A stretch of DNA of 64,000 bases from Ornithinimicrobium humiphilum. Its GTDB lineage: Bacteria; Actinomycetota; Actinomycetes; Actinomycetales; Dermatophilaceae. The stretch is taken from positions 620,001-684,000 of the forward strand of contig NZ_VFPU01000001.1 of the NCBI RefSeq assembly GCF_006716885.1, in the 5' to 3' direction. Both the position numbers and the translations under genes were made by a program. A model generated the notes under the pieces. It saw nothing but the letters and a program-made list of their open reading frames with translations, did no database searches and was not told the origin of the DNA. This document shows, in pieces, positions 1-64,000 of this stretch (position 1 is the first letter of the stretch; each line of letters opens with the position of its first letter).

Positions 1-605
1 AGCGTGCGGTGCTCCCGGGCCCGCATCAGCTCGACAGCCGCCCGCACCGTTGTATAGGCCGCGTCCTCCGCCACGCGCTCGAGGACGGGCTCGAGCCGGC
101 GCGTCAGGTCGGCGACGAGGGCGTCTCGCCGGGCGGTCTCGTCCGGCTCGGCGAGGACCACCCGGGTGACCTCGGCCACGTCCGGTCCGAGGACCTCCTC
201 CGCCCGGACGACGCGGTCCGTCAGTGCGAGGACGCTCGCCCCTAGCAGCGCCGCGAGCCCGCCGGGGTGGAAGGCGACGCCCGCGACCCGTCCGGCCGGC
301 GGGAGGTCGACGGCGAAGACCCGGGTGACGAGCCCGTGGACCAGCGCGGACGGCATACCGTGCCCGTGCATGGTGCCGCCCTCGGCGTCCTCGACCGTCA
401 GGTGGACGACCGGGTGGCCCAGCACCTGGGGCCGGAAAGGTCGGGACTCCTCACGCCGCCATCGCACCCACCAGTAGTGGGACGCCACGAGATCGAGCGG
501 CGCGGGCAGGTCGAGCTGCCCCACGTCGAAGACGTCCTGGCCGCGGGCCGGCCAGAGGACGCCCGCGGGACGGGGCCGGGCCTGTCGCGGATCTTCAAGC
601 GCCAC
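1..605 (-). CDS. AraC-family transcriptional regulator, N-terminal part (runs off the window)
   Basis: The minus strand from 605 reads open to the window edge, so the C-terminal AraC DNA-binding domain is not visible. The translation begins VALEDPRQARPRPAG and contains SHYWWVRWRRE, VLGHPVVHLTVED and RVAGVAFHPGGLAALLG, the pattern of the DUF6597-type N-terminal domain of AraC-like regulators. An in-frame TAG nine bases upstream of the first GTG (605) fixes that start. That TAG lies inside a TAGGAT -10-like box ending 6 nt before the GTG, so the mRNA may be leaderless. The gene is divergent from the VOC gene, with 27 bp between starts, and may regulate it. Family call is from motifs only; its ligand is unknown. 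Confidence 0.75.
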   Translation of the reverse strand, partial: MALEDPRQARPRPAGVLWPARGQDVFDVGQLDLPAPLDLVASHYWWVRWRREESRPFRPQVLGHPVVHLTVEDAEGGTMHGHGMPSALVHGLVTRVFAVDLPPAGRVAGVAFHPGGLAALLGASVLALTDRVVRAEEVLGPDVAEVTRVVLAEPDETARRDALVADLTRRLEPVLERVAEDAAYTTVRAAVELMRAREHRT

Positions 606-632
606 GCGGCGATCCTAGGCAGGCTCAAGGAC

Positions 633-1133
633 ATGAGCACCGACCAGCGCACCGCCCCCACCTCCGCGACCTACCGCCCCGCGGGATACACCTCGCTGAC
701 CCCCCTCGTGGTCGTCTCGCCCGCCGCCGAGGCCGTCGCGTTCTACGAGGACGTCCTCGGCGCCCGCGTCGTCACCCGGATGGACGGGCCGGACGGGCGG
801 GTCTGGCACTGCGAGCTCGAGCTGGCGGACGGCCGGCTGCAGCTGATGGACCCGAACGACCAGTTCTCCGCGGTCGCGGGCGACCCCGCCTCGGACGACG
901 CACGGTTCAGCATCGCGGTCTACGTGCCCGACGTCGACGCCACGCTGGCCCGGGCACGGGAGCGGGGCGCCCGCGTCCGTGAGGAAGCGGCCGACTTCGA
1001 GGTCACCGGCGACCGGTTCGCGTCCGTCCAGGACCCCTATGGCGTGCGCTGGACCCTCATGACCCGCACCGCCCCGCGGACGGACGAGGAGGTCCAGCAG
1101 GCGCTGGACGCCTGGGCGGCCTCGATGGGCTGA
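633..1133 (+). CDS. VOC / glyoxalase-bleomycin resistance fold protein (PhnB-like)
   Basis: A 166-residue cytoplasmic protein. YTSLTPLVVVSPAAEAVAFY (residues about 16-35) and the later DPYGVRWTL are hallmarks of the YdcN/PhnB-like branch of the vicinal-oxygen-chelate superfamily, with two beta-alpha-beta-beta-beta modules in one chain. ATG 633 follows CAAGGAC at a good ribosome-binding distance; an upstream in-frame extension exists but crosses the divergent regulator and is rejected. Such genes beside AraC regulators often encode small-molecule binding or detoxification proteins. No substrate can be named from sequence. Confidence 0.8.
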   Translation: MSTDQRTAPTSATYRPAGYTSLTPLVVVSPAAEAVAFYEDVLGARVVTRMDGPDGRVWHCELELADGRLQLMDPNDQFSAVAGDPASDDARFSIAVYVPDVDATLARARERGARVREEAADFEVTGDRFASVQDPYGVRWTLMTRTAPRTDEEVQQALDAWAASMG

Positions 1134-1148
1134 GACCCGGTCCGTCCG

Positions 1149-2114
<966 letters not shown>

Positions 2115-2188
2115 CAAGAACCTTCTTCCAGCGGAGGTGGTGAGAACCGCCCCAGGTTACCGGCAGGCCGCCCGCCCGACCGGGTGGT

Positions 2189-3412
2189 TCAGCTCAGGCG
2201 CTCGATGACCATGGCCATGCCCTGGCCGCCGCCGACGCACATCGTCTCCAGGCCGAACTGCTTGTCGTACGTCTGCAGCGCGTTGATGAGCGTCGTGGAG
2301 ATGCGGGCACCGGTGGAGCCGAAGGGGTGCCCGAGGGCGATGGCGCCGCCGTGGACGTTGAGCTTGTCGTAGTCCATGCCCAGGGCGTCGGCCGAGCCGA
2401 GCACCTGGACGGCGAAGGCCTCGTTGATCTCGTAGAGGTCCATGTCGTCGATCGTCATGCCGGCGCGGGCGAGCGCCTGCTGCGACGCCTCCACCGGACC
2501 CAGGCCCATGATCTCCGGGGACAGGGCGGACACCCCGGTGGAGACGATGCGGGCCAGCGGGGTCAGGCCGAGGTCCTTGGCCTTGATGTCGCTCATGACG
2601 ACCAGGGCGGCGGCGCCGTCGTTGAGCGGGCAGCAGTTGCCCGCGGTGACGGTGCCGTTCTCGCGGAAGACCGGCTGCAGCTGCGAGACCTTCTCGAGGG
2701 TGACGCCCGCGCGGGGGCCGTCGTCCGTGGAGACGACGGTGCCGTCGGCGAGGGTGACCGGGGCGATCTCGCGCTCGAAGACGCCCGCGGCGATGGCGGC
2801 CTCGGCGCGGTTCTGCGAGGTCACGCCCCACTCGTCCTGGCGCTCGCGGGAGATGCCGAGGGAGGTGGCGACGTTCTCGGCGGTCTGGCCCATGGCGATG
2901 TAGATGTCGGGCAGCGCGCCCTCGGCCCGCGGGTCGGTCCAGGTGCGGTTGGTGCGGGCGGTCTCCTCGGTGCGCGCCATGGCGTCGGCGAAGCGCGGGT
3001 TCTTGACCTCGGCGTCACCGCCGCCGGCCCCGGCGAAGCGCGGGTAGCGCGAGACGCACTCGACGCCGGCGCTGACGAAGATGTCGCCCTCGCCGGCCTT
3101 GATCGCGTGGAAGGCCTGGCGGGTGGTCTGCACCGAGGAGGCGCAGAAGCGGTTGACCGTGGACCCCGGCACGCCGTCGAGACCCAGCAGGATGTTGACG
3201 ACGCGGGCCATGTTGAAGCCGTGCTCGGCGGACGGCTCGGCGCACCCCAGGTAGAGGTCGTCGATCGTGGTCGGGTCGAGCGCCGGCACCTGCTCGAGGG
3301 CGGCACGGACGACGTGCGCGGCCAGGTCGTCCGGGCGGACGGTGGTCAGCGAGCCCTTGAATGCGCGACCGATCGGGGTGCGGGCGGCGGCGACGATGAC
3401 GGCCTCGGCCAT
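2189..3412 (-). CDS. thiolase (acetyl-CoA acyltransferase family)
   Basis: A 407-residue thiolase, full length for the family. The nucleophile Cys90 lies in NRFCASS, the active-site His about 362 in GHPFGSTGAR, and the second Cys about 392 in CVGGGQGMAM. It should cleave 3-ketoacyl-CoA (beta-oxidation) or condense two acyl-CoAs. No hydroxyacyl-CoA dehydrogenase or other beta-oxidation partner is adjacent, so the direction and chain length are open. Several phrases resemble the steroid/fatty-acid thiolases of actinobacteria, but that is an impression. ATG 3412 has a strong GGAGGAA ribosome site. It lies near an olefin (ole) operon that also uses acyl-CoA, though it is not in the same transcript. 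Confidence 0.9.
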   Translation of the reverse strand: MAEAVIVAAARTPIGRAFKGSLTTVRPDDLAAHVVRAALEQVPALDPTTIDDLYLGCAEPSAEHGFNMARVVNILLGLDGVPGSTVNRFCASSVQTTRQAFHAIKAGEGDIFVSAGVECVSRYPRFAGAGGGDAEVKNPRFADAMARTEETARTNRTWTDPRAEGALPDIYIAMGQTAENVATSLGISRERQDEWGVTSQNRAEAAIAAGVFEREIAPVTLADGTVVSTDDGPRAGVTLEKVSQLQPVFRENGTVTAGNCCPLNDGAAALVVMSDIKAKDLGLTPLARIVSTGVSALSPEIMGLGPVEASQQALARAGMTIDDMDLYEINEAFAVQVLGSADALGMDYDKLNVHGGAIALGHPFGSTGARISTTLINALQTYDKQFGLETMCVGGGQGMAMVIERLS

Positions 3413-3630
3413 GGGTTCCTCCTAGACGACGCGGGTATGCCGGAAGTCTAGGCCGGTGCGCCGGGTGCCCCGACGGCGAGGGGCCGGGGGCAGGCACGAC
3501 GGGAGGGACCGGGGGCGGCAGGACGGGGAGGGGCGGGGCGGCGCAGGAAGGGGTTGCCGCACGGCCGGTCGGGGGGTTGACTCGGTGGGGTCGGTGGAGT
3601 CGTGAGGGTCCAGGCACGGAGGTGTGCGAC
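3413..3630. other. intergenic region between divergent thiolase and RraA-like genes
   Basis: Mostly G-rich purine-biased sequence (3470-3560) with no credible reading frame. It contains one GGTATGCC copy (3434) and a TTGACT box at 3577-3582 that could be the -35 of the RraA-like gene. I see no hairpin or RNA gene. Confidence 0.4.
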
Positions 3631-4251
3631 GTGGAGCACGAGGACTGGCGCGCCCGCGCCCGAGCCGTCGGCTGCGCGCCGCTCGTCGACGCCATGGGGC
3701 GCCACCACTCGCACCGCGCCCACCTGCCGGCGCTCGCCAGCCCCGCGCCCGACCGGGTCCTGCTGGGCCCGGCGGTCACCATCCACTACTTGCCGACCCG
3801 CGACGACGGGCCCCGGCGGGACTTCGGCGAGGTCTTCGCCGAGGCGGTCCGGGACGCACCGGAGGGCGCGGTGCTCGTCCTCGACAGCGGCGGCCACCCC
3901 GAGGTCTCGCACGCCGGGGGCGTCAAGCTCACCCGGGTGGCCGCCCACGGGCTGGCCGGGGTGCTGGCCGACGGCCTGCTGCGCGACTTCGACGAGCTCG
4001 CCGGGCACGGCTTCGCGACGTGGTGCCGCGGCGAGGCGGTGCGCTGGGGCGGTGACAGCGTGATGCCGGTCGCGGCCGGAGTCGCGGTCGAGGTCGCAGG
4101 CGTCACGGTGCGGCCGGGCGACGTCGTCTACGTCGACCGCACCGGCGGGGTCGTGATCCCCGCCGACAGCCTGGAGACGGTGCTGGCCGAGGCCGAGTCG
4201 GTGGTGGCCGACGACGAGCGCTACGCGGCCGAGCTGCGCGGCGAAGGCTGA
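3631..4251 (+). CDS. RraA / HMG-aldolase family protein (demethylmenaquinone methyltransferase-like fold)
   Basis: About 206 residues. VLADGLLRDFDEL carries the R-D-x-x-E/D signature seen in class II HMG/CHA aldolases and RraA-like proteins, and LGPAVTIHYLPT and VVYVDRTGGVVIP match other conserved blocks of the fold. Family members are metal-dependent aldolases or decarboxylases of oxaloacetate-like substrates, or RNase E inhibitors in proteobacteria; the sequence does not decide between them. GTG 3631 is chosen because GGAGGTG lies six bases upstream; an in-frame TTG at 3577 and GTG at 3622 lack well-placed ribosome sites. It converges on oleD. Confidence 0.75.
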   Translation: MEHEDWRARARAVGCAPLVDAMGRHHSHRAHLPALASPAPDRVLLGPAVTIHYLPTRDDGPRRDFGEVFAEAVRDAPEGAVLVLDSGGHPEVSHAGGVKLTRVAAHGLAGVLADGLLRDFDELAGHGFATWCRGEAVRWGGDSVMPVAAGVAVEVAGVTVRPGDVVYVDRTGGVVIPADSLETVLAEAESVVADDERYAAELRGEG

Positions 4252-4298
4252 GCACGCGGACCTCGGTCCTGGCTGCCCGTCGACGACGCGCGCCGGGC

Positions 4299-4316
4299 CT
4301 CCACCCCTGGGTGGGG
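4299..4316. terminator. hairpin between convergent RraA-like and oleD genes
   Basis: CCACC (4301-4305) pairs with GGTGG (4310-4314) across a CCTG loop, with flanking C-G and T-G extension. There is no U tract, as usual in this window. It sits 48 bp after one stop codon and 7 bp after the other, so it could serve both. Confidence 0.45.
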
Positions 4317-4322
4317 ACCGCC

Positions 4323-5312
4323 CTAGACCTGCCCCGTCGCCGCCAGCCGGGCCAGACCCTCGTCGATGCTCACCCGGGGCGTCCAGCCGAGCACCTCGCG
4401 GGTGCGCCGCTGGTCGAACCAGTGCGCCGTGCTCAGCTGCTCGGCGAGGAAGCGGGTGAGCGGCGGCTGGGTGATGGGCCGCACGCCGGGCAGCCGCTCG
4501 GAGAGCGCGACGGCCCCCTCCACGGCGGCGCCGAGTGCCACCGCCACCGGCGACGGCACGTGCAGCCGGGGACCGGGGACGCCGAGGGCACGGCAGATCT
4601 CGGCGACCAGCTCGCCGACGGGCCGCGGCTCGCCGTTGGTGACGACGAAGGCCTCGCCGTGCGCCCGGTCGACGTGCTCCAGGGCCGCGACCACGCCCTC
4701 GGCGGCGTTGTCGACGTAGGTGGTGTCGATGAGCGCGGTCCCGGGGCCGACGAGCGCCAGTCGCCCCTGCCGGGCGCGCTCGGCGATGCGGCCGACCAGC
4801 TGGGTGTCGCCGGGACCCCACACGAGGTGCGGTCGCACGGCGGTCACCGCCAGGTCGGGCGAGTCGGCGAGGAGGGCGAAGAGCTCGGCGGCGGCCTTGG
4901 TGCGGGCGTAGGAGCCGCGGGCCCGCATCGGGCTCGCCGGCCCGGCGCCCTCGCCCGCCAGCGAGGAGCCCGTGTGGGCCACGGAGGGGGAGGAGACCTG
5001 GACCATCCGGCCGCCCTGCGCCCGCATCGCCTCGACGACGTGGCGGGTGCCCCGCACGTTGACGTCGACGAAGTCCATCCACCGGCCGACCACGTCGACC
5101 TTGGCCGCCAGGTGCACGACCGCGTCCTGCCCGGCCACGGCCCGGGTGACGGCGTCCTCGTCGCGCACGTCGCCCAGCACCTCGCGGTGCCGCCCGCCGG
5201 CGCTGCGCCGCTGCATGACGGTGACGTCCCAGCCGCGCTCGGCGAGCAGGTCGGCAACGGCGCCGCCGAGCATGCCGCTGGCACCGGTCACGAGCACCCT
5301 GTCTCCGGCCAT
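4323..5312 (-). CDS. oleD: OleD, NAD(P)H-dependent 2-alkyl-3-ketoacid reductase (SDR)
   Basis: A 329-residue extended SDR. The Rossmann motif VTGASGMLGG is at residues 8-17 and the catalytic Y135-x-x-x-K139 in SYARTK. In the Ole pathway OleD reduces the 2-alkyl-3-ketoacid made by OleA to the 2-alkyl-3-hydroxyacid, the substrate of OleC. It resembles 3-beta-HSD/epimerase proteins, so the assignment rests largely on the operon. ATG 5312 shares one base with the oleBC stop (TGATG), implying coupled translation. In-frame open sequence continues upstream inside oleBC but is not the real start. Confidence 0.85.
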   Translation of the reverse strand: MAGDRVLVTGASGMLGGAVADLLAERGWDVTVMQRRSAGGRHREVLGDVRDEDAVTRAVAGQDAVVHLAAKVDVVGRWMDFVDVNVRGTRHVVEAMRAQGGRMVQVSSPSVAHTGSSLAGEGAGPASPMRARGSYARTKAAAELFALLADSPDLAVTAVRPHLVWGPGDTQLVGRIAERARQGRLALVGPGTALIDTTYVDNAAEGVVAALEHVDRAHGEAFVVTNGEPRPVGELVAEICRALGVPGPRLHVPSPVAVALGAAVEGAVALSERLPGVRPITQPPLTRFLAEQLSTAHWFDQRRTREVLGWTPRVSIDEGLARLAATGQV

Positions 5313-8095
5313 CAGCGGCTCCTCGTCCTCGGCGCGCGGTCGCGGACCAGGTCCGCGACCCGTTCGCGCAGCGTCCTGCCGTGCAGCACGCCCGCGGCCC
5401 AGGCCGAGAGCGCGGAGCGGTCGACCTTGCTGGCGTGCCGCACGTCGACCGGCAGCCAGTCGCGGACCAGCACGGCCGCCACGGGGACCCCGGCGGTCTC
5501 GCGCACGGCCCGGGCGAGGTCGCCGTCGGCGAGGCGTCCGGGCCCGGCGGGGGCGCCGGTGACCCGGGCGGCGATCCCGACGCGGTCGGAGGGGACGACG
5601 ACGGCCACCAGCTGCTGGGTGCCGACCGGACCGACCCCGACGAGCGCGACGTCGGCGACGCCGCCGAGCGACCGCAGCCGCTGCTCCACGGGATAGGGCG
5701 TGACGGGCCCGTCGGGCGTGGTGAGGACGTGGGCGAGCCGGCCCTCGACCCACAGGCGTCCACGGGCGTCGAGATGACCGACGTCGCCGGTGCGGTGCCA
5801 GCCCGCCGGACGGTCGCTGGCGCGCTGGTTCGTCCACAGCCGGTCGTAGCGGTTCTTGACGTGCGGGCCGCGCACGACGATCTCGCCGACCACCCCTGGC
5901 GTGGTGACCAGCTCCTCGGCGGGTATGCCGTGCTCGTCCAGCGGGGCGATCCCCAGCTCGGTCCGCGCGACGGGGGCCCCGACGCAGACGCCGGCCTCGT
6001 CCCGGTCGGCGGCACCGGCCGCGCCGAGCGCCTCGTCGGCCGCCACGACGGGGTCGAGGGTGGCGACGGGCAGCACCTCCGTCATGCCGTAGGGGGTGTG
6101 GGTCGCCGCCGCCGGCAGCAGCTCGCGGACCTGCCGCAGCAGCTCGACGGGCACCGGGGCCCCGGCCGAGAGCACGAGCCGGGGCCGGGCCAGGACGGCC
6201 CGGTCGTGGTCGCCGGCCTCCGCCGCGGTGGTGACGACGTTGCGGAGCGCGGCGGGCGCGGCGAAGACGACGGTCGCGTCCACCGCCGCCACAGCCTCGG
6301 CGAGGCCCCGGGCGGTGAGCGTGTGCGGGGCGGTGACGTCCATGTCGGGCACGACGCCGGTCAGCCCCAGCGCCGGGCCGTAGAGCGCGAACGGCGCGAA
6401 GGCCGCGACGAGCCGCTCGCCCGGGGCGAGACCGAAGGTGTCGCGCAGCAGCGCCACCTGGGCGCCCAGACCGTCCCGGGTGTAGACGACGCCCTTGGGC
6501 GGCCCGGTCGCGCCGGAGGTGAAGAGGACGGCGCCGTCGGCGTCGCCGCGCAGCGCCGAGGGGTCGGGCAGCTCGGTGGAGGTGGCGGCCCCCTGGCGGG
6601 CCAGCCCGTCGAGCTCCTCGCCGCCGGGCTCGATCCGCAGCCGCGAGCCGGGCACGCGGGTGAGGTCGGCCAGCCGCAGCGCCCTGCCGATGCCGACGAC
6701 GTGGGCGGGGCCGGCCGAGCGCAGGGCGGTGCCGAGCCGCGCCAGGCCCAGCCCGGCGTCGGCCACGACGACCACGGCACCGAGCCGCCAGACTGCGTAG
6801 ACGAGGGTGGTCAGCTCGACGCCGGGCGGGACGAGGAGCGCCACCCGGTCACCGGGACGCACGCCCCGGGCGAGCAGCCCGCGGGCGACGTCGGTCGCCA
6901 GCCGGTCCAGCTCGCCGAAGGTCACCGAGCGGCGGCCGCCGCGCAGCTCGACCACGGCGGGGGCGTCGAGGTCACGGGTGTCGACCCGGATCGCCACCCG
7001 CGGCACGTCGTCGGGAGGAAGGTCTCCGCCGTCGGCGACGTCGTCCGCACCGGCAGCGGCGCCATGAACCTCCCCGGCCGGCGTTCGCTCCGACAGCCAG
7101 CGCCAGACGACCCCGACCCCCTCGGGCCGGTCCTCGAGCACCAGGTGCGAGGCGCCGGCGTAGCGCTGGACGTCGGCGTGCGGCAGCCGCGTCAGCAGGT
7201 CGTCGAGGTAGCGCTCGCCGAAGACCGGGTCGCGCGGGCCCCAGACCAGCAGGGCCGGCACCTCGGCCAGGGCGGTCAGGCCCTCGGCCACGGCGTCGAG
7301 CGCCGCCCGGCTCGGGTGGTCCGTCTCGAAGGGGATGTCTGCGACGAAGTCGGCCACGGCCGCCCGGCGGCCCGGCGTGCCGTAGGGCGCGGCGAAGGCG
7401 TCCCGCACCTCCCGGGGCAGCGGCGGCAACGACAGCGCGGTCGTGGCGCGCACGAAGGCGGGCGTGCGACGGCATACCTGCGCCAGGAGACCGGGGGAGC
7501 GGGCGAGCCGGATCGCGGCCGGGGGCGCGAACTCGGCCGGCTGGTGCACGGCGGTGTTGGTCAGCACGACCCCGACGAGCGACTCGACGTGGCGCAGCGC
7601 CCACCCGAGGGAGATCGGGCCGCCCCAGTCGTGGGCGAGCACCGCGACCGGGCCGTCGAGCACGCCGAGCACCTCGGTGAGGCGGTCGAGGTCCTCGATG
7701 CGCTGGGGCAGGGACCGCGGCTCGGCGGTGCGCTCCGACCACCCCATCCCGAGCTGGTCGACGGCGACGACGCGCCAGCCGGCGGGTGCCGAGGCGACGA
7801 CGCGACGCCACAGGTAGGACCAGGTCGGGTTGCCGTGGACGCACACCAGGGTCGCGACCGGCTCCTCGCCGCGCTCCCGGAGCAGCGGCCCGGTGTCGAG
7901 CACGTGCCAGTGGCGCGGCGTGCCCTCGGCGTCGGGGGCGACGACGACCTGCGACCAGGCCCGGTCGAGCCCCGGCAGGTCTCGACGCGGCAGACCCGGC
8001 GGGTCGGTCACCGCCCGCCCGGCCGGTCCGTGGATCCGCTGGGCGAGCGGTCCGTCGGTGCTGCGGGGGTGCGCGGTCGGGCCCACGGAGCTCAC
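5312..8095 (-). CDS. oleBC: OleBC fusion: beta-lactone decarboxylase plus beta-lactone synthetase
   Basis: A 927-residue two-domain protein. Residues about 40-335 are an alpha/beta hydrolase of the haloalkane-dehalogenase type: oxyanion HGNP at 87-90, nucleophile D156 in HDWGG, acid D289 in WGPRDP and H317 in GASH, as in OleB, which decarboxylates a cis-beta-lactone to an olefin. After an Ala/Asp-rich linker (335-370) an AMP-binding enzyme follows: LFTSGATGPPKG (524-535), YGMTE (669-673) and TGD (769-771), as in OleC, which forms the beta-lactone from a 2-alkyl-3-hydroxyacid with ATP. Fused OleBC is known from actinobacteria such as Micrococcus. GTG 8095 begins one base after the oleA stop; GTG 8086 is an alternative. 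Confidence 0.9.
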   Translation of the reverse strand: MSSVGPTAHPRSTDGPLAQRIHGPAGRAVTDPPGLPRRDLPGLDRAWSQVVVAPDAEGTPRHWHVLDTGPLLRERGEEPVATLVCVHGNPTWSYLWRRVVASAPAGWRVVAVDQLGMGWSERTAEPRSLPQRIEDLDRLTEVLGVLDGPVAVLAHDWGGPISLGWALRHVESLVGVVLTNTAVHQPAEFAPPAAIRLARSPGLLAQVCRRTPAFVRATTALSLPPLPREVRDAFAAPYGTPGRRAAVADFVADIPFETDHPSRAALDAVAEGLTALAEVPALLVWGPRDPVFGERYLDDLLTRLPHADVQRYAGASHLVLEDRPEGVGVVWRWLSERTPAGEVHGAAAGADDVADGGDLPPDDVPRVAIRVDTRDLDAPAVVELRGGRRSVTFGELDRLATDVARGLLARGVRPGDRVALLVPPGVELTTLVYAVWRLGAVVVVADAGLGLARLGTALRSAGPAHVVGIGRALRLADLTRVPGSRLRIEPGGEELDGLARQGAATSTELPDPSALRGDADGAVLFTSGATGPPKGVVYTRDGLGAQVALLRDTFGLAPGERLVAAFAPFALYGPALGLTGVVPDMDVTAPHTLTARGLAEAVAAVDATVVFAAPAALRNVVTTAAEAGDHDRAVLARPRLVLSAGAPVPVELLRQVRELLPAAATHTPYGMTEVLPVATLDPVVAADEALGAAGAADRDEAGVCVGAPVARTELGIAPLDEHGIPAEELVTTPGVVGEIVVRGPHVKNRYDRLWTNQRASDRPAGWHRTGDVGHLDARGRLWVEGRLAHVLTTPDGPVTPYPVEQRLRSLGGVADVALVGVGPVGTQQLVAVVVPSDRVGIAARVTGAPAGPGRLADGDLARAVRETAGVPVAAVLVRDWLPVDVRHASKVDRSALSAWAAGVLHGRTLRERVADLVRDRAPRTRSR

Positions 8096-8096
8096 C

Positions 8097-9119
8097 TCAC
8101 CAGGTGAGCTCGAGGCAGCTCATGTTGAGCCCCGAGCCGACCCCCATCATGAGCACCCGGTCGCCGGGACGGAGCGAGTCCGCCTCCTTGGCGAGGGTGA
8201 TGGCCACGGCCGCGGGGCCGACGTTGCCCAGGGTCGGGAAGGTCAGCGGGATGCGGCTCTGGTCGATCCCCAGGGCCTCTGCGGTCTTCGCGGTGTGCAC
8301 GCTGGAGACCTGGTGCACGACGTAACGGTCCATGTCGTCCCAGGAGAACTCGCCGCGGGCCTCCTCCCAGAGCTCGCGCGCCAGCTGCACGCCGGCGGTG
8401 AGCAGGCCCTGGGAGTCGGTGCGCATCTCGGTGAAGTCGCCGACGCACAGGTCGTGGTGCTCGGTCGCCGCCCGGCTCACGCCGCCGACGACGCGGTGGC
8501 CCTCCGGGTGCTCGCTCGCCCGGCCCAGCACCATCGCGGCGGCGCCGGAGCCCAGGGTGAGGGTGGCGAACTGGTCGAGGAGGTCGCGCGCGGTGGTCTC
8601 CTCGCCGACCAGCCGGGCCAGCGTGTTCTCCTGCGGCTCCCGGGAGCCCTCGCCGTCGACGACCAGGGCGTAGTCGATCTGGCCGGCGTCGATCATCGTG
8701 GCGGCGAGCTGCATACCGTTGACGAAGCCCAGGCAGGCGTTGGTGAGGTCGAAGTTGAGGCAGGAGGAGGGCAGGCCCAGCCGGGCGTGCACGTCGACCG
8801 CGATCGAGGGCTCCAGGTGGCTGCGGCTCACCGAGGTGTTGACGAGCAGCCCGACGCGGGAGGGGTCGATGCTCGCCTGCTCCAGCGCGAGCCGGGCGGC
8901 CTCGGCGGTGCCGTCGACGAAGTGCTGGTCCTCGCGCCACCAGCGGCGCTCCCGGATGCCGGCCAGGGCCGCCAGCATGCCGGGCCGCAGCCCGTTGCGA
9001 CGGTAGGAGTCGGCCAGGACCTCGTCGAAGTCGTCGGAGGTCTTCACCACGGGTGCGTCGACCGCCGTGACGGAGAGCACGGCGGTGTCGTGGTGCCGGA
9101 AGGTGGCGTTGCCGTTCAA
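8097..9119 (-). CDS. oleA: OleA, thiolase-superfamily acyl-CoA head-to-head condensing enzyme
   Basis: A 340-residue FabH-like protein. Cys129 in NACLGF is the acylated nucleophile, with H269 in VHQVSS, N299 in GNVGPA and E103 in SVSRSHLEPS, the glutamate that acts as base in OleA. The C-terminus GVGSGLN...CLELTW is also characteristic. OleA joins two fatty acyl-CoAs to a 2-alkyl-3-ketoacid, committing carbon to long-chain olefins or beta-lactones. TTG 9119 is preferred because GAGGAAG lies seven bases upstream; a longer in-frame frame to 9161 reads through that ribosome site. It heads the oleA-oleBC-oleD operon. Confidence 0.92.
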   Translation of the reverse strand: MNGNATFRHHDTAVLSVTAVDAPVVKTSDDFDEVLADSYRRNGLRPGMLAALAGIRERRWWREDQHFVDGTAEAARLALEQASIDPSRVGLLVNTSVSRSHLEPSIAVDVHARLGLPSSCLNFDLTNACLGFVNGMQLAATMIDAGQIDYALVVDGEGSREPQENTLARLVGEETTARDLLDQFATLTLGSGAAAMVLGRASEHPEGHRVVGGVSRAATEHHDLCVGDFTEMRTDSQGLLTAGVQLARELWEEARGEFSWDDMDRYVVHQVSSVHTAKTAEALGIDQSRIPLTFPTLGNVGPAAVAITLAKEADSLRPGDRVLMMGVGSGLNMSCLELTW

Positions 9120-9319
9120 GAGTGTTCTTCCTCGTTCCTGCTGGGGGGGACGAAGATCCATTCGACCACGCGCCGTTCCCGCGCGAGAAACGAGTCGGAC
9201 CGTGCGCCCGCGGGGGCCGGTGGCGGGCCCGTGGGCCCAGCCGTCGGGGCGGACGGTGTGTCACGATGGACGACAGGTATCGGTCGCGCTCCGGGCACGA
9301 CCACCCCGGGGAAAGGACG
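9120..9319. promoter_or_regulatory. divergent promoter region, oleA operon versus lipoprotein gene
   Basis: A 200-bp gap that must hold promoters for both directions. A CACGAT hexamer occurs near 9263, upstream of the lipoprotein, but I cannot assign -35/-10 pairs with confidence. A GC-rich stretch at 9210-9240 has short self-complementary runs. No reading frame is supported. Confidence 0.4.
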
Positions 9320-10213
9320 ATGACCGAGATGACCACGATGCGCACCCGTTGGACCGCCCTGCTGAGCGCAGGCGCGCTGTCCCTGACCCTCGCTGCGTGC
9401 GGCGGCGACGACGCCGCCGAGGGCGAGCCCACGACGTCGGAGGCCGTGACCTCCGAGGACGGTGCCGCGACCGCGGACGCGGGCGCCGAGGAGACCAGCG
9501 AGGCCACGAGCTCCGACGCGGACCCGGCCGAGGGCGAGGACGTCGACATCCAGGAGTTCCTGGCGATGCTCAAGTCGCCGGGCGAGGAGAAGCTGTCGTC
9601 CTACACGATGACGATGACCATCAACATGGGCGGCCAGGCCATGGAGATGGAGGGCGCCGTCGACCTCACCGGCGACCAGGCCGCCCTCGACATGGACATG
9701 ACCATGCCCGGCATGGGCGCGGTGTCGATGATCATGGCCGAGGGCCGGGTCTTCATGTCGATGCCCGGGGTCACCGAGGACGGCAAGTACCTCGAGGTGC
9801 CGCCGGAGCAGCTCGGGGACGTCTCCACGCAGCTCGATGAGGTCGACATCACCTCGACGTGGGACGCCTGGGAGGCCGGCGCCAAGAGCGTCACCTTCCT
9901 CGGCGAGGAGGACGTCGACGGCCAGGACATGCGGCGCTACGAGGTCACGGTCGACACCCAGGCCGCGCTCGACGCGGGCGGGCAGACCGGCGACGACGCC
10001 GACACCGCCTCGGCGATGCTCGGCGACGAGATCACCTACGACGTCTGGCTCGACGGCGACAACCTCATGCGCAAGGTCGCCTTCGAGATGGAGGGCGTCG
10101 TGACGGAGATGTTCGCGAACAACTACGGCGAGGCGCAGGGCATCGCCGTGCCGTCCGAGGACCAGATCCAGCAGGGTGCTCCGGGGATGGGCGAGGAGAC
10201 CTCCGACTCCTGA
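9320..10213 (+). CDS. secreted lipoprotein, LppX/LprAFG-like
   Basis: A 297-residue exported lipoprotein: Arg-containing N-terminus, hydrophobic segment and lipobox LTLAAC with Cys27. A Ser/Thr/Glu/Asp-rich spacer (28-75) follows, then alternating beta strands rich in Met and Asp (YTMTMTINMGGQAMEMEG and similar), typical of the LppX/LprG/DUF6612-type U-shaped half-barrel that carries lipids across the envelope in actinobacteria. ATG 9320 follows GAAAGGACG. Its divergence from the ole operon makes a role in handling a hydrophobic product possible, but that is speculation. The fold assignment is moderate; export and lipidation are clear. Confidence 0.7.
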   Translation: MTEMTTMRTRWTALLSAGALSLTLAACGGDDAAEGEPTTSEAVTSEDGAATADAGAEETSEATSSDADPAEGEDVDIQEFLAMLKSPGEEKLSSYTMTMTINMGGQAMEMEGAVDLTGDQAALDMDMTMPGMGAVSMIMAEGRVFMSMPGVTEDGKYLEVPPEQLGDVSTQLDEVDITSTWDAWEAGAKSVTFLGEEDVDGQDMRRYEVTVDTQAALDAGGQTGDDADTASAMLGDEITYDVWLDGDNLMRKVAFEMEGVVTEMFANNYGEAQGIAVPSEDQIQQGAPGMGEETSDS

Positions 10214-10226
10214 TCCTCACGAGGAC

Positions 10227-10273
10227 CGACGAGGGCCCCGGCACCGCAGCAGCGGTCCGGGGCCCTCTCGTCG
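10227..10273. terminator. strong bidirectional hairpin terminator
   Basis: CGACGAGGGCCCCGG (10227-10241) pairs with CCGGGGCCCTCTCGTCG (10257-10273) with one bulge region, a stem of about 15 bp. It lies between the convergent lipoprotein and msrA genes and can stop transcription from either side. Confidence 0.8.
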
Positions 10274-10298
10274 TCCCTGGGGGCCGGAGGCCCGAGGA

Positions 10299-10976
10299 TC
10301 AGGCCGGCGGCAGCACGTCCGACTGGGCGGGCAGCTGGTCCTGGCGGACCAGGCCGACCGGGCAGGTGTAGCCGTTGGGGCCGTGGTTGCAGTAGCCGCC
10401 GGGGTTCTTGTGGAGGTACTGCTGGTGGTAGTCCTCGGCGTAGTAGAACGGCCCGGCGTCCTCGGCGCTGCGCAGCTCGGTCACGACCGGGCCGTGGCCG
10501 TCGGCCATGATCAGCTTCTCGAAGGCGTCGCGGGTCGCCCGGGCGGCGGCCTCCTGCCCGGGCGTCGTCCAGTAGATCGCCGAGCGGTACTGCGTGCCGA
10601 TGTCGTTGCCCTGCCGGTTGAGCGTCGTCGGGTCGTGGTTCTCCCAGAACGCCTTGAGCAGCAGCTCGGGTGTGGTGCGCGCGGGGTCGTAGGCGACGAG
10701 TACCGCCTCGGCGTGCCCGGTGCGGCCGGTGCACGTCTCCTCGTAGGTCGGGTTGGGCGTCTGCCCGCCCATGTAGCCCGCGGCGGTGGTCACGACGCCC
10801 GGGAGCTGCCAGAAGATGCGCTCGGCGCCCCAGAAGCAGCCCATCGCCACGTAGAGGACCTCGGTGCCCTCGGGCCACGGTCCGTGCAGGGAGGTGCCCA
10901 GGACCTCGTGCCTCTCGGGGATGCCGGGCAGCGGGGTGGGGCGGCCCGGGAGGAAGTCGGAGGAGGGAGTCTGCAT
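10299..10976 (-). CDS. msrA: peptide-methionine (S)-S-oxide reductase MsrA
   Basis: A 225-residue MsrA, full length. The catalytic Cys47 is in MGCFWGAE, followed by GYMGG and NPTYEE, and C-terminal cysteines in GGYCNHG and YTCPVG can act as resolving residues. It repairs S-methionine sulfoxide in proteins using thioredoxin-type reductant. ATG 10976 is preceded by GGAGGGT, which is unusually close to the start, so spacing is suboptimal; no better in-frame start precedes GCFWG. The gene is monocistronic and divergent from the MutL-type gene. Confidence 0.95.
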
Positions 10977-11011
10977 ACCCTCCAGTGTCCCACGCGGGCG
11001 CCGGACCGCCC

Positions 11012-11048
11012 GGTGACCCGCGACCCTCCCCGGGGTACCTTCCCCTCA
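11012..11048 (+). promoter_or_regulatory. promoter for a leaderless transcript starting at a 16-codon ORF
   Basis: GGTGAC (11012-11017) and TACCTT (11036-11041) are separated by 18 bp. The -10 ends six bases before ATG 11048, so the predicted first base is at or next to that ATG. This is inference from sequence spacing. Confidence 0.5.
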
Positions 11049-11098
11049 TGCCTGACCTCTCTGCCCGACCGGGTCCGCGGGCGGTGCCGCGACCGTGA
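11048..11098 (+). CDS. short upstream ORF (16 codons) coupled to the MutL-type gene
   Basis: Reads MPDLSARPGPRAVPRP then TGA, and the TGA overlaps the GTG of the next gene (GTGA). With the -10 box ending six bases before its ATG, it would be translated from a leaderless mRNA and hand the ribosome to the downstream start, which has no good Shine-Dalgarno of its own. It is rich in Pro and Arg; Pro-Arg-Pro at the end could slow ribosomes. A coding role is not shown, only the arrangement. Confidence 0.4.
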   Translation: MPDLSARPGPRAVPRP

Positions 11099-12444
11099 CC
11101 TTCCTGCTCGTCGACGTGGGGTCGACGTTCACCAAGGGCGCCCTGCTGGGCACCGACGGACAGCTCCTCGCCCGGGCGGCCGCGCCGACCACGGTCGGCC
11201 CCGGGCGCGACGTGCTCGACGGCCTGCTCGAGGTATGCCGTGCGCTGGGGGAGGGCGGCCGCGTGCCGGACCCCCTCGACGAGGCGCAGCGCGACCGCGT
11301 GCTCGTCTGCTCGAGCGCGGGCGGTGGGCTGCGGCTGGCGGTGGTCGGCTACGAGCGGGCGGTGACGGCCGAGGCGGGCCACCGCGTGGGGCTCTCCGCG
11401 GGGGCCAAGGTCGTGCACGTCGCGGCCGGACGCCTGACCACGGCCGGCGTCGCCGAGCTGCGGGCCGCCCGACCCGACGTGATCCTGCTCGTCGGCGGCA
11501 CCGACGGGGGCAACGCCGAGGTGCTCCTGGCCAACGCCCGCCGTCTGGCCACCTCCCGCGTCGGGGCGCCCGTCGTCGTCGCGGGCAACGTCGAGGCACG
11601 TGACGACGTCGCGGCCGAGCTGGCCCGGACGAACCGGCGGGTCACCCTCGCCGACAACGTGCTGCCGCGCATCGGGGTCGTGCACCCGGGGCCGGCGCGC
11701 CGGGCCATCCGGGAGGTCTTCCTCGAGCACGTCATCGGGGGCAAGGGCCTGTCGAAGGGCCCCCGCTTCGGCCGGCTGGTGCGGGCCGCCACGCCCGACG
11801 CCGTGCTCTCCGGCGTCGAGGTGCTCGCCGAGGTGCTCGACGGCGACGTCATGGTCGTCGACGTGGGAGGCGCCACCACCGACGTCTACTCGGTGCTCAC
11901 GCCCCAGGGCGAGGACGCCTCCCTGCGCAAGCACGTCGTCGCGACCCTGTGGCACGCCCGCACCGTCGAGGGCGACCTGGGCATGCGGTGGGGAGCCCCG
12001 GGCGTCCTCGAGGCTGCTGCTGCCGAGGCCCTGCCGGGCGCCGACGACCCCGCGCTGGCCGCCTGGGTGGGGCGGGTGCACACCGACCCCGCGACGCTGC
12101 CCGCGGCGCCGGAGGAGCAGGCGCTCGACCTGCGGCTGGCCACGATGGCCGCGACCGTCGCCGCCCGCCGGCACGGCCGGCCCGCCGCTCCCGGCGAGGC
12201 CCCGCGCCCGCTCAAGGACGTCCGGCTGCTGCTGGGCTCCGGGGGCGTCCTGCGCCACACCGCGCCGAAGGACTCCGCGGCCGTGCTCGGAGCGGTGCTG
12301 GCCGACCACGGCGGCGGGTGGCGGCCGCCGGACGGGGCGGCGACCGCCGTGGACACGGCATACCTGCTCTTCGCCGCGGGCCTGCTCGCCCGCGAGCACC
12401 CCGTCCTGGCGCGGGCCGTGGCCGAGCAGGTCGCCGTCAACTAG
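11095..12444 (+). CDS. MutL/GlmL-type ASKHA ATPase (glutamate-mutase-associated family)
   Basis: A 449-residue ASKHA-fold protein: FLLVDVGSTFTKGALL at the N-terminus (phosphate 1 loop), LLVGGTDGGN and MVVDVGGATTDVYSV (phosphate 2). The order and wording match the MutL family found beside cobalamin-dependent aminomutases, where they are thought to act as reactivating chaperones; it is unrelated to mismatch-repair MutL. No mutase S or E subunit gene is in the window, so the partner is missing or elsewhere. GTG 11095 overlaps the short upstream ORF. ilvA starts within about ten bases of the stop. Confidence 0.8.
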   Translation: MTFLLVDVGSTFTKGALLGTDGQLLARAAAPTTVGPGRDVLDGLLEVCRALGEGGRVPDPLDEAQRDRVLVCSSAGGGLRLAVVGYERAVTAEAGHRVGLSAGAKVVHVAAGRLTTAGVAELRAARPDVILLVGGTDGGNAEVLLANARRLATSRVGAPVVVAGNVEARDDVAAELARTNRRVTLADNVLPRIGVVHPGPARRAIREVFLEHVIGGKGLSKGPRFGRLVRAATPDAVLSGVEVLAEVLDGDVMVVDVGGATTDVYSVLTPQGEDASLRKHVVATLWHARTVEGDLGMRWGAPGVLEAAAAEALPGADDPALAAWVGRVHTDPATLPAAPEEQALDLRLATMAATVAARRHGRPAAPGEAPRPLKDVRLLLGSGGVLRHTAPKDSAAVLGAVLADHGGGWRPPDGAATAVDTAYLLFAAGLLAREHPVLARAVAEQVAVN

Positions 12445-12454
12445 GGTGCTGGCC

Positions 12455-13687
12455 GTGGCCGACCCCGTGAGCTCCGTGACCCTGGACGACGTCCTCGCCG
12501 CCCGCGAGATCCTCGAGGGCGTCCTGACGCCGACCCCGATGGAGTTCAGCCAGGCGCTGACCGACCGCACGGGCCTGCCGGTCCACCTCAAGTGCGAGAA
12601 CCTCCAGCGTGCCGGCTCCTTCAAGATGCGCGGCGCCTACACGCGGATGTCGCGCCTGACCGAGGACGAGAAGCGTCGCGGCGTCGTCGCCGCCAGCGCC
12701 GGCAACCACGCCCAGGGCGTCGCGCTCGCCGCCCGGCTCCTCGGCATCGAGGCCACCGTCTACATGCCCAACGGCGCCTCGATGCCCAAGCTGGCCGCGA
12801 CGCGCGGCTACGGCGCCACGGTGATCCAGATGGGCACCACCCTCGACGAGTGCATCGAGGAGGCCCGCCGCCACGAGGAGCGGGAGGGCTCGGTCTTCAT
12901 CCCGCCCTTCGACCACCCCGACATCGTCGCCGGCCAGGGCACCTGCGGGCTGGAGATCCTCGAGCAGGTGCCCGACGTGCGCACCATCGTCGTGGCCACC
13001 GGCGGGGGCGGGCTGCTCGCCGGCATCGCCACCGCCGTCAAGGCGATCAAGCCCGACGTGCGGATCGTCGGCGTCCAGGCCGAGCAGGCGGCCGCCTGGC
13101 CCGGGTCCCTGGCCGCGGGCCACCCCGTGCCGGTGGCGCGGATGAGCACGATGGCCGACGGCATCGCCGTCGGCCGCCCGGGCGACGTGCCCTTCGAGGT
13201 GGTCTCCCGCTCCGTGGACGCCATGGAGCTGGTCAGCGAGACCGCGATCGCGCGGGCCGTGCTCTACCTGGCCGAGCGCGCCAAGCTGGTCGTCGAGCCC
13301 GCTGGCGCGACCGCGACCGCCCACCTCATGGAGCTGGGCCAGGAGTCGGCGTCGCACTACGAGGGCCCGGTCGTCGCGGTGCTCTCCGGCGGCAACATCG
13401 ACCCGCTCCTCCTGCTGCGGATCATCCGGCAGGGTCTGACCGCGGCGGGGCGCTACCTCCAGCTGCGCGTGCGGGTCCCCGACCAGCCCGGCAACCTCGC
13501 CGGGGTGCTGACGATGCTCGCCGAGATGCAGTGCAACGTGCTCGAGGTGCAGCACCACCGTCGGGTGGCCAACCTCGCGGTGGGGGAGGTCGCCATCTCG
13601 CTCACCCTGGAGACCCGCGGCCACGAGCACTCGGCCGAGGTCATGGCGGCGCTGACCGAGCGTGGCTACACCGTCGAGCCGGCCTGA
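12455..13687 (+). CDS. ilvA: threonine ammonia-lyase with C-terminal ACT domain
   Basis: About 410 residues. The PLP lysine is K57 in GSFKMRGAY, the phosphate-binding loop is GGGGLLAG, and SGGNIDP marks the fold-type II PLP family. Residues about 330-410 form one ACT domain (RVRVPDQPGNLAGVL), so this is the shorter single-ACT form. It deaminates threonine to 2-oxobutanoate, feeding isoleucine or catabolism. Start choices are GTG 12446, 12455 or 12467, all just after the upstream stop at 12444; 12455 is chosen because TAGGGT lies seven bases before it and the domain begins soon after. Co-transcription with the MutL-type gene is likely. Confidence 0.92.
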   Translation: MADPVSSVTLDDVLAAREILEGVLTPTPMEFSQALTDRTGLPVHLKCENLQRAGSFKMRGAYTRMSRLTEDEKRRGVVAASAGNHAQGVALAARLLGIEATVYMPNGASMPKLAATRGYGATVIQMGTTLDECIEEARRHEEREGSVFIPPFDHPDIVAGQGTCGLEILEQVPDVRTIVVATGGGGLLAGIATAVKAIKPDVRIVGVQAEQAAAWPGSLAAGHPVPVARMSTMADGIAVGRPGDVPFEVVSRSVDAMELVSETAIARAVLYLAERAKLVVEPAGATATAHLMELGQESASHYEGPVVAVLSGGNIDPLLLLRIIRQGLTAAGRYLQLRVRVPDQPGNLAGVLTMLAEMQCNVLEVQHHRRVANLAVGEVAISLTLETRGHEHSAEVMAALTERGYTVEPA

Positions 13688-13688
13688 T

Positions 13689-13721
13689 CGGACCGCTGGC
13701 GCCGGTCGTCGGCGCGGTCCG
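13689..13721 (+). terminator. hairpin after ilvA
   Basis: CGGACCGC (13689-13696) pairs with GCGGTCCG (13714-13721) around a 17-base loop that itself can pair partly. No U run follows. Confidence 0.5.
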
Positions 13722-13757
13722 GCCCGCCGTCGGCCCGTCCCGCCCTCGGCGAACGTT

Positions 13758-13787
13758 CTCGACTCGCGGGACAAAGCCGTCTACAGT
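13758..13787 (+). promoter_or_regulatory. greA promoter candidate
   Basis: CTCGAC (13758-13763) and TACAGT (13782-13787) with an 18-bp spacer, placing the start near 13794 and giving a leader of about 95 nt before the greA GTG. Confidence 0.45.
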
Positions 13788-13801
13788 TGAAGGTCAACCA
13801 C

Positions 13802-13834
13802 GGTCCGGGCGAAAGGTGCCCGGACCTTGCGTTT
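13802..13834 (+). terminator. perfect hairpin in the greA leader (attenuator-like)
   Basis: GGTCCGGGC (13802-13810) and GCCCGGACC (13818-13826) form a 9-bp perfect stem with a GAAAGGT loop, followed by TTGCGTTTGG. It is inside the presumed 5' leader of greA rather than after a gene, so it could terminate early and produce a short RNA. In E. coli greA a leader terminator makes the GraL sRNA; a parallel here is inference. Confidence 0.5.
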
Positions 13835-13888
13835 GGTGGGAGCCAGCAGGGCCGGCCCTCCGGCGCACGGAGACGAGGAGACACGAAC

Positions 13889-14386
13889 GTGACCGACATC
13901 GCCAAGGACCAGAGCTACCTGACTCAGGAGGCCTACGACCGCCTGAAGGCCGAGCTGGCCCAGCTGACCGGCGAGGGCCGCACGGAGATCTCGCGACGCA
14001 TCGAGGCGGCCCGCGAGGAGGGTGACCTCAAGGAGAACGGCGGCTACCACGCCGCCAAGGAGGAGCAGGGCAAGATGGAGGCCCGCATCCGCCAGCTCCA
14101 GCACCTGCTGCAGAACGCCATCGTGGGCACCGCCCCCGCCGACGACGGTGTCGTCGAGCCGGGCATGGTCGTGACCGTGGAGATGTTCGGCGAGACCGAG
14201 ACCTTCCTGCTCGGCTCCCGCGAGATCATCGGCGGCGAGGACGACCTGACCGTCTACAGCGAGAAGTCCCCGATGGGCAGCGCCCTCATGGGGGCGACCC
14301 GCGGCCAGACCGTGACCTACACCGCGCCCAACGGCAAGGAGGTCGAGGTCAAGATCGTCGACGCCAAGCCCTACTCGGCGTCCTGA
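13889..14386 (+). CDS. greA: transcription elongation factor GreA
   Basis: A 165-residue GreA. The N-terminal coiled-coil hairpin (residues about 10-80) carries the acidic tip in EEGDLKENGGYHAAKEEQ, the conserved residues that reach the polymerase active site to stimulate cleavage of backtracked RNA. The C-terminal FKBP-like domain ends SPMGSALMGA...GQTVTY, typical of the family. GTG 13889 is preceded by GAGGAG at eight bases. An upstream in-frame extension exists through the leader hairpin and is rejected. It is monocistronic between two hairpins. Confidence 0.95.
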   Translation: MTDIAKDQSYLTQEAYDRLKAELAQLTGEGRTEISRRIEAAREEGDLKENGGYHAAKEEQGKMEARIRQLQHLLQNAIVGTAPADDGVVEPGMVVTVEMFGETETFLLGSREIIGGEDDLTVYSEKSPMGSALMGATRGQTVTYTAPNGKEVEVKIVDAKPYSAS

Positions 14387-14408
14387 CCCGACCCGCACCA
14401 GCGTCCAC

Positions 14409-14442
14409 GGGGCGTCGTCCGGCAGCAGCCGGGCGGCGCCCC
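14409..14442. terminator. bidirectional hairpin between greA and DUF4307 genes
   Basis: A 14-bp stem (14409-14422 with 14429-14442, including two G-U pairs) and a CAGCAG loop lie between convergent genes, 23 bp after the greA stop. Confidence 0.75.
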
Positions 14443-14452
14443 GTCCGCATCC

Positions 14453-14956
14453 TCAGGAGTCGTGGCGCGGGCCGTCCTCGGTGTACCAGCACTCCTCCAC
14501 GTAGCCGGTGATCGCCGGCGAGGCGGTGCGCACGCTCTCGACGTGGCGGGTGGGCGACTCCGCCGCCGCCGGGGGCACCGTGACCTCGGTCCGGCCCACG
14601 ACGGCGTGGGAGACGTCCTGCGCCTCCAGGCGGCAGGTCACCTCCCGCGCGGGGTCGCGCCGCAGGTCGAAGCGGACGTCGACCTGCGTGCCGGAGACGA
14701 TCTGGTGGCCGGTGTCGACCCAGTGCACCCTGCCGAGGGTGGCCGAGAGCCCGAACCAGACGGCGGTCGCGGTCATGAGCAGCACCGCCACCGTCCCGAT
14801 CACCCACCAGCGGCGGCGGGTCCGGGCGTCCAGGCGCCGGGGCCCGCGGCGGGCCTCGACCGCCTCCTCCTCGGCGTCCCAGTCGACGACGGGCTCGTCG
14901 GCCCGCCCACCGGCGGGAGGGCGCTGGCTGGCGTCGGGCGGGGGCGCTGCGGTCAC
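14453..14956 (-). CDS. DUF4307 membrane-anchored protein
   Basis: About 167 residues from GTG 14956. A charged N-terminus (residues 1-45, RRGPRRLDARTRRRWW) precedes one transmembrane helix (VIGTVAVLLMTATAVWFGL, about 46-65) and an extracytoplasmic beta-rich domain with two cysteines (VTCRLEAQ and EECWYTE) that may form a disulfide. This is the standard layout of actinobacterial DUF4307, commonly found next to mca, as here. Function is unknown. Frames further upstream are open, but the domain boundary and AGGACGG support this start. It is divergent from mca. Confidence 0.8.
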   Translation of the reverse strand: MTAAPPPDASQRPPAGGRADEPVVDWDAEEEAVEARRGPRRLDARTRRRWWVIGTVAVLLMTATAVWFGLSATLGRVHWVDTGHQIVSGTQVDVRFDLRRDPAREVTCRLEAQDVSHAVVGRTEVTVPPAAAESPTRHVESVRTASPAITGYVEECWYTEDGPRHDS

Positions 14957-15095
14957 GGTCGGTCCGTCCTGGAGCGGGTGAGAGGATAGGTGCTGGTTCG
15001 TCGTGCGCCGGCAGGTCCGCGGCGCACCACCATTGTCCGCCACGACCTCGGACGCCGGGCACCAGCCCGCCCGTCCGCACGAAGGAGCCGCCGCG

Positions 15096-16157
15096 ATGAC
15101 GACGCCGGACCGAGCAGGCCTGCGCCTGATGGCCGTGCACGCCCATCCCGACGACGAGTCCTCCAAGGGGGCGGCCACCACCGCGCGCTACGTCTCCGAG
15201 GGCGTGTCGGTGCGCGTGGTCTCCTGCACCGGTGGGGAGCGCGGCGACATCCTCAACGAGCGCCTCAAGGGCGACGAGGAGATCCTGCGCGACCTGCCCC
15301 GCGTGCGCCGCGAGGAGATGGCCCGCGCCGCCGAGATCCTCGGCATCAGCCACACCTGGCTGGGGTTCGTCGACTCGGGCCTGCCCGAGGGTGACCCGCT
15401 GCCGCCGCTGCCGGAGGGCTGCTTCGCCCTTGAGCCGCTCGAGCGCACGACCGAGGCCCTGGTCCGCGTGATCCGCGAGTTCCGCCCGCACGTCGTCACG
15501 ACCTACGACGAGAACGGCGGCTACCCCCACCCCGACCACATCCAGACCCACGTGGTGACGATGTCGGCCTGGCGCGCGGCGGGCGACCCCGAGGCCTTCC
15601 CCGGGGCGGGGGAGCCCTGGCAGCCGCTCAAGCTCTACTACAACGGCTGGTCGGCCGAGCGCACCGAGCGCCTGCACGAGGCGATGCTCGAGGCGGGGCT
15701 GGAGTCGCCCTACGCCGACTGGATCGCCAACCTGCGCCGCCGACCCCGGCGGCAGATCTTCACCCACGTCCACTGCGCCGACTGGTTCGAGGTCCGCGAC
15801 CGGGCGCTGCTGGCCCACGCGACCCAGGTCGACCCGGACGGGCAGTGGTTCGCCGTGCCGCTGGAGCTGCAGAAGAAGGTGTGGCCCACCGAGGACTACG
15901 AGCTCGCGCGCTCGATCGTCCCGGTGGAGCTGCCCGAGGACGACCTCTTCGCCGGCATCGTCGAGCTGGACGACCCCGACGAGCTCTGCCGTCGGGCGCC
16001 CGAGCGCGACGGCGACGGCGAGCCCGTCGTCGCCTACGTCGGGCCGCCGGCCCTGCCGCCGCTGGAGCCGGGCCTGGAGCCGCGCTCGACCGCCCCGCAG
16101 GACGGCGACGCCGACGCACGCGACGAGATGCGCGAGGAAGAGGGGCACCACGAGTGA
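15096..16157 (+). CDS. mca: mycothiol S-conjugate amidase Mca
   Basis: A 353-residue zinc amidase. AHPDDE (residues 16-21) and [11 protein letters not shown] supply metal ligands, and [11 protein letters not shown] is conserved in Mca/MshB. Mca cleaves mycothiol S-conjugates of electrophiles or drugs to a mercapturic acid and GlcN-Ins. The family is usually under 300 residues; here an acidic, disordered tail of about 50 residues follows the catalytic domain. GAAGGAG lies eight bases before ATG 15096. The stop overlaps the next gene's start (GTGA). Presence of mca implies the host makes mycothiol. Confidence 0.95.
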
Positions 16158-16375
16158 ACACCACGAGCGTGGCGGTGACGGCCGGGATGGGCGGGTTCCT
16201 CGTCCTCTTCGGCCTGATGCTCGCCGTCTGGTTCCTGGGTCGCGACATGACCCGGCGGCTGCGCCGGATGCGGCTCGTCGAGGAGCGACGCCTGCGCGAG
16301 AGCGAGGAGCAGCAGGCCCGCACGCCCGGTGCCGCGCAGGACGACCCGCAGGACGGGCCCGACCCCCTCGGCTGA
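16154..16375 (+). CDS. small single-pass membrane protein downstream of mca
   Basis: A 73-residue protein from GTG 16154, overlapping the mca stop by four bases. [20 protein letters not shown] starts an N-out helix (about 8-28), followed by a very basic stretch ([20 protein letters not shown]) that would lie in the cytoplasm and a Gln/Asp/Pro tail. It is translationally coupled to mca, so it may localise or modulate that enzyme or a partner, but no function is known. I recognise the arrangement, not a named family. Confidence 0.75.
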
Positions 16376-16414
16376 GCTCCCGCCCGGCCGGGTGGGCCCG
16401 GGGCGCTCGGCCGG

Positions 16415-17125
16415 TCAGCTGGCCCGGGCGGACAGCATCGCGAGCAGCGCGGCGGTCCAGTGCGCGCCGAAGGCGAGCACCGTGAACGAGTGGAAGACCT
16501 CGTGGAAGCCGAACCACCTCGGCGATGGGTCCGGTCGCTTCAGGGCGTAGACCACGGCGCCCAGCGTGTAGAGCAGGCCGCCGGCGGCGATGAGGCCCAC
16601 GACGACCGGTCCGCCCGCGCGCCAGAACGGCACGAGGTAGAAGACGGCGACCCAGCCGAGCGCCAGGTAGACGAAGGTGTAGAGCCAGCGCGGGGCCCCG
16701 TGCCAGAACACCCGGAAGACCACCCCGGCGAGCGCCCCCGCCCAGACGACCAGGAGCAGCGTGCGCCGCTGGCCGCCCTCGAGCAGCAGCACCGAGAAGG
16801 GCGTGTAGGTGCCGGCGATGATGAGGAAGATGTTGGCGTGGTCCCACCGCTTGAGGACCGCGGTGGTGCGCGGCGACCAGGTGCCGCGGTGGTAGACCGC
16901 CGAGGTGCCGAAGAGCAGGACGCCGGTGGTGCCGAACACCAGCGCCGCGACCCGCTCGGCGGTGCCGGGGGCCAGGGCGGCGAGGACAGCGGCGGCCGCG
17001 ATCGCCAGCGGGATCATCCCCAGGTGCAGCCAGCCGCGCAGGTGCGGCTTGACCTGCTCGACGATGGTGTCGACGACCCCGCCCTCCTCGGTGGTGCGGT
17101 GCGTGTGGTTCCCTTCGTGCGGCAT
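16415..17125 (-). CDS. hemolysin III / PAQR-family membrane protein (TrhA-like)
   Basis: A 236-residue protein with about seven transmembrane helices. The family signatures are SAVYHRGTWSP, KRWDHANIFLIIAGTYTP and GFHEVFHSFTVLAFGAHW, which provide the Ser/His/Asp/His metal site of the CREST/PAQR superfamily. The bacterial members are linked to membrane lipid homeostasis rather than haemolysis. A TATTCT -10 box ends seven bases before ATG 17125, implying a leaderless mRNA, and a perfect palindrome abuts that -10. It is divergent from the isoprenyl transferase. Confidence 0.9.
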   Translation of the reverse strand: MPHEGNHTHRTTEEGGVVDTIVEQVKPHLRGWLHLGMIPLAIAAAAVLAALAPGTAERVAALVFGTTGVLLFGTSAVYHRGTWSPRTTAVLKRWDHANIFLIIAGTYTPFSVLLLEGGQRRTLLLVVWAGALAGVVFRVFWHGAPRWLYTFVYLALGWVAVFYLVPFWRAGGPVVVGLIAAGGLLYTLGAVVYALKRPDPSPRWFGFHEVFHSFTVLAFGAHWTAALLAMLSARAS

Positions 17126-17132
17126 ACCCCGG

Positions 17133-17171
17133 AGAATAACCTACGGAACCGTAGGTTACGGAGGCGTAGGT
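17133..17171. promoter_or_regulatory. palindromic operator between hemolysin III and isoprenyl transferase genes
   Basis: TAACCTACGG-AA-CCGTAGGTTA (17137-17158) is a perfect 22-bp palindrome. A third partial copy, GCGTAGGT, follows at 17164-17171. On the minus strand the TATTCT -10 (17138-17133) of hemolysin III touches the palindrome, so a bound protein would block that promoter. The shape is typical of TetR-family sites, but the regulator is not identifiable here. Confidence 0.75.
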
Positions 17172-17240
17172 AGCGCCGGGGGTGCCGACGCCTCGCGTCG
17201 TCCCCGGTTTCTCCCAGCGCCGGCCGGTAGGTTTCCTCCC

Positions 17241-18005
17241 ATGCAGACACCGCGGGACCTGGTCTACAAGGCGTACACCTCGTCCCTGCGCCGGCAGCTC
17301 CCGTCCGACCAGCTGCCGCGGCACATCGGCGTGATGCTCGACGGCAACCGCCGGTGGGCGCGCGAGCGGGGGGCCGCGTCGGCCGAGGGGCACCGCGCGG
17401 GTGCCGACAACATCGCCCCCTTCCTCGGCTGGTGCGAGGAGGCGGGCGTGGAGGTGGTCACGCTGTGGCTGCTCTCCACCGACAACCTCAACCGTCCGGC
17501 CGACGAGCTCGAGCCCCTGCTGGAGATCATCGGCCGCGTGGTCACCGACCTCGCCGACTGCCAGCGCTGGCGGATGCACGTGGTCGGCGCGCTCGACCTG
17601 CTCCCGGAGGGCACGGCCGACGCCCTGCGTGCGGCCGCCGAGCGCACGACCGGTGTCGACGGGATGGTCGTCAACGTCGCGATCGGCTACGGCGGTCGTC
17701 GCGAGATCGCCGACGCGGTGCGCTCGCTGCTGCGCGAGGCGGCGGCGAAGGGGCAGACCCTCGAGGAGCTCGCCGGCTCGGTGACGGTCGAGGACATCGC
17801 CGAGCACCTCTACACCAAGGGCCAGCCCGATCCCGACCTGGTGATCCGCACCTCGGGGGAGCAACGCCTGGGCGGCTTCCTGCTCTGGCAGAGCGCCCAC
17901 AGCGAGTTCTACTTCTGCGAGGCCTACTGGCCCGACTTCCGCAAGGTGGACTTCCTCCGGGCGCTGCGCTCCTACGCCGAGCGCGAGCGGCGCTTCGGCA
18001 CCTGA
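17241..18005 (+). CDS. uppS: isoprenyl (cis-prenyl) transferase, UppS-like
   Basis: A 254-residue cis-prenyltransferase. HIGVMLDGNRRWA contains the catalytic Asp34, and RTSGEQRLGGFLLWQSAHSE plus EAYWPDF form the substrate-binding C-terminal blocks. It condenses isopentenyl diphosphate onto an allylic diphosphate to make Z-polyprenyl or short Z,E products for the cell-wall lipid carrier. Actinobacteria often have two paralogues (decaprenyl and Z-farnesyl diphosphate synthases); which one this is cannot be told by eye. TAGGTT ends seven bases before ATG 17241, so the mRNA is likely leaderless. Confidence 0.93.
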   Translation: MQTPRDLVYKAYTSSLRRQLPSDQLPRHIGVMLDGNRRWARERGAASAEGHRAGADNIAPFLGWCEEAGVEVVTLWLLSTDNLNRPADELEPLLEIIGRVVTDLADCQRWRMHVVGALDLLPEGTADALRAAAERTTGVDGMVVNVAIGYGGRREIADAVRSLLREAAAKGQTLEELAGSVTVEDIAEHLYTKGQPDPDLVIRTSGEQRLGGFLLWQSAHSEFYFCEAYWPDFRKVDFLRALRSYAERERRFGT

Positions 18006-18084
18006 GGGCCTGCCCGCGCCCGCAGCCTCGACCACGCCCGGGGGCCTGCCCCCGCCCTGACCGGGGCAGTTATACGCTGCGGGG

Positions 18085-18918
18085 ATGAACATTCGATCCC
18101 TGTATGCGGCGACGGCCGCCGCCGGCCTCGTGCTGACCCTGGCCGCCTGTGGTTCCGACGACTCCAACGGCTCCGGCGACGGCGACGCCTCCGGCCTGGA
18201 CCTCGTCACCGACGGCACCCTGACGGTCTGCTCCGACGTCCCCTACGCCCCCTTCGAGGACTTCGACGAGTCCTCCCCGAGCGGCTTCACGGGCTTCGAC
18301 ATCGACATCGTGCAGGCGATCGCCGACGGCCTCGAGCTCGACCTCGTCGTCAAGGACTCCTCCTTCGACGGTCTGCAGTCCGGCCTGGCCCTCAACGCCG
18401 GCGACTGCGACCTCGCGGCCTCCGCGATGACCATCACCGAGGAGCGCAAGGCCAACCTCGCCTTCAGCGAGGGCTACTACGACTCGCTCCAGTCCCTCCT
18501 CGTCCCGGCCGACAGCGGCATCGCCTCCATCGCCGACCTCGAGGGCAAGCGCGTGGGCGTCCAGCAGGGCACCACCGGTGAGGCCTACGCCAACGAGAAC
18601 GTCTCCGGCGCCGAGATCGTCAGCTTCCCCAGCGACGCCGAGCTCTACCAGGCCCTCCAGGCCGGCCAGGTCGACGCCCTCCTGCAGGACCTGCCGGTCA
18701 ACCTCACCCACACCACCGACGGTCGCTACACCATCGTCGAGGAGTACGACACCGACGAGACCTACGGCCTGGCGATGAAGAAGGACAACACCGCCCTGGT
18801 CGAGGCCGTCAACGAGCAGCTGGCCGCCCTGCGCGACAGCGGCGAGTACGACGAGCTCTACGACACCTACTTCTCGGAGGAGGCTGCGCAGGACGCGGCC
18901 GAGTCCAGCGACGGCTGA
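18085..18918 (+). CDS. polar amino-acid ABC transporter substrate-binding lipoprotein
   Basis: A 277-residue SBP_bac_3 lipoprotein: signal MNIRSLYAAT, lipobox LTLAAC with Cys22, then the periplasmic-binding fold (LTVCSDVPYAPFEDFDE, GFDIDIVQAIADGL, LNAGDCDLAASAMTITEER, GVQQGTTGEAYA). The acidic C-terminus extends past the fold. It delivers a polar amino acid or related solute to the following permease and ATPase. A TACGCT box ends six bases before ATG 18085. It is the first gene of a three-gene importer operon. Confidence 0.92.
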   Translation: MNIRSLYAATAAAGLVLTLAACGSDDSNGSGDGDASGLDLVTDGTLTVCSDVPYAPFEDFDESSPSGFTGFDIDIVQAIADGLELDLVVKDSSFDGLQSGLALNAGDCDLAASAMTITEERKANLAFSEGYYDSLQSLLVPADSGIASIADLEGKRVGVQQGTTGEAYANENVSGAEIVSFPSDAELYQALQAGQVDALLQDLPVNLTHTTDGRYTIVEEYDTDETYGLAMKKDNTALVEAVNEQLAALRDSGEYDELYDTYFSEEAAQDAAESSDG

Positions 18919-18952
18919 GCCGGCAGGAACGGGCTAGGGCGGAGGCGGTGAC

Positions 18953-19747
18953 ATGACCCGGAGTGCTCGCGCGCGCCTGACCACAGTCGTGCTCTACGTG
19001 GTGTTCGCGGCGATCGTCGCCGCCTTCGCCCTCGTCGCCGACTGGGAGGCGATCTCCCGCAACTTCTTCCTCGCGGAGGGCTTCAGCGGCAACTGGCAGG
19101 CGATGGTCTTCACGGGCGTGAAGAACACGATCCTCTACACGATCATCTCCTTTACCGGCGGCTTCGTGCTCGCCGTGATCCTCGTGCTCATGCGGCTGGC
19201 GCCGATCGCCCCCTTCCGGTGGCTGTCGCTGGCCTACATCGAGCTGTTCCGGGGACTGCCGGCGCTGGTCGTCATCCTCTTCATGGCGCTCGGCGTGCCG
19301 ATCGCCTTCGGGTGGCGGCCGCCGGGCGGCACCATCGGGGCCGGCCTCGTCGCGCTCATGATGGTCGCCGGCGCCTACATGGCCGAGACCCTCCGGGCCG
19401 GCATCGAGGCGGTGCCGAAGGGCCAGACCGAGGCGGCGCGCTCCCTGGGCATGGGCGGGGGCTGGACGATGGCCTCCATCGTCATGCCCCAGGCGCTGCG
19501 CATCGTGGTGCCGCCGCTGACCAACGAGCTGGTGATCCTGCTCAAGGACACCTCGCTGCTCTTCGTGGTCGGTCTGGCCACGAGCCAGAAGGAGCTGACG
19601 ACCCTGTCCCGCGACTTCATGAGCAGCGGGCCGTCCGCGGGCACCGCGACCTCGCTGACCCTCGCGGCGCTGCTCTACCTGGCCATCACCCTGCCGCTGA
19701 CGCGGCTGGTGGCCTGGATGGAGAGCAAGCAGAAGAGGAGCCGGTGA
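18953..19747 (+). CDS. polar amino-acid ABC transporter permease (HisM/GlnP type)
   Basis: A 264-residue inner-membrane permease with about five helices. [19 protein letters not shown] matches the N-terminal conserved block and [20 protein letters not shown] is the EAA loop that contacts the ATPase. A single permease suggests it works as a homodimer. It follows the binding protein by 34 bp and its stop overlaps the ATPase start (TGATG). Confidence 0.92.
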
Positions 19748-20514
19748 TGAGCAGCGTGCACCCCGAGCAGCGGATCGACCCCACGGCCCCGGCCATCGAG
19801 ATCCGCCAGCTGCACAAGAGCTTCGGCGACAACGAGGTGCTCAAGGGCATCGACTTCACGGTCGACAAGGGCCAGGTCGTCTGCGTCATCGGCCCCTCGG
19901 GCTCGGGCAAGTCGACGCTGCTGCGCTGCGTCAACCGGCTCGAGGAGCCGACGTCCGGCCAGATCCTCGTCGAGGGCATCGACATCACCGACCCGGACAC
20001 CGAGCTCGACCAGGTCCGGTCGCGGATCGGCATGGTCTTCCAGCAGTTCAACCTGTTCCCGCACATGACGGTGCTGCGCAACCTCACGATCGCCCAGCAG
20101 CGCGTGAAGAAGCGCGGCAGGGCCGAGGCGGAGCGGATCGCCCGGGAGAACCTCGACAAGGTCGGCCTCGCGGACAAGATCGCCGCCTACCCGGCGCACC
20201 TGTCCGGCGGCCAGCAGCAGCGCGTGGCGATCGCCCGCGCGCTGTCGATGGACCCCGACATGATGCTCTTCGACGAGCCCACGTCGGCGCTCGACCCCGA
20301 GCTGGTCGGCGACGTCCTCGACGTCATGAAGCGGCTGGCCGCGGCCGGCATGACGATGATGGTCGTCACCCACGAGATGGGCTTCGCCCGCGAGGTGGGC
20401 GACAAGCTCGTCTTCATGGACGGTGGCGTCATCGTCGAGGAGGGCGACCCGGTCAAGGTGCTCTCCGACCCGCAGCACTCGCGCACCCAGAGCTTCCTCT
20501 CCAAGGTCCTCTGA
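19747..20514 (+). CDS. polar amino-acid ABC transporter ATPase (GlnQ/HisP type)
   Basis: A 255-residue ATPase: Walker [11 protein letters not shown]-loop [12 protein letters not shown], signature LSGGQQQR, Walker [13 protein letters not shown] and switch His in VVTHEMGF. It powers the preceding permease. ATG 19747 shares a base with the permease stop. Its stop is followed by a 13-bp perfect hairpin, so it ends the operon. Confidence 0.95.
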
Positions 20515-20525
20515 GCGCGGTCGCC

Positions 20526-20558
20526 CCGCCCGGTGACCGGCCCTCGGTCACCGGGCGG
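20526..20558 (+). terminator. strong hairpin terminator after ABC importer operon
   Basis: CCGCCCGGTGACC (20526-20538) and GGTCACCGGGCGG (20546-20558) form a perfect 13-bp stem with a 7-base loop, 9 bp after the ATPase stop. Confidence 0.85.
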
Positions 20559-20711
20559 AGCCGTGTGCGGGGGTGGGCGGGTCGTGCCGGTGGGCGGGTG
20601 CGCCGAGTTATGCCGACACGCCGGGGTGCGTGCATCCCCCCGTGTGGTGCACGTCATACCGTCGGAGACAGGTCCCGGGCACCCCGTCCGGGGTCGCGGG
20701 AGGCCCACCAC

Positions 20712-20807
20712 ATGGAGCGACGACTGCTCGAGGCGGAGGGCCGGCACCGGCACTGCGCCACCGTCGCGCGGGCCCGGTCCCGGTCCAGCCACCGACGGGA
20801 CGCGTAG
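20712..20807 (+). CDS. possible 31-residue Arg/His-rich ORF upstream of phoH2
   Basis: MERRLLEAEGRHRHCATVAR and then an Arg/Ser tail to TAG. A good GGGAGG lies eight bases before the ATG and the stop is 30 bp before the phoH2 start, compatible with co-transcription. Codon bias is not informative at this length and I recognise no family, so it may be a chance frame. Confidence 0.35.
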   Translation: MERRLLEAEGRHRHCATVARARSRSSHRRDA

Positions 20808-20837
20808 CGCCCACGCGCGCGTCAGCAGGGAGTCGCC

Positions 20838-22199
20838 ATGACCATCGCCCACCGCTCCTTCCTCGACCTCGACGCGCAGCCCCCGGTGGACGGTGTCCCC
20901 GACGCCGGCGTGAAGACCTACGTCCTCGACACGAGCGTGCTGCTCTCGGACCCGTGGGCCCTGCTGCGCTTCGCCGAGCACGAGGTGGTGCTCCCGGTGG
21001 TCGTCATCACCGAGCTGGAGGGCAAGCGGCACCACCCCGAGCTGGGCTACTTCGCCCGGCAGGCGCTGCGGATGCTCGACGACCTGCGGGTCGAGCACGG
21101 CACCCTGAGCGAGCCGATCCCCGTCGGGCGGCGGGGCGGCTCCCTGCACGTCGAGCTCAACCACTCCGACCCGGGCGCGCTGCCGGCCGGATTCCGCCTG
21201 GGGGACAACGACACCCGCATCCTCGCCGTCGCCGCCAACCTCGCGGCGGAGGGTCGCGACGTCACGGTCGTGAGCAAGGACCTGCCGATGAGGGTCAAGG
21301 CCTCCGCGGTCGGCATCGACGCGCAGGAGTACCGCGCCGAGCTGGCGATGGACAGCGGCTGGACGGGCATGGCCGAGCTCGAGGTCGACGACGCCGACAT
21401 GTCCGAGCTCTACGAGCGCGGATGGCTCCAGCACGCCGCGGCGAAGGAGCTGCCGGTCCACACCGGTCTGACGGTCCTCGGCCCCTCGGGCAGCGCCCTG
21501 GCCCGCGTCGCCCCCGACCGCTCGGTGCGCCTCGTGCGCGGCGACCGGGACGCCTTCGGCCTGCACGGCCGCTCGGCCGAGCAGCGCATCGCCCTCGACC
21601 TGCTGCTCGACCCCGACGTGGGCATCGTCAGCCTCGGCGGCCGCGCCGGCACCGGCAAGAGCGCCCTGGCGCTGTGCGCCGGCCTGGAGGCGGTCCTGGA
21701 GCGGCGCCAGCACCGCAAGGTCATCGTCTTCCGCCCGCTCTACGCGGTCGGCGGCCAGGAGCTGGGCTACCTGCCCGGCACCGAGAACGACAAGATGGGG
21801 CCCTGGGCGCAGGCCGTCTTCGACACCCTGGGGGCCGTCGTCTCCAAGGAGGTCGTCGAGGAGGTCCTCGACCGCGACCTGCTCGAGGTGCTGCCGCTGA
21901 CCCACATCCGGGGCCGGAGCCTGCACGACGCCTTCGTCATCGTCGACGAGGCCCAGTCGCTGGAGCGCAACGTGCTGCTCACCGTGCTCTCCCGTATCGG
22001 CCAGAGCTCGCGCGTCGTGCTCACCCACGACGTGGCCCAGCGCGACAACCTGCGCGTCGGTCGGCACGACGGCGTCGCGGCCGTCATCGAGACGCTCAAG
22101 GGGCACCCGCTCTTCGCGCACGTCACGCTGACGCGCAGCGAGCGCAGCCCGATCGCGGCGCTGGTCACCGAGCTGCTGGAGGGCCCGGGACACCTCTGA
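20838..22199 (+). CDS. phoH2: PhoH2: PIN-domain RNase fused to PhoH ATPase/helicase
   Basis: A 453-residue two-domain protein. The N-terminal PIN domain (about 25-155) has [22 protein letters not shown] and [11 protein letters not shown], supplying the acidic metal-binding residues of the nuclease. The C-terminal PhoH ATPase has Walker [11 protein letters not shown] (about 270) and DEAQSLERN (Walker B region). Actinobacterial PhoH2 proteins unwind and cleave RNA and are often paired with an upstream antitoxin-like small ORF in mycobacteria; the 31-codon ORF upstream is a possible but unproven counterpart. CAGGGAG precedes ATG 20838. Confidence 0.93.
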
Positions 22200-22264
22200 G
22201 GAGCGTGCGACGTGTGACTGCTGTGACTCGAGTCGACAGTTGATGGCGAAAGTTACCCGTGGGT

Positions 22265-22280
22265 TGTGACCTTCGCCACA
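22265..22280 (+). promoter_or_regulatory. CRP-like site upstream of the transglycosylase
   Basis: TGTGACCTTCGCCACA fits TGTGA-N6-TCACA with a single mismatch (C for T). It lies about 170 bp before the ATG. CRP is known to activate the resuscitation-factor gene rpfA in Mycobacterium tuberculosis, a related secreted cell-wall enzyme, so the context is sensible, but no binding is shown. Confidence 0.5.
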
Positions 22281-22308
22281 AACTACCCCCCTGGGTTTGC
22301 CTTTCGCA

Positions 22309-22446
22309 GATCTGGCAGGCACCTTGGAAAGGCCCAGATCACGAAATGGTAACGCCGCCTGTCCCGCCGGGATCCCGTGTCGAGGTGCTCTCGCACCTCT
22401 CCCAACCCGGAGGCGGTGGGACCCTCTTCGACCGATAGGTAGTCCC
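22309..22446 (+). other. long structured 5' leader of the transglycosylase gene, possible riboregulator
   Basis: GATCTGG (22309-22315) pairs with CCAGATC (22334-22340). Downstream, GCCGCC (22354-22359) pairs with GGCGGT (22412-22417), CCGGG (22367-22371) with CCCGG (22406-22410), and GAGGTGC (22382-22388) with GCACCTC (22393-22399) as an apical hairpin: a nested cruciform-like arm. GGGAC (22418-22422) can pair either with GTCCC at 22361-22365 or with GTCCC at 22442-22446 next to the start codon, so two exclusive states exist. Actinobacterial genes of this type often carry a c-di-AMP riboswitch (ydaO), and AACCCGGAGGCGGTGGGACC is reminiscent of it, but the GGGGUGAAUC-like block is absent. Confidence 0.45.
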
Positions 22447-22449
22447 CCC

Positions 22450-23352
22450 ATGTCCCTTGCCCCTGAGCAGCAGCGCGCCTCCGGGCGCCACCGCCTCCGT
22501 CGCCTCGGCGGTCCCGCCGGCGTCGTGACCGCGACGATCGCCGCGGGATCGGTGGCCCTGGCCGCCTACGCCTCCACCGGCGGCACCGGTGCCCCGTCCG
22601 AGGCCAGCGCCTCCGTCGGCCAGACCGACCCGCAGCTGGCCGCCGACGCCGTCGCCCCCGTCAACCCCGAGACCGGCGCCACCGCCGCCTCCGCCTTCGC
22701 CGAGGCGAAGGCCCTGCGTGCCGAGCAGGGCGCCGCGGCGCTCGGCCTGAGCACCAGCCTGACCTCGACCGGTGTCGACGCCGTCCGCGAGGCCGCCGAC
22801 GCGATCAGCGCGGAGAAGGCCGCCGAGCGCCGGGCCGCCGCCGAGAAGGCCGCAGCGGAGAAGGCCGCCGCCGAGCAGGCCGCCGCCGAGAAGGCCGCCG
22901 CCGAGCAGGCCGAGCGTGAGGCCGCCGAGCGGGCCGCCGCCGAGGAGGCCGCCTCCCGCAGCGCGGCCCGCCAGGCCGCTCCCGCGCAGCAGTCCGCGCC
23001 GGCCCAGCAGCCGGCACCGGCGCCCGCCCCGGCGCCGGCCCCCGTCGCCTCCGGTGACTCCCGTTCCATCGCCCGGTCGATGCTTGCCAGCTACGGCTGG
23101 GGCGACGACCAGTTCGGCTGCCTCGACGCCCTCTGGCAGCGCGAGTCCGGCTGGAGCCACACCGCGACGAACCCGTCGTCGGGCGCCTACGGCATCCCGC
23201 AGTCCCTGCCGGCCAGCAAGATGGCCAGCGCGGGCGCCGACTGGCAGACCAACCCGGCCACCCAGATCCGTTGGGGCCTGGGCTACATCTCCGGTCGCTA
23301 CGGCAGCCCCTGCAACGCCTGGGCGCACTCCCAGTCCGTCGGCTGGTACTGA
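22450..23352 (+). CDS. secreted transglycosylase-like cell-wall protein
   Basis: A 300-residue exported protein. A basic N-terminus and hydrophobic signal segment (about 22-45) is followed by a low-complexity Ala/Glu/Lys region likely to be coiled coil (about 115-170), a Pro/Ala linker and a C-terminal domain (about 205-300). That domain has CLDALWQRESGWSHTATNPS with the putative catalytic Glu, GAYGIPQSLP and IRWGLGYISGRYGSPCNAW, the lysozyme-like fold of aggregation-promoting-factor/Rpf-type transglycosylases. It probably cleaves peptidoglycan glycans. The leader is long, structured and follows a CRP-like site. Confidence 0.88.
   Translation: MSLAPEQQRASGRHRLRRLGGPAGVVTATIAAGSVALAAYASTGGTGAPSEASASVGQTDPQLAADAVAPVNPETGATAASAFAEAKALRAEQGAAALGLSTSLTSTGVDAVREAADAISAEKAAERRAAAEKAAAEKAAAEQAAAEKAAAEQAEREAAERAAAEEAASRSAARQAAPAQQSAPAQQPAPAPAPAPAPVASGDSRSIARSMLASYGWGDDQFGCLDALWQRESGWSHTATNPSSGAYGIPQSLPASKMASAGADWQTNPATQIRWGLGYISGRYGSPCNAWAHSQSVGWY
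22815..22960 (+). repeat. imperfect tandem repeat inside the transglycosylase gene
   Basis: Repeats of a 12-15 bp unit encoding A-A-A-E-K/Q (for example GAGAAGGCCGCC), producing the coiled-coil-like Ala/Glu/Lys linker. It is length-variable in principle. Confidence 0.7.
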
Positions 23353-23372
23353 GCCCACCGCATACCCCTGCA

Positions 23373-23415
23373 CCGCGAGCGCGGTCCGTCCCTGCTGGAC
23401 GGGCCGCGCTCGCGG
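23373..23415 (+). terminator. long hairpin after the transglycosylase
   Basis: CCGCGAGCGCGGTCCGTCC (23373-23391) pairs with GGACGGGCCGCGCTCGCGG (23397-23415) with one mismatch and a 5-base loop, 20 bp after the stop. Confidence 0.85.
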
Positions 23416-23482
23416 CGTTCCTGCGCTCCCCGGCCGTCGGCTTCGGGGCGCCCCGGGGCCGGATCGGCCCTAGGGTGTGGCC

Positions 23483-24292
23483 GTGAGTGCAGGCAACGTG
23501 GCCCGTGAGGGCGCCCAGACCGCCCGGAAGATCAGCCGCAACCCGTGGGTGGAGCGTCTCGCCCGGGCGGGCTATGCCGCCAGCGGCCTGATCCACGTCG
23601 TCATCGGCGTGATCGCGGCGCGGGTTGCCCTGGGGGGCTCGGGGGGCGACAGCGCCGACCAGAGCGGCGCGCTGGAGTCGCTGCGCTCCGCCCCGGCCGG
23701 CCCGCTGCTGCTCTGGCTGTGCGTCGCGGGCTTCGCCGGCCTGGCGCTCTGGCGGCTCCTCAACGCCATCGTGGGCGTGGAGGAGCTCAAGGACCGGGCG
23801 ACCGAGGGCACCCAGGCGGTCGTCTACGCCGTGCTGGGCGTCACCGCGCTCTCGTTCGCGCGCGGCGGCGGCTCGGACGGCGAGGAGAGCACCCAGGACC
23901 TCACGGCCACCCTGCTGGGCGCACCCTTCGGTCGGATGCTCGTGCTGCTGGTCGGTGCCACCGTCGTCGTCGTGGGCGGCTACCACGTCTACAAGGGACT
24001 GTCCGAGAAGTTCCTCGAGGACCTGCAGCTGCCGGGCGGCCGGACCGGCCAGGTCGTGCGGTGGGCCGGGCGTCTCGGCTATCCCGCCAAGGGGATCGCC
24101 CTGGTCATCGTCGGCCTGCTCTTCGCCTACGCCGGGGCGACGGCCGACCCCGACAAGGCCGGCGGCCTCGACAGCGCGCTCAAGACCCTCGTCGACCAGC
24201 CCTTCGGTCCCGTCCTGCTGGGCGTCATCGCGGTCGGCCTGGTGCTCTACGGCGTCTACTCCTTCGGCCGCGCCCGCTACGGGAAGCTGTGA
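23483..24292 (+). CDS. DUF1206 integral membrane protein
   Basis: A 269-residue protein with six predicted helices arranged as three repeats: [36 protein letters not shown] and [19 protein letters not shown] begin related modules of about 75 residues. This triplicated layout defines DUF1206; function is unknown. GTG 23483 is preferred over GTG 23477 because TAGGGT (23471-23476) ends six bases before it, the usual leaderless spacing here. It is monocistronic, with coaA starting 53 bp later. Confidence 0.85.
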
Positions 24293-24345
24293 CCTGGGGG
24301 CACCGGCCGTCGGGAAGCGCGGGTGTCCCTGTCACAATGCAGCCC

Positions 24346-25311
24346 ATGGGTTCGCAGGCCAATGGTGCCGTCATCCCCTCCCCGTACGTCGAGCTCGACC
24401 GCGCGGACTGGGCGCGGTTGCGGGAGGAGCACCCGATGCACCTCGACGCCGCGGACGTCGAGCGGCTCCGGGGTCTCGGTGAACCCCTGGACATGGCCGA
24501 GGTCGAGCAGGTCTACCTCCCGATCAGCCGACTGCTCTCCTTCTACGAGGAGGCCACCGGCGCCCTGCACCAGGTGACCAGCGACTTCCTGCTCGAGCGG
24601 CAGCCCGAGCGGACCCCCTTCGTCATCGGGGTGGCCGGCTCGGTCGCCGTGGGCAAGTCCACGACCGCCCGCATCCTCGCCGAGCTCATCCGGCGCTGGC
24701 CCAGCAGCCCCGAGGTCTCCCTCGTCACCACCGACGGCTTCCTGCACCCCAACGTGGTGCTGCGCGAGCGCGGGCTCATGGAGCGCAAGGGCTTCCCGGA
24801 GTCCTACGACCGGCGGGCGCTGCTGCGCTTCGTCTCCGAGGTGAAGGCCGGCCGTGCCGAGGTCCGGGCTCCCGTCTACAGCCACCTCGTCTACGACATC
24901 GTCCCCGACGAGGAGATCGTGGTGCGCCAGCCCGACGTGCTCATCGTCGAGGGGCTCAACGTCCTCCAGCCGCCGCGGCCCCACCCCAACGGCCGCGGCC
25001 CGGGCCTGGCGGTGAGCGACTTCTTCGACTTCTCGGTCTACGTCGACGCGCACGTCTGCAACATCAAGAAGTGGTACATCGAGCGCTTCCTCCGGCTGCG
25101 GGAGACGGCCTTCGCCGACCCCCACTCCCACTTCCACCGCTACGCCTCCCTCAGCGACGACGAGGCGGTCCTGACCGCCTCGGACATCTGGGACTCGATC
25201 AACGAGCCCAACCTGATCAACAACATCCTGCCGACCCGCAGCCGCGCCACGCTGGTGCTCCTCAAGGGGGCCGACCACAGCGTCGATCGGGTCCGGCTGC
25301 GCCGTCTCTGA
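24346..25311 (+). CDS. coaA: type I pantothenate kinase CoaA
   Basis: A 321-residue bacterial type I pantothenate kinase. [15 protein letters not shown] is the Walker A loop (about 95-109), [10 protein letters not shown] and [12 protein letters not shown] line the pantothenate site, and [11 protein letters not shown] and [12 protein letters not shown] are conserved. It phosphorylates pantothenate in the first committed CoA step. ATG 24346 is chosen because CACAAT ends seven bases before it; an in-frame ATG nine bases upstream overlaps that box. glmS follows in the same direction after 45 bp. Confidence 0.96.
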
Positions 25312-25356
25312 CGGCGGGGACGGGTCCGGCCCGCCCTAGGACGTACCCTGTGTCCC

Positions 25357-27216
25357 ATGTGTGGAATCGTCGGATATGTCGGCCCCCGGGCCAGCGAGAA
25401 GGCCCTGGACGTCGTCATGGAGGGGCTCGGCCGCCTCGAGTACCGCGGCTACGACTCCGCCGGGGTGGCAGTCGTGGCAGGGGACCGGGTGGACACCCGC
25501 AAGCGCGCGGGCAAGCTGGGCAACCTGCGCTCGGCCATCACCGACGCGCCGCTGCCCGAGACCGCGACCGCCATCGGGCACACCCGGTGGGCCACGCACG
25601 GCGGTCCGACGGACGAGAACGCCCACCCGCACCGGGGCGGCCGTGACGGCAAGCTCGCCCTGGTCCACAACGGCATCATCGAGAACTTCCACTCGCTGCG
25701 GTCGCGCCTCGCGGCCGAGGGTGTGGAGTTCACCTCCGAGACCGACACCGAGGTCGTCGCGCACCTGCTGAGCGCCGCCTTCGACCGCACCGGCGACCTG
25801 ACCACCGCGATGCGCGAGACCGTCGCCGAGTTGCACGGCGCCTTCACGCTGCTCGCCGTGCACGCCGACCAGCCGGACACCGTCGTCGGTGCCCGCCGCA
25901 ACTCCCCGCTCGTGGTCGGCCTGGGCGAGGGCGAGAACTTCCTCGGCTCCGACGTCGCCGCCTTCATCGGCCACACCCGCCACGCCCTCGAACTGGGTCA
26001 GGACCAGATCGTCACGATCACCCCCGACTCCTACACCGTCGTCAACTTCGACGGCACCCCCTCCGACGGCAAGGCCTACGAGGTCACCTGGGACGCCGCC
26101 GAGGCCGAGAAGGGCGGCTACGCCACCTTCATGGAGAAGGAGATCAACGACCAGCCCCACGCGGTCGCCGACACCCTGCTGGGCCGCACCGACTCCGAGG
26201 GCCGGCTGGCCCTGGACGAGCTGCACATCTCCGAGGACGAGCTGCGCGCCGTCACCAAGATCGTCATCGTCGCCTGCGGCACCGCCGCCTACGCCGGGAT
26301 GGTCGCCAAGTACGCCATCGAGCACTGGACCCGCATCCCCGTCGAGGTCGAGCTCGCCCACGAGTTCCGCTACCGCGACCCGGTGATCGACGAGCACACG
26401 CTCGTGGTCTCGATCTCGCAGTCCGGCGAGACGATGGACACCCTGATGGCCGTGCGCCACGCCAAGGAGCTCGGCGCCCGCACCGTCTCCATCTGCAACA
26501 CCCACGGCTCGACGATCCCGCGCGAGTCCGACGCGGTGCTCTACACCCACGCCGGCCCCGAGATCGCCGTCGCCTCCACCAAGGCCTTCCTCGCGCAGAT
26601 CACCGCCAGCTACATCCTGGGCCTCTACCTGGCCTCGCTGCGCGGCACCGCCTACGGCGAGGACGCGGCGCAGGTCATGGCCGAGCTCGCGACCGTCCCG
26701 GGCAAGATCGAGGAGCTGCTGACCCGCATGGACCGGGTCAAGGAGATCGCCTACTACATGGCCGACTCCCGCTCCGTGCTCTTCCTCGGCCGCCACGTCG
26801 GCTATCCCGTCGCCATGGAGGGTGCGCTCAAGCTCAAGGAGCTCGCCTACATCCACGCCGAGGGCTTCGCCGCGGGCGAGCTCAAGCACGGCCCGATCGC
26901 GCTCATCGAGCCCGGGCAGCCGGTCTTCGTCATCGTCCCCTCGCCGGGCGTGGAGCACGGCCTGCACGACAAGGTGGTCTCCAACATCCAGGAGATCCGC
27001 GCCCGTGGTGCCCGCACGCTGGTCATCGCCGAGGAGGGGGACGAGGACGTCGTCCCGTTCGCCGACGAGGTCATCCGCGTGCCGCACACCTCCCCGCTGC
27101 TCGCGCCCCTCCTGACGGTCGTGCCGCTGCAGGTCTTCGCGCTGCACCTGTCGACCGCCAAGGGCCTCGACGTCGACCAGCCCCGCAACCTGGCCAAGTC
27201 GGTCACGGTCGAGTAG
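25357..27216 (+). CDS. glmS: glutamine-fructose-6-phosphate aminotransferase GlmS
   Basis: A 619-residue enzyme, full length. Cys2 in MCGIVGYVG is the glutaminase nucleophile; the N-terminal Ntn domain runs to about 240, followed by two SIS domains with [11 protein letters not shown] and the C-terminal [13 protein letters not shown]. It makes glucosamine-6-phosphate for peptidoglycan and, in this group, mycothiol. TACCCT ends seven bases before ATG 25357 (probable leaderless mRNA). No glmS ribozyme-like leader is possible in so short an upstream space. acpS follows after 10 bp. Confidence 0.97.
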
Positions 27217-27226
27217 CCGGCCGGCG

Positions 27227-27577
27227 ATGATCATCGGCGTCGGGATCGACGTGGTCGACATCGCGCGCTTCACCGCCCGCATGGAGGCCAACACGCGCCT
27301 GGGCGAGCGCCTCTTCACCAGCGAGGAGCTCGGTCTGCGCCCGGAGTCGATGGCGGCGCGCTTCGCGGCCAAGGAGGCCCTCGCCAAGGCGCTGGGTGCT
27401 CCTGTCGGCCTGCGCTGGACCGACGCGTGGGTGGAGCGAGACACCACCGGCCGCCCGCACCTGCGCACGCAGGGCACGGTCCGCGCCCGCGCCGACGAGC
27501 TCGGCGTCACCTCCCTGCACGTCTCGCTGTCCCACGACGCCGGGGTCGCCTCGGCCGTCGTCGTCGCGGAGGGCTGA
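27227..27577 (+). CDS. acpS: holo-[acyl-carrier-protein] synthase AcpS
   Basis: A 116-residue phosphopantetheinyl transferase. [13 protein letters not shown] carries the metal-binding Asp and [13 protein letters not shown] the second conserved motif with its Glu and Lys. It transfers 4'-phosphopantetheine from CoA to ACP. It sits between glmS and nnrD in one operon, 10 bp after one and 3 bp before the other. The nearby coaA supplies the CoA. Confidence 0.95.
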
Positions 27578-27580
27578 CAC

Positions 27581-29071
27581 ATGCTCCAGGGGTATGCCGT
27601 TCCCGACGTCCGCGCCGCCGAGGACCGGGTGCGCGCGGGCCTGCCCGACGGCGAGCTCATGCAGCGCGCCGCCCGCGGCCTGGCCGAGGTCGTGGCCGTC
27701 CGGGCCGAGCAGGAGGACGCCCGACGCGTCGTCGTGCTCGCCGGTCCCGGTGACAACGGCGGCGACGCCCTGTGGGCCGCGTCCTTCCTCGAGGGGGTCG
27801 AGGTCGTCGTCGTCGGGATCGCCGCCCGGCTGCACGAGGCCGGCCTGGCGGCCGCCCGTGCGGCCGGCTGCACCGTGCTCGAGGTCGACCCCGCCGCCGA
27901 CTCCCTCCCGCCAGCGGTGATCGACGCCCTCGCTGGGGCCGAGGTCGTCGTCGACGGGCTGCTCGGCATCGGCGGGCGGCCGGGCCTGCGGGGCGCCATG
28001 GCCGTCGCCGTCGACGCGGTGCCGGACGCGGCATACCTCGTGGCGGTGGACCTGCCCAGCGGCGCCGACCCCGCGGGGCAGGAGCCGGTCGGGACGGCCG
28101 TCTTCGCCGACGAGACCGTGACCTTCGGCCCGGCCAAGCCGGTCCACCTGCTGCCGGCCACCGAGGCGGCCGTCGGGCGGCTCACGGTCGTCGACATCGG
28201 TGTGGAGATGGACGTGCCGCCGGCCGTCGAGCGGCTCGACCACGCCGACGTCGCCGGGCTGTGGCCGGTGCCCGGACCGCGCGACCACAAGTACACCCGC
28301 GGCGTCCTCGGCGTGGTCGCCGGCAGCGACGACTACCCCGGGGCCGCGGTCCTGGCCACGACGGCCGCCGTGTGCGCCGGCGCCGGCATGGTGCGCTACG
28401 TCGGACCGCAGCGCCCCACCGACCTGGTGCTGCGGTCCTGCCCCGAGGTGGTGCCAGGGCCCGGACGGATGCAGGCCGCCGTGGTCGGCCCCGGCGTCGA
28501 GCCCGTGGCCTGCCCGCACCCGGACTGCGCCGACCACCAGGCCGACGTCGTGCGCGAGCTGCTGGACTCCGACCTGCCCCTCGTCGTCGACGCGGGGGCG
28601 CTGGAGATCCTGGCCGGCCGGGTGAAGGCCGGGGCACGCCGATCGGCCCCGACCCTGCTCACCCCGCACGCGGGGGAGCTGGCGCGGCTGCTGACCTTCC
28701 TCGACCGCGGCACGAGCCGCGAGGTGGTCGAGGCCGCCCCGCTGCGCAGCGCCCGCCGGGTCGCCGAGCTCACCGGCTGCACCGTGCTGCTCAAGGGCTC
28801 GACCACGCTCGTCGTCGACCCCGACCCGGGCGTGCCGGCCCGTTCGCAGGCCGACGCCCCGCCCTGGCTCGCCACGGCCGGCGCGGGCGACGTGCTGGCC
28901 GGGATCGCCGGCACCCTCCTGGCCGCCGGGCTGGCGCCCCGCGACGCCGGCTCGCTCGCCGCGCTGGTCCACGGGCTGGCCGCCGACAGGGCCAACCCGG
29001 GCGGCCCTGTCCGGGCCCTGGCGGTCGCCGCAGCCGTCCCCGGAGTGGTGGCCCACCTGCTGCGCCGGTGA
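27581..29071 (+). CDS. nnrD: bifunctional NAD(P)H-hydrate epimerase / ADP-dependent dehydratase NnrD
   Basis: A 496-residue fusion. The N-terminal YjeF_N epimerase (about 1-205) has LMQRAARGLAEV and GPGDNGGDALWAA, converting R- to S-NAD(P)HX. The C-terminal ribokinase-like dehydratase (about 215-496) has TPHAGELARLL, LLKGSTTLV and TAGAGDVLAGI, using ADP to dehydrate S-NAD(P)HX. The gene contains two GGTATGCC/GGCATACC copies (27591 and 28030) that use TAT and GCA codons rare elsewhere in the window. It is the third gene of the glmS-acpS-nnrD operon. Confidence 0.95.
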   Translation: MLQGYAVPDVRAAEDRVRAGLPDGELMQRAARGLAEVVAVRAEQEDARRVVVLAGPGDNGGDALWAASFLEGVEVVVVGIAARLHEAGLAAARAAGCTVLEVDPAADSLPPAVIDALAGAEVVVDGLLGIGGRPGLRGAMAVAVDAVPDAAYLVAVDLPSGADPAGQEPVGTAVFADETVTFGPAKPVHLLPATEAAVGRLTVVDIGVEMDVPPAVERLDHADVAGLWPVPGPRDHKYTRGVLGVVAGSDDYPGAAVLATTAAVCAGAGMVRYVGPQRPTDLVLRSCPEVVPGPGRMQAAVVGPGVEPVACPHPDCADHQADVVRELLDSDLPLVVDAGALEILAGRVKAGARRSAPTLLTPHAGELARLLTFLDRGTSREVVEAAPLRSARRVAELTGCTVLLKGSTTLVVDPDPGVPARSQADAPPWLATAGAGDVLAGIAGTLLAAGLAPRDAGSLAALVHGLAADRANPGGPVRALAVAAAVPGVVAHLLRR

Positions 29072-29089
29072 CCTTGCTAGGTTGACGCC

Positions 29090-29548
29090 ATGGATCAGCG
29101 CCTCTCCCTGGTGACCCTCGGTGTGTCCGACATGGACCGTGCCAAGTCCTTCTACACGGCCCTCGGCTGGGAGCCCGGCCCGTCGCCGGAGCACATCGAG
29201 TTCTTCCAGGTCGGGGGCATGGTCCTCGCGCTCTGGGACCGGATGGCGCTCGCCGTCGACTCCGGCATCGACATCGACGACGAGACCGAGGACACCCCCG
29301 GCAGCGGTGACGGCTGGGGCGGCAAGGTCCTCGGTCTCAACGTGTCGAGCTCGGCCGACGTCGACGAGCAGTTCGCCACCGCGGTCGACGCGGGCGCGCG
29401 GGTGCTGCGCAGGCCGGCGACCCGCTACTGGGGCGGCTACTCCGCGGTCTTCGAGGACCCGGACGGCCACGTGTGGGAGATCGCCTACAACCCCTACTGG
29501 ACCGTCACGGACGACGGTCGGACGCTGCTGGGCGACGGTCGGGGCTGA
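29090..29548 (+). CDS. VOC-family protein (glyoxalase fold)
   Basis: A 152-residue VOC protein: LSLVTLGVSDMDRAKSFYTA at the start, FEDPDGHVWEIAYNP near the end with the usual acidic metal ligand. Substrate unknown. TAGGTT ends six bases before ATG 29090. The last 44 bp overlap the 3' end of the convergent TerC gene, so the two mRNAs are antisense over their stop codons. Confidence 0.88.
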   Translation: MDQRLSLVTLGVSDMDRAKSFYTALGWEPGPSPEHIEFFQVGGMVLALWDRMALAVDSGIDIDDETEDTPGSGDGWGGKVLGLNVSSSADVDEQFATAVDAGARVLRRPATRYWGGYSAVFEDPDGHVWEIAYNPYWTVTDDGRTLLGDGRG

Positions 29549-30623
29549 CCTCGGCGGCGGGCTCTCCGTCGTCGCCGGGCTCCACCTGCTCGGTCCTCTC
29601 GGCCGGTTCCCCCTCCGCGCCGCCCGCCCGCCGGTCGGCGACGAGGCTCGTCGCCACGGTGACCGCCAGGATGCCGACGATCACGACCAGCGAGGCCAGC
29701 GTCGGCACCGTCGGCACCTGCTCCCAGATCCCGTGGGCCCAGTGCAGGGCCAGCTTGACGCCGATGAAGGCCAGGATCACCGAGAGGCCGTAGCCGAGGT
29801 GGCGCAGCTTGCTCAGGGCGCCCTCGAGGACGAAGTAGAGGGCGCGCAGGCCCAGCAGGGCGAAGGCGTTCGTGATGAACACCAGGTAGGGGTCGCCGGT
29901 GATGCCGTAGACGGCGGGCACGGAGTCGACGGCGAAGACGATGTCGGTGCCCAGCAGCGCGAGCACGACCAGCGCCAGCGGGGTCAGTGCCCGCCTCCCG
30001 CCCTCCCACGTGGTCATCCGGGTGCCCTCGTAGTCGTCCGCCACCGGCACGAACCGCCGGACCAGTCGGACGACGGGCAGCTGCGAGACGTCGACCCCGT
30101 GCGAGCCGTCCCGGGCGTCGCGGAAAACCTTGACCGCGGTGACGAGCAGGATCAGCCCGAAGACCAGGAAGGTGATCGCGAAGCTCGAGATCAGCGCGGC
30201 GCCGACGGCGATGAAGATCGCGCGCAGCACCAGCGCCCCGGCGATGCCGAGGAGCAGGACGCGCTGCTGCAGCGCGCGAGGGACCGCGAAGGCGCCGAGG
30301 ATGAGGATGAAGACGAAGAGGTTGTCGACGGAGAGCGACTTCTCGACGAGGTAGCCGGTGTAGTACTCCAGGCCGGTCTGCCCGCCGTGGGCCGACCAGA
30401 TCCAGACGCCGAAGGCGAGCGGCAGGGCGAGGTAGAAGACCGACCAGCCGATCGCCTCGCGCATCGTCACCTCGTGCGGTCGGCGGGTGAGCAGCAGGTC
30501 GAGCACGAAGAGCGCCACGACGGCGCCGATCGTGACCCACCACAACCGGGCGTCGGCGATGCTCACGGTGGACGTCTCGGCGGCGGCCGCCAGGCCGGAG
30601 GGGGTCACGGGCACGGGTGTCAT
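29505..30623 (-). CDS. TerC/Alx-family membrane protein (manganese homeostasis)
   Basis: A 372-residue protein with nine or so helices. SVDNLFVFILILGAFAVP and LLGTDIVFAVDSVPAVYGIT are the paired acidic helices that define TerC, and the C-terminus is Glu/Arg-rich and cytoplasmic. Alx/TerC proteins export Mn2+ or support metallation of secreted enzymes. ATG 30623 follows GAGAGGT; the N-terminal frame extends to 30755 through the leader and is rejected because that region looks like a riboswitch. Its probable Mn2+ riboswitch supports the family role. Confidence 0.92.
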   Translation of the reverse strand: MTPVPVTPSGLAAAAETSTVSIADARLWWVTIGAVVALFVLDLLLTRRPHEVTMREAIGWSVFYLALPLAFGVWIWSAHGGQTGLEYYTGYLVEKSLSVDNLFVFILILGAFAVPRALQQRVLLLGIAGALVLRAIFIAVGAALISSFAITFLVFGLILLVTAVKVFRDARDGSHGVDVSQLPVVRLVRRFVPVADDYEGTRMTTWEGGRRALTPLALVVLALLGTDIVFAVDSVPAVYGITGDPYLVFITNAFALLGLRALYFVLEGALSKLRHLGYGLSVILAFIGVKLALHWAHGIWEQVPTVPTLASLVVIVGILAVTVATSLVADRRAGGAEGEPAERTEQVEPGDDGEPAAEVSPDRRPAASDRRP

Positions 30624-30652
30624 CAACGAAGGGACCTCTCGATCGCCGAACG

Positions 30653-30748
30653 GATCGAGGTCTCCTTCACCCTGGTCCAGGGCGCGCGCCGAGCGGGACA
30701 CGGGTCCCGCGCACTGACCGACGCGACTTGGCGAAGTACTCCCCTCGG
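30653..30748 (-). ncRNA. yybP-ykoY manganese riboswitch (probable)
   Basis: Read on the minus strand, the leader starts CCGAGGGGAGTACTTCGCC, contains GTCGGTCAGTGCG and ends GGAGACCTCGATCC. These match the three conserved blocks of yybP-ykoY as I know them: 5' GGGGAGUA, GUCGUCA-like core and 3' AGACCU. CCGAGG pairs with CCTCG(A) to close P1. The element lies immediately upstream of a TerC gene, the classic partner. Exact ends are approximate. Confidence 0.7.
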
Positions 30749-30757
30749 GGACCACCG

Positions 30758-30788
30758 AGGTTACGGGTATGCCGTTGAAGGGTCAACC
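30758..30788 (-). promoter_or_regulatory. TerC promoter
   Basis: On the minus strand TTGACC and TAACCT are separated by exactly 17 bp, an excellent sigma-A-like promoter placing the start just upstream of the riboswitch. The spacer contains one copy of the dispersed 10-mer (30766-30775). Confidence 0.75.
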
Positions 30789-30825
30789 GGGGCCGTTCGG
30801 CCGGTCGCTCGTTAGAGTCGGCGCC

Positions 30826-33535
<2,710 letters not shown>

Positions 33536-33751
33536 CTAGCCGATGGATGTGACGTGGCGTCAACGTGGGGCGCGTCACAGCTGGCCGGGCGAGGCCGTCA
33601 TCGTCGAATCTCTGCCCGCCCGACGTGCGTTCTTTGGCAGATCTCGCCCGCCGAAACGACGCCCGGTGCTGGCTACGCTGCCCGCACGCGTTGCTCCACG
33701 CGGCCCGTTGGCAAGGATGCCCGGGCCCCCGCACACAGAAAGTGCTCCCTG

Positions 33752-34744
33752 ATGCGCAATCGAATCTCCGTCGTGGCCGCGATCGCCCTCGTGACCGTTC
33801 CCCTCGTCGCCTGCGGATCGGACTCCGAGTCCGGTGGAGGTGACGGCGAGCTGCGGGTCGCCGCGATCTTCTCGGGCCCGACGACCGATGCCGACTACAA
33901 CGCCCTCGGCCTCCAGGCGCTGCAGGCGCTGGAGGTCGGCGACACGTCCTACTCCGAGTCGGTCCCGGTGCCGGACATCGAGCGCGTGCTCCAGGAGTAC
34001 GTCGCCGACGGCTACGACGTGATCTGGACGCACGGCTCGCAGTTCTACGAGGCCACGGCCAAGATCGCCGCGCAGAACCCCGACGTCTACTTCATCGGTG
34101 AGTTCGACGGCCAGCCCGAGGGCCAGCCGGAGAACGTCTGGGTCATCGACCGCAACTTCCACACGGTCTTCTACCCGCTCGGCACTCTGGCGGCCGAGCT
34201 GAGCGAGACGGGCAGCATCGCCTACCTGGGCGGCCTGTCGCTCCCGTTCTCCTACTCGGAGGTGCACGCCGTCGAGCAGGCCATCGCCGACAGCGGCAAG
34301 GACGTCAAGGTCAACCCGGTGTGGAGCGGCGACTTCAACGACACCGTCAAGGCCCAGCAGCTCACCAGCCAGCTGCTCTCCAACGGCAACGACGTCATCA
34401 TCACGTCCCTCAACCTCGGTGTCGTCGGCTCCTTCCAGGCGATCAACGAGACGGAGGTCGGCAAGACCTGGCTCACGGTGAAGTACACCGACAAGTCCCA
34501 GAACGGCCCCGACCACTACGCCGCCACCGTGAAGTACGACTTCGAGGGCCCGCTGGCCGAGGTCGTCGACAGCATCGAGGCCGGGGAGACCCAGGGCCAC
34601 TACGTGATCGAGTTCGGCCGCGGCGCGAGCGTGGCGCTGGGCGACAAGGTGCCCGACGCCGCGCGCGCCGCCGTCGAGGCGGCCGTCGAGGGCATCTCGG
34701 ACGGGTCGATCACCGTCGAGCTGGACCAGTCGGAGGTCGAGTGA
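33752..34744 (+). CDS. BMP-family nucleoside-binding lipoprotein
   Basis: A 330-residue lipoprotein with lipobox VPLVAC (Cys21) and the BMP/PnrA fold: LRVAAIFSGPTTDADYNALG, YVADGYDVIWTHGSQFYEA and NPDVYFIGEFDG. Family members bind purine or pyrimidine nucleosides for the ABC permeases encoded next. It heads a four-gene operon with 4-bp overlaps. A TACGCT box near 33674 may be the -10. Confidence 0.9.
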   Translation: MRNRISVVAAIALVTVPLVACGSDSESGGGDGELRVAAIFSGPTTDADYNALGLQALQALEVGDTSYSESVPVPDIERVLQEYVADGYDVIWTHGSQFYEATAKIAAQNPDVYFIGEFDGQPEGQPENVWVIDRNFHTVFYPLGTLAAELSETGSIAYLGGLSLPFSYSEVHAVEQAIADSGKDVKVNPVWSGDFNDTVKAQQLTSQLLSNGNDVIITSLNLGVVGSFQAINETEVGKTWLTVKYTDKSQNGPDHYAATVKYDFEGPLAEVVDSIEAGETQGHYVIEFGRGASVALGDKVPDAARAAVEAAVEGISDGSITVELDQSEVE

Positions 34745-36345
34745 CCACGGCGGGGGCGCCACCCCGGCTGCGGATGAGCGGGGTGGAGAAGACGTTCGGG
34801 ACGGTTCGGGCGCTGCGCTCGGCGCGCCTCGAGGTCGGCGCCCACGAGGTCCACGGGCTGCTCGGTGGCAACGGCGCCGGCAAGACGACCCTCATGAACA
34901 TCCTCTACGGCCTCTACCGGGCCGATGCGGGTCTGATCGAGATCGACGGGGCCCAGGTGAGCATCTCCTCGCCCCGCGACGCGATCGCCGCGGGCATCGG
35001 GATGGTGCACCAGACCTTCCTGCAGATCGAGTCCTACACGGTCACAGAGAACATCGTCCTCGGCGCCTCGGGGCTCGGCCGGTTCCGGATGGACCTCTCC
35101 GAGGCGCGCGCCCGCATCGTGGAGCTGAGCGAGCGCTTCGGCCTCGCGGTGGACCCGGACGCCGTCGTCGAGCAGCTGCCCGTCGGCGTGCGGCAGCGGG
35201 TGGAGATCCTCAAGGCCCTCTACCAGGGGTCGCGCATCCTCATCCTCGACGAGCCGACGACGAACCTCACGCCCCAGGAGGTGGACGACCTCTTCGCCTC
35301 GATCCGCACGATGGTGGACGAGGGGATGAGCGTCATCCTCATCACCCACAAGATCCGCGAGACGATGGGCGTCTGCGACCGCATGACGATCATGCGCGAC
35401 GGCCAGTACGTCCTCGACGTGGACCGCGCGGACACCAGCCCCGAGCACCTCGCGGCCACCATGGTCGGTGAGGAGGTCGCGGTCGCGACCGAGGACGCCG
35501 ACGCCGGTGTCCTCGTCGCCGCCGGCCTCGTCGACGACGAGGTCGCCGACCAGCCGGAGCGGACGGTCGAGACGCGGGGCGGCGGCCTCAGCGCCCGCGG
35601 GCTGCGCATCGCCAACGACCACGGGGTGGCGATCTTCGACGACTTCGACGTCGAGATCGCCCCCGGCGAGATCCTCGGCATCGCAGGTGTTGCCGGCAAC
35701 GGCCAGGTCGAGCTCGCCGAGGCCCTCTCGGGCGTGCGCCCGCTGGTCGCCGGCACGGTGCGGTTGGGGGAGTGGGAGCTGGTCGGCGGCGACCGTCAGC
35801 GCCCTACCTCCGACTGGCTGTCGCTGGGCGTCTCCTACGTGCCGGAGGACCGGCACCGTGACGGCATACTCCCGACGCGCTCGATCACCGAGAACCTCCT
35901 GCTGGGTTCCCAGCGCAGCTCCGAGGTCCGCTCGCGCGGCCTGATCGACTGGCGTCGCGCCCGGCGCAACGCCGAAGAGGTCATCGAGCGGTTCAGCGTG
36001 CGGGCCAGCGGGCCCAACGCCCTCGCCGGCGACCTGTCGGGCGGCAACATCCAGCGCGTCATCCTGGCTCGCGCCTTCGCCCGGAAGCCGCGCCTGCTCG
36101 TGCTGCACAACCCCACACGCGGGCTGGACATCCGGTCCACCCAGTTCGTCTACGAGCAGGTGCACGCCGCGGCAGCCTCCGGGTGCGCAGTCCTGCTCAT
36201 CTCCGAGGACCTCGACGAGGTGATCACCCTGAGCGACCGCATCGTCGCGCTGTACAGCGGGAGCAGTACCGGCGAATGGGCCCGCGGAGAGGCCGACCGC
36301 TACGAGATCGGACGCTCCATGACAGGTCTGGTGAAGAACGCATGA
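34741..36345 (+). CDS. nucleoside ABC transporter ATPase (two NBDs)
   Basis: A 534-residue tandem ATPase. NBD1 has Walker A GGNGAGKTT, signature LPVGVRQR and Walker B ILILDEPTTNLT. NBD2 has GVAGNGQVEL in place of Walker A (no Lys-Thr) and a standard LSGGNIQR. This asymmetric degeneracy is usual in BmpC/NupB-type subunits. GTG 34741 overlaps the binding-protein stop. It partners with the two following permeases. Confidence 0.93.
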   Translation: MTTAGAPPRLRMSGVEKTFGTVRALRSARLEVGAHEVHGLLGGNGAGKTTLMNILYGLYRADAGLIEIDGAQVSISSPRDAIAAGIGMVHQTFLQIESYTVTENIVLGASGLGRFRMDLSEARARIVELSERFGLAVDPDAVVEQLPVGVRQRVEILKALYQGSRILILDEPTTNLTPQEVDDLFASIRTMVDEGMSVILITHKIRETMGVCDRMTIMRDGQYVLDVDRADTSPEHLAATMVGEEVAVATEDADAGVLVAAGLVDDEVADQPERTVETRGGGLSARGLRIANDHGVAIFDDFDVEIAPGEILGIAGVAGNGQVELAEALSGVRPLVAGTVRLGEWELVGGDRQRPTSDWLSLGVSYVPEDRHRDGILPTRSITENLLLGSQRSSEVRSRGLIDWRRARRNAEEVIERFSVRASGPNALAGDLSGGNIQRVILARAFARKPRLLVLHNPTRGLDIRSTQFVYEQVHAAAASGCAVLLISEDLDEVITLSDRIVALYSGSSTGEWARGEADRYEIGRSMTGLVKNA

Positions 36346-37451
36346 CCGCTACCCAGAACCACGAGGTCGCAGGCGTCCCGGATGCGGCGCCCCCTCCTGC
36401 CCGCCCGCGGAGCCCGAGGACCGTGCGCGACCTGGCGTGGCTCGTGCTGCCCTACGTCGCCTCGGTCCTGCTGGCCTTCGTGGTCGGCGGGCTGGTCATC
36501 CTGGCGCTGGGCAACGACCCCGTCAAGGCGTTCGAGTCGGTGCTCACGACCTCCTTCAAGACCCAGTTCGGCTTCGTGGAGACGATGCACAAGTGGGTCA
36601 CCGTGGTGCTGTGCGCCTACGCCTTCACGATCCCGCTGGCCACCGGCAAGTTCAACATCGGTGCCGAGGGCCAGCTGCTCATGGGCGCCACCGGTGCCGT
36701 CGCGGTCGGGATCCTCCTCTCGGACCTGCCGATGATCGTGCTGCTGCCGCTCGTGCTGGTGGCCGGCATCCTCGCGGGCGCGGTGTGGGCGGGCGTCTCC
36801 GCCTTCCTGCTCGTGCGTTTCGGCGTCAACGAGATCCTCAGCACGGTGCTGCTCAACTTCGTCTCCTTCCAGGCGATCGACTACGTGGCCTCCCACGTCT
36901 GGCCCGACCGCGGTGCGGGCCACCCCGCCACCATCCGGGTCGGCGAGGGGGCGCTCCTGCCGCGCATCGGGGACGCGCCGAACCTGCACGCCGGAGTGAT
37001 CCTCACCGTGCTCCTCGCGGTCGCGCTCGCGATCTTCATGCGCAGCACCGCGACCGGCTTCGAGATGCGCGCGGTCGGCGCCAACCTCAGGGCCTCGCTC
37101 GTGCACGGTGTGCGCACCTCGCGGCTCGCCGGTGCCGGCCTGGTCATCGGCGGGGCGCTCGGCGGCCTGGCCGGCGCGATCGAGGTCGCCGGCGTCCACG
37201 GCAAGATGCTCGAGGGGATGCAGTCCAACTTCCTCATCCTCGGCATCATCGTCGGGCTGATGGCCCGCGGGAACCTGGTCGCCGTGCCGTTCGTGGCCTT
37301 CGGCATCGCCGTCCTCGAGGTCGGCGCCAGCTCGATGCAGCGCTCGGCCCAGGTGCCGGTCGAGGTCGTCCTCATCATCGAGGCGATGATCCTGATCTTC
37401 CTCCTCCTCTCGGACGTCGTCCGGGCCAGATTCCGAGGTGCCAGCGCATGA
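36342..37451 (+). CDS. nucleoside ABC transporter permease 1 (BmpB/NupP type)
   Basis: A 369-residue permease of the BPD_transp_2 family with eight to ten helices after a Pro-rich N-terminus. TGKFNIGAEGQLLMGA is the signature block near residue 105, and EILSTVLLNFVSFQAIDYV and AVGANLRASLVHGVRTSRLA follow. It overlaps both neighbours by four bases (ATGA). Confidence 0.93.
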   Translation: MTATQNHEVAGVPDAAPPPARPRSPRTVRDLAWLVLPYVASVLLAFVVGGLVILALGNDPVKAFESVLTTSFKTQFGFVETMHKWVTVVLCAYAFTIPLATGKFNIGAEGQLLMGATGAVAVGILLSDLPMIVLLPLVLVAGILAGAVWAGVSAFLLVRFGVNEILSTVLLNFVSFQAIDYVASHVWPDRGAGHPATIRVGEGALLPRIGDAPNLHAGVILTVLLAVALAIFMRSTATGFEMRAVGANLRASLVHGVRTSRLAGAGLVIGGALGGLAGAIEVAGVHGKMLEGMQSNFLILGIIVGLMARGNLVAVPFVAFGIAVLEVGASSMQRSAQVPVEVVLIIEAMILIFLLLSDVVRARFRGASA

Positions 37452-38380
37452 ATGCCGTGACCGACTTCTTCGCCCTGCTCATCCCGGCGATGGTGCCCTT
37501 CGTGCTGGCCGCCCAGGGCACGGTGCTCAGCGGCCGGGCAGGCCTGTTCAACGTGTCGCAGGAGGGCCTCATGGTCCTCGGCGCCTCCGTCGGATTCCTC
37601 GTCAGCTGGCAGGTCGGCAGCAACACCGTCGGCCTGCTCGCCGCCCTCGCCATCGGCGGCCTCTTCGGGCTGGTCTTCGCCTACACGACGACGATGCTCC
37701 GGCTCGACCAGTTCGTCATCGGTCTGGCGCTCTACTTCGCCGCCCTCGGCCTGGCGAGCCTGCTCTACCGGGCCGTGGTCGGCGTCACGCTGGAGCCGCC
37801 GCTCATCCCGACCCTGAAGGACTACCCCATCCCGCTGCTGTCGGACGTCCCGCTGCTCGGACGGGCGCTCTTCAGCCACGACCTGGTCGTCTACCTCACC
37901 TTCCTGCTGTCCTTCGTGATCTGGTGGTTCATGTACCGCACCAGCGCGGGCATGCGCTTCCGCGCCGTGGGCGAGAACCCGAAGTCGGCCGACAGCGTGG
38001 GCATCCCGGTGCTCCGGACCCGCATGTGGGCCGGTGTGGTCGGAGCCGCCCTGATGACCGTCGCGGGTGCCTACCTCCCGATGGTGTACACCGGCACGTT
38101 CACCGAGGGCATGGTCGCCGGCCGTGGCTGGCTGGTCATCGCGCTCGCCTTCCTGGGCGGCTGGCGCCCCCATCTGGTGGTCGCGGGAGCGGCGTTCTTC
38201 GCGGGTATGGAGGTGCTCGCCCTGCAGGCGCAGGTCACGGGCGTGGGCATCCCGCACCAGTTCGTCCTCATGCTCCCCTACGTCGGAACGCTCGTGGTGA
38301 TGATCTTCGCCTTCCGCTGGGCGCGACAGCCGGCCTTCCTGGGCCTCAACTACGACCGGGAGAGCCGCCTGTCCGGCTAG
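37448..38380 (+). CDS. nucleoside ABC transporter permease 2 (BmpC/NupQ type)
   Basis: A 310-residue permease: GTVLSGRAGLFNVSQEGLMV near the N-terminus, RFRAVGENPKSADSVGIPV in the coupling loop and GRGWLVIALAFLGGWRP near the end are conserved in this family. It pairs with permease 1 as a heterodimer. The stop is followed by a 15-bp perfect terminator shared with the convergent carbamate kinase gene. Confidence 0.93.
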   Translation: MNAVTDFFALLIPAMVPFVLAAQGTVLSGRAGLFNVSQEGLMVLGASVGFLVSWQVGSNTVGLLAALAIGGLFGLVFAYTTTMLRLDQFVIGLALYFAALGLASLLYRAVVGVTLEPPLIPTLKDYPIPLLSDVPLLGRALFSHDLVVYLTFLLSFVIWWFMYRTSAGMRFRAVGENPKSADSVGIPVLRTRMWAGVVGAALMTVAGAYLPMVYTGTFTEGMVAGRGWLVIALAFLGGWRPHLVVAGAAFFAGMEVLALQAQVTGVGIPHQFVLMLPYVGTLVVMIFAFRWARQPAFLGLNYDRESRLSG

Positions 38381-38397
38381 CCGGCAGGACGAACGAC

Positions 38398-38430
38398 GAG
38401 GGCGGTCGGCACCAGGTGCCGACCGCCCTC
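38398..38430. terminator. bidirectional terminator between nucleoside importer and carbamate kinase
   Basis: GAGGGCGGTCGGCAC (38398-38412) and GTGCCGACCGCCCTC (38416-38430) form a 15-bp perfect stem with a 3-base loop, followed by TTCGT. Confidence 0.9.
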
Positions 38431-38452
38431 TTCGTGGTGGGTGGGGGCCGCG

Positions 38453-39385
38453 TCAGGGGACGACGATCGTGCCCGTCCGGCCGTCGGCCGCCTCGGTGAT
38501 GGAGGCCAGGTCGGTGACGACGGCCCGAGGGCCGCCGGCCTCGACGAAGCGTGTGACGGCCTCGACCTTGGGCAGCATCGAGCCCTCGCCGAACTCACCG
38601 GCACGGATGTGCCCGCGCATCTCCGCCGCGGTCACCTCGCCCAGGGGGCGGGCCTCGGGGGTGCCCCAGCCGAGGACGGCGTGCTCCACGTCGGTGGCGA
38701 TGATCAGCAGGTCGGCTCCGACCTGACGGCTCAGCAGGGTGGCCGTGAGGTCCTTGTCGATGACGGCCTCGACGCCGCGGTAGCCGCCGTCCGGGTCGGG
38801 GGCGACCGGGATGCCACCGCCACCCGAGGAGACGACGAGGAAGCCCTGGTCGAGGAGGGCCGTGACGGCGGGTGCGTCGACGATCTCGATCGGCTCGGGG
38901 GAGGCGACCAGTCGGCGCCAGCCCTTGGCGCCCTCGTTGCGCCATACCTGGCCCTGGGCCTGCATCTCGACGGCGCGCTCCGCGGTGGCGTAGGGGCCCA
39001 CCGCCTTGGTGGGCCGGGTGAAGGCCGGGTCGTCGGGGTCGACGCGGGTGCGGGAGATCAGGGCGGCGACGGGACGGGAGGCCTCCTGCGCGGCGAGGCT
39101 GCGTTCGAGGGCGTTGATCAGCGTGAAGCCGATGGTGCCCTGCGTCTGGGCGCCGCACCAGTCCAGGCTCACGGGCGTGAGCATGTGGGCGGAGAGCTCG
39201 TTCTTGAGCAGGATGTTGCCCACCTGCGGACCGTTGCCGTGCGTCAGGACGACCTCGTGGCCGGCGGCCACGAGCCGGGCGACGTGGTCGGCGGCGACCG
39301 CGATCGCCGCGCGCTGGTCGTCCGGCGTGGACCGGCCGTCCGGTGCCGTCATCGCGTTGCCCCCCAGGGCCAGGACGATCCTCAT
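38453..39385 (-). CDS. arcC: carbamate kinase (ArcC/AllK type)
   Basis: A 310-residue carbamate kinase starting MRIVLALGGNAM, with LTHGNGPQVGN, SSGGGGIPV and AVIDKDLTATLL typical of the amino-acid kinase fold. It interconverts carbamoyl phosphate + ADP and ATP + carbamate. GAAGGAG supports ATG 39385, which overlaps the upstream NmrA-like stop (ATGA). No arginine deiminase genes are near; instead hydantoinase, Mo hydroxylase and FdrA genes are, so it probably works catabolically to make ATP from carbamoyl phosphate released by the FdrA/DUF1116 enzyme. It is the last gene of the hyuA operon. Confidence 0.93.
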   Translation of the reverse strand: MRIVLALGGNAMTAPDGRSTPDDQRAAIAVAADHVARLVAAGHEVVLTHGNGPQVGNILLKNELSAHMLTPVSLDWCGAQTQGTIGFTLINALERSLAAQEASRPVAALISRTRVDPDDPAFTRPTKAVGPYATAERAVEMQAQGQVWRNEGAKGWRRLVASPEPIEIVDAPAVTALLDQGFLVVSSGGGGIPVAPDPDGGYRGVEAVIDKDLTATLLSRQVGADLLIIATDVEHAVLGWGTPEARPLGEVTAAEMRGHIRAGEFGEGSMLPKVEAVTRFVEAGGPRAVVTDLASITEAADGRTGTIVVP

Positions 39386-40236
39386 CGTGTCTCCTTCGTC
39401 AGCAGGTCCGCCCACGTGGTGGGCGGGCGCCCGAGCAACCGGGCAAGGGGAGCGGGGTCGACGGTGAACCCGCTCTCGTCGTAGGCGGCGAACATCGCCA
39501 GCAGGTCGGACAGGGCCGACGGGGGCAGGGCGGCGCCGGGGCCGGCACGCCAGGCCTCGGCCGTGGTGGCGGCGGCCTCGACCGGGCGCTCCAGCACCCG
39601 GGAGGCGGTCTCGGCCACCTCGAGGATCGTCAGCTCCTCGGGCCCGCCGAGCACGTGCGTGCTTCCGTCGGGCAGCCGGCCCGTGAGGGCGTCGGCGGCG
39701 ACCTCGGCGACGTCGCCGAGGTCCACGAGGGAGAAGGGGGCGTCGAGCCGGTAGGGGACCTCGACGCGGCCCGCGAGCACCGCGGGAAGCAGGTTCTGCT
39801 GGTAGGCGGCGGGGCGCAGGACCACGGTGCCGGGCCGGGCCGCGCGCAGCAGCTCCTCGGCCTCGCCCTTGCGCAGGTGGTGGGCCATCCGCCGGTCGTC
39901 GGGGTCGGCCACCGAGTGGTAGACGAGGCGGGCGACCCCCGCCTCGTCGGCGGCGCGCAGGGCGCGTCGGACGATCCCGACCTCGTCGGGGTGGACGTTG
40001 GGCACCACGAGGTAGGCCGCGTCCGCGCCGGTGAAGGCCTCGACCAGGCCCTCGCCGGTGGCCAGGTCGACGGCGACCGGCTCGACGGCCCGCGCCCCGT
40101 CCGCCAGCAGGCGGCCGGGGTCGCGGGTCGTGCCCCGGACGGTCAGCCCGCGGGCACGGGCCGCCGCGGCGACGGCGCGCCCGGTCTTGCCGGACGCGCC
40201 GAGCACCGTGACGGTCGCTCCCACGGGCAGGTCCAC
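39382..40236 (-). CDS. NmrA/SDR-like NAD(P)-binding protein
   Basis: A 284-residue atypical SDR. VTVLGASGKTGRAVA near the N-terminus is the dinucleotide loop and RPAAYQQNLL and SLVDLGDVAEVAADAL match the NmrA/azoreductase-like branch; no complete Tyr-x-x-x-Lys is obvious. It may be a redox sensor or a quinone/heterocycle reductase. GTG 40236 shares a base with the hyuB stop (TAGTG), and the stop overlaps carbamate kinase, so it is firmly within the hydantoinase operon. Its role there is unknown. Confidence 0.8.
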   Translation of the reverse strand: MDLPVGATVTVLGASGKTGRAVAAAARARGLTVRGTTRDPGRLLADGARAVEPVAVDLATGEGLVEAFTGADAAYLVVPNVHPDEVGIVRRALRAADEAGVARLVYHSVADPDDRRMAHHLRKGEAEELLRAARPGTVVLRPAAYQQNLLPAVLAGRVEVPYRLDAPFSLVDLGDVAEVAADALTGRLPDGSTHVLGGPEELTILEVAETASRVLERPVEAAATTAEAWRAGPGAALPPSALSDLLAMFAAYDESGFTVDPAPLARLLGRPPTTWADLLTKETR

Positions 40237-42110
40237 TACAGCCAGTCGACGTCGGCCGAGGTAGCGCCGCCGGAGAGCTGGGCGTAGCCCGGCCCGCGGT
40301 CGAAGAAGGGCTCCTCGCCGCGCTCGGAGCGCAGCTGCTCGCGCAGCGCCTCGGTGGCCTCGACGTCGATCACCGGCTGGTCCTTGGTGCCGGAGGCGAC
40401 CACGCCGTAGTCGGCGCGGGCACCCTCGAAGGACACCTTGCCCCAGCGCAGGTCGCGCTCGACCTCGTCGAGCGGACGGTCCAGCGGGTCGCCCCAGCCG
40501 CCACCACCGGTGGTGCGGATGCGGATGACCTCGCCGGCCGTGACGGGCTCGGCGTCGGCCAGCGCGTCGACGAAGCGCTCGTTGGGGCCGCCCGGGTCGA
40601 TGCAGACCTCGAACGGGCGCCCGGCGCGGCCACCCTTGACGCCCCAGCAGGACAGGATGGAGCGGTCGGCGATGGACATGAAGTTGGCGTCCTTGAGCAT
40701 CCGGATGTGCTTCTCGTAGCCCAGCCCGCCGCGGTAGCGGCCGGGACCGCCGGAGTCCACGGCCAGGCCGAGACGCTCGACGATGAACGGGAAGCGCGAC
40801 TCGGTGAACTCGGTCGGCAGGTTGCGGGAGTCCGGCACGACGTGGATGGTGTCCTCGCCGTCGGCGTAGTAGCGGCCGCCGGAGCCGCCGCCGAGCACCT
40901 CGCGCATGAGGTAGTCGTTGCCGTCTCGGTCCTTGCCGTAGACACCGGTGTAGCGGATCGTCTCCTGGTCGGCGGGCATGCGCCCGTCGACCGCCTTGGC
41001 CAGCACGCCGGCGAGGACGCCGAGCAGACGCAGGATGACGAACGTGCGGGCGTTGGTCGGCGCCGGGAAGATCGGCGTGAGCAGCGTGCCCTTCTCCGGG
41101 AACTTCATCTCGATGAGCGGCACGACGCCCTCGTTGACGTCGAGCTCGGCCATCCGCTCCGGGGTGTCCGCGAGGTTGCGGAGGATCGGGGCCAGCCACT
41201 TCTTGAGGAAGTTGCCGTCGGCGTAGTCGCCGCAGTGGTTGATCGGACCCTTGGCCTGCGGGGCGGTGCCGGTGAAGTCGATGACGATCTTCGGGCCGTC
41301 GCCGGGACCGCCGGTGCTGGTCTTGGTCAGCGTGATCCGCTGGGTGTGCAGCTTGGGGTCGTCGACGCCGTCGTGCTCGGCGTAGTCCTCCCAGACGTAC
41401 TCGCCGTCGGGGATCTTCGCGAGGATCTCGCGGCGGTAGGTCTCGGTGGTCTTGTCGAGGATCGCCTGGAAGGCGGCCTCGACGGTCTCCCGGCCGTAGC
41501 GCGTGAAGAGCTCGGACAGCCGCGCCGCCCCCATGAGGCAGGCGGAGCACTCGGCGTCGAGGTCGGCGGCCAGCGACTCCGGCATGCGGGAGTTGCGGGT
41601 CATGATCCGCAGCGCCGCCTGGTTGGGCACGCCCTGGTCCCACAGCTTGATCGGGGGGACCATGAGGCCCTCCTCGTAGACGCTGGTCGCGCTGGAGGGC
41701 ATCGAGCCCGGGCAGGCACCGCCGATGTCGTCGTGGTGGCCGAAGGCCTGGACGAAGCAGACGACCTCGCCCTCGTGGAAGACGGGCACGGTGACGCACA
41801 GGTCCGGGAGGTGGCCGATGCCGCCCTCGGACTCGTAGACGTCGTTGTGGAAGAAGACGTCGCCCTCACGCATGGTCTCCAGCGGGAAGTCGCGCACGAC
41901 GGGGTGCACGAGCGCGCTGTAGGAGCGACCCGTCAGCTTGCGCAGCTGACGGTCGTGGATGCCCGCGCGGAAGTCGTGGGCGTCACGGATCATCGGGCTG
42001 CGGGAGGTGCGGGCGATCGCCGTCTCCACCTCCATCTCGACGGAGGCGAGGGTGCCCTGGACGATCTCGACGACGATCGGGTCGACGGCAGGCGTGGTGG
42101 TGGTGCTCAT
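40236..42110 (-). CDS. hyuB: HyuB: ATP-dependent hydantoinase / 5-oxoprolinase, subunit B
   Basis: A 624-residue HyuB-family protein. DPIVVEIVQGTLASVEMEVE, SRSPMIRDAHDFRAGIHD, GDVFFHNDVYESEGGIGHLPD and GGPGRYRGGLGYEKHI are standard blocks. With HyuA it hydrolyses cyclic imides or lactams (N-methylhydantoin, 5-oxoproline, hydantoins) with ATP. It overlaps hyuA by four bases. The specific ring is not readable from sequence; the context points to a cyclic ureide. Confidence 0.93.
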   Translation of the reverse strand: MSTTTTPAVDPIVVEIVQGTLASVEMEVETAIARTSRSPMIRDAHDFRAGIHDRQLRKLTGRSYSALVHPVVRDFPLETMREGDVFFHNDVYESEGGIGHLPDLCVTVPVFHEGEVVCFVQAFGHHDDIGGACPGSMPSSATSVYEEGLMVPPIKLWDQGVPNQAALRIMTRNSRMPESLAADLDAECSACLMGAARLSELFTRYGRETVEAAFQAILDKTTETYRREILAKIPDGEYVWEDYAEHDGVDDPKLHTQRITLTKTSTGGPGDGPKIVIDFTGTAPQAKGPINHCGDYADGNFLKKWLAPILRNLADTPERMAELDVNEGVVPLIEMKFPEKGTLLTPIFPAPTNARTFVILRLLGVLAGVLAKAVDGRMPADQETIRYTGVYGKDRDGNDYLMREVLGGGSGGRYYADGEDTIHVVPDSRNLPTEFTESRFPFIVERLGLAVDSGGPGRYRGGLGYEKHIRMLKDANFMSIADRSILSCWGVKGGRAGRPFEVCIDPGGPNERFVDALADAEPVTAGEVIRIRTTGGGGWGDPLDRPLDEVERDLRWGKVSFEGARADYGVVASGTKDQPVIDVEATEALREQLRSERGEEPFFDRGPGYAQLSGGATSADVDWL

Positions 42111-44254
42111 GCGGACTGCTCCTGCTGGTCGGCGGCGGACCCGCCGCGGGTGATCACGAGGTTGCCCCAGGCGTCCACACGGACGTCGAAGCCCGGGTGG
42201 ACGGGGACGGTGGAGCCGAACTCCTCGACGATGGCCGGCCCGGTGACGACGTCGCCCTCGCGCAGGTCGGGGCGCCAGTAGACCGGGGTGTCGACGTAGC
42301 CGACGGCCGGGTCGAAGCAGACCGGGCGGACCGAGGTCCGCGCGCGGGTCGCGTCGGAGCCGTCCTCGGCGGTGCCGATGCGCGGCAGCGTGGGCCGGGT
42401 GATCGGGCCGACGCCGGTGACGCGCAGGTTGACCCACTCGACGTGCTGACGGTCGTCGCCGCGGAAGTCGTAGCCGTAGAGCGCCCGGTGGGCGTCGTGG
42501 AAGGCCTCGGCGACCGAGTCGGCGGCGGCCTGGTCGAGCTCGCCCACCGGGACCGGCACGCGGACCTCGAAGGCCTGCCCGACGTAGCGCAGGTCGGCGG
42601 TGCGCTGGAACTGGTGCTGCTCGCGCGGGAAGCCTTCGATGTCCAGGGCCGTGGCGGCACGCTCGGTCAGCGCGTCGTAGGCGGCACCCAGCTGGGAGAG
42701 GTCGACCTGGTCGTGGCGCGACACCATGGTCTGGACGTAGTCGTTCTTGACGTCCACGGTGAGCAGGCCGAAGGCCGAGACGTTGCCCGGGTTGAGCGGC
42801 ACGATGACGCCGGCCAGGTCGAGGATGTCGACGAGGCGGCAGGCCAGCAGCGAGCCGGAGCCGCCGAAGGTGGCCAGCATGAAGTCTCGGACGTCCAGAC
42901 CGCGCTTGACCGAGATCTGGCGCAGCGCGTTGGCCTGGTTCCAGGCGCTGATCTCCAGGATGCCGGCGGCCGCGTGCTCGACCTCGAGCCCCAGCCTGCC
43001 GGCGATCTCCTCGAGGCCGGCGCGGGCGGCGTCCGTGTCCAGCGGGATCTCACCACCGAGCAGGTGGGCCGGGATGCGGCCCAGGAGCAGGTGGGCGTCG
43101 GTGATGGTGGGGGCGCCGTCGGCACCGCCCTTGCCGTAGCAGAGCGGACCCGGGTCGGCGCCGGCCGAGTGCGGGCCGACCTTGAGCGAGCCGTCGGCGG
43201 CGATCCACGCGATGGAGCCCCCGCCGGCGCCGACGGTCACGACGTCGATCATCGGGATCTTGGAGGGGTAGGCGCCCACCGAGCCCTCGGTGGTGAGCGT
43301 GGGCTCGCCGTCGAGGACGACGGAGACGTCGGTGGAGGTGCCGCCGCCGTCGCAGGTGAGGACCTTGTCGAAGCCGGCGGTGCCGGAGATGAGCGCGGCG
43401 CCCAGGGCGCCGGCCGCCGGGCCGGAGAGCACCGTGGTGATCGGCTGGTGCACGACCTCCTCGGCGGAGAGCACACCGCCGTTGGACTTCATGATGTAGA
43501 ACGGCAGCGCGGCGCGGCCGTCGGCGGAGTCGGTGCCGGTGTAGGCGCGCAGGCGCTCGGTGATGCTGGTGACGTAGGCGCCCACGCGCGGCTTGACCGC
43601 GGCGTCGACGAGGGTCGTCATCGAGCGCTCGTACTCGCGGTACTCGCGCAGCACCTCGCTGGAGATCGAGACGACGGCGTCGGGGTGCTCCTCGGCGAGG
43701 ATCTCGCGCATCCGCTCCTCGTGGGCCGGGTTGGCGTAGGCGTGGAGGAAGTTCACGCCGAGGGTGCCGACGCCCTGCTCACGGAACCAGCGGGCCACCG
43801 CGCGGGCGCCCTCCTCGTCGAAGGGGCGCAGCTCGTTGCCCTCGAAGTCGAGGCGGCCGCCGACAGTGCGGACCAGGTCGGCCGGCACGATGCGCTCGGG
43901 CTTGACCCAGAAGTAGGAGTTGCCGTAGCCGTCGGGCACGGCCTGGCGGGCGATCTCGAGGACGAACTCGTAGCCCTCGGTCGTGATGAAGCCGATGCGG
44001 TCCAGCTTGCCCTCGAGCAGCTGGTTGGTGGCCACGGTGGTGCCGTGCGAGACCGCGGTGACGTCGGCGCCGGTGGCCCCGAGCAGCTCGAGGACCTTGT
44101 CGACGCCGTTGATGAAGCCGTCGGCCGGGTTGCTCGGTGTCGACGGGGTCTTGGTCGTCGTGACCGTCCCGGCATCCTCGTCGAAGGCCACGACGTCGGT
44201 GAACGTCCCGCCCGTGTCGATGCCGATCCTGATCCGGCGGTGGCTGGTGCTCAT
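42107..44254 (-). CDS. hyuA: HyuA: ATP-dependent hydantoinase / 5-oxoprolinase, subunit A
   Basis: A 715-residue ASKHA-fold subunit. RIGIDTGGTFTDVVAFDEDA, VSHGTTVATNQLLEGK, VLSGPAAGALGA and TCDGGGTSTDVSVV are the nucleotide-binding and conserved motifs. It phosphorylates or activates the ring substrate for HyuB. ATG 44254 has GAAGGGA upstream. The 250-bp upstream gap contains GGCAGAT repeats and an imperfect palindrome, suggesting this operon (hyuA-hyuB-nmrA-arcC) has its own regulated promoter. Confidence 0.94.
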   Translation of the reverse strand: MSTSHRRIRIGIDTGGTFTDVVAFDEDAGTVTTTKTPSTPSNPADGFINGVDKVLELLGATGADVTAVSHGTTVATNQLLEGKLDRIGFITTEGYEFVLEIARQAVPDGYGNSYFWVKPERIVPADLVRTVGGRLDFEGNELRPFDEEGARAVARWFREQGVGTLGVNFLHAYANPAHEERMREILAEEHPDAVVSISSEVLREYREYERSMTTLVDAAVKPRVGAYVTSITERLRAYTGTDSADGRAALPFYIMKSNGGVLSAEEVVHQPITTVLSGPAAGALGAALISGTAGFDKVLTCDGGGTSTDVSVVLDGEPTLTTEGSVGAYPSKIPMIDVVTVGAGGGSIAWIAADGSLKVGPHSAGADPGPLCYGKGGADGAPTITDAHLLLGRIPAHLLGGEIPLDTDAARAGLEEIAGRLGLEVEHAAAGILEISAWNQANALRQISVKRGLDVRDFMLATFGGSGSLLACRLVDILDLAGVIVPLNPGNVSAFGLLTVDVKNDYVQTMVSRHDQVDLSQLGAAYDALTERAATALDIEGFPREQHQFQRTADLRYVGQAFEVRVPVPVGELDQAAADSVAEAFHDAHRALYGYDFRGDDRQHVEWVNLRVTGVGPITRPTLPRIGTAEDGSDATRARTSVRPVCFDPAVGYVDTPVYWRPDLREGDVVTGPAIVEEFGSTVPVHPGFDVRVDAWGNLVITRGGSAADQQEQSA

Positions 44255-44326
44255 CCGGTTCCCTTCATGGACGTCGCCTGCTGAATGTTGTCCCCGATTC
44301 AATCCGGCGAGGGGGCGATCCTGCAC

Positions 44327-44371
44327 GGCAGATCCTGACGACGAGACCCGAAGAGTTCGGCAGATGTTGCC
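44327..44371. promoter_or_regulatory. paired GGCAGAT elements upstream of hyuA
   Basis: GGCAGATCC (44327-44335) and GGCAGATGTTGCC (44359-44371), 32 bp apart. The second is an inverted repeat (GGCA-N5-TGCC) and shares GGCA...GTTGCC with the perfect palindrome upstream of barbiturase. Candidate activator/repressor sites. Confidence 0.5.
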
Positions 44372-44504
44372 GTGCGTTGGTCAGGCTGCTGCGAGGTGGT
44401 CCGAACGGTGCCGAGTCGACGAAGTGGCCCGGACGACGAACGCGGACCGCTGCGCGCCGAGGCAGGTCGGCGAGCGGCGGTCCGCGTCGTGCGTCGCGGT
44501 GGCG

Positions 44505-45197
44505 TCAGCGGCGGCGCAGGCGGGCGCCGAGCGCGACGCCCACGAGGGCGATCGCGGCGCCGGCCAGCATCGGCAGCAGCGGCGCGCCGACGCTGACCGC
44601 GGCGGCCGCCCGCGGGTCGGGCGTGAAGGTCACGCGCGGCGCGCCCGCGGAGGAGGCGCCGGACGTCGTCCCGGCCTCGCCGCCGGCGGTGCCGGCGGCT
44701 GCCGGGGCGGCCCCGTCCTCGTCGGGGGCGCTGGGCCCCGCCGCAGCCGCGGAGCCGCCGGAGGCCAGGTCGCGGTCGATGTTGGAGAAGAACTGCGAGG
44801 CGAGCCGACGCGCGACCGAGGACAGCATCCGCTGGCCCACGCCGCCCACCGGGCCGCCCACGACGGCGTCCGCGGTCCAGTCGAGGTCGGTCCCGCCGTC
44901 GGCCGCCTCGGTGAGGCGCACGTGGACGTCGGCGTTGACGGTCCCCGGGCCGCCGGCGCCGGAGAGCGAGAGGACGAAGCTGACCGGCTCCTGTTCCTGG
45001 GAGAAGACGGCCTGGCCGTCGTAGGTGCCCTTGATCGCCGCGACGCCCGCGCTCACCGTCATGTCGTAGCGGCCCGGCTCGACCTCACGCAGGCTCTGGC
45101 AGCCGGGCAGCGACCGCTCCAGCACGCCGGCGTCGTGGAACGCCGCCCAGGCGGTGGTCGGGTCGACCGAGAGGTGGTTACGGCCGGTGATCTGCAT
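44505..45197 (-). CDS. CoxG-like SRPBCC protein with C-terminal membrane anchor
   Basis: A 230-residue protein. Residues 1-145 are an SRPBCC/START fold of the CoxG group (VDPTTAWAAFHDAGVLERSL, LPGCQSLREVEPGRYDM). A Pro/Ala/Gly-rich spacer follows, then a helix (LLPMLAGAAIALVGVALGA) and basic tail that would anchor it on the inner face of the membrane. CoxG is thought to recruit Mo hydroxylases to the membrane. Its ATG abuts the stop of the large subunit gene (TGAATG). Confidence 0.85.
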   Translation of the reverse strand: MQITGRNHLSVDPTTAWAAFHDAGVLERSLPGCQSLREVEPGRYDMTVSAGVAAIKGTYDGQAVFSQEQEPVSFVLSLSGAGGPGTVNADVHVRLTEAADGGTDLDWTADAVVGGPVGGVGQRMLSSVARRLASQFFSNIDRDLASGGSAAAAGPSAPDEDGAAPAAAGTAGGEAGTTSGASSAGAPRVTFTPDPRAAAAVSVGAPLLPMLAGAAIALVGVALGARLRRR

Positions 45198-47660
45198 TCA
45201 GCTCTCCTCGTCGTGCGCGGTCGAGGACGGGACGTCCCCGGCCTCGGGGGTGGTGGTCGTGGCGTCGGCGGCGGTGCGCCGGCGCAGCTCCCACAGGTCG
45301 GTGGGCGAGATGGGCATCCGGGTGATCCGGATGCCCTCGGCGTCCTCGATCGCGGAGGCGATCGCGGCGGTGGTGGGGATGGTGCCGGCCTCGCCGGCAC
45401 CCTTGATGCCGAGCGGGTTCAGCGGCGAGGGCGTCTCGAGGTGGTCCGTCTCGATGTGCGGCACCTCGGTGGCGAACGGCATGAGGAAGTCCATGAACGA
45501 GGCGTTGAGCAGCTGGCCGTCGGCGTCGTAGGCGAGGTGCTCGTAGAGCGCGCCACCGATGCCCTGGGCGACGCCGCCGTGGACCTGGCCCTCGACGATC
45601 ATCGGGTTGAGCATCGGGCCGCAGTCGTGAACGACGCAGTAGCGCAGCACCGTGATCTCGGCCGTGTCCGGGTCGGTCTCCACGATCGCGGCGTGCATGC
45701 CGTTGGCGAAGGTCGTCCGGACGGGCGAGAAGAACTCGCTCTCCTCCAGACCGGGGTGCTCCGCGTCGGCGATCGGCGGCTTCGACTCGTCCATCCTGCC
45801 GCCGAACTGGGTGGCGGCCCGGGCCGTCTCGTCGAAGGCGTAGCGCAGCGGGTTGGCCAGCACCGCGACCATCGGCAGCGGGATCTGGGTCTGGGGCGCA
45901 CCCTTGACCCGGACGATGCCGTCGACGATCTCCAGGTCGTCGGGATTGGCCTCGAGCGCGTCCGCCGCGATCTTGAGCGCGCGCTCCTTGACCTTGCGGG
46001 CCGTGAGCAGGAGGGCGTTGCCGCTCATCACGGCGCCGCGGGAGCCCCAGGTGCCGACCGAGTAGGCCATGCGGCGGGTGTCGCCGGTGGTCACGTGGAC
46101 GTCCTCGACCTTGACGCCGAGCTCGTCGGCGACGATCTGGGCGAAGACCGTCTGGTGGCCCTGGCCCTGGGTCGTCAGGCCGGTGGACACGTTGACGCGA
46201 CCGTTGGTCTCGATCTCGATGTGCCCGCCCTCGTAGGGACCGGCGCCGGTGCCCTCGACGTAGCACGCCATACCGATCCCGACCCGGCGGCCCTCGGCGC
46301 GGGCCTGCTCGCGGTAGGCCTCGAAGTCGTCCCAGCCGACGAGCTCCTTCAGCTTCTCCAGGCTGGTCGGGAAGTCGCCGGAGTCGTAGACGCCCATGCG
46401 GCCGTCCTGGAGCACCAGGCCCAGGTCCCAGGGCATCTCCTCGGGCTGGACGAAGTTGACGGCGCGCACCTCGGCCCGGTCCTTGCCGAGCGAGCGGGCG
46501 ACGGCGTCCATCGTGCGCTCCATGAGGTAGGCCGCCTGGGGCCGGCCGGCACCGCGGTAGGGCGTGACGATCACGGTGTTGGTGTAGAGGCTCGTGAACG
46601 TGACCGAGTAGTTGCGCATCTTGTACGGGCCCGGGATGTGGGTCGCCGTGTTGAGCGGGACGATGACGCCGTAGGGCATGTAGGCGCCGTGGTCGTGCCA
46701 GAGCTCGACCTCCAGGCCGAGGATGCGGCCGTCGTCGTCGAAGCCGACCCGCACGTGCTGCAGCTGCTGGCGCTCGTGCGCGGAGGAGATGAAGTGCTCG
46801 CGGCGGTCCTCGACCCACTTCACCGTGGTGCGCAGCCGCATCGCCGCGGCGGCGACCGCCACGTCCTCGGGCCAGGGGTGGACGATCTTGACGCCGAAGC
46901 CGCCTCCCACGTCGGGCGCGACGACGTCGACCGCGCTCAGCGGCAGGCCGAGCTTGGCGGCCAGGGCGGCGCGCAGACCGGTCGAGGTCTGCGTGGAGGC
47001 GTGCACCTTGAGGCGCCCCTCCTCGCCGTCCCAGCGGGCCAGGATGCCCCGGCCCTCCATCGGCATGCAGGCGCTGCGCTCGATGTCGAGGTCGAGCTCG
47101 AGCACGTGGGGAGCGGTGGCGATCTGGCCCGCGGCGTCGCCGAGGTGCTGCTCGAAGTAGGCACCGACGTTGCCGGGGGCCTCCTCGTGGACGACCCGCT
47201 CGGCCGCCCGGGCCGCGGCGACCCCGACGACGGCCGGGAGCACCTCGTAGGTGACGCGGACGCGCTGGGCAGCGTCCTCGGCGACGTAGCGGTCGCGGGC
47301 GACGACCATGACGACGGGCTCGCCCACGTGGTGGACCCGCTCCCGCGCCAGGGCGTAGCCGGTGACCGGGTTCTGGATGCTCGGGTGCGGGAGCAGCATC
47401 GGCAGCGGCTCGGCCGCGGTGCCGGTGCCCTCGAGGTCCTCGTAGGTCCAGACGGCCACGACGCCCTCGACGTCGATCGCCCCGGTGACGTCGATGTCGA
47501 CGACCTTGGCGTGGGCGTGCGGGCTGCGCACGAAGGACGCGGCCAGCGCGTCGTGCGCCAGGTCGTCGAGGTAGCGGCCGTCGCCCCGGACCAGGCGCGG
47601 GTCCTCGCGGCGCGTGATCGGTGCGCCGACGCTGCGGGTGTCGCCCGCGGTGGTGGTCAT
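45198..47660 (-). CDS. molybdenum hydroxylase large subunit (CoxL form II-like)
   Basis: An 820-residue Mo-cofactor subunit. DVGGGFGVKI and GQGHQT are Mo-binding blocks, and GIKGAGEAGT contains the catalytic Glu. The active-site loop is TPYRGAGRPQ, the form II pattern; true CO dehydrogenase has a Cys-containing loop, so CO oxidation is unlikely. The family hydroxylates N-heterocycles such as purines, pyrimidines and nicotinate. Next to a uracil/xanthine permease and a barbiturase it is a candidate uracil (or related) dehydrogenase. It overlaps its small subunit by four bases. Confidence 0.9.
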   Translation of the reverse strand: MTTTAGDTRSVGAPITRREDPRLVRGDGRYLDDLAHDALAASFVRSPHAHAKVVDIDVTGAIDVEGVVAVWTYEDLEGTGTAAEPLPMLLPHPSIQNPVTGYALARERVHHVGEPVVMVVARDRYVAEDAAQRVRVTYEVLPAVVGVAAARAAERVVHEEAPGNVGAYFEQHLGDAAGQIATAPHVLELDLDIERSACMPMEGRGILARWDGEEGRLKVHASTQTSTGLRAALAAKLGLPLSAVDVVAPDVGGGFGVKIVHPWPEDVAVAAAAMRLRTTVKWVEDRREHFISSAHERQQLQHVRVGFDDDGRILGLEVELWHDHGAYMPYGVIVPLNTATHIPGPYKMRNYSVTFTSLYTNTVIVTPYRGAGRPQAAYLMERTMDAVARSLGKDRAEVRAVNFVQPEEMPWDLGLVLQDGRMGVYDSGDFPTSLEKLKELVGWDDFEAYREQARAEGRRVGIGMACYVEGTGAGPYEGGHIEIETNGRVNVSTGLTTQGQGHQTVFAQIVADELGVKVEDVHVTTGDTRRMAYSVGTWGSRGAVMSGNALLLTARKVKERALKIAADALEANPDDLEIVDGIVRVKGAPQTQIPLPMVAVLANPLRYAFDETARAATQFGGRMDESKPPIADAEHPGLEESEFFSPVRTTFANGMHAAIVETDPDTAEITVLRYCVVHDCGPMLNPMIVEGQVHGGVAQGIGGALYEHLAYDADGQLLNASFMDFLMPFATEVPHIETDHLETPSPLNPLGIKGAGEAGTIPTTAAIASAIEDAEGIRITRMPISPTDLWELRRRTAADATTTTPEAGDVPSSTAHDEES

Positions 47661-48286
47661 CGGTCGCCCTCCTCGCGGCGCAGCTCGGCGGCGCGGCAGA
47701 CCGCCTTGACGATGTTCTGGTAGCCGGTGCAGCGGCACAGGTTGCCGGCCACGGCCTCGCGTGCCTCCTCCGGGCTGGGGTCGGGGTTCTCGTCGAGGTA
47801 GGCCGTGATCGTGGTGAGGAAGCCCGGGGTGCAGAAGCCGCACTGCAGGCCGTGGCACTCCACGAAGGCCTGCTGCACGGGACCGAGCTCGCCGTCGGGC
47901 CGGGTGAGGCCCTCCACCGTGGTGATCTCCGAGCCCTCGGCGCTCGCCGCGAACATCAGGCAGGCGCGGACGGGCCTGCCGTCCATCAGCACGGTGCAGG
48001 CGCCGCAGACGCCGTGCTCGCAGCCGACGTGGGTGCCGGTGAGCTCCAGGTCGTGCCGCAGCGCGTCCGAGAGCAGGCGTCGCCCCGGGACACGGATGTG
48101 GTGCTCGGCGCCGTTGACGCGCAGCCGCACGTCCACGAGCTCCTCGGGGCGGGCCTCCCCGCCCGCGGGGTCGAAGGGGGCGCGCGGGACCGTCGTGACG
48201 ACCCGGCCGCGGACGCTGCCGACGTGCGGCTGCGTCGGAGTCTGCCCTGCGGTGCCGTCGGTGGTGGACGTGCCGGGCGTGCTCAT
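47657..48286 (-). CDS. molybdenum hydroxylase 2Fe-2S subunit
   Basis: A 209-residue iron-sulfur subunit. The plant-type cluster has GCEHGVCGACTVLMDG and a following Cys, the second cluster CGFCTPGF and LCRCTGYQNI. About 45 extra N-terminal residues, Thr/Gly/Pro rich, precede the first fold. It passes electrons between the Mo site and FAD. ATGA overlaps on both sides place it in the coxM-S-L-G style operon. Confidence 0.92.
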   Translation of the reverse strand: MSTPGTSTTDGTAGQTPTQPHVGSVRGRVVTTVPRAPFDPAGGEARPEELVDVRLRVNGAEHHIRVPGRRLLSDALRHDLELTGTHVGCEHGVCGACTVLMDGRPVRACLMFAASAEGSEITTVEGLTRPDGELGPVQQAFVECHGLQCGFCTPGFLTTITAYLDENPDPSPEEAREAVAGNLCRCTGYQNIVKAVCRAAELRREEGDR

Positions 48287-49185
48287 GCGCTGGTCTCCTC
48301 GGTGGTGGTGGTCGTGGTCTCGCCCGCCAGCAGCCCCGCGAGCAGGCGGTTGGTCTGGACGGCGGCGAGGTGGCGCCGGTAGTCGGCGGTGGCGTGGATG
48401 TCGTCGACGGGGTCGACGAAGCTGCCGACGGCCTCGGTGACGGCCTCGGCCAGACCGGGCAGGTCGGCGGCGACGGCGCCCTCGAGGACGGGCGTCAGGT
48501 CGAGGACGGCGGGGACCTCGGTGAGCGAGACGAAGCCGGCGCGGGCGTCCTGCACGGGCCCGTCGGGGCCGTCGGTGCGGACCGCGAGGCCCACGCCGGC
48601 CATGGCGTAGTCGCCGTGGCGGCGGGCGATCTCGGAGAACGCGGTGCGGGTGCCCGCGGGGAAGCGGCCGAAGACGGCCTCGACGGCCAGCTCGTCGGCC
48701 AGCACGCAGGACTCCATCGGGCCGACGAAGAACTCCTCGGCGGGCACGGTGCGCTCGCCACGGCGGGAGCGCAGCACGACGGAGCCGCCGGTGAGGGCCA
48801 GGATCGCGGGCATCTCGCCCGCGGGGTCGGCGTGCACGAGGGAGCCGACCGTGGTGCCGCGGTTGCGGATGACGGGGTGGGCGACCCAGCGCAGGGCCTG
48901 CCCGAGCAGGGGGAGGGCGTCGCGGGCCTCGGCCGAGGCCAGCAGGTCGGCGTGGCGGACCAGGGCGCCGACCCGCACGGCGTCGTCGGTGACGGTGATG
49001 GCGTCGAGCCCCGGCACCCGGTTGATGTCGACGAGGTGCTCCGGGCCGGCCAGGCGCATGTTGAGGACCGGGACGAGGGACTGGCCCCCGGCGAGGATCT
49101 TGGCCTCCGTGCCCAGCTCGGCCAGCAGGTCGAGGACCTCCTCCACGTCGGCCGCTGCGTGGTAGACGAAGGGTGCCGGTTTCAT
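48283..49185 (-). CDS. molybdenum hydroxylase FAD-binding subunit
   Basis: A 300-residue FAD subunit: AKILAGGQSLVPVLNMRLA and IRNRGTTVGSLVHADPAGEMP are the two conserved FAD-binding motifs. The C-terminal CO_deh_flav_C domain is followed by a Thr/Glu tail. First gene of the four-gene Mo hydroxylase operon; ATG 49185 has AGGTGATCC upstream. It is separated from the permease gene by a 15-bp hairpin, so a separate promoter is likely. Confidence 0.92.
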   Translation of the reverse strand: MKPAPFVYHAAADVEEVLDLLAELGTEAKILAGGQSLVPVLNMRLAGPEHLVDINRVPGLDAITVTDDAVRVGALVRHADLLASAEARDALPLLGQALRWVAHPVIRNRGTTVGSLVHADPAGEMPAILALTGGSVVLRSRRGERTVPAEEFFVGPMESCVLADELAVEAVFGRFPAGTRTAFSEIARRHGDYAMAGVGLAVRTDGPDGPVQDARAGFVSLTEVPAVLDLTPVLEGAVAADLPGLAEAVTEAVGSFVDPVDDIHATADYRRHLAAVQTNRLLAGLLAGETTTTTTEETSA

Positions 49186-49267
49186 CGGCGGATCACCTGC
49201 TCCTCGGGATGGGGGTGGGTCGGGGTCGGTCGGGGTCGTCCAGTGTCGGGCACGGGGGAGAACGGGC

Positions 49268-49301
49268 CGCGGGCCGGGTGCCGGGCGGCACCCGGCCCGC
49301 G
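49268..49301 (-). terminator. very strong hairpin after the uracil/xanthine permease
   Basis: CGCGGGCCGGGTGCC (49268-49282) and GGCACCCGGCCCGCG (49287-49301), 15 perfect bp with a 4-base loop, right after the permease stop on the minus strand. Confidence 0.88.
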
Positions 49302-49308
49302 AGCCGTG

Positions 49309-50859
49309 TCAGGCCCGGTCGGGCCCGCCGGAAGGCGTCGGGTCGGCGCCGGTCTCCTGCGCGTGCTCCTCGACGATCAGGTGCCCCTCGGGCGTGCGGC
49401 CCAGGATGCGGTGGCCGTAGAGGCCGTAGTTCTCGGCGAGGCCGAGGTTCTCCAGGTTCTGGCCGCCGGGCGGGTCGGCGATCGTCGCGGTGCCGAAGTT
49501 GGCCTCGCGCATGGAGGCGGGCATCAGCCAGGCCACCAGGTGGTAGGCGACGATCGTCACGATCGTGCCGAGCGCGATGCCGGCCAGCGAGAACGTGTCG
49601 GTGACGTTCAGCGAGGTGTCGCCGATGGCGATGATGATGCCGGCCGCGACGGGGACCAGGTTGATCGGGCGGGAGAAGTCGACCCTGTTCTCGACCCAGA
49701 TCTTGGCGCCGAGCAGGCCGATCATGCCGTAGAGGACCACGGTGATGCCGCCGAGGACACCGCCGGGGACCGCCGACACGAGCGCACCGAACTTCGGCGA
49801 GAGGCCGAAGGCGATGGCCACGACGGCCGCGGCGTAGTAGGCCGCCGTCGAGTAGACCCGGGTGGAGGCCATGACGCCGATGTTCTCGGCGTAGGTCGTG
49901 GTCGGCGAGCCACCGACCGAGCTGGCGAGGATGGTGCCGACACCGTCGGCGGCGATCGCGCGACCCATCATCGGGTCGAGGTCGGTCTTGGTCATCTCCT
50001 CGACGGCCTTGACGTGGCCGGCGTTCTCGGCGACCAGCGCGATGACCGCGGGCAGCATGAGCAGCACGAAGGTCAGGTTGACGTCGGGCAGGTGCCAGCC
50101 GACGACGCCGTTGGCGGTGTCGGTCGCGGGCGGGAAGCCGAACCACGGGGCGGAGACGACGCCGTCCCAGTTGACGCGGTTGTGGGTGTCGACCTCGCCG
50201 GTGCCGGCGTTGTAGGCCGTGATCGGGCCGGTGGTCAGGTCGGCCAGCCAGGACACGACATACCCGAAGATCAGGCCGAGCAGGACCGAGACGCGGCCCC
50301 AGAAGCCCGGGAGGATCGTGGCGAGCAGGATGGTCACGGTCATCGTGGCCAGCGCGATCCACTGGTCCTGGGGCCAGTAGATGTTGGCGACCACGGGCGC
50401 CAGGTTGAAGCCGATGAGCATGACGACCGCGCCGGTCACCACCGGCGGCAGCACCTTCGTCAGCGCCGCGGCGCCGATGAAGTGGATGAGGACGCCGACG
50501 AGCGCGAGCACGATGCCGGCGACGAGGATCGCGCCGGTGACCTGCTGCGGCGAGCCGCCCTGGGCGTAGACCGCCGCGGCACCGCCGACGAAGGCGGCCG
50601 ACGTGCCCAGATAGCTGGGCACCTTGCCGTTGACGATGAGCAGGAACGCGATCGTCGCGATGCCGCTCATCATGATGGCCAGCTGGGGGTTCAGCCCCAT
50701 GACGATGGGGAAGACGAACGTGGCACCGAACATCGCCACGACGTGCTGCGCGCCCAGGCCGACGGTCCGGCCCCAGCTCAGGCGCTCATCAGGGGCTACG
50801 ACGGCTCCCGGGGCCAGCGTCTTGCCGTCCCCGTGGAGCTTCCATCCAAAAGCCGCCAC
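49309..50859 (-). CDS. uracil-xanthine permease (NCS2 family)
   Basis: A 516-residue transporter with about 14 helices. LGAQHVVAMFGATFVFPIV, ASSVGGSPTTTYAENIGVM (the QNxGxxxxT-like motif region) and GGITVVLYGMIGLLGAKIW are characteristic of UraA/UapA-type proteins. It imports a nucleobase with protons. GTG 50859 is set by GGAG eight bases before it; longer frames lack a ribosome site. The C-terminal 70 residues are soluble and Asn/Glu rich. With PucR, Mo hydroxylase and barbiturase next door, uracil, thymine or xanthine are the likely substrates. Confidence 0.93.
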   Translation of the reverse strand: MAAFGWKLHGDGKTLAPGAVVAPDERLSWGRTVGLGAQHVVAMFGATFVFPIVMGLNPQLAIMMSGIATIAFLLIVNGKVPSYLGTSAAFVGGAAAVYAQGGSPQQVTGAILVAGIVLALVGVLIHFIGAAALTKVLPPVVTGAVVMLIGFNLAPVVANIYWPQDQWIALATMTVTILLATILPGFWGRVSVLLGLIFGYVVSWLADLTTGPITAYNAGTGEVDTHNRVNWDGVVSAPWFGFPPATDTANGVVGWHLPDVNLTFVLLMLPAVIALVAENAGHVKAVEEMTKTDLDPMMGRAIAADGVGTILASSVGGSPTTTYAENIGVMASTRVYSTAAYYAAAVVAIAFGLSPKFGALVSAVPGGVLGGITVVLYGMIGLLGAKIWVENRVDFSRPINLVPVAAGIIIAIGDTSLNVTDTFSLAGIALGTIVTIVAYHLVAWLMPASMREANFGTATIADPPGGQNLENLGLAENYGLYGHRILGRTPEGHLIVEEHAQETGADPTPSGGPDRA

Positions 50860-50969
50860 TTCACACACTCCTTTGTCCGTGAGGCGGTCACGGGCCCCGC
50901 AGTCTTGCCGGAGCACGCCTCGTGACGCACGACACTAGGTGCCGAGCGGCAGTCGGGGTGACGGCAGAC

Positions 50970-50983
50970 CTTGACATGTCAAG
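50970..50983. promoter_or_regulatory. 14-bp perfect palindrome upstream of the permease
   Basis: CTTGACATGTCAAG, about 110 bp before the permease GTG. It also offers TTGACA -35 boxes on both strands. A minus-strand TAGTGT lies near 50933. Candidate PucR or other operator. Confidence 0.5.
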
Positions 50984-51081
50984 CCCGCGCCGATGGGCAG
51001 AGTATGCCGTGACCTGGGCTGTCAGGACCCGCGCCGACCGGGCGTGTCCGCCCACGACCTTCCCGCTGATCGCGGCGGATG

Positions 51082-51098
51082 CCGCCCGCAGGGGGCGG
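51082..51098 (-). terminator. hairpin downstream of pucR
   Basis: CCGCCC (51082-51087) pairs with GGGCGG (51093-51098), 24 bp beyond the pucR stop on the minus strand, in a run of GC-rich partial palindromes. Confidence 0.45.
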
Positions 51099-51121
51099 GC
51101 GCGGAGCGCGCCGCCGCGGGG

Positions 51122-52789
51122 TCAGGGCGAGTCGAGCTGCCTGGCCTGCAGCGCCAGCATGATGGCGAAGCGCAGCCGCGGGTCGGTGGTGAAGGGCCCG
51201 AGCAGCCGCTCGAGCTTGCCGATGCGGTAGCGCAGCGAGTTGTAGTGGAAGTGCAGCGCGCGGGCGGTGAGGGCGACGTTGAGGTTGTTGTCCAGGAGCA
51301 CGGTCAGCGTCGTGCGCAGGTCCTCGGCCTCCTCGGAGGTGTCGTCGGCCAGCGGCCCCAGCGTCTCGGCGATGAAGCTGGCGAGCTCGGCGCGGTCCTC
51401 GACCTGCGAGAGCAGCCGGAAGACGCCGAGGGCGTCGAAGTGGGTGACCGCGCGCTCGCCGTGGAGCCGTCGTCCGACCTGGACGGCCTTGCGGGCCTCG
51501 GCGTAGGCCCGGGGCAGGTCGGCCAGGTCGGTGATCGTGCGGGAGATGCCGGTGGCGAAGGTGCGTCGTCCGCCGCCGCCGCGCCCGTGGACGACGCCGG
51601 CCATGGCCCTGACCTTCTCCGTCACGCCGGCGGGGTCGAGCTCGGCGGGCACCCCGAGCAGGACGACGACCTCCTGGCTGAAGCCGGCGACGGCGGTGAG
51701 CTCGTCGTCGGCGCCCACCGCGCGCTCCCAGGCCGCCCGGAAGCGCTCGGGCAGGGTGCGCGCCACCGGGTCGTCGTCGTCCGGGGCCTCCGCCTCGGCG
51801 ACCACGACCGCCATCGGCCGGCGCAGGTCCCAGCCGAGGTCGGCGGCGTGCGAGGCCACCCGCTCGGGGTCGCCGGCCCGGCCCAGCAGGGCGTCGAGCA
51901 GGAAGTCGCCGCGGTACTTGCCCTCGACGGCGGCCACCGCCTGCTGCTTGGTGATCGCCAGCGCGGCGGCCGTGGTGGCCTGGCCGACCACGTGGTTGTC
52001 CTCGGCGGTGAAGGGGTCCTCGCGCAGCAGGACCAGCCGACCGAGGTCGACCCCGCCGCCGGCGCCGCCGCCGGGGATCCGGGCGACGAACCGGTGGGTC
52101 CCGGAGAACTCCGACGACATCCCGGGCAGCTCGGTCTCGACGAGGAACCGGCCGGTGGGGTCGAAGCCGGGGAGGGTGCCCAGGTCCTCGGGCAGCTCGC
52201 CCGCGGAGGCCAGCACCCGTCCGTCCATCGTGGTCACCAGGGCGGCGCGGGCGAGGTGCCGCACGACGCCCTGGCACACCTGGTCGAGGTCGCCGCCGGC
52301 GATGACCACGCCGACGAGGTCCTGCAGCACCTGCTCGGCGCGGGCCAGGGTGTCGGCCCGCTGGTTGATCACCCGGGTGAGGACCTGGTTGATCACGTCG
52401 TCGAAGCTCACCTCCGCCGGCAGCGCGAGCACCGGCAGCCCGCGCCGGTCCGCCTCGGCGAGCGCCGCGGCGGGCAGCTCCTCCACGTAGCGGGCCAGCT
52501 TGATCCCGACGCCCCCCACGCCGGCGTCCGCGAGGCCGTTGACCCAGGCGATCAGGTCCTCGGCGTCGTGCGACTGCAGCGGGTAGCCCGTCGTGAGCAG
52601 CAGCTCGCGGGGCCGCACCCACGGCAGGACGTCCGGCACCTCCATGACGTTCACGCTGCTGACGAGACCGTCCAGACCGTCGCGCCCGGCCAGCACGGAG
52701 GTGCCCTCGAGCACGGGCAGCTCGAGCACCTCGGCCAGGCTCACCCCGGAGGGTGCCGGGGTGGACACCGGCGACAGTTGACGATGCAT
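51122..52789 (-). CDS. pucR: PucR-family transcriptional regulator
   Basis: A 555-residue regulator. The N-terminal PucR domain (about 15-130) has VNVMEVPDVLPWVRPRELLL; a central CdaR/GGDEF-like segment (about 290-410) includes TFATGISRTITDLADLPRAY; the C-terminal HTH_30 (about 490-550) has NVALTARALHFHYNSLRYRI. PucR proteins control purine and related nitrogen-ring catabolism, usually as activators. ATG 52789 is chosen since TATGAC lies 12 bp upstream; ATG 52810 and 52840 are alternatives. It is divergent from the DUF2877-fdrA operon and on the same strand as the permease. Confidence 0.9.
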   Translation of the reverse strand: MHRQLSPVSTPAPSGVSLAEVLELPVLEGTSVLAGRDGLDGLVSSVNVMEVPDVLPWVRPRELLLTTGYPLQSHDAEDLIAWVNGLADAGVGGVGIKLARYVEELPAAALAEADRRGLPVLALPAEVSFDDVINQVLTRVINQRADTLARAEQVLQDLVGVVIAGGDLDQVCQGVVRHLARAALVTTMDGRVLASAGELPEDLGTLPGFDPTGRFLVETELPGMSSEFSGTHRFVARIPGGGAGGGVDLGRLVLLREDPFTAEDNHVVGQATTAAALAITKQQAVAAVEGKYRGDFLLDALLGRAGDPERVASHAADLGWDLRRPMAVVVAEAEAPDDDDPVARTLPERFRAAWERAVGADDELTAVAGFSQEVVVLLGVPAELDPAGVTEKVRAMAGVVHGRGGGGRRTFATGISRTITDLADLPRAYAEARKAVQVGRRLHGERAVTHFDALGVFRLLSQVEDRAELASFIAETLGPLADDTSEEAEDLRTTLTVLLDNNLNVALTARALHFHYNSLRYRIGKLERLLGPFTTDPRLRFAIMLALQARQLDSP

Positions 52790-52851
52790 GGGCGAATCGT
52801 TGTCATACATCGCCTGCGGATGCAAGCCGGGCCGCGGCATATCGTGGCGGC
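52790..52851. promoter_or_regulatory. short divergent promoter region pucR / DUF2877
   Basis: A 62-bp gap with GGCGA (52791-52795) and TCGCC (52810-52814) as inverted arms around a TATGAC -10 for pucR, and TATCGT (52840-52845) ending six bases before GTG 52852 for the plus-strand operon. One protein could control both directions. Confidence 0.5.
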
Positions 52852-53724
52852 GTGCCGAGCCTCGCCGTGGACCCGTCCCCGCCGGCCGCCGCGCCCGCGG
52901 CGCCGTCGGTCGGACCGGCGAGCGCGCCCCGGGCCGCGCTGCTCCCGGCGGCCGCGTCCACGCTCGCCCCCGCCTGGCTGCACGGCGCCCCGGCCCCCGC
53001 GACGGTCGTCGGCACCTTCGACAGCGCCGCCTACCTCCTGCGCGACGACGAGGTCCTGCCGCTGCTCGCCCCGGGGGCGCTGCTGCTGCCCGGCGGCCTG
53101 CGCCTCGCCACGGCCGACGACCTGCGTGCCCTGCGACTGCGGACCGGTGACGAGGTCGAGGTCGGGAGCGGGACGGTCCTGGCTCGCGGCGGCGCGCTGG
53201 CCGTGCGCCGCACCTGGCGCCCGCGCCGCGTGCCGCAGGCCTCGCTGCCCCTGGCCCACCGCGGCGCCGCGCTCGCCGCCGTCCTGGCCACCCCGCACCT
53301 CACCGACGACCTGCCCGCGCCGCTCCTGGACACCCTGCACGCGGCCGAGGACGGCGCGCTCCCGGACGTCGCGGCGCTCCTCGGTCTGGGTCCCGGCCTG
53401 ACCCCCGCCGGCGACGACCTGCTCTGCGGGCTGCTGCTCGGGCTGCGCGCCACCGACGGCGAGGCGCACGGCATACCCGAGGATGTCGGTGCCGCGGCGC
53501 ACCGGACCACCGCCCTCTCCGCCACGCTGCTCCGCCAGGCCGCCCTGGGGTATGCCGTTCCCCCCGTGGTCGAGCTGCTCTCATCCTGGCACGGCGCACC
53601 CGCCGACCTCACACTCCCGACGAGCCGCGTGGCGGCCGTCGGGCACACCTCCGGCCGGGCGCTCCTGCTCGGTCTGGCCGTCGCTCTCCTGATCGACCCG
53701 ACCCCTTCGGAAGGACCGTCGTGA
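52852..53724 (+). CDS. DUF2877 protein (AllH/YlbF-like, oxamate carbamoyltransferase component)
   Basis: A 290-residue protein with Ala/Pro-rich N-terminus, then LLLPGGLRLA, LLGLGPGLTPAGDDLLCGLL (the DUF2877 signature) and GHTSGRALLLGLAVAL near the end. In E. coli the homologous gene lies with fdrA and ylbE, and the three products were reported to form the oxamate carbamoyltransferase that ends allantoin breakdown. GTG 52852 follows TATCGT by six bases. Its stop overlaps fdrA (GTGA). It contains two copies of the dispersed 10-mer in opposite orientation. Confidence 0.85.
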   Translation: MPSLAVDPSPPAAAPAAPSVGPASAPRAALLPAAASTLAPAWLHGAPAPATVVGTFDSAAYLLRDDEVLPLLAPGALLLPGGLRLATADDLRALRLRTGDEVEVGSGTVLARGGALAVRRTWRPRRVPQASLPLAHRGAALAAVLATPHLTDDLPAPLLDTLHAAEDGALPDVAALLGLGPGLTPAGDDLLCGLLLGLRATDGEAHGIPEDVGAAAHRTTALSATLLRQAALGYAVPPVVELLSSWHGAPADLTLPTSRVAAVGHTSGRALLLGLAVALLIDPTPSEGPS

Positions 53725-55253
53725 CTGACTCTGTCGAGATCCGGCGCGGTGTCTACTACGACTCCGTGACCCTGATGCAGGTCTCCCAACGGGTGCGCAC
53801 GGCACCCGGCGTCTCGGACGCGCTCATCGGCATGGGCACCGAGCTCAACCTCGGGCTCATGCGCGAGAACGGCTTCGAGGTGCCGGCCGAGGCCGGCCCC
53901 AACGACCTGGTCGTCGCCCTCCGCGCCGCGGACGACGAGGCCCTGGCCGGCGCCGGCGCTGCGCTGGAGGCCGTGCTGCAGGAGCTGCTGGAGCGCTCCC
54001 GCGCGACGGGGGGCACCACCGAGGTGGCGCCTCGCACCATCAGCTCGGCGGCGCGCCGCTCGGGCGCCGGCCTCGCCCTGATCAGCACGCCGGGGACGCA
54101 CGCGGTGGCCGACGCGCTCGACGCGATCTCCTCGGGGATGTCGGTCGTGCTCTTCAGCGACAACATCTCCGTCGCGGACGAGATCCGCCTCAAGGACGCC
54201 GCCGCCGCCAGGGACGTGCTCGTCATGGGCCCGGACTGCGGCACCGCCGTCGTCGGCGGCGCCGCCCTCGGCTTCGCCAACGTCGTCCGCCCCGGGCGCG
54301 TGGGTCTCGTCGCCGCCTCCGGCACCGGCGCGCAGCAGGTGATGTGCCTGCTCGACCTGGCCGGCGAGGGCGTCAGCCACGTCCTCGGCCTGGGTGGTCG
54401 CGACCTCTCCGCCGAGGTCGGGGGCCGTTCGGCCCGCCAGGCCCTGCGCGCGCTCGCCGCCGACGAGGCGACCGAGCACGTCGTCATCGTGTCCAAGCCC
54501 GCCGCCCCCGAGGTCGTCGAGAGCCTCGAGCAGCTGGCCGCCGAGCTGGGCGTGCCGGTCTCCTGGGCCACGCTCGGCCGGGGCCGCGCCGACCTGACCG
54601 CCGCCGTCGAGGACGTCCTCGCCGCGCTCGGCACCCCGGTGCCGACGTGGCCGTCCTGGCCCGCCGAGGGGGGCGGGGGCGGTGCGCCGTCCGGCGGCTC
54701 GCTGCGCGGTCTCTTCTGCGGCGGCACGCTCGCCGACGAGGCGATGCTCGTGGCCGAGCCGGTCCTCGGGCCGATCACCTCCAACATCCCGCTGGCGGGC
54801 AGCCCCCGCGTCTCCGGGACCGACCAGCTCACCGGGCACGCCGTCCTCGACTTCGGCGACGACGAGCTGACCCAGGGCCGGGCCCACCCGATGATCGACC
54901 CCGCCCTGCGGCTGGAGCGGATCCGTGAGCAGGGGGCCGACCCCGGCTGCGGCGTCCTCCTCCTCGACCTCGTCCTCGGCCACGGCTCCCACCCCGACCC
55001 CTCGGGCGAACTGGCCGATGCGATCCGCGACGCCCGCACGGCCGCCGCCGGGCGCGGCGTCGAGCTGCCGGTCGTCGTCGCCCTGGTCGGCACCGAGTCC
55101 GACCCCCAGGGCCTCACGGCCTGCGCGCAGACCCTGGCCGCGGCCGGGGCGAGCGTCCACACCTCCAACGCCGAGGCCGTCCGGGTGGCGCTGTCGCACC
55201 TGGGCACCCCCGCCGAACCCACCCCGTCGCAGACCGGAAGGACCGACCGATGA
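53721..55253 (+). CDS. fdrA: FdrA-family protein (AllF-like, carbamoyltransferase component)
   Basis: A 510-residue protein with two succinyl-CoA-synthetase-like Rossmann units. VVRPGRVGLVAASGTGAQQV, VLFSDNISVADEI and MGPDCGTAVV are the FdrA motifs, and a Gly-rich hinge (WPAEGGGGGAPSGG) separates the C-terminal half. FdrA is the partner of DUF1116 and DUF2877. GTG 53721 overlaps the preceding stop; the following gene overlaps it by ATGA. The proposed reaction here is phosphorolysis of an N-carbamoyl amide. Confidence 0.9.
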   Translation: MTDSVEIRRGVYYDSVTLMQVSQRVRTAPGVSDALIGMGTELNLGLMRENGFEVPAEAGPNDLVVALRAADDEALAGAGAALEAVLQELLERSRATGGTTEVAPRTISSAARRSGAGLALISTPGTHAVADALDAISSGMSVVLFSDNISVADEIRLKDAAAARDVLVMGPDCGTAVVGGAALGFANVVRPGRVGLVAASGTGAQQVMCLLDLAGEGVSHVLGLGGRDLSAEVGGRSARQALRALAADEATEHVVIVSKPAAPEVVESLEQLAAELGVPVSWATLGRGRADLTAAVEDVLAALGTPVPTWPSWPAEGGGGGAPSGGSLRGLFCGGTLADEAMLVAEPVLGPITSNIPLAGSPRVSGTDQLTGHAVLDFGDDELTQGRAHPMIDPALRLERIREQGADPGCGVLLLDLVLGHGSHPDPSGELADAIRDARTAAAGRGVELPVVVALVGTESDPQGLTACAQTLAAAGASVHTSNAEAVRVALSHLGTPAEPTPSQTGRTDR

Positions 55254-56680
55254 GCACCAGCCCGCTGCACGGCCTGCTGTCCCGCGAGCCCGCCGTCGTC
55301 ACCGCCGGCGCGCCCCTCTTCGCCGACGCCCTGCGCGCGCAGGCCGTCCCGGTGACCGACGTCGAGTGGCGCCCACCGCTCGAGGGCACCGCCGACGCGG
55401 TCGCCCGGGTGCTCGCCGACCCCCGCCGCGTCGAGGCCAACGCGCTCGCGCTGGAGCGGATCACCTCTGCCGGCGCCGAGCTCGTGCGGCTCGCGCCCGC
55501 CAGCGAGGCGCTGGACCTCAAGCCCGGCGAGTTCCTCCACAGCGGTCCGCCGCTGACCTGGGAGCGCGCCTCCGGCCCGATGCGCGGCGCCCTCATCGGC
55601 GCCATGCTCTTCGAGGGCCTCGCGGAGACCGAGGAGGAGGCCGTCGAGAAGCTCGCCGGCCCCGACATCACCCTGGCCCCGTGCCACAGCCGCGGTGCGG
55701 TCGGCCCGATGGCCGGCGTCATCTCGCCGTCGATGTGGGTCTTCGAGCTGCGCGACCCGGTGCACGGCACCGTCTCCCACTGCTCGCTCAACGAGGGCCT
55801 GGGCAAGGTGCTGCGCTACGGCGCCTACTCCGAGGAGGTGCTCGTCCGGCTCCGCTGGATGCGCGACGTGCTCGGCCCGGTGCTCGGCGAGGCCGTCGAG
55901 CGGCACGGTCCGATCGACATCAAGGCCTACCTGGCCCAGATGCTCCAGATGGGCGACGAGGGTCACAACCGCAACCGCAGCGCCACGCTGATGTTCCTGC
56001 GCGACCTGCTGCCGCACATCGTCACCCAGGTGGGGGAGCGCAGCGCCGAGGACATCGCCGAGGTCTGCCGCTTCGTCGGCGCCAACGACCACTTCGCCCT
56101 CAACCTCGTCATGCCGGCCTGCAAGCTGGCGATGGCGGCGGCCAAGGGCATCGAGGGCTCCTCCGTCGTGGTGACGATGGCCCGCAACGGCACCGACTTC
56201 GGCATCCAGCTCGCCGGCACCGGCGACGAGTGGTTCACCGCGCCGGCGAACACGCCGCAGGGTCTCTTCCTCGGCTCCTACGGGCCCGAGGACGCCAACC
56301 CCGACATCGGCGACTCCGCGATCACCGAGACCGCCGGCATGGGTGGCTTCGTCATGGCGACGGCCCCGGCGATCGTCCGCCTGGTCGGCGGTGACGTCGA
56401 CTTCGCGCTGACCACCACCCGCACCATGTACGAGATCACCCTGGGCGAGCACCCGACCCTGCAGGTGCCGATCCTGGAGTTCCGCGGCGCGCCGATCGCC
56501 ATCGACGCGGTCGCGGTCGCCCGCACCGGCGTCCTCCCGCAGATCAACACCGGTATGGCCGGCAGGGTCGCGGGCGTCGGTCAGGTCGGCGCCGGCCTGG
56601 TCACCCCGCCGGAGGACGTCTTCGTCCAGGCCCTGCAGGCGCTCGCCGAGCGGGTCCCGGCCGGTGGGGGCGCAGCATGA
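55250..56680 (+). CDS. DUF1116 protein (YlbE/AllG-like, carbamoyltransferase component)
   Basis: A 476-residue DUF1116 member: ADPRRVEANALALERI, GPMAGVISPSMWVFELRDP, LNEGLGKVLRYGAYSEEVL, DEGHNRNRSATLMFLRDLLP and VMARNGTDFGIQLAGT are the long conserved blocks. It is the third part of the FdrA complex. It overlaps both fdrA and the amidase gene by four bases, so the four plus-strand genes are one translationally coupled unit. Confidence 0.9.
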   Translation: MSTSPLHGLLSREPAVVTAGAPLFADALRAQAVPVTDVEWRPPLEGTADAVARVLADPRRVEANALALERITSAGAELVRLAPASEALDLKPGEFLHSGPPLTWERASGPMRGALIGAMLFEGLAETEEEAVEKLAGPDITLAPCHSRGAVGPMAGVISPSMWVFELRDPVHGTVSHCSLNEGLGKVLRYGAYSEEVLVRLRWMRDVLGPVLGEAVERHGPIDIKAYLAQMLQMGDEGHNRNRSATLMFLRDLLPHIVTQVGERSAEDIAEVCRFVGANDHFALNLVMPACKLAMAAAKGIEGSSVVVTMARNGTDFGIQLAGTGDEWFTAPANTPQGLFLGSYGPEDANPDIGDSAITETAGMGGFVMATAPAIVRLVGGDVDFALTTTRTMYEITLGEHPTLQVPILEFRGAPIAIDAVAVARTGVLPQINTGMAGRVAGVGQVGAGLVTPPEDVFVQALQALAERVPAGGGAA

Positions 56681-58101
56681 CGGCACCTCACCAGCTCGGG
56701 CTGGTCGCCCTGCGCGACGCCCTGCGTTCCCGCGAGCTGAGCGCCCGCGAGGTCGTCGAGGACCACCTGGCCCGCATCGAGCAGGTCAACCCGGTCGTCA
56801 ACGCCGTCGTCACGCTCGAGCCGGAGCGGGCGCTGGCCGCGGCGGACGAGGCCGACCGACGCGCCGCCGCGGGGGAGGAGCTGCCCCCGCTGCACGGCAT
56901 ACCCATGACGCACAAGGACACCCACGCGACGGCGGGCATCCGCACCACGATGGGCTCGCCGCTGCTGGCCGACAACGTGCCCGGCCACAGCGACCTCGTC
57001 GTCGAGCGGCTGTGGGACGCCGGCGTCATCTGCACCGGCAAGAACAACGTGCCGGAGTTCGCCGCCGGGTCGCACACCTTCAACCCGGTGTTCGGGGCGA
57101 CGGGCAACCCCTACGACCCGCAGCGGTCGGCGGGCGGCTCCTCGGGCGGCGCGGCCGTGGCGCTCGCGACCCGCGTCCAGGCGCTCGCGGACGGCTCCGA
57201 CATGGGCGGCTCGCTGCGCAATCCGGCGGCGTGGTGCAACGTCGTGGGCCTGCGTCCCAGCCCGGGCGTCGTCCCCTACGTGCCGGCCGCGAACCCGGAC
57301 GCCTGGCTCAGCCGCAACGGTCTGATGGCGCGCACGGTCGACGACCTGGCGCTGGGCATGTCGGTCGTCGCCGGGCCGCACCCGGCCGGCCCGCTGCCCA
57401 GCCCGCTCGGCTCCGCCGCCTTCCTGGCCCTGCTCGACGACACCGGCCCGGCCGACCTGACCGGGGTCCGCGTCGGCGTGAGCGTCGACCTGGGCGTCGG
57501 TGTCCCGGTCGCGCCCGAGGTGCGGCGCGCGGTGCTCCAGCAGGCCGAGGTGCTGGCCTCGCTCGGCGCCACGGTCGAGGAGTCGGCGCCCCGCCTGCAG
57601 GACGCGGACGAGGTCTTCGACGTCACCCGGGCCTTCGAGCTGGCGACCAACCTGCGCCGGCTCGTCCGGGACCACACCCACGACGGACTCGTCAAGGAGG
57701 ACCTGCTCTGGAACGTCCGTCGGGGCGTCGAGCTCACGGCCGAGCAGCTGATGTCGGCCGCCGAGGCGCGCGGGCGGCTGGACGCGGCGGTGCGCGAGTG
57801 GTTCGGCACCTTCGACCTGCTGCTCACGGCGACGGTCCAGGTCATGCCGTTCCCGACCGACGAGAAGTGGCCGCAGGAGATCGACGGGGTGAAGCTCGAG
57901 ACCTACGTCGAGTGGATGCGCTCCTGCTCGGTCATCTCGGCGACCCGGTGCCCGGCGCTGTCCGTGCCCGGTGGCTTCGTCGACGGCCTGCCCGTCGGGC
58001 TGCAGCTCGTCGCGGCACCCTACGCCGACGACCGGCTGCTGCGCCTGGCCCGCGTCTACGAGCGGGCGACGCGCTTCGGAGAGACGCTCCCGCAGCTCTG
58101 A
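56677..58101 (+). CDS. amidase (amidase-signature family)
   Basis: A 474-residue amidase-signature enzyme. The Ser-cisSer-Lys triad is visible: Lys in MTHKDTHAT (about 79), the cis-Ser in SAGGSSGGAAVAL and the nucleophile Ser in DGSDMGGSLRNPAAW. It hydrolyses a carboxamide to acid and ammonia. Coupled to fdrA and DUF1116 it probably takes the amide left after carbamoyl transfer (oxamate or malonamate type), though the family is broad. A long perfect hairpin follows the stop. Confidence 0.9.
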   Translation: MTAPHQLGLVALRDALRSRELSAREVVEDHLARIEQVNPVVNAVVTLEPERALAAADEADRRAAAGEELPPLHGIPMTHKDTHATAGIRTTMGSPLLADNVPGHSDLVVERLWDAGVICTGKNNVPEFAAGSHTFNPVFGATGNPYDPQRSAGGSSGGAAVALATRVQALADGSDMGGSLRNPAAWCNVVGLRPSPGVVPYVPAANPDAWLSRNGLMARTVDDLALGMSVVAGPHPAGPLPSPLGSAAFLALLDDTGPADLTGVRVGVSVDLGVGVPVAPEVRRAVLQQAEVLASLGATVEESAPRLQDADEVFDVTRAFELATNLRRLVRDHTHDGLVKEDLLWNVRRGVELTAEQLMSAAEARGRLDAAVREWFGTFDLLLTATVQVMPFPTDEKWPQEIDGVKLETYVEWMRSCSVISATRCPALSVPGGFVDGLPVGLQLVAAPYADDRLLRLARVYERATRFGETLPQL

Positions 58102-58109
58102 CGGGGTCC

Positions 58110-58165
58110 GGCAGGTGCGGCCGACCGCCCTGGTGGTCAGGTGCCGCCCGGGGGCCGCACCTGCC
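58110..58165 (+). terminator. hairpin after the DUF2877-fdrA-DUF1116-amidase operon
   Basis: GGCAGGTGCGGCC (58110-58122) and GGCCGCACCTGCC (58153-58165), 13 perfect bp with a 30-base loop that can pair internally. Confidence 0.75.
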
Positions 58166-58182
58166 GCCCGCCGATGACGGAT

Positions 58183-58201
58183 GTCACGGTCAGGTCGTGA
58201 C
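58183..58201 (+). promoter_or_regulatory. inverted repeat upstream of the ABC/two-component operon
   Basis: GTCACG-N7-CGTGAC, 45 bp before the ATPase ATG. It is shaped like a NarL/LuxR-type response-regulator site and may be bound by the operon's own regulator. Confidence 0.5.
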
Positions 58202-58245
58202 GGACGACGGGGGTGGCCCCCGGTGTCGGGAACCAGGCTTGAGGC

Positions 58246-59180
<935 letters not shown>

Positions 59181-59184
<4 letters not shown>

Positions 59185-59942
59185 ACACCACCTACACGGC
59201 GCTGGAGCTGCGCCGGACCACCCGCAACTACGTCTCGATGTTCTTCATCGCCGTCCTGCCCGCGTTCTTCTACGTCGTCTTCGGTGCGGCGCAGGACTTC
59301 GGGGCCGAGCCGATCGGGAACGGCAACGTCACCTTCTACGTGATGGTCTCGATGGCCGCCTACGGCGCGGTCACCGCGACCGTCAGCATCGGCGGCATGG
59401 CGGCGGTGGAGCGGATGCAGGGCTGGGGCCGGCAGCTCGGCCTGACGCCGATGAAGGACCGGGAGTTCGTGCTCTCCAAGGTGCTGGTCGCCCTGGGCGT
59501 CGCGGCCGTCCCGGTCGCCCTGATCTTCCTGCTGGGATCGCTGACCGGGGCCGAGGCGCCGCCCCTGGCGTGGCTGCTCAGCGCGGCCATCGCGCTCGGC
59601 GGGGCGGGGCTCTTCGCGATCTACGGGCTGTGCTTCGGGCTGGCGTTCCGCTCCGAGGCCGCCGCCGCGGCGGCCAGCGGGTCGCTGGTGGTGCTGGCCT
59701 TCCTCGGCAACATCTTCTTCCCGCTCTCGGGCTCGATGCTCACGATCGCCCGGTTCACCCCGCTCTACGGCGTCGTGACCCTGGCGCGGCATCCGCTGAC
59801 CGGTGGCGACCGTCTCGACGGCACCGCCGGTGGGCTCGTCCACGAGGCCCTGTGGATCCCGGTCGCTAACGTGGTGGTGTGGACGATCCTGCTCGGTCTG
59901 ACCGCGGTGTGGCTGGTGCGCCGCAGCCGGGCACGCCAGTGA
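59181..59942 (+). CDS. ABC-2 type transporter permease
   Basis: A 253-residue permease with six helices (MFFIAVLPAFFYVVFGAAQD, YVMVSMAAYGAVTATVSI, LLGSLTGAEAPPLAWLLSA, GSLVVLAFLGNIFFPLSGSM, VVVWTILLGLTAVWLV). It overlaps the ATPase by ATGA and the kinase start overlaps its stop (GTGA). The exported substrate is unknown. Confidence 0.9.
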
Positions 59943-61039
59943 GCGAGCCGGTGGAGGCCGACACCGACGGTCCCCGTGATCCGTGGGAGCGGTTCGGCTG
60001 GCTCATGGGGGCCGTCTGGCTCGTCTTCCTGGCCTTCCCGGCATCCACCGCGGTGGCCGCCGACCGTCCCGCGCTATGGCGTGCGCTCACCGTGGCGCTG
60101 GTCGTCACCTTCGCAGCCACCTACGTCGTCGGCTTCATCCGGGTGACGAGGGCCGCCACGTGGGCCGAGGTCGGCCGGCGCGGCCTCGCGGGCCTGGGGG
60201 TCCTGGTCGTGCTGCTGCTGCTGACCGTGCCGACCATCGAGGTCCAGGCCCTGGGCATGGTGCCCTTCGTCGTGGCCTTCGCGATGTTCAGCCAGCCCCT
60301 GGCCAGAGCGCTCGCGGTCGGTCTCCTCGGGCTGCTCGGGGTGGTGCTGGTGCCGCTGGCCCTGGGCCGCTACGACGAGACGTGGCACCTGACCCCGATC
60401 GTCGTCCTGGTCCTCGTCTCGACCGGGCTTGTGCGGCTGCTGGAGCAGCGCCGCCTCGAGCACCGTGAGTTTCGCGACGCGCTCACGGTCGCGGCCGAGC
60501 GGGACCGGCTCGCCCGGGACGTGCACGACGTCCTGGGGCACAGTCTCACCGTGGTGACCGTCAAGGCGGAGCTGGCCGAGCGGCTGGTGGACGTCGACCC
60601 GGAACGCGCCAAGGCCGAGCTGGAGCAGATCCGGTCGTTGTCGCGGGAGGCGCTGGCCGAGATCCGCGCGACCGTCTCCGGTCTCCGGGTGGCCCGGCTC
60701 GCCGAGGAGGTGGCGGCGGCGCGGACCACGCTGGCGGACGCCGGGATCGCGGCCGAGCTGCCCGACGACCCCTCCGTGGTCGACCCGCGCCACCGGATCG
60801 TCCTCGCCTGGGCCCTGCGCGAGGCCGTGACGAACGTGGTGAGGCACAGCCAGGCCTCGGCCTGCCGGGTCGCGCTCGGGACCGACTACCTCGTGGTCGA
60901 GGACGACGGGCGGGGACCGGGTCGCCGCGGCGACGGTCAGGGGCTGCGCGGGGTCCGGGAGCGGGTCGAGGGCGCGGGAGGCACGGTCTCGGTCGGGGCC
61001 CGGCCCGGAGGCGGCACCCGGCTCGAGGTGCGGCTGTGA
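59939..61039 (+). CDS. DesK-type sensor histidine kinase
   Basis: A 366-residue kinase. Five or six N-terminal helices (about 15-165) form a membrane sensor with no large extracellular loop. HisKA_3 follows with ERDRLARDVHDVLGHSLTVV carrying the phospho-His, and a short HATPase_c with ALREAVTNVVRHSQA (N box) and DDGRG...GQGLRGVRERV. GTG 59939 overlaps the permease stop, implying the transporter and sensor act together. Confidence 0.92.
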   Translation: MSEPVEADTDGPRDPWERFGWLMGAVWLVFLAFPASTAVAADRPALWRALTVALVVTFAATYVVGFIRVTRAATWAEVGRRGLAGLGVLVVLLLLTVPTIEVQALGMVPFVVAFAMFSQPLARALAVGLLGLLGVVLVPLALGRYDETWHLTPIVVLVLVSTGLVRLLEQRRLEHREFRDALTVAAERDRLARDVHDVLGHSLTVVTVKAELAERLVDVDPERAKAELEQIRSLSREALAEIRATVSGLRVARLAEEVAAARTTLADAGIAAELPDDPSVVDPRHRIVLAWALREAVTNVVRHSQASACRVALGTDYLVVEDDGRGPGRRGDGQGLRGVRERVEGAGGTVSVGARPGGGTRLEVRL

Positions 61040-61641
61040 TCCGGCTCCTGCTCGCCGACGACCAGGCCCTCGTCCGGGGAGCGCTCGCCGCGCTCCTCGG
61101 TCTCGAGCCAGACCTGCAGGTGGTGGCGGAGGTCGGCCACGGGGACGAGGTGGTCGACCGCGCACGGGCCGCCCGGGTGGACGTGTGCCTGCTCGACATC
61201 GAGATGCCCGGAGCCGACGGCATCGAGGTGGTCCGCCGGCTCGCCACCGAGCTGCCGGCGTGCCGCTCGCTGATCGTCACCACCTTCGGTCGACCCGGCT
61301 ACCTCCGGCGTGCCCTGGAGGCCGGGGCCGACGGCTTCGTCGTCAAGGACACCCCCGCCCGCGAGCTGGCCGACGCCGTCCGGCGGGTCCATGCCGGGCT
61401 CCGGGTCGTCGATCCCGCCCTGGCCGCCGAGACGCTCGTCGGCGGCCCCAACCCGCTCACCACGCGTGAGCGGGAGGTGCTTCGCGAGGCCCTGGAAGGC
61501 GCCACGGTGAGCACCATCGCCGGCCGGCTGCACCTGTCTCCGGGGACGGTGCGCAACTACCTCTCGTCGGCGATCGGGAAGACGGGCGAGCCGACGCGGG
61601 TCGCCGCCGCCCGTCTCGCGCAGGAGCGCGGCTGGCTCTGA
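61036..61641 (+). CDS. NarL/LuxR-family response regulator
   Basis: A 201-residue regulator. The receiver has LLLADDQALVRGALAA, the phospho-acceptor Asp in DVCLLDIEMP and Lys in VVKDTPA. The HTH is LTTREREVLREALEG...STIAGRLHLSPGTVRNYLSS. It is the partner of the preceding kinase, with GTGA overlap, and probably binds the inverted repeat upstream of the ATPase gene. Confidence 0.94.
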   Translation: MIRLLLADDQALVRGALAALLGLEPDLQVVAEVGHGDEVVDRARAARVDVCLLDIEMPGADGIEVVRRLATELPACRSLIVTTFGRPGYLRRALEAGADGFVVKDTPARELADAVRRVHAGLRVVDPALAAETLVGGPNPLTTREREVLREALEGATVSTIAGRLHLSPGTVRNYLSSAIGKTGEPTRVAAARLAQERGWL

Positions 61642-61659
61642 CTCGCCGAGCCACCCGGC

Positions 61660-62496
61660 CTATGTCGTGGGCCGGCGAACCGATGACCGGGCCGTCGCCG
61701 GCTTCCCCGTCAGCGCGACGAGGAGCGCGAGTGCCAGCGTGCCTGCGGCGACCGGGACGGAGTCGACCGAGCCGACGGTGTCCGGGAAGGCCGCCCAGCA
61801 CAGCGCCATCGTCCCCAGGGTGATGGCCACTGCGGCACGCACGACCGGCACCGCCCGCGGCCAGTGCGCCAGCACGACGAGCAGCGCCACGACGGCGATC
61901 GCCAGGGAGCCCTGCACCGGCCAGTGGTCGACGCCGTTGGTCTGCCAGGCCTCCCGCGACGGGTCGGTCTGCGCCGTGGAGAAGGCGTCGGCCGCGTAGC
62001 GCCAGGCGGTCGGGGCCGCCGCGAGGGGGAGGAGCAGCAGCGCCGGACGCACCCGCAGCACCAGTCCCTCGGCACGTGCCTGGTGCAGCGCGGCCGGCAG
62101 CACCGGCAGCGCGGACACGACCACGAGCAGCGCCACCACAGCAGGCGGCCACTGGCCGCCCAGCACGGCGCCGACCAGCAGCGTCGCTGCGCCCACGGCC
62201 AGGACCACCGCGACCGGCAGCGCCTCCTGCGGGCGGACGGCGAACCAGCCGAAGGGCAGCGCCACGAGGAAGGTGAGGAAGGCGCCCCAGCTGACCATCA
62301 GCGCGACAGAGTCGGCGTAGTAGGAGTCCGGGACGAACATCACCTGGAGGTCGATGAGCCCCATGCCGGGGAGCACCGACCAGAACGGCACCATCAGCCC
62401 GGCGACGACGCGCTGCCAGCGGCGGACGGCATACCTCGCAGACGGCGCGGCGCCGGGCGCGGCAGATGCCACGCCCGGCGCCGTCGGAGTGCCCAC
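61660..62496 (-). CDS. multi-helix membrane protein of unknown function
   Basis: About 278 residues from GTG 62496, which has GGAGGG five bases upstream. After an Ala/Pro-rich N-terminus there are around eight helices (VALMVSWGAFLTFLVALPFGWF, AVVLAVGAATLLVGAVLG and others). No conserved family motif is recognised. It lies 28 bp after the barbiturase stop on the same strand and could be in its transcript. It converges on the response regulator. Confidence 0.65.
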   Translation of the reverse strand: MGTPTAPGVASAAPGAAPSARYAVRRWQRVVAGLMVPFWSVLPGMGLIDLQVMFVPDSYYADSVALMVSWGAFLTFLVALPFGWFAVRPQEALPVAVVLAVGAATLLVGAVLGGQWPPAVVALLVVVSALPVLPAALHQARAEGLVLRVRPALLLLPLAAAPTAWRYAADAFSTAQTDPSREAWQTNGVDHWPVQGSLAIAVVALLVVLAHWPRAVPVVRAAVAITLGTMALCWAAFPDTVGSVDSVPVAAGTLALALLVALTGKPATARSSVRRPTT

Positions 62497-62524
62497 TGCA
62501 GCCCTCCCGTGCCCGTACGGAGGG

Positions 62525-63661
62525 TCAGCGGGTCGGGGGCACGTAGCCCGTCGGCTCCGCACCCAGGTCGACGATCGCCGCGACCGGTCCGCCGCCGTCG
62601 GGGCCCTGGTGGGCGGCCGAGACGGAGACGAAGACGGCCGGGTCACCGGTCACCGCGGCGGTGACGCCGCCGACGGCGGCCTTGATCTGGCGGTGCCAGT
62701 GCACGTCGGAGTCGTCCAGCATCGCGTTGCGACGGCCCAGGACCTTGCCGTCCTGGCTCGCCTCGCACTTGAGGAAGACGTTGACCAGGCGACCCTGCAG
62801 GTCGTCGCGGTGCGGGCGCTCCGGCAGGTCGAGGCCGGCGTTGCGGATGGCGTTCCATATGCCGTCCTGGTCGAGCGCGTGCTCCATGACCGAGTGGCCG
62901 ATCCGGTAGCGGCCGCCGATGCCCGTGGCGTTGCCCACGACGACGACCTGCGCGCGGTCGAGCTCGACGCCCGAGGAGCAGGAGGCGACCGCGGAGTACT
63001 TGCTCCGGTCGCGCATGATGTCGTCGTTCGTCAGCTCGGTGACCTCGCCGAGGGCCTTGGCGATGCCGAGGCCGGTGGTGCCGTTGGAGACGTCCATCGA
63101 GGTGAGGGTGTCGTCGGTGAAGACGGTCTCCCCGCGGCTGTGCGCGTCGCGGATGGTGTCGATCGTCAGCAGCGGCGTCTTGGTCTGCACGTAGTGGACC
63201 TCGGCCGGGTCGGTGATGCCCGCGCGCTCCATGGCGACCTTCACGGCGTCGGCGACCTTGTCGACCATGCCCATGCGCCCGATCTCCTCGGGCAGGATCG
63301 GCTCGCTCATCGCCATGCCGACCGTGAGGCGGGGCTCGTCGGTGGCCTCCACGGTCGAGGGGTCGACGGTGGCGAAGATCGTCGCGTGGGGGCTGATGAC
63401 GCCGTCGGTGCCACCGGACCACACGATCGGGATCTGCCGGACCTTGTCCTCGGCCACGCCCTTGGCCATCAGCGCCTCGCGGAAGGCCCGGTCGGCGATG
63501 ATGCGCGTGTAGTCGTTGACGCCGCCATTGCCTTCGGTCTTGCCGATGATCGCCAGGACCCGGTCGGCCTCCAGGACCCCCTCGTCCAGCAGTCGGGTGA
63601 ACTCGCTCGCGTCGCTCACGGAGTGGATCGGGACCTTGCGTACCTCGATGGGCTCGGGCAT
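62525..63661 (-). CDS. barbiturase (ring-opening amidohydrolase, cyanuric acid hydrolase family)
   Basis: A 378-residue member of the barbiturase/AtzD family with its three-fold repeat and Ser-Lys pairs: K41 in [12 protein letters not shown] with S82 in [10 protein letters not shown]161 in VQTKTPLL with the Ser in [11 protein letters not shown], and K298 in [10 protein letters not shown] with the Ser in [15 protein letters not shown]. The wording is very close to what I remember of Rhodococcus erythropolis barbiturase. It opens barbiturate to ureidomalonate in oxidative pyrimidine breakdown. ATG 63661 follows GGAAGAAAGG. A perfect 15-bp palindrome lies 70 bp upstream. Confidence 0.92.
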
Positions 63662-63701
63662 GCTTCCGCCTTTCTTCCTTGACAGGTGGTGCGTGCACCC
63701 A

Positions 63702-63745
63702 GGCTAGGTGGGCGCCTGGGCCGCTGCCGGTGGCAACAGTTGCCA
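63702..63745 (-). promoter_or_regulatory. barbiturase promoter with perfect palindromic operator
   Basis: TGGCAAC-A-GTTGCCA (63731-63745) is a perfect palindrome. A minus-strand TAGCCT (63707-63702) may be the -10, with no obvious -35, so an activator centred near -43 is plausible. The core GGCA...GTTGCC also occurs upstream of hyuA. Confidence 0.6.
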
Positions 63746-63813
63746 GAAAACCCCCCGGTTCGCCGGTAGGCCTTGACGGGCGTGCGGGCCCGTTCAGGGG
63801 TCTGAGCGTGATG

Positions 63814-63918
63814 TATAGGCTGGCCGGGTCTTGTCTGCGCGGCAGAAATGTGCAGACTGGCTGCACGGCATACCCCCTGCCGGTCCCCCCTTGTTCAGAG
63901 ACGAACGTAGGAGAACGA
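63814..63918 (+). promoter_or_regulatory. promoter and leader of the last gene
   Basis: TATAGGCT at 63814-63821 is a good -10. The following leader of about 95 nt can form GTCTGC (63833-63838) with GCAGAC (63852-63857) and contains one dispersed 10-mer (63865-63874). TAGGAGA precedes the ATG. Confidence 0.5.
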
Positions 63919-64000
63919 ATGTCGCTATCCAGCACGAGGCGCACCCTTGTCGGTGCCGTCGCCTCGTCCATCGCCCTCTCGCTGGCGTTGGCACCCTCCG
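63919..64000 (+). CDS. exported protein, N-terminal fragment (cut by window end)
   Basis: Only 27 codons are visible: MSLSSTRRTLVGAVASSIAL and the start of a hydrophobic signal segment, with two Arg before it. AGGAGA lies five bases before the ATG. It is a secreted or lipid-anchored protein; identity needs the next bases. Confidence 0.65.
   Translation, partial: MSLSSTRRTLVGAVASSIALSLALAPS

Follow-up and report, generated by a model that had tools for sequence, protein, structure and literature searches.

What becomes of ureidomalonate in a bacterium whose barbiturase gene lies near genes for AllFGH and a carbamate kinase? In Rhodococcus erythropolis JCM 3132, the oxidative route of pyrimidine breakdown reportedly comprises uracil/thymine dehydrogenase, barbiturase, and ureidomalonase, as described in 2001 and 2002 by Soong et al.; we take the last of these to be EC 3.5.1.95. 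A passage of PMC3758960 calls the oxidative route rare and has it end in malonate and urea. The window that we analyzed, 64,000 nucleotides from Ornithinimicrobium humiphilum, differs from the Rhodococcus system in having AllFGH and carbamate kinase. An earlier note on this DNA had listed a PucR regulator, an NCS2 permease, a Mo hydroxylase, barbiturase, the FdrA/DUF1116/DUF2877 trio, an amidase, and a carbamate kinase, and we found all of these near where it had placed them:

33752..38380, + strand: BMP-type ABC transporter (binding protein, ATPase, two permeases); Pfam Bmp, ABC_tran, BPD_transp_2
38453..39385, - strand: arcC/allK-like carbamate kinase; TIGR00746 337 bits (below the cut-off of 358), NF009007 297 bits (above 266)
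39382..40236, - strand: NmrA-like NAD(P)-binding protein; Pfam NmrA/NAD_binding_10
40236..42110, - strand: HyuB, partner subunit in the ATP-dependent cyclic amidase family; Pfam Hydantoinase_B 460 bits
42107..44254, - strand: HyuA, ATP-binding subunit; Pfam Hydantoinase_A, Hydant_A_N/C
44505..45197, - strand: CoxG; Pfam COXG 82 bits
45198..47660, - strand: CoxL, form II-like Mo hydroxylase large subunit; Pfam MoCoBD_1/2, NF040766 "CODH_aero_grp5" 1453 bits (cut-off 950)
47657..48286, - strand: CoxS, [2Fe-2S] subunit; Pfam Fer2, Fer2_2
48283..49185, - strand: CoxM, FAD subunit; Pfam FAD_binding_5
49309..50733, - strand: uracil-type NCS2 nucleobase permease; 342 bits on the RutG model (below the cut-off of 759)
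51122..52744, - strand: PucR-family regulator; Pfam PucR, HTH_30
52852..53724, + strand: AllH (DUF2877); Pfam AllH 80 bits
53721..55253, + strand: AllF (FdrA); NF004760 384 bits (below the cut-off of 433), Pfam Ligase_CoA
55250..56680, + strand: AllG (DUF1116); Pfam AllG 314 bits
56677..58101, + strand: amidase-signature enzyme, overlapping allG; Pfam Amidase 309 bits
58246-61641: ABC-transporter ATPase and two-component system, between amidase and barbiturase
62525..63661, - strand: barbiturase; 617 bits against 5hwe "Barbiturase", 310 for the runner-up

HyuA/HyuB (40236-44254), CoxG, the NmrA-like gene, and the BMP-type transporter were absent from the earlier list.

In NCBIfam, the putative barbiturase scores 459 bits on the model named "cyanuric acid amidohydrolase," above the cut-off of 360. 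It shares its family and the Lys of the Ser-Lys dyad with the cyanuric acid hydrolases (AtzD/TrzD), but it scores 617 bits against PDB 5hwe and only about half of that, 310 bits or less, against the other six solved sequences. We therefore rejected a cyanuric acid hydrolase identity on score, and the strong homology to 5hwe predicts a ureidomalonate-forming barbiturase (EC 3.5.2.1). No other AtzD-family gene was found in the window's genome. According to a passage of PMC4051656, Arg188 of cyanuric acid hydrolase is replaced by Gln in barbiturase. We find Asn at the equivalent position in the window's enzyme, in 5hwe, and in 30 of 30 close homologs; as Asn also occurs in three of five distant family members, the Asn/Arg signature is not exclusive and was dropped as a marker.

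Co-occurrence of AllG and barbiturase

That E. coli AllFGH, the oxamic transcarbamylase, acts on oxalurate is established in PMC11326118. As in E. coli allFGHK, all three subunits (AllF, AllG, and AllH) and a carbamate kinase are present in the window, with arcC in the facing operon, and the same chemistry would be expected: ureide + phosphate to amide acid + carbamoyl phosphate. Unlike the E. coli genes, the window's trio is linked to barbiturase rather than to allantoin genes, its AllG falls in a barbiturase-linked clade separate from E. coli AllG, and the proposed substrate, ureidomalonate, would be longer by one CH2. Sixteen positions of AllG carry clade-specific residues (46 rows versus 6; for example, Ala107 for Met and Gly438 for His), and these would suit a larger pocket.

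The earlier note had staked its idea of ureidomalonate phosphorolysis beforehand, in part, on barbiturase and fdrA occurring together beyond this genome, and AllG and barbiturase clearly do. Across 296 Actinomycetes genomes, with AllG as a proxy for AllFGH (AllF and AllH were seen in the segments that we inspected; the genome-wide counts rest on AllG), 61 genomes have both AllG and the barbiturase family, 11 have AllG only, 6 have the barbiturase family only, and 218 have neither. In other words, the barbiturase family is present in 61 of 72 AllG genomes and AllG in 61 of 67 barbiturase-family genomes (Fisher p = 1.6e-44, ignoring the relatedness of the genomes). In four of the six genomes with the barbiturase family only, the AtzD homologs are just 37-41% identical to the window's, and in 10 of the 11 with AllG only, AllG lies outside the barbiturase-linked clade. 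(The eleventh, G108, has an assembly that is 80% complete.)

The two genes are on the same contig in 37 of the 61 genomes and, in 30 of these 37, no more than 50 kb apart. We inspected 10 segments (the window and nine genomes picked for having AllG and barbiturase within 50 kb); in all 10 of these linkage-selected segments, AllG, barbiturase, pucR, coxM, coxL, hyuA, and hyuB form a single conserved cluster. A coxL match also lies inside the fetched flanks at 64 of 80 AllG loci.

AllFGH might instead serve ordinary purine (allantoin) breakdown and owe its place next to barbiturase only to the clustering of nitrogen-scavenging genes. The window's genome does have a uricase gene, and the PucR family takes its Pfam name from purine catabolism. 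However, AllG tracks uricase far less well (p = 0.03) than it tracks barbiturase, and a Pfam scan of the window's genes from 25.4 to 63.7 kb showed no allantoin gene. Furthermore, 22 of the 60 genomes with AllG, HyuB, and barbiturase have no uricase match, so purine-derived oxalurate is not needed and urate was rejected as its source. We give this explanation almost no credence.

Mutual replacement of AllG and a distinct amidase

In one family (251 searched), 15 genomes have a 5hwe-type barbiturase, and 14 of these lack AllG. A distinct amidase adjoins barbiturase in 13 of the 14. In G310, the sole AllG carrier, allG is followed by an amidase of the window type, and arcC adjoins barbiturase. 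At E ≤ 1e-130, orthologs of the distinct, Rhodococcus-type amidase were found in those 13 genomes out of 78 searched and in none of 61 genomes with AllG and barbiturase (the 60 with AllG, HyuB, and barbiturase, plus G310). Thus, AllG and a dedicated amidase substitute for each other among barbiturase genomes, and the Rhodococcus-type amidase is a candidate ureidomalonase. Neither accompanies barbiturase in three genomes: G206, G347, and G014, the last being 72% complete. These counts and those for urease are raw genome counts, uncorrected for relatedness, and because the Rhodococcus-type amidase is confined to two genera of one family, the evolutionary events may be few.

The R. erythropolis-type loci of G369 and G517 share with the window the genes for the Mo hydroxylase, NCS2 permease, HyuAB, and PucR, and their barbiturases are orthologous to the window's (77-78% identity). 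The amidase that adjoins barbiturase in these loci was not found in the window's genome (G000) at E ≤ 1e-130, in agreement with the earlier note, which had seen no ureidomalonate hydrolase of the classical type. Its inference of ureidomalonate phosphorolysis is strongly supported, most decisively by this mutual replacement and also by the co-occurrence of AllG with barbiturase and the shared cluster.

Urease is present in all 13 genomes with the Rhodococcus-type amidase and in 21 of the 61 with AllG and barbiturase (40 of 61 are without it). The same urease argument is made for enteric bacteria in PMC11326118.

Could the window's own amidase be a ureidomalonase that yields malonate and urea, with AllFGH handling another ureide such as oxalurate? 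It belongs to the same amidase-signature family as the Rhodococcus-type candidate (37-39% identity). But the window-type amidase occurs in only 4 of the 10 segments, with a C-N hydrolase in four others, and the Rhodococcus-type enzyme was found in none of the 61 genomes with AllG and barbiturase that were searched for it. Also, neither urease nor urea carboxylase was found in the window's genome to make use of the urea. We consider this assignment improbable and propose that the window's amidase is a malonamate amidohydrolase, acting after phosphorolysis by AllFGH. Its orthologs in G045, G202, G176, and G310 are 50-53% identical, and its match to the AtzE model, at 219 bits, is below the cut-off of 426. 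In the remaining two segments, we found no amidase of either type and no C-N hydrolase. Class III CoA transferases and Carboxyl_trans proteins are each present in 4 of the 10 segments; taken with the eight segments that have a window-type amidase or a C-N hydrolase, they fit malonate as the product. A carbamate kinase gene (arcC) was called in nine segments and adjoins barbiturase in eight, which do not include the window.

The proposed pathway and the other conserved genes

Overall, comparison of genes and genomes points to an oxidative uracil pathway that ends in a phosphorolytic, energy-conserving cleavage of ureidomalonate, a reading to which we assign a probability of roughly 80%. The NCS2 permease would import the base, the CoxMSL Mo hydroxylase would convert uracil to barbiturate, and barbiturase would convert barbiturate to ureidomalonate. 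AllFGH, judging from co-occurrence, linkage, and mutual replacement, would then convert ureidomalonate and phosphate to malonamate and carbamoyl phosphate, standing in for the hydrolytic ureidomalonase of Rhodococcus. Carbamate kinase would use carbamoyl phosphate and ADP to form ATP, CO2, and ammonia. Malonamate would be converted to malonate by the amidase (or, in other genomes, by a nitrilase-superfamily hydrolase), and malonate may be activated by the class III CoA transferase and the carboxyltransferase-domain protein where these are linked.

The substrate of CoxMSL, which we propose is a uracil (thymine) dehydrogenase, is suggested by its context. The active-site loop of form I aerobic CO dehydrogenase is AYRCSFR, whereas 16 of 16 CoxL orthologs have PYRGAGR (and GAGEAG), so the loop does not fit a form I CO dehydrogenase despite the above-cut-off match to NF040766. 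Window-type segments have the conserved Mo hydroxylase in the cluster, as do G369 and G517; in G502 and G471, neither it nor HyuAB was found within 80 kb around barbiturase and the amidase. The window's permease scores 166-171 bits against solved uracil permeases versus at most 67 against uric acid-xanthine permeases, and its motif is YAENIGVMASTR. The PucR regulator likely controls the pathway.

Close homologs of HyuB (E ≤ 1e-200) are present in 63 of the 296 genomes, and 61 of these 63 have the barbiturase family. Of 17 HyuA orthologs, 16 have both DxGGTxTD and a further DxGGT motif (phosphate-binding motif as defined in a passage of PMC8453981), and HyuB is adjacent. The two-subunit layout and both motifs are shared with the HyuAB/CapAB ATP-dependent cyclic amidases covered there (caprolactamase, N-methylhydantoinase, and 5-oxoprolinase), but HyuA is far under the NCBIfam cut-off for caprolactamase (512 of 1000 bits).

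This family membership, along with the use of oxalurate by E. coli AllFGH, would suit an operon in which the Mo hydroxylase oxidizes hydantoin, HyuAB makes oxalurate by opening parabanate, and AllFGH turns the oxalurate into oxamate and carbamoyl phosphate. Such a scheme leaves barbiturase idle even though it tracks HyuB so closely, and the permease is uracil-like. Also, HyuAB and the Mo hydroxylase occur without AllG in G369 and G517, on which ground we rejected this origin of oxalurate; the scheme as a whole is very improbable. HyuAB is a further conserved component of the operon and, as it is found with both branches of ureidomalonate cleavage, probably acts outside that step. A role in the malonamate step is unlikely because genomes in which no malonamate is expected have HyuAB as well. 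The route that we propose has no need of HyuAB and leaves it unexplained.

The cluster might also degrade a different six-membered ring, such as a substituted or methylated pyrimidine, and not mainly uracil. Neither the Mo hydroxylase nor HyuAB has a substrate that is fixed by sequence, and HyuB occurs without barbiturase in three genomes of one genus. Given the uracil-type permease and a barbiturase close to the solved one, we think this unlikely, and uracil remains our preferred substrate.

To our knowledge, neither uracil dehydrogenase nor ureidomalonase has an assigned gene, and candidates are now named for both. AllFGH, a recently identified transcarbamylase, gains a probable second substrate, and where these orthologs are labeled "CO dehydrogenase" or "cyanuric acid amidohydrolase," the names probably conceal pyrimidine metabolism. 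The presence of both the barbiturase family and AllG in about a fifth of the sampled Actinomycetes points to a different, ATP-yielding last step: many actinobacteria seem to degrade uracil oxidatively with a phosphate-splitting, energy-saving end, unlike the hydrolysis to urea in Rhodococcus. In the open-licence PMC literature, we found no paper that links barbiturase to AllFGH or carbamate kinase, and no use of methylbarbiturate among the matches listed.

A bolder combination of these ideas is rather doubtful as a whole. In it, the AllFGH of this clade would act as a ureidomalonate phosphorylase (malonamate carbamoyltransferase), which would be new as an enzyme, and HyuAB would spend ATP to open thymine-derived 5-methylbarbiturate, so that one cluster degrades both uracil and thymine, with malonate and methylmalonate as products. 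The long-sought uracil/thymine dehydrogenase would be the linked "CO dehydrogenase group 5" enzymes, and the barbiturase-adjoining Rhodococcus amidase would be the missing ureidomalonase gene. A widespread actinobacterial pathway would then cover the cost of degrading pyrimidines from carbamoyl phosphate that it makes itself.

Among the minor genes, the NmrA-like gene was called in 5 of the 10 segments. The BMP-type ABC transporter, which is oriented toward the facing operon, is possibly an importer of pyrimidine nucleosides. In G310, the interval between hyuA and nmrA holds, on the opposite strand, a binding-protein homolog (25% identity) and an ABC ATPase-like gene, as well as two further genes of similar size.

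Gene layout of the cluster

A gene scan of the window confirmed the cluster described in the earlier note (38.4–63.7 kb), in which a pair of divergent operons is accompanied by a barbiturase gene set apart from them:

Left-facing operon, read from PucR: NCS2 permease, CoxM, CoxS, CoxL, CoxG, HyuA, HyuB, NmrA-like protein, carbamate kinase (arcC)
Right-facing operon: AllH, AllF, AllG, amidase
40236–44254: HyuAB pair, kept in the operon of both pathway types (see below)
58246–61641: ABC transporter and two-component system, between the amidase and barbiturase

By their coordinates, allH, allF, allG, and the amidase gene overlap by four bases each, as do hyuA and hyuB, and the nmrA-like gene and arcC, which suggests coupled translation. 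Barbiturase lies 4.4 kb past the amidase. In the O. pekingense locus (L062), the amidase starts at about 11 kb and the barbiturase at about 13 kb, and the window's ABC transporter gave no match between them, so the window has probably gained this block by insertion. The window's AllG is 88% and 91% identical to those of O. pekingense and O. sp. CNJ-824.

The earlier note had proposed that uracil is converted via barbiturate to ureidomalonate, which AllFGH would split with phosphate into malonamate and carbamoyl phosphate. Given the co-occurrence, linkage, and replacement described below, this phosphorolytic pathway is the best-supported explanation (probability about 80%). It is likely a variant of the oxidative pyrimidine route in which a known enzyme family, AllFGH, acts on a proposed new substrate. 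Our searches of open-licence papers gave no earlier description of this pathway.

The barbiturase is the only AtzD-family gene that we found in the window's genome (3.44 Mb). It scores 617 bits against PDB 5hwe ("Barbiturase") and at most 310 bits against six other solved family members; NCBIfam names it cyanuric acid amidohydrolase. PMC4051656 tells the two groups apart by a residue that is Asn in the window's protein. All 30 close homologs share this Asn, as do 3 of 5 distant family members, and we therefore did not base the assignment on it. The NCS2 permease scores 166–171 bits against solved uracil permeases and at most 67 against uric acid-xanthine permeases. CoxL (45198–47660) matches NCBIfam's CODH_aero_grp5, a CO dehydrogenase family, at 1453 bits. 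That label is doubtful for CoxL and its orthologs because of their PYRGAGR loop (16 of 16 orthologs) and the nearest solved relatives of CoxL (6-hydroxypseudooxynicotine dehydrogenase, 434 bits; quinoline 2-oxidoreductase, 427; CO dehydrogenase, 418). Members of CODH_aero_grp5 in such operons are probably misnamed, and we infer that CoxMSL oxidizes uracil.

AllG and barbiturase across the Actinomycetes

We searched the same 296 Actinomycetes genomes for AllG (our proxy for AllFGH in all of these counts) and for the AtzD/barbiturase family. Both were present in 61 genomes, AllG only in 11, the barbiturase family only in 6, and neither in 218. The two genes were on one contig in 37 of the 61, and less than 50 kb apart in 30 of these 37. 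Close homologs of HyuB (E ≤ 1e-200) were found in 63 genomes; 61 of these have the barbiturase family and 60 have all three.

Most of the exceptions to this pairing dissolve on inspection. Four of the six genomes with the barbiturase family only (G031, G093, G100, and G122) have proteins that are just 37–41% identical, and another (G014) is 72% complete; G206 is a genuine exception. In 10 of the 11 genomes with AllG only, AllG falls outside the clade to which all 35 barbiturase-positive tree rows belong, and the eleventh (G108) is 80% complete. This clade (46 rows) has support of 95/95, albeit with some long outer branches, and excludes E. coli AllG.

We compared 10 segments: the window and nine genomes picked for having AllG and barbiturase within 50 kb. 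Besides these two genes (present by selection), pucR, coxM, coxL, hyuA, and hyuB are in all 10; ncs2, coxS, coxG, allF, and arcC were identified in nine segments each. In the window itself, the window-type amidase is behind allG; three other segments have it between coxG and hyuA, four further segments have a carbon-nitrogen hydrolase between the cox genes and hyuA, and in two we found neither. A class III CoA transferase is near the cluster in 4 of the 10, and a carboxyltransferase-domain protein also in 4, as expected if the product is malonate. Across 80 named AllG loci (flanks of up to 10 kb), coxL was present in at least 64 and an NCS2 match in at least 68 (four at only 32–33% identity); these are lower bounds because of short contigs.

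In G209 (C1:430503–431631), the barbiturase match is in two pieces (model positions 1–115 and 116–358), which may point to a broken gene or a misassembly. Loci titled Acidobacteria (L063) and Spirochaetaceae (L119) have AllG of the actinobacterial kind, and L063 also has a barbiturase that is 91% identical to the window's; both are probably misbinned contigs.

AllG and a Rhodococcus-type amidase in barbiturase genomes

To our knowledge, Rhodococcus erythropolis JCM 3132 is the only organism with biochemical work on the oxidative pyrimidine pathway. With the sequence of 5hwe, whose source we take to be R. erythropolis, we found 15 carriers among 251 genomes of one family, five of them at 99–100% identity. 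(JCM 3132 and CCM2595 are one strain, according to PMC3961730.) Just one of the 15, G310, has AllG. The Mo hydroxylase, CoxG, HyuAB, NCS2, PucR, CoA transferase, and carboxyltransferase genes of the AllG-type clusters are also present in two R. erythropolis-type genomes (G369 and G517), where arcC was not found within the 60–80 kb fetched. Such loci have a different amidase from the window's:

L191:17423–18790, minus strand: amidase-signature gene, candidate ureidomalonase, adjoining barbiturase in an R. erythropolis-type locus without AllG

Of the 14 carriers that lack AllG, 13 have this Rhodococcus-type amidase next to barbiturase. Among 78 genomes (E ≤ 1e-130), its orthologs (77–100% identity) were confined to those 13, and none was found in the 61 genomes that combine AllG with barbiturase (G310 and 60 of the class). 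G310, from the same family as the 13, has allH-allF-allG-amidase, and its arcC adjoins barbiturase. This replacement pattern is the decisive observation: the simplest reading is that the amidase and AllFGH share one job, the cleavage of ureidomalonate. The amidase would cleave it by hydrolysis, making it a candidate for ureidomalonase, for which we know of no assigned gene, and AllFGH by phosphorolysis. All 13 genomes come from just two genera, and the pattern may therefore reflect few independent events.

Hydrolytic cleavage would release urea. Urease was found in 13 of 13 genomes with the Rhodococcus-type amidase versus 21 of 61 with AllG and barbiturase (Fisher p = 8.9e-6, ignoring relatedness); the 21 include G154, where the match is marginal. 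If we count urease or urea carboxylase above the cut-off, it is 13 of 13 versus 24 of 61 (p = 6.8e-5). Neither was found in the window's genome. PMC11326118 makes a like argument from AllFGH and urease for enteric bacteria. We also considered a purine system. Uricase matches were found in 122 of the 296 genomes, including the window's. Of the 60 genomes that combine AllG, HyuB, and barbiturase, 38 have a match; we rejected the purine explanation because the other 22 do not.

G206, G347, and G014 have barbiturase without AllG or the Rhodococcus-type amidase. The loci with neither cleavage gene in G206 (L173, L188, L204) and G347 (L201, L206) perhaps reflect a third way of cleaving ureidomalonate; no urease was found in G347. 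In G502 and G471, no Mo hydroxylase or HyuAB was found within the 80 kb fetched.

The HyuAB pair

HyuAB was overlooked in the first reading of the sequence. HyuA has the ATP-binding motifs of its family. Because HyuAB is found in AllG-type clusters as well as in amidase-type genomes (G369, G517, and others), it probably has no part in the carbamoyl phosphate branch. Among 37 genomes of one genus, all eight with barbiturase have HyuB, which is also present without barbiturase in G266, G524, and G525; G266 retains a unit of Mo hydroxylase, NCS2, and HyuAB (L202, L187, L203). In G206, the Mo hydroxylase, NCS2, and barbiturase are present, and no close HyuB was found (E ≤ 1e-200). Our guess is that HyuAB opens a second oxidation product, such as 5-methylbarbiturate from thymine.
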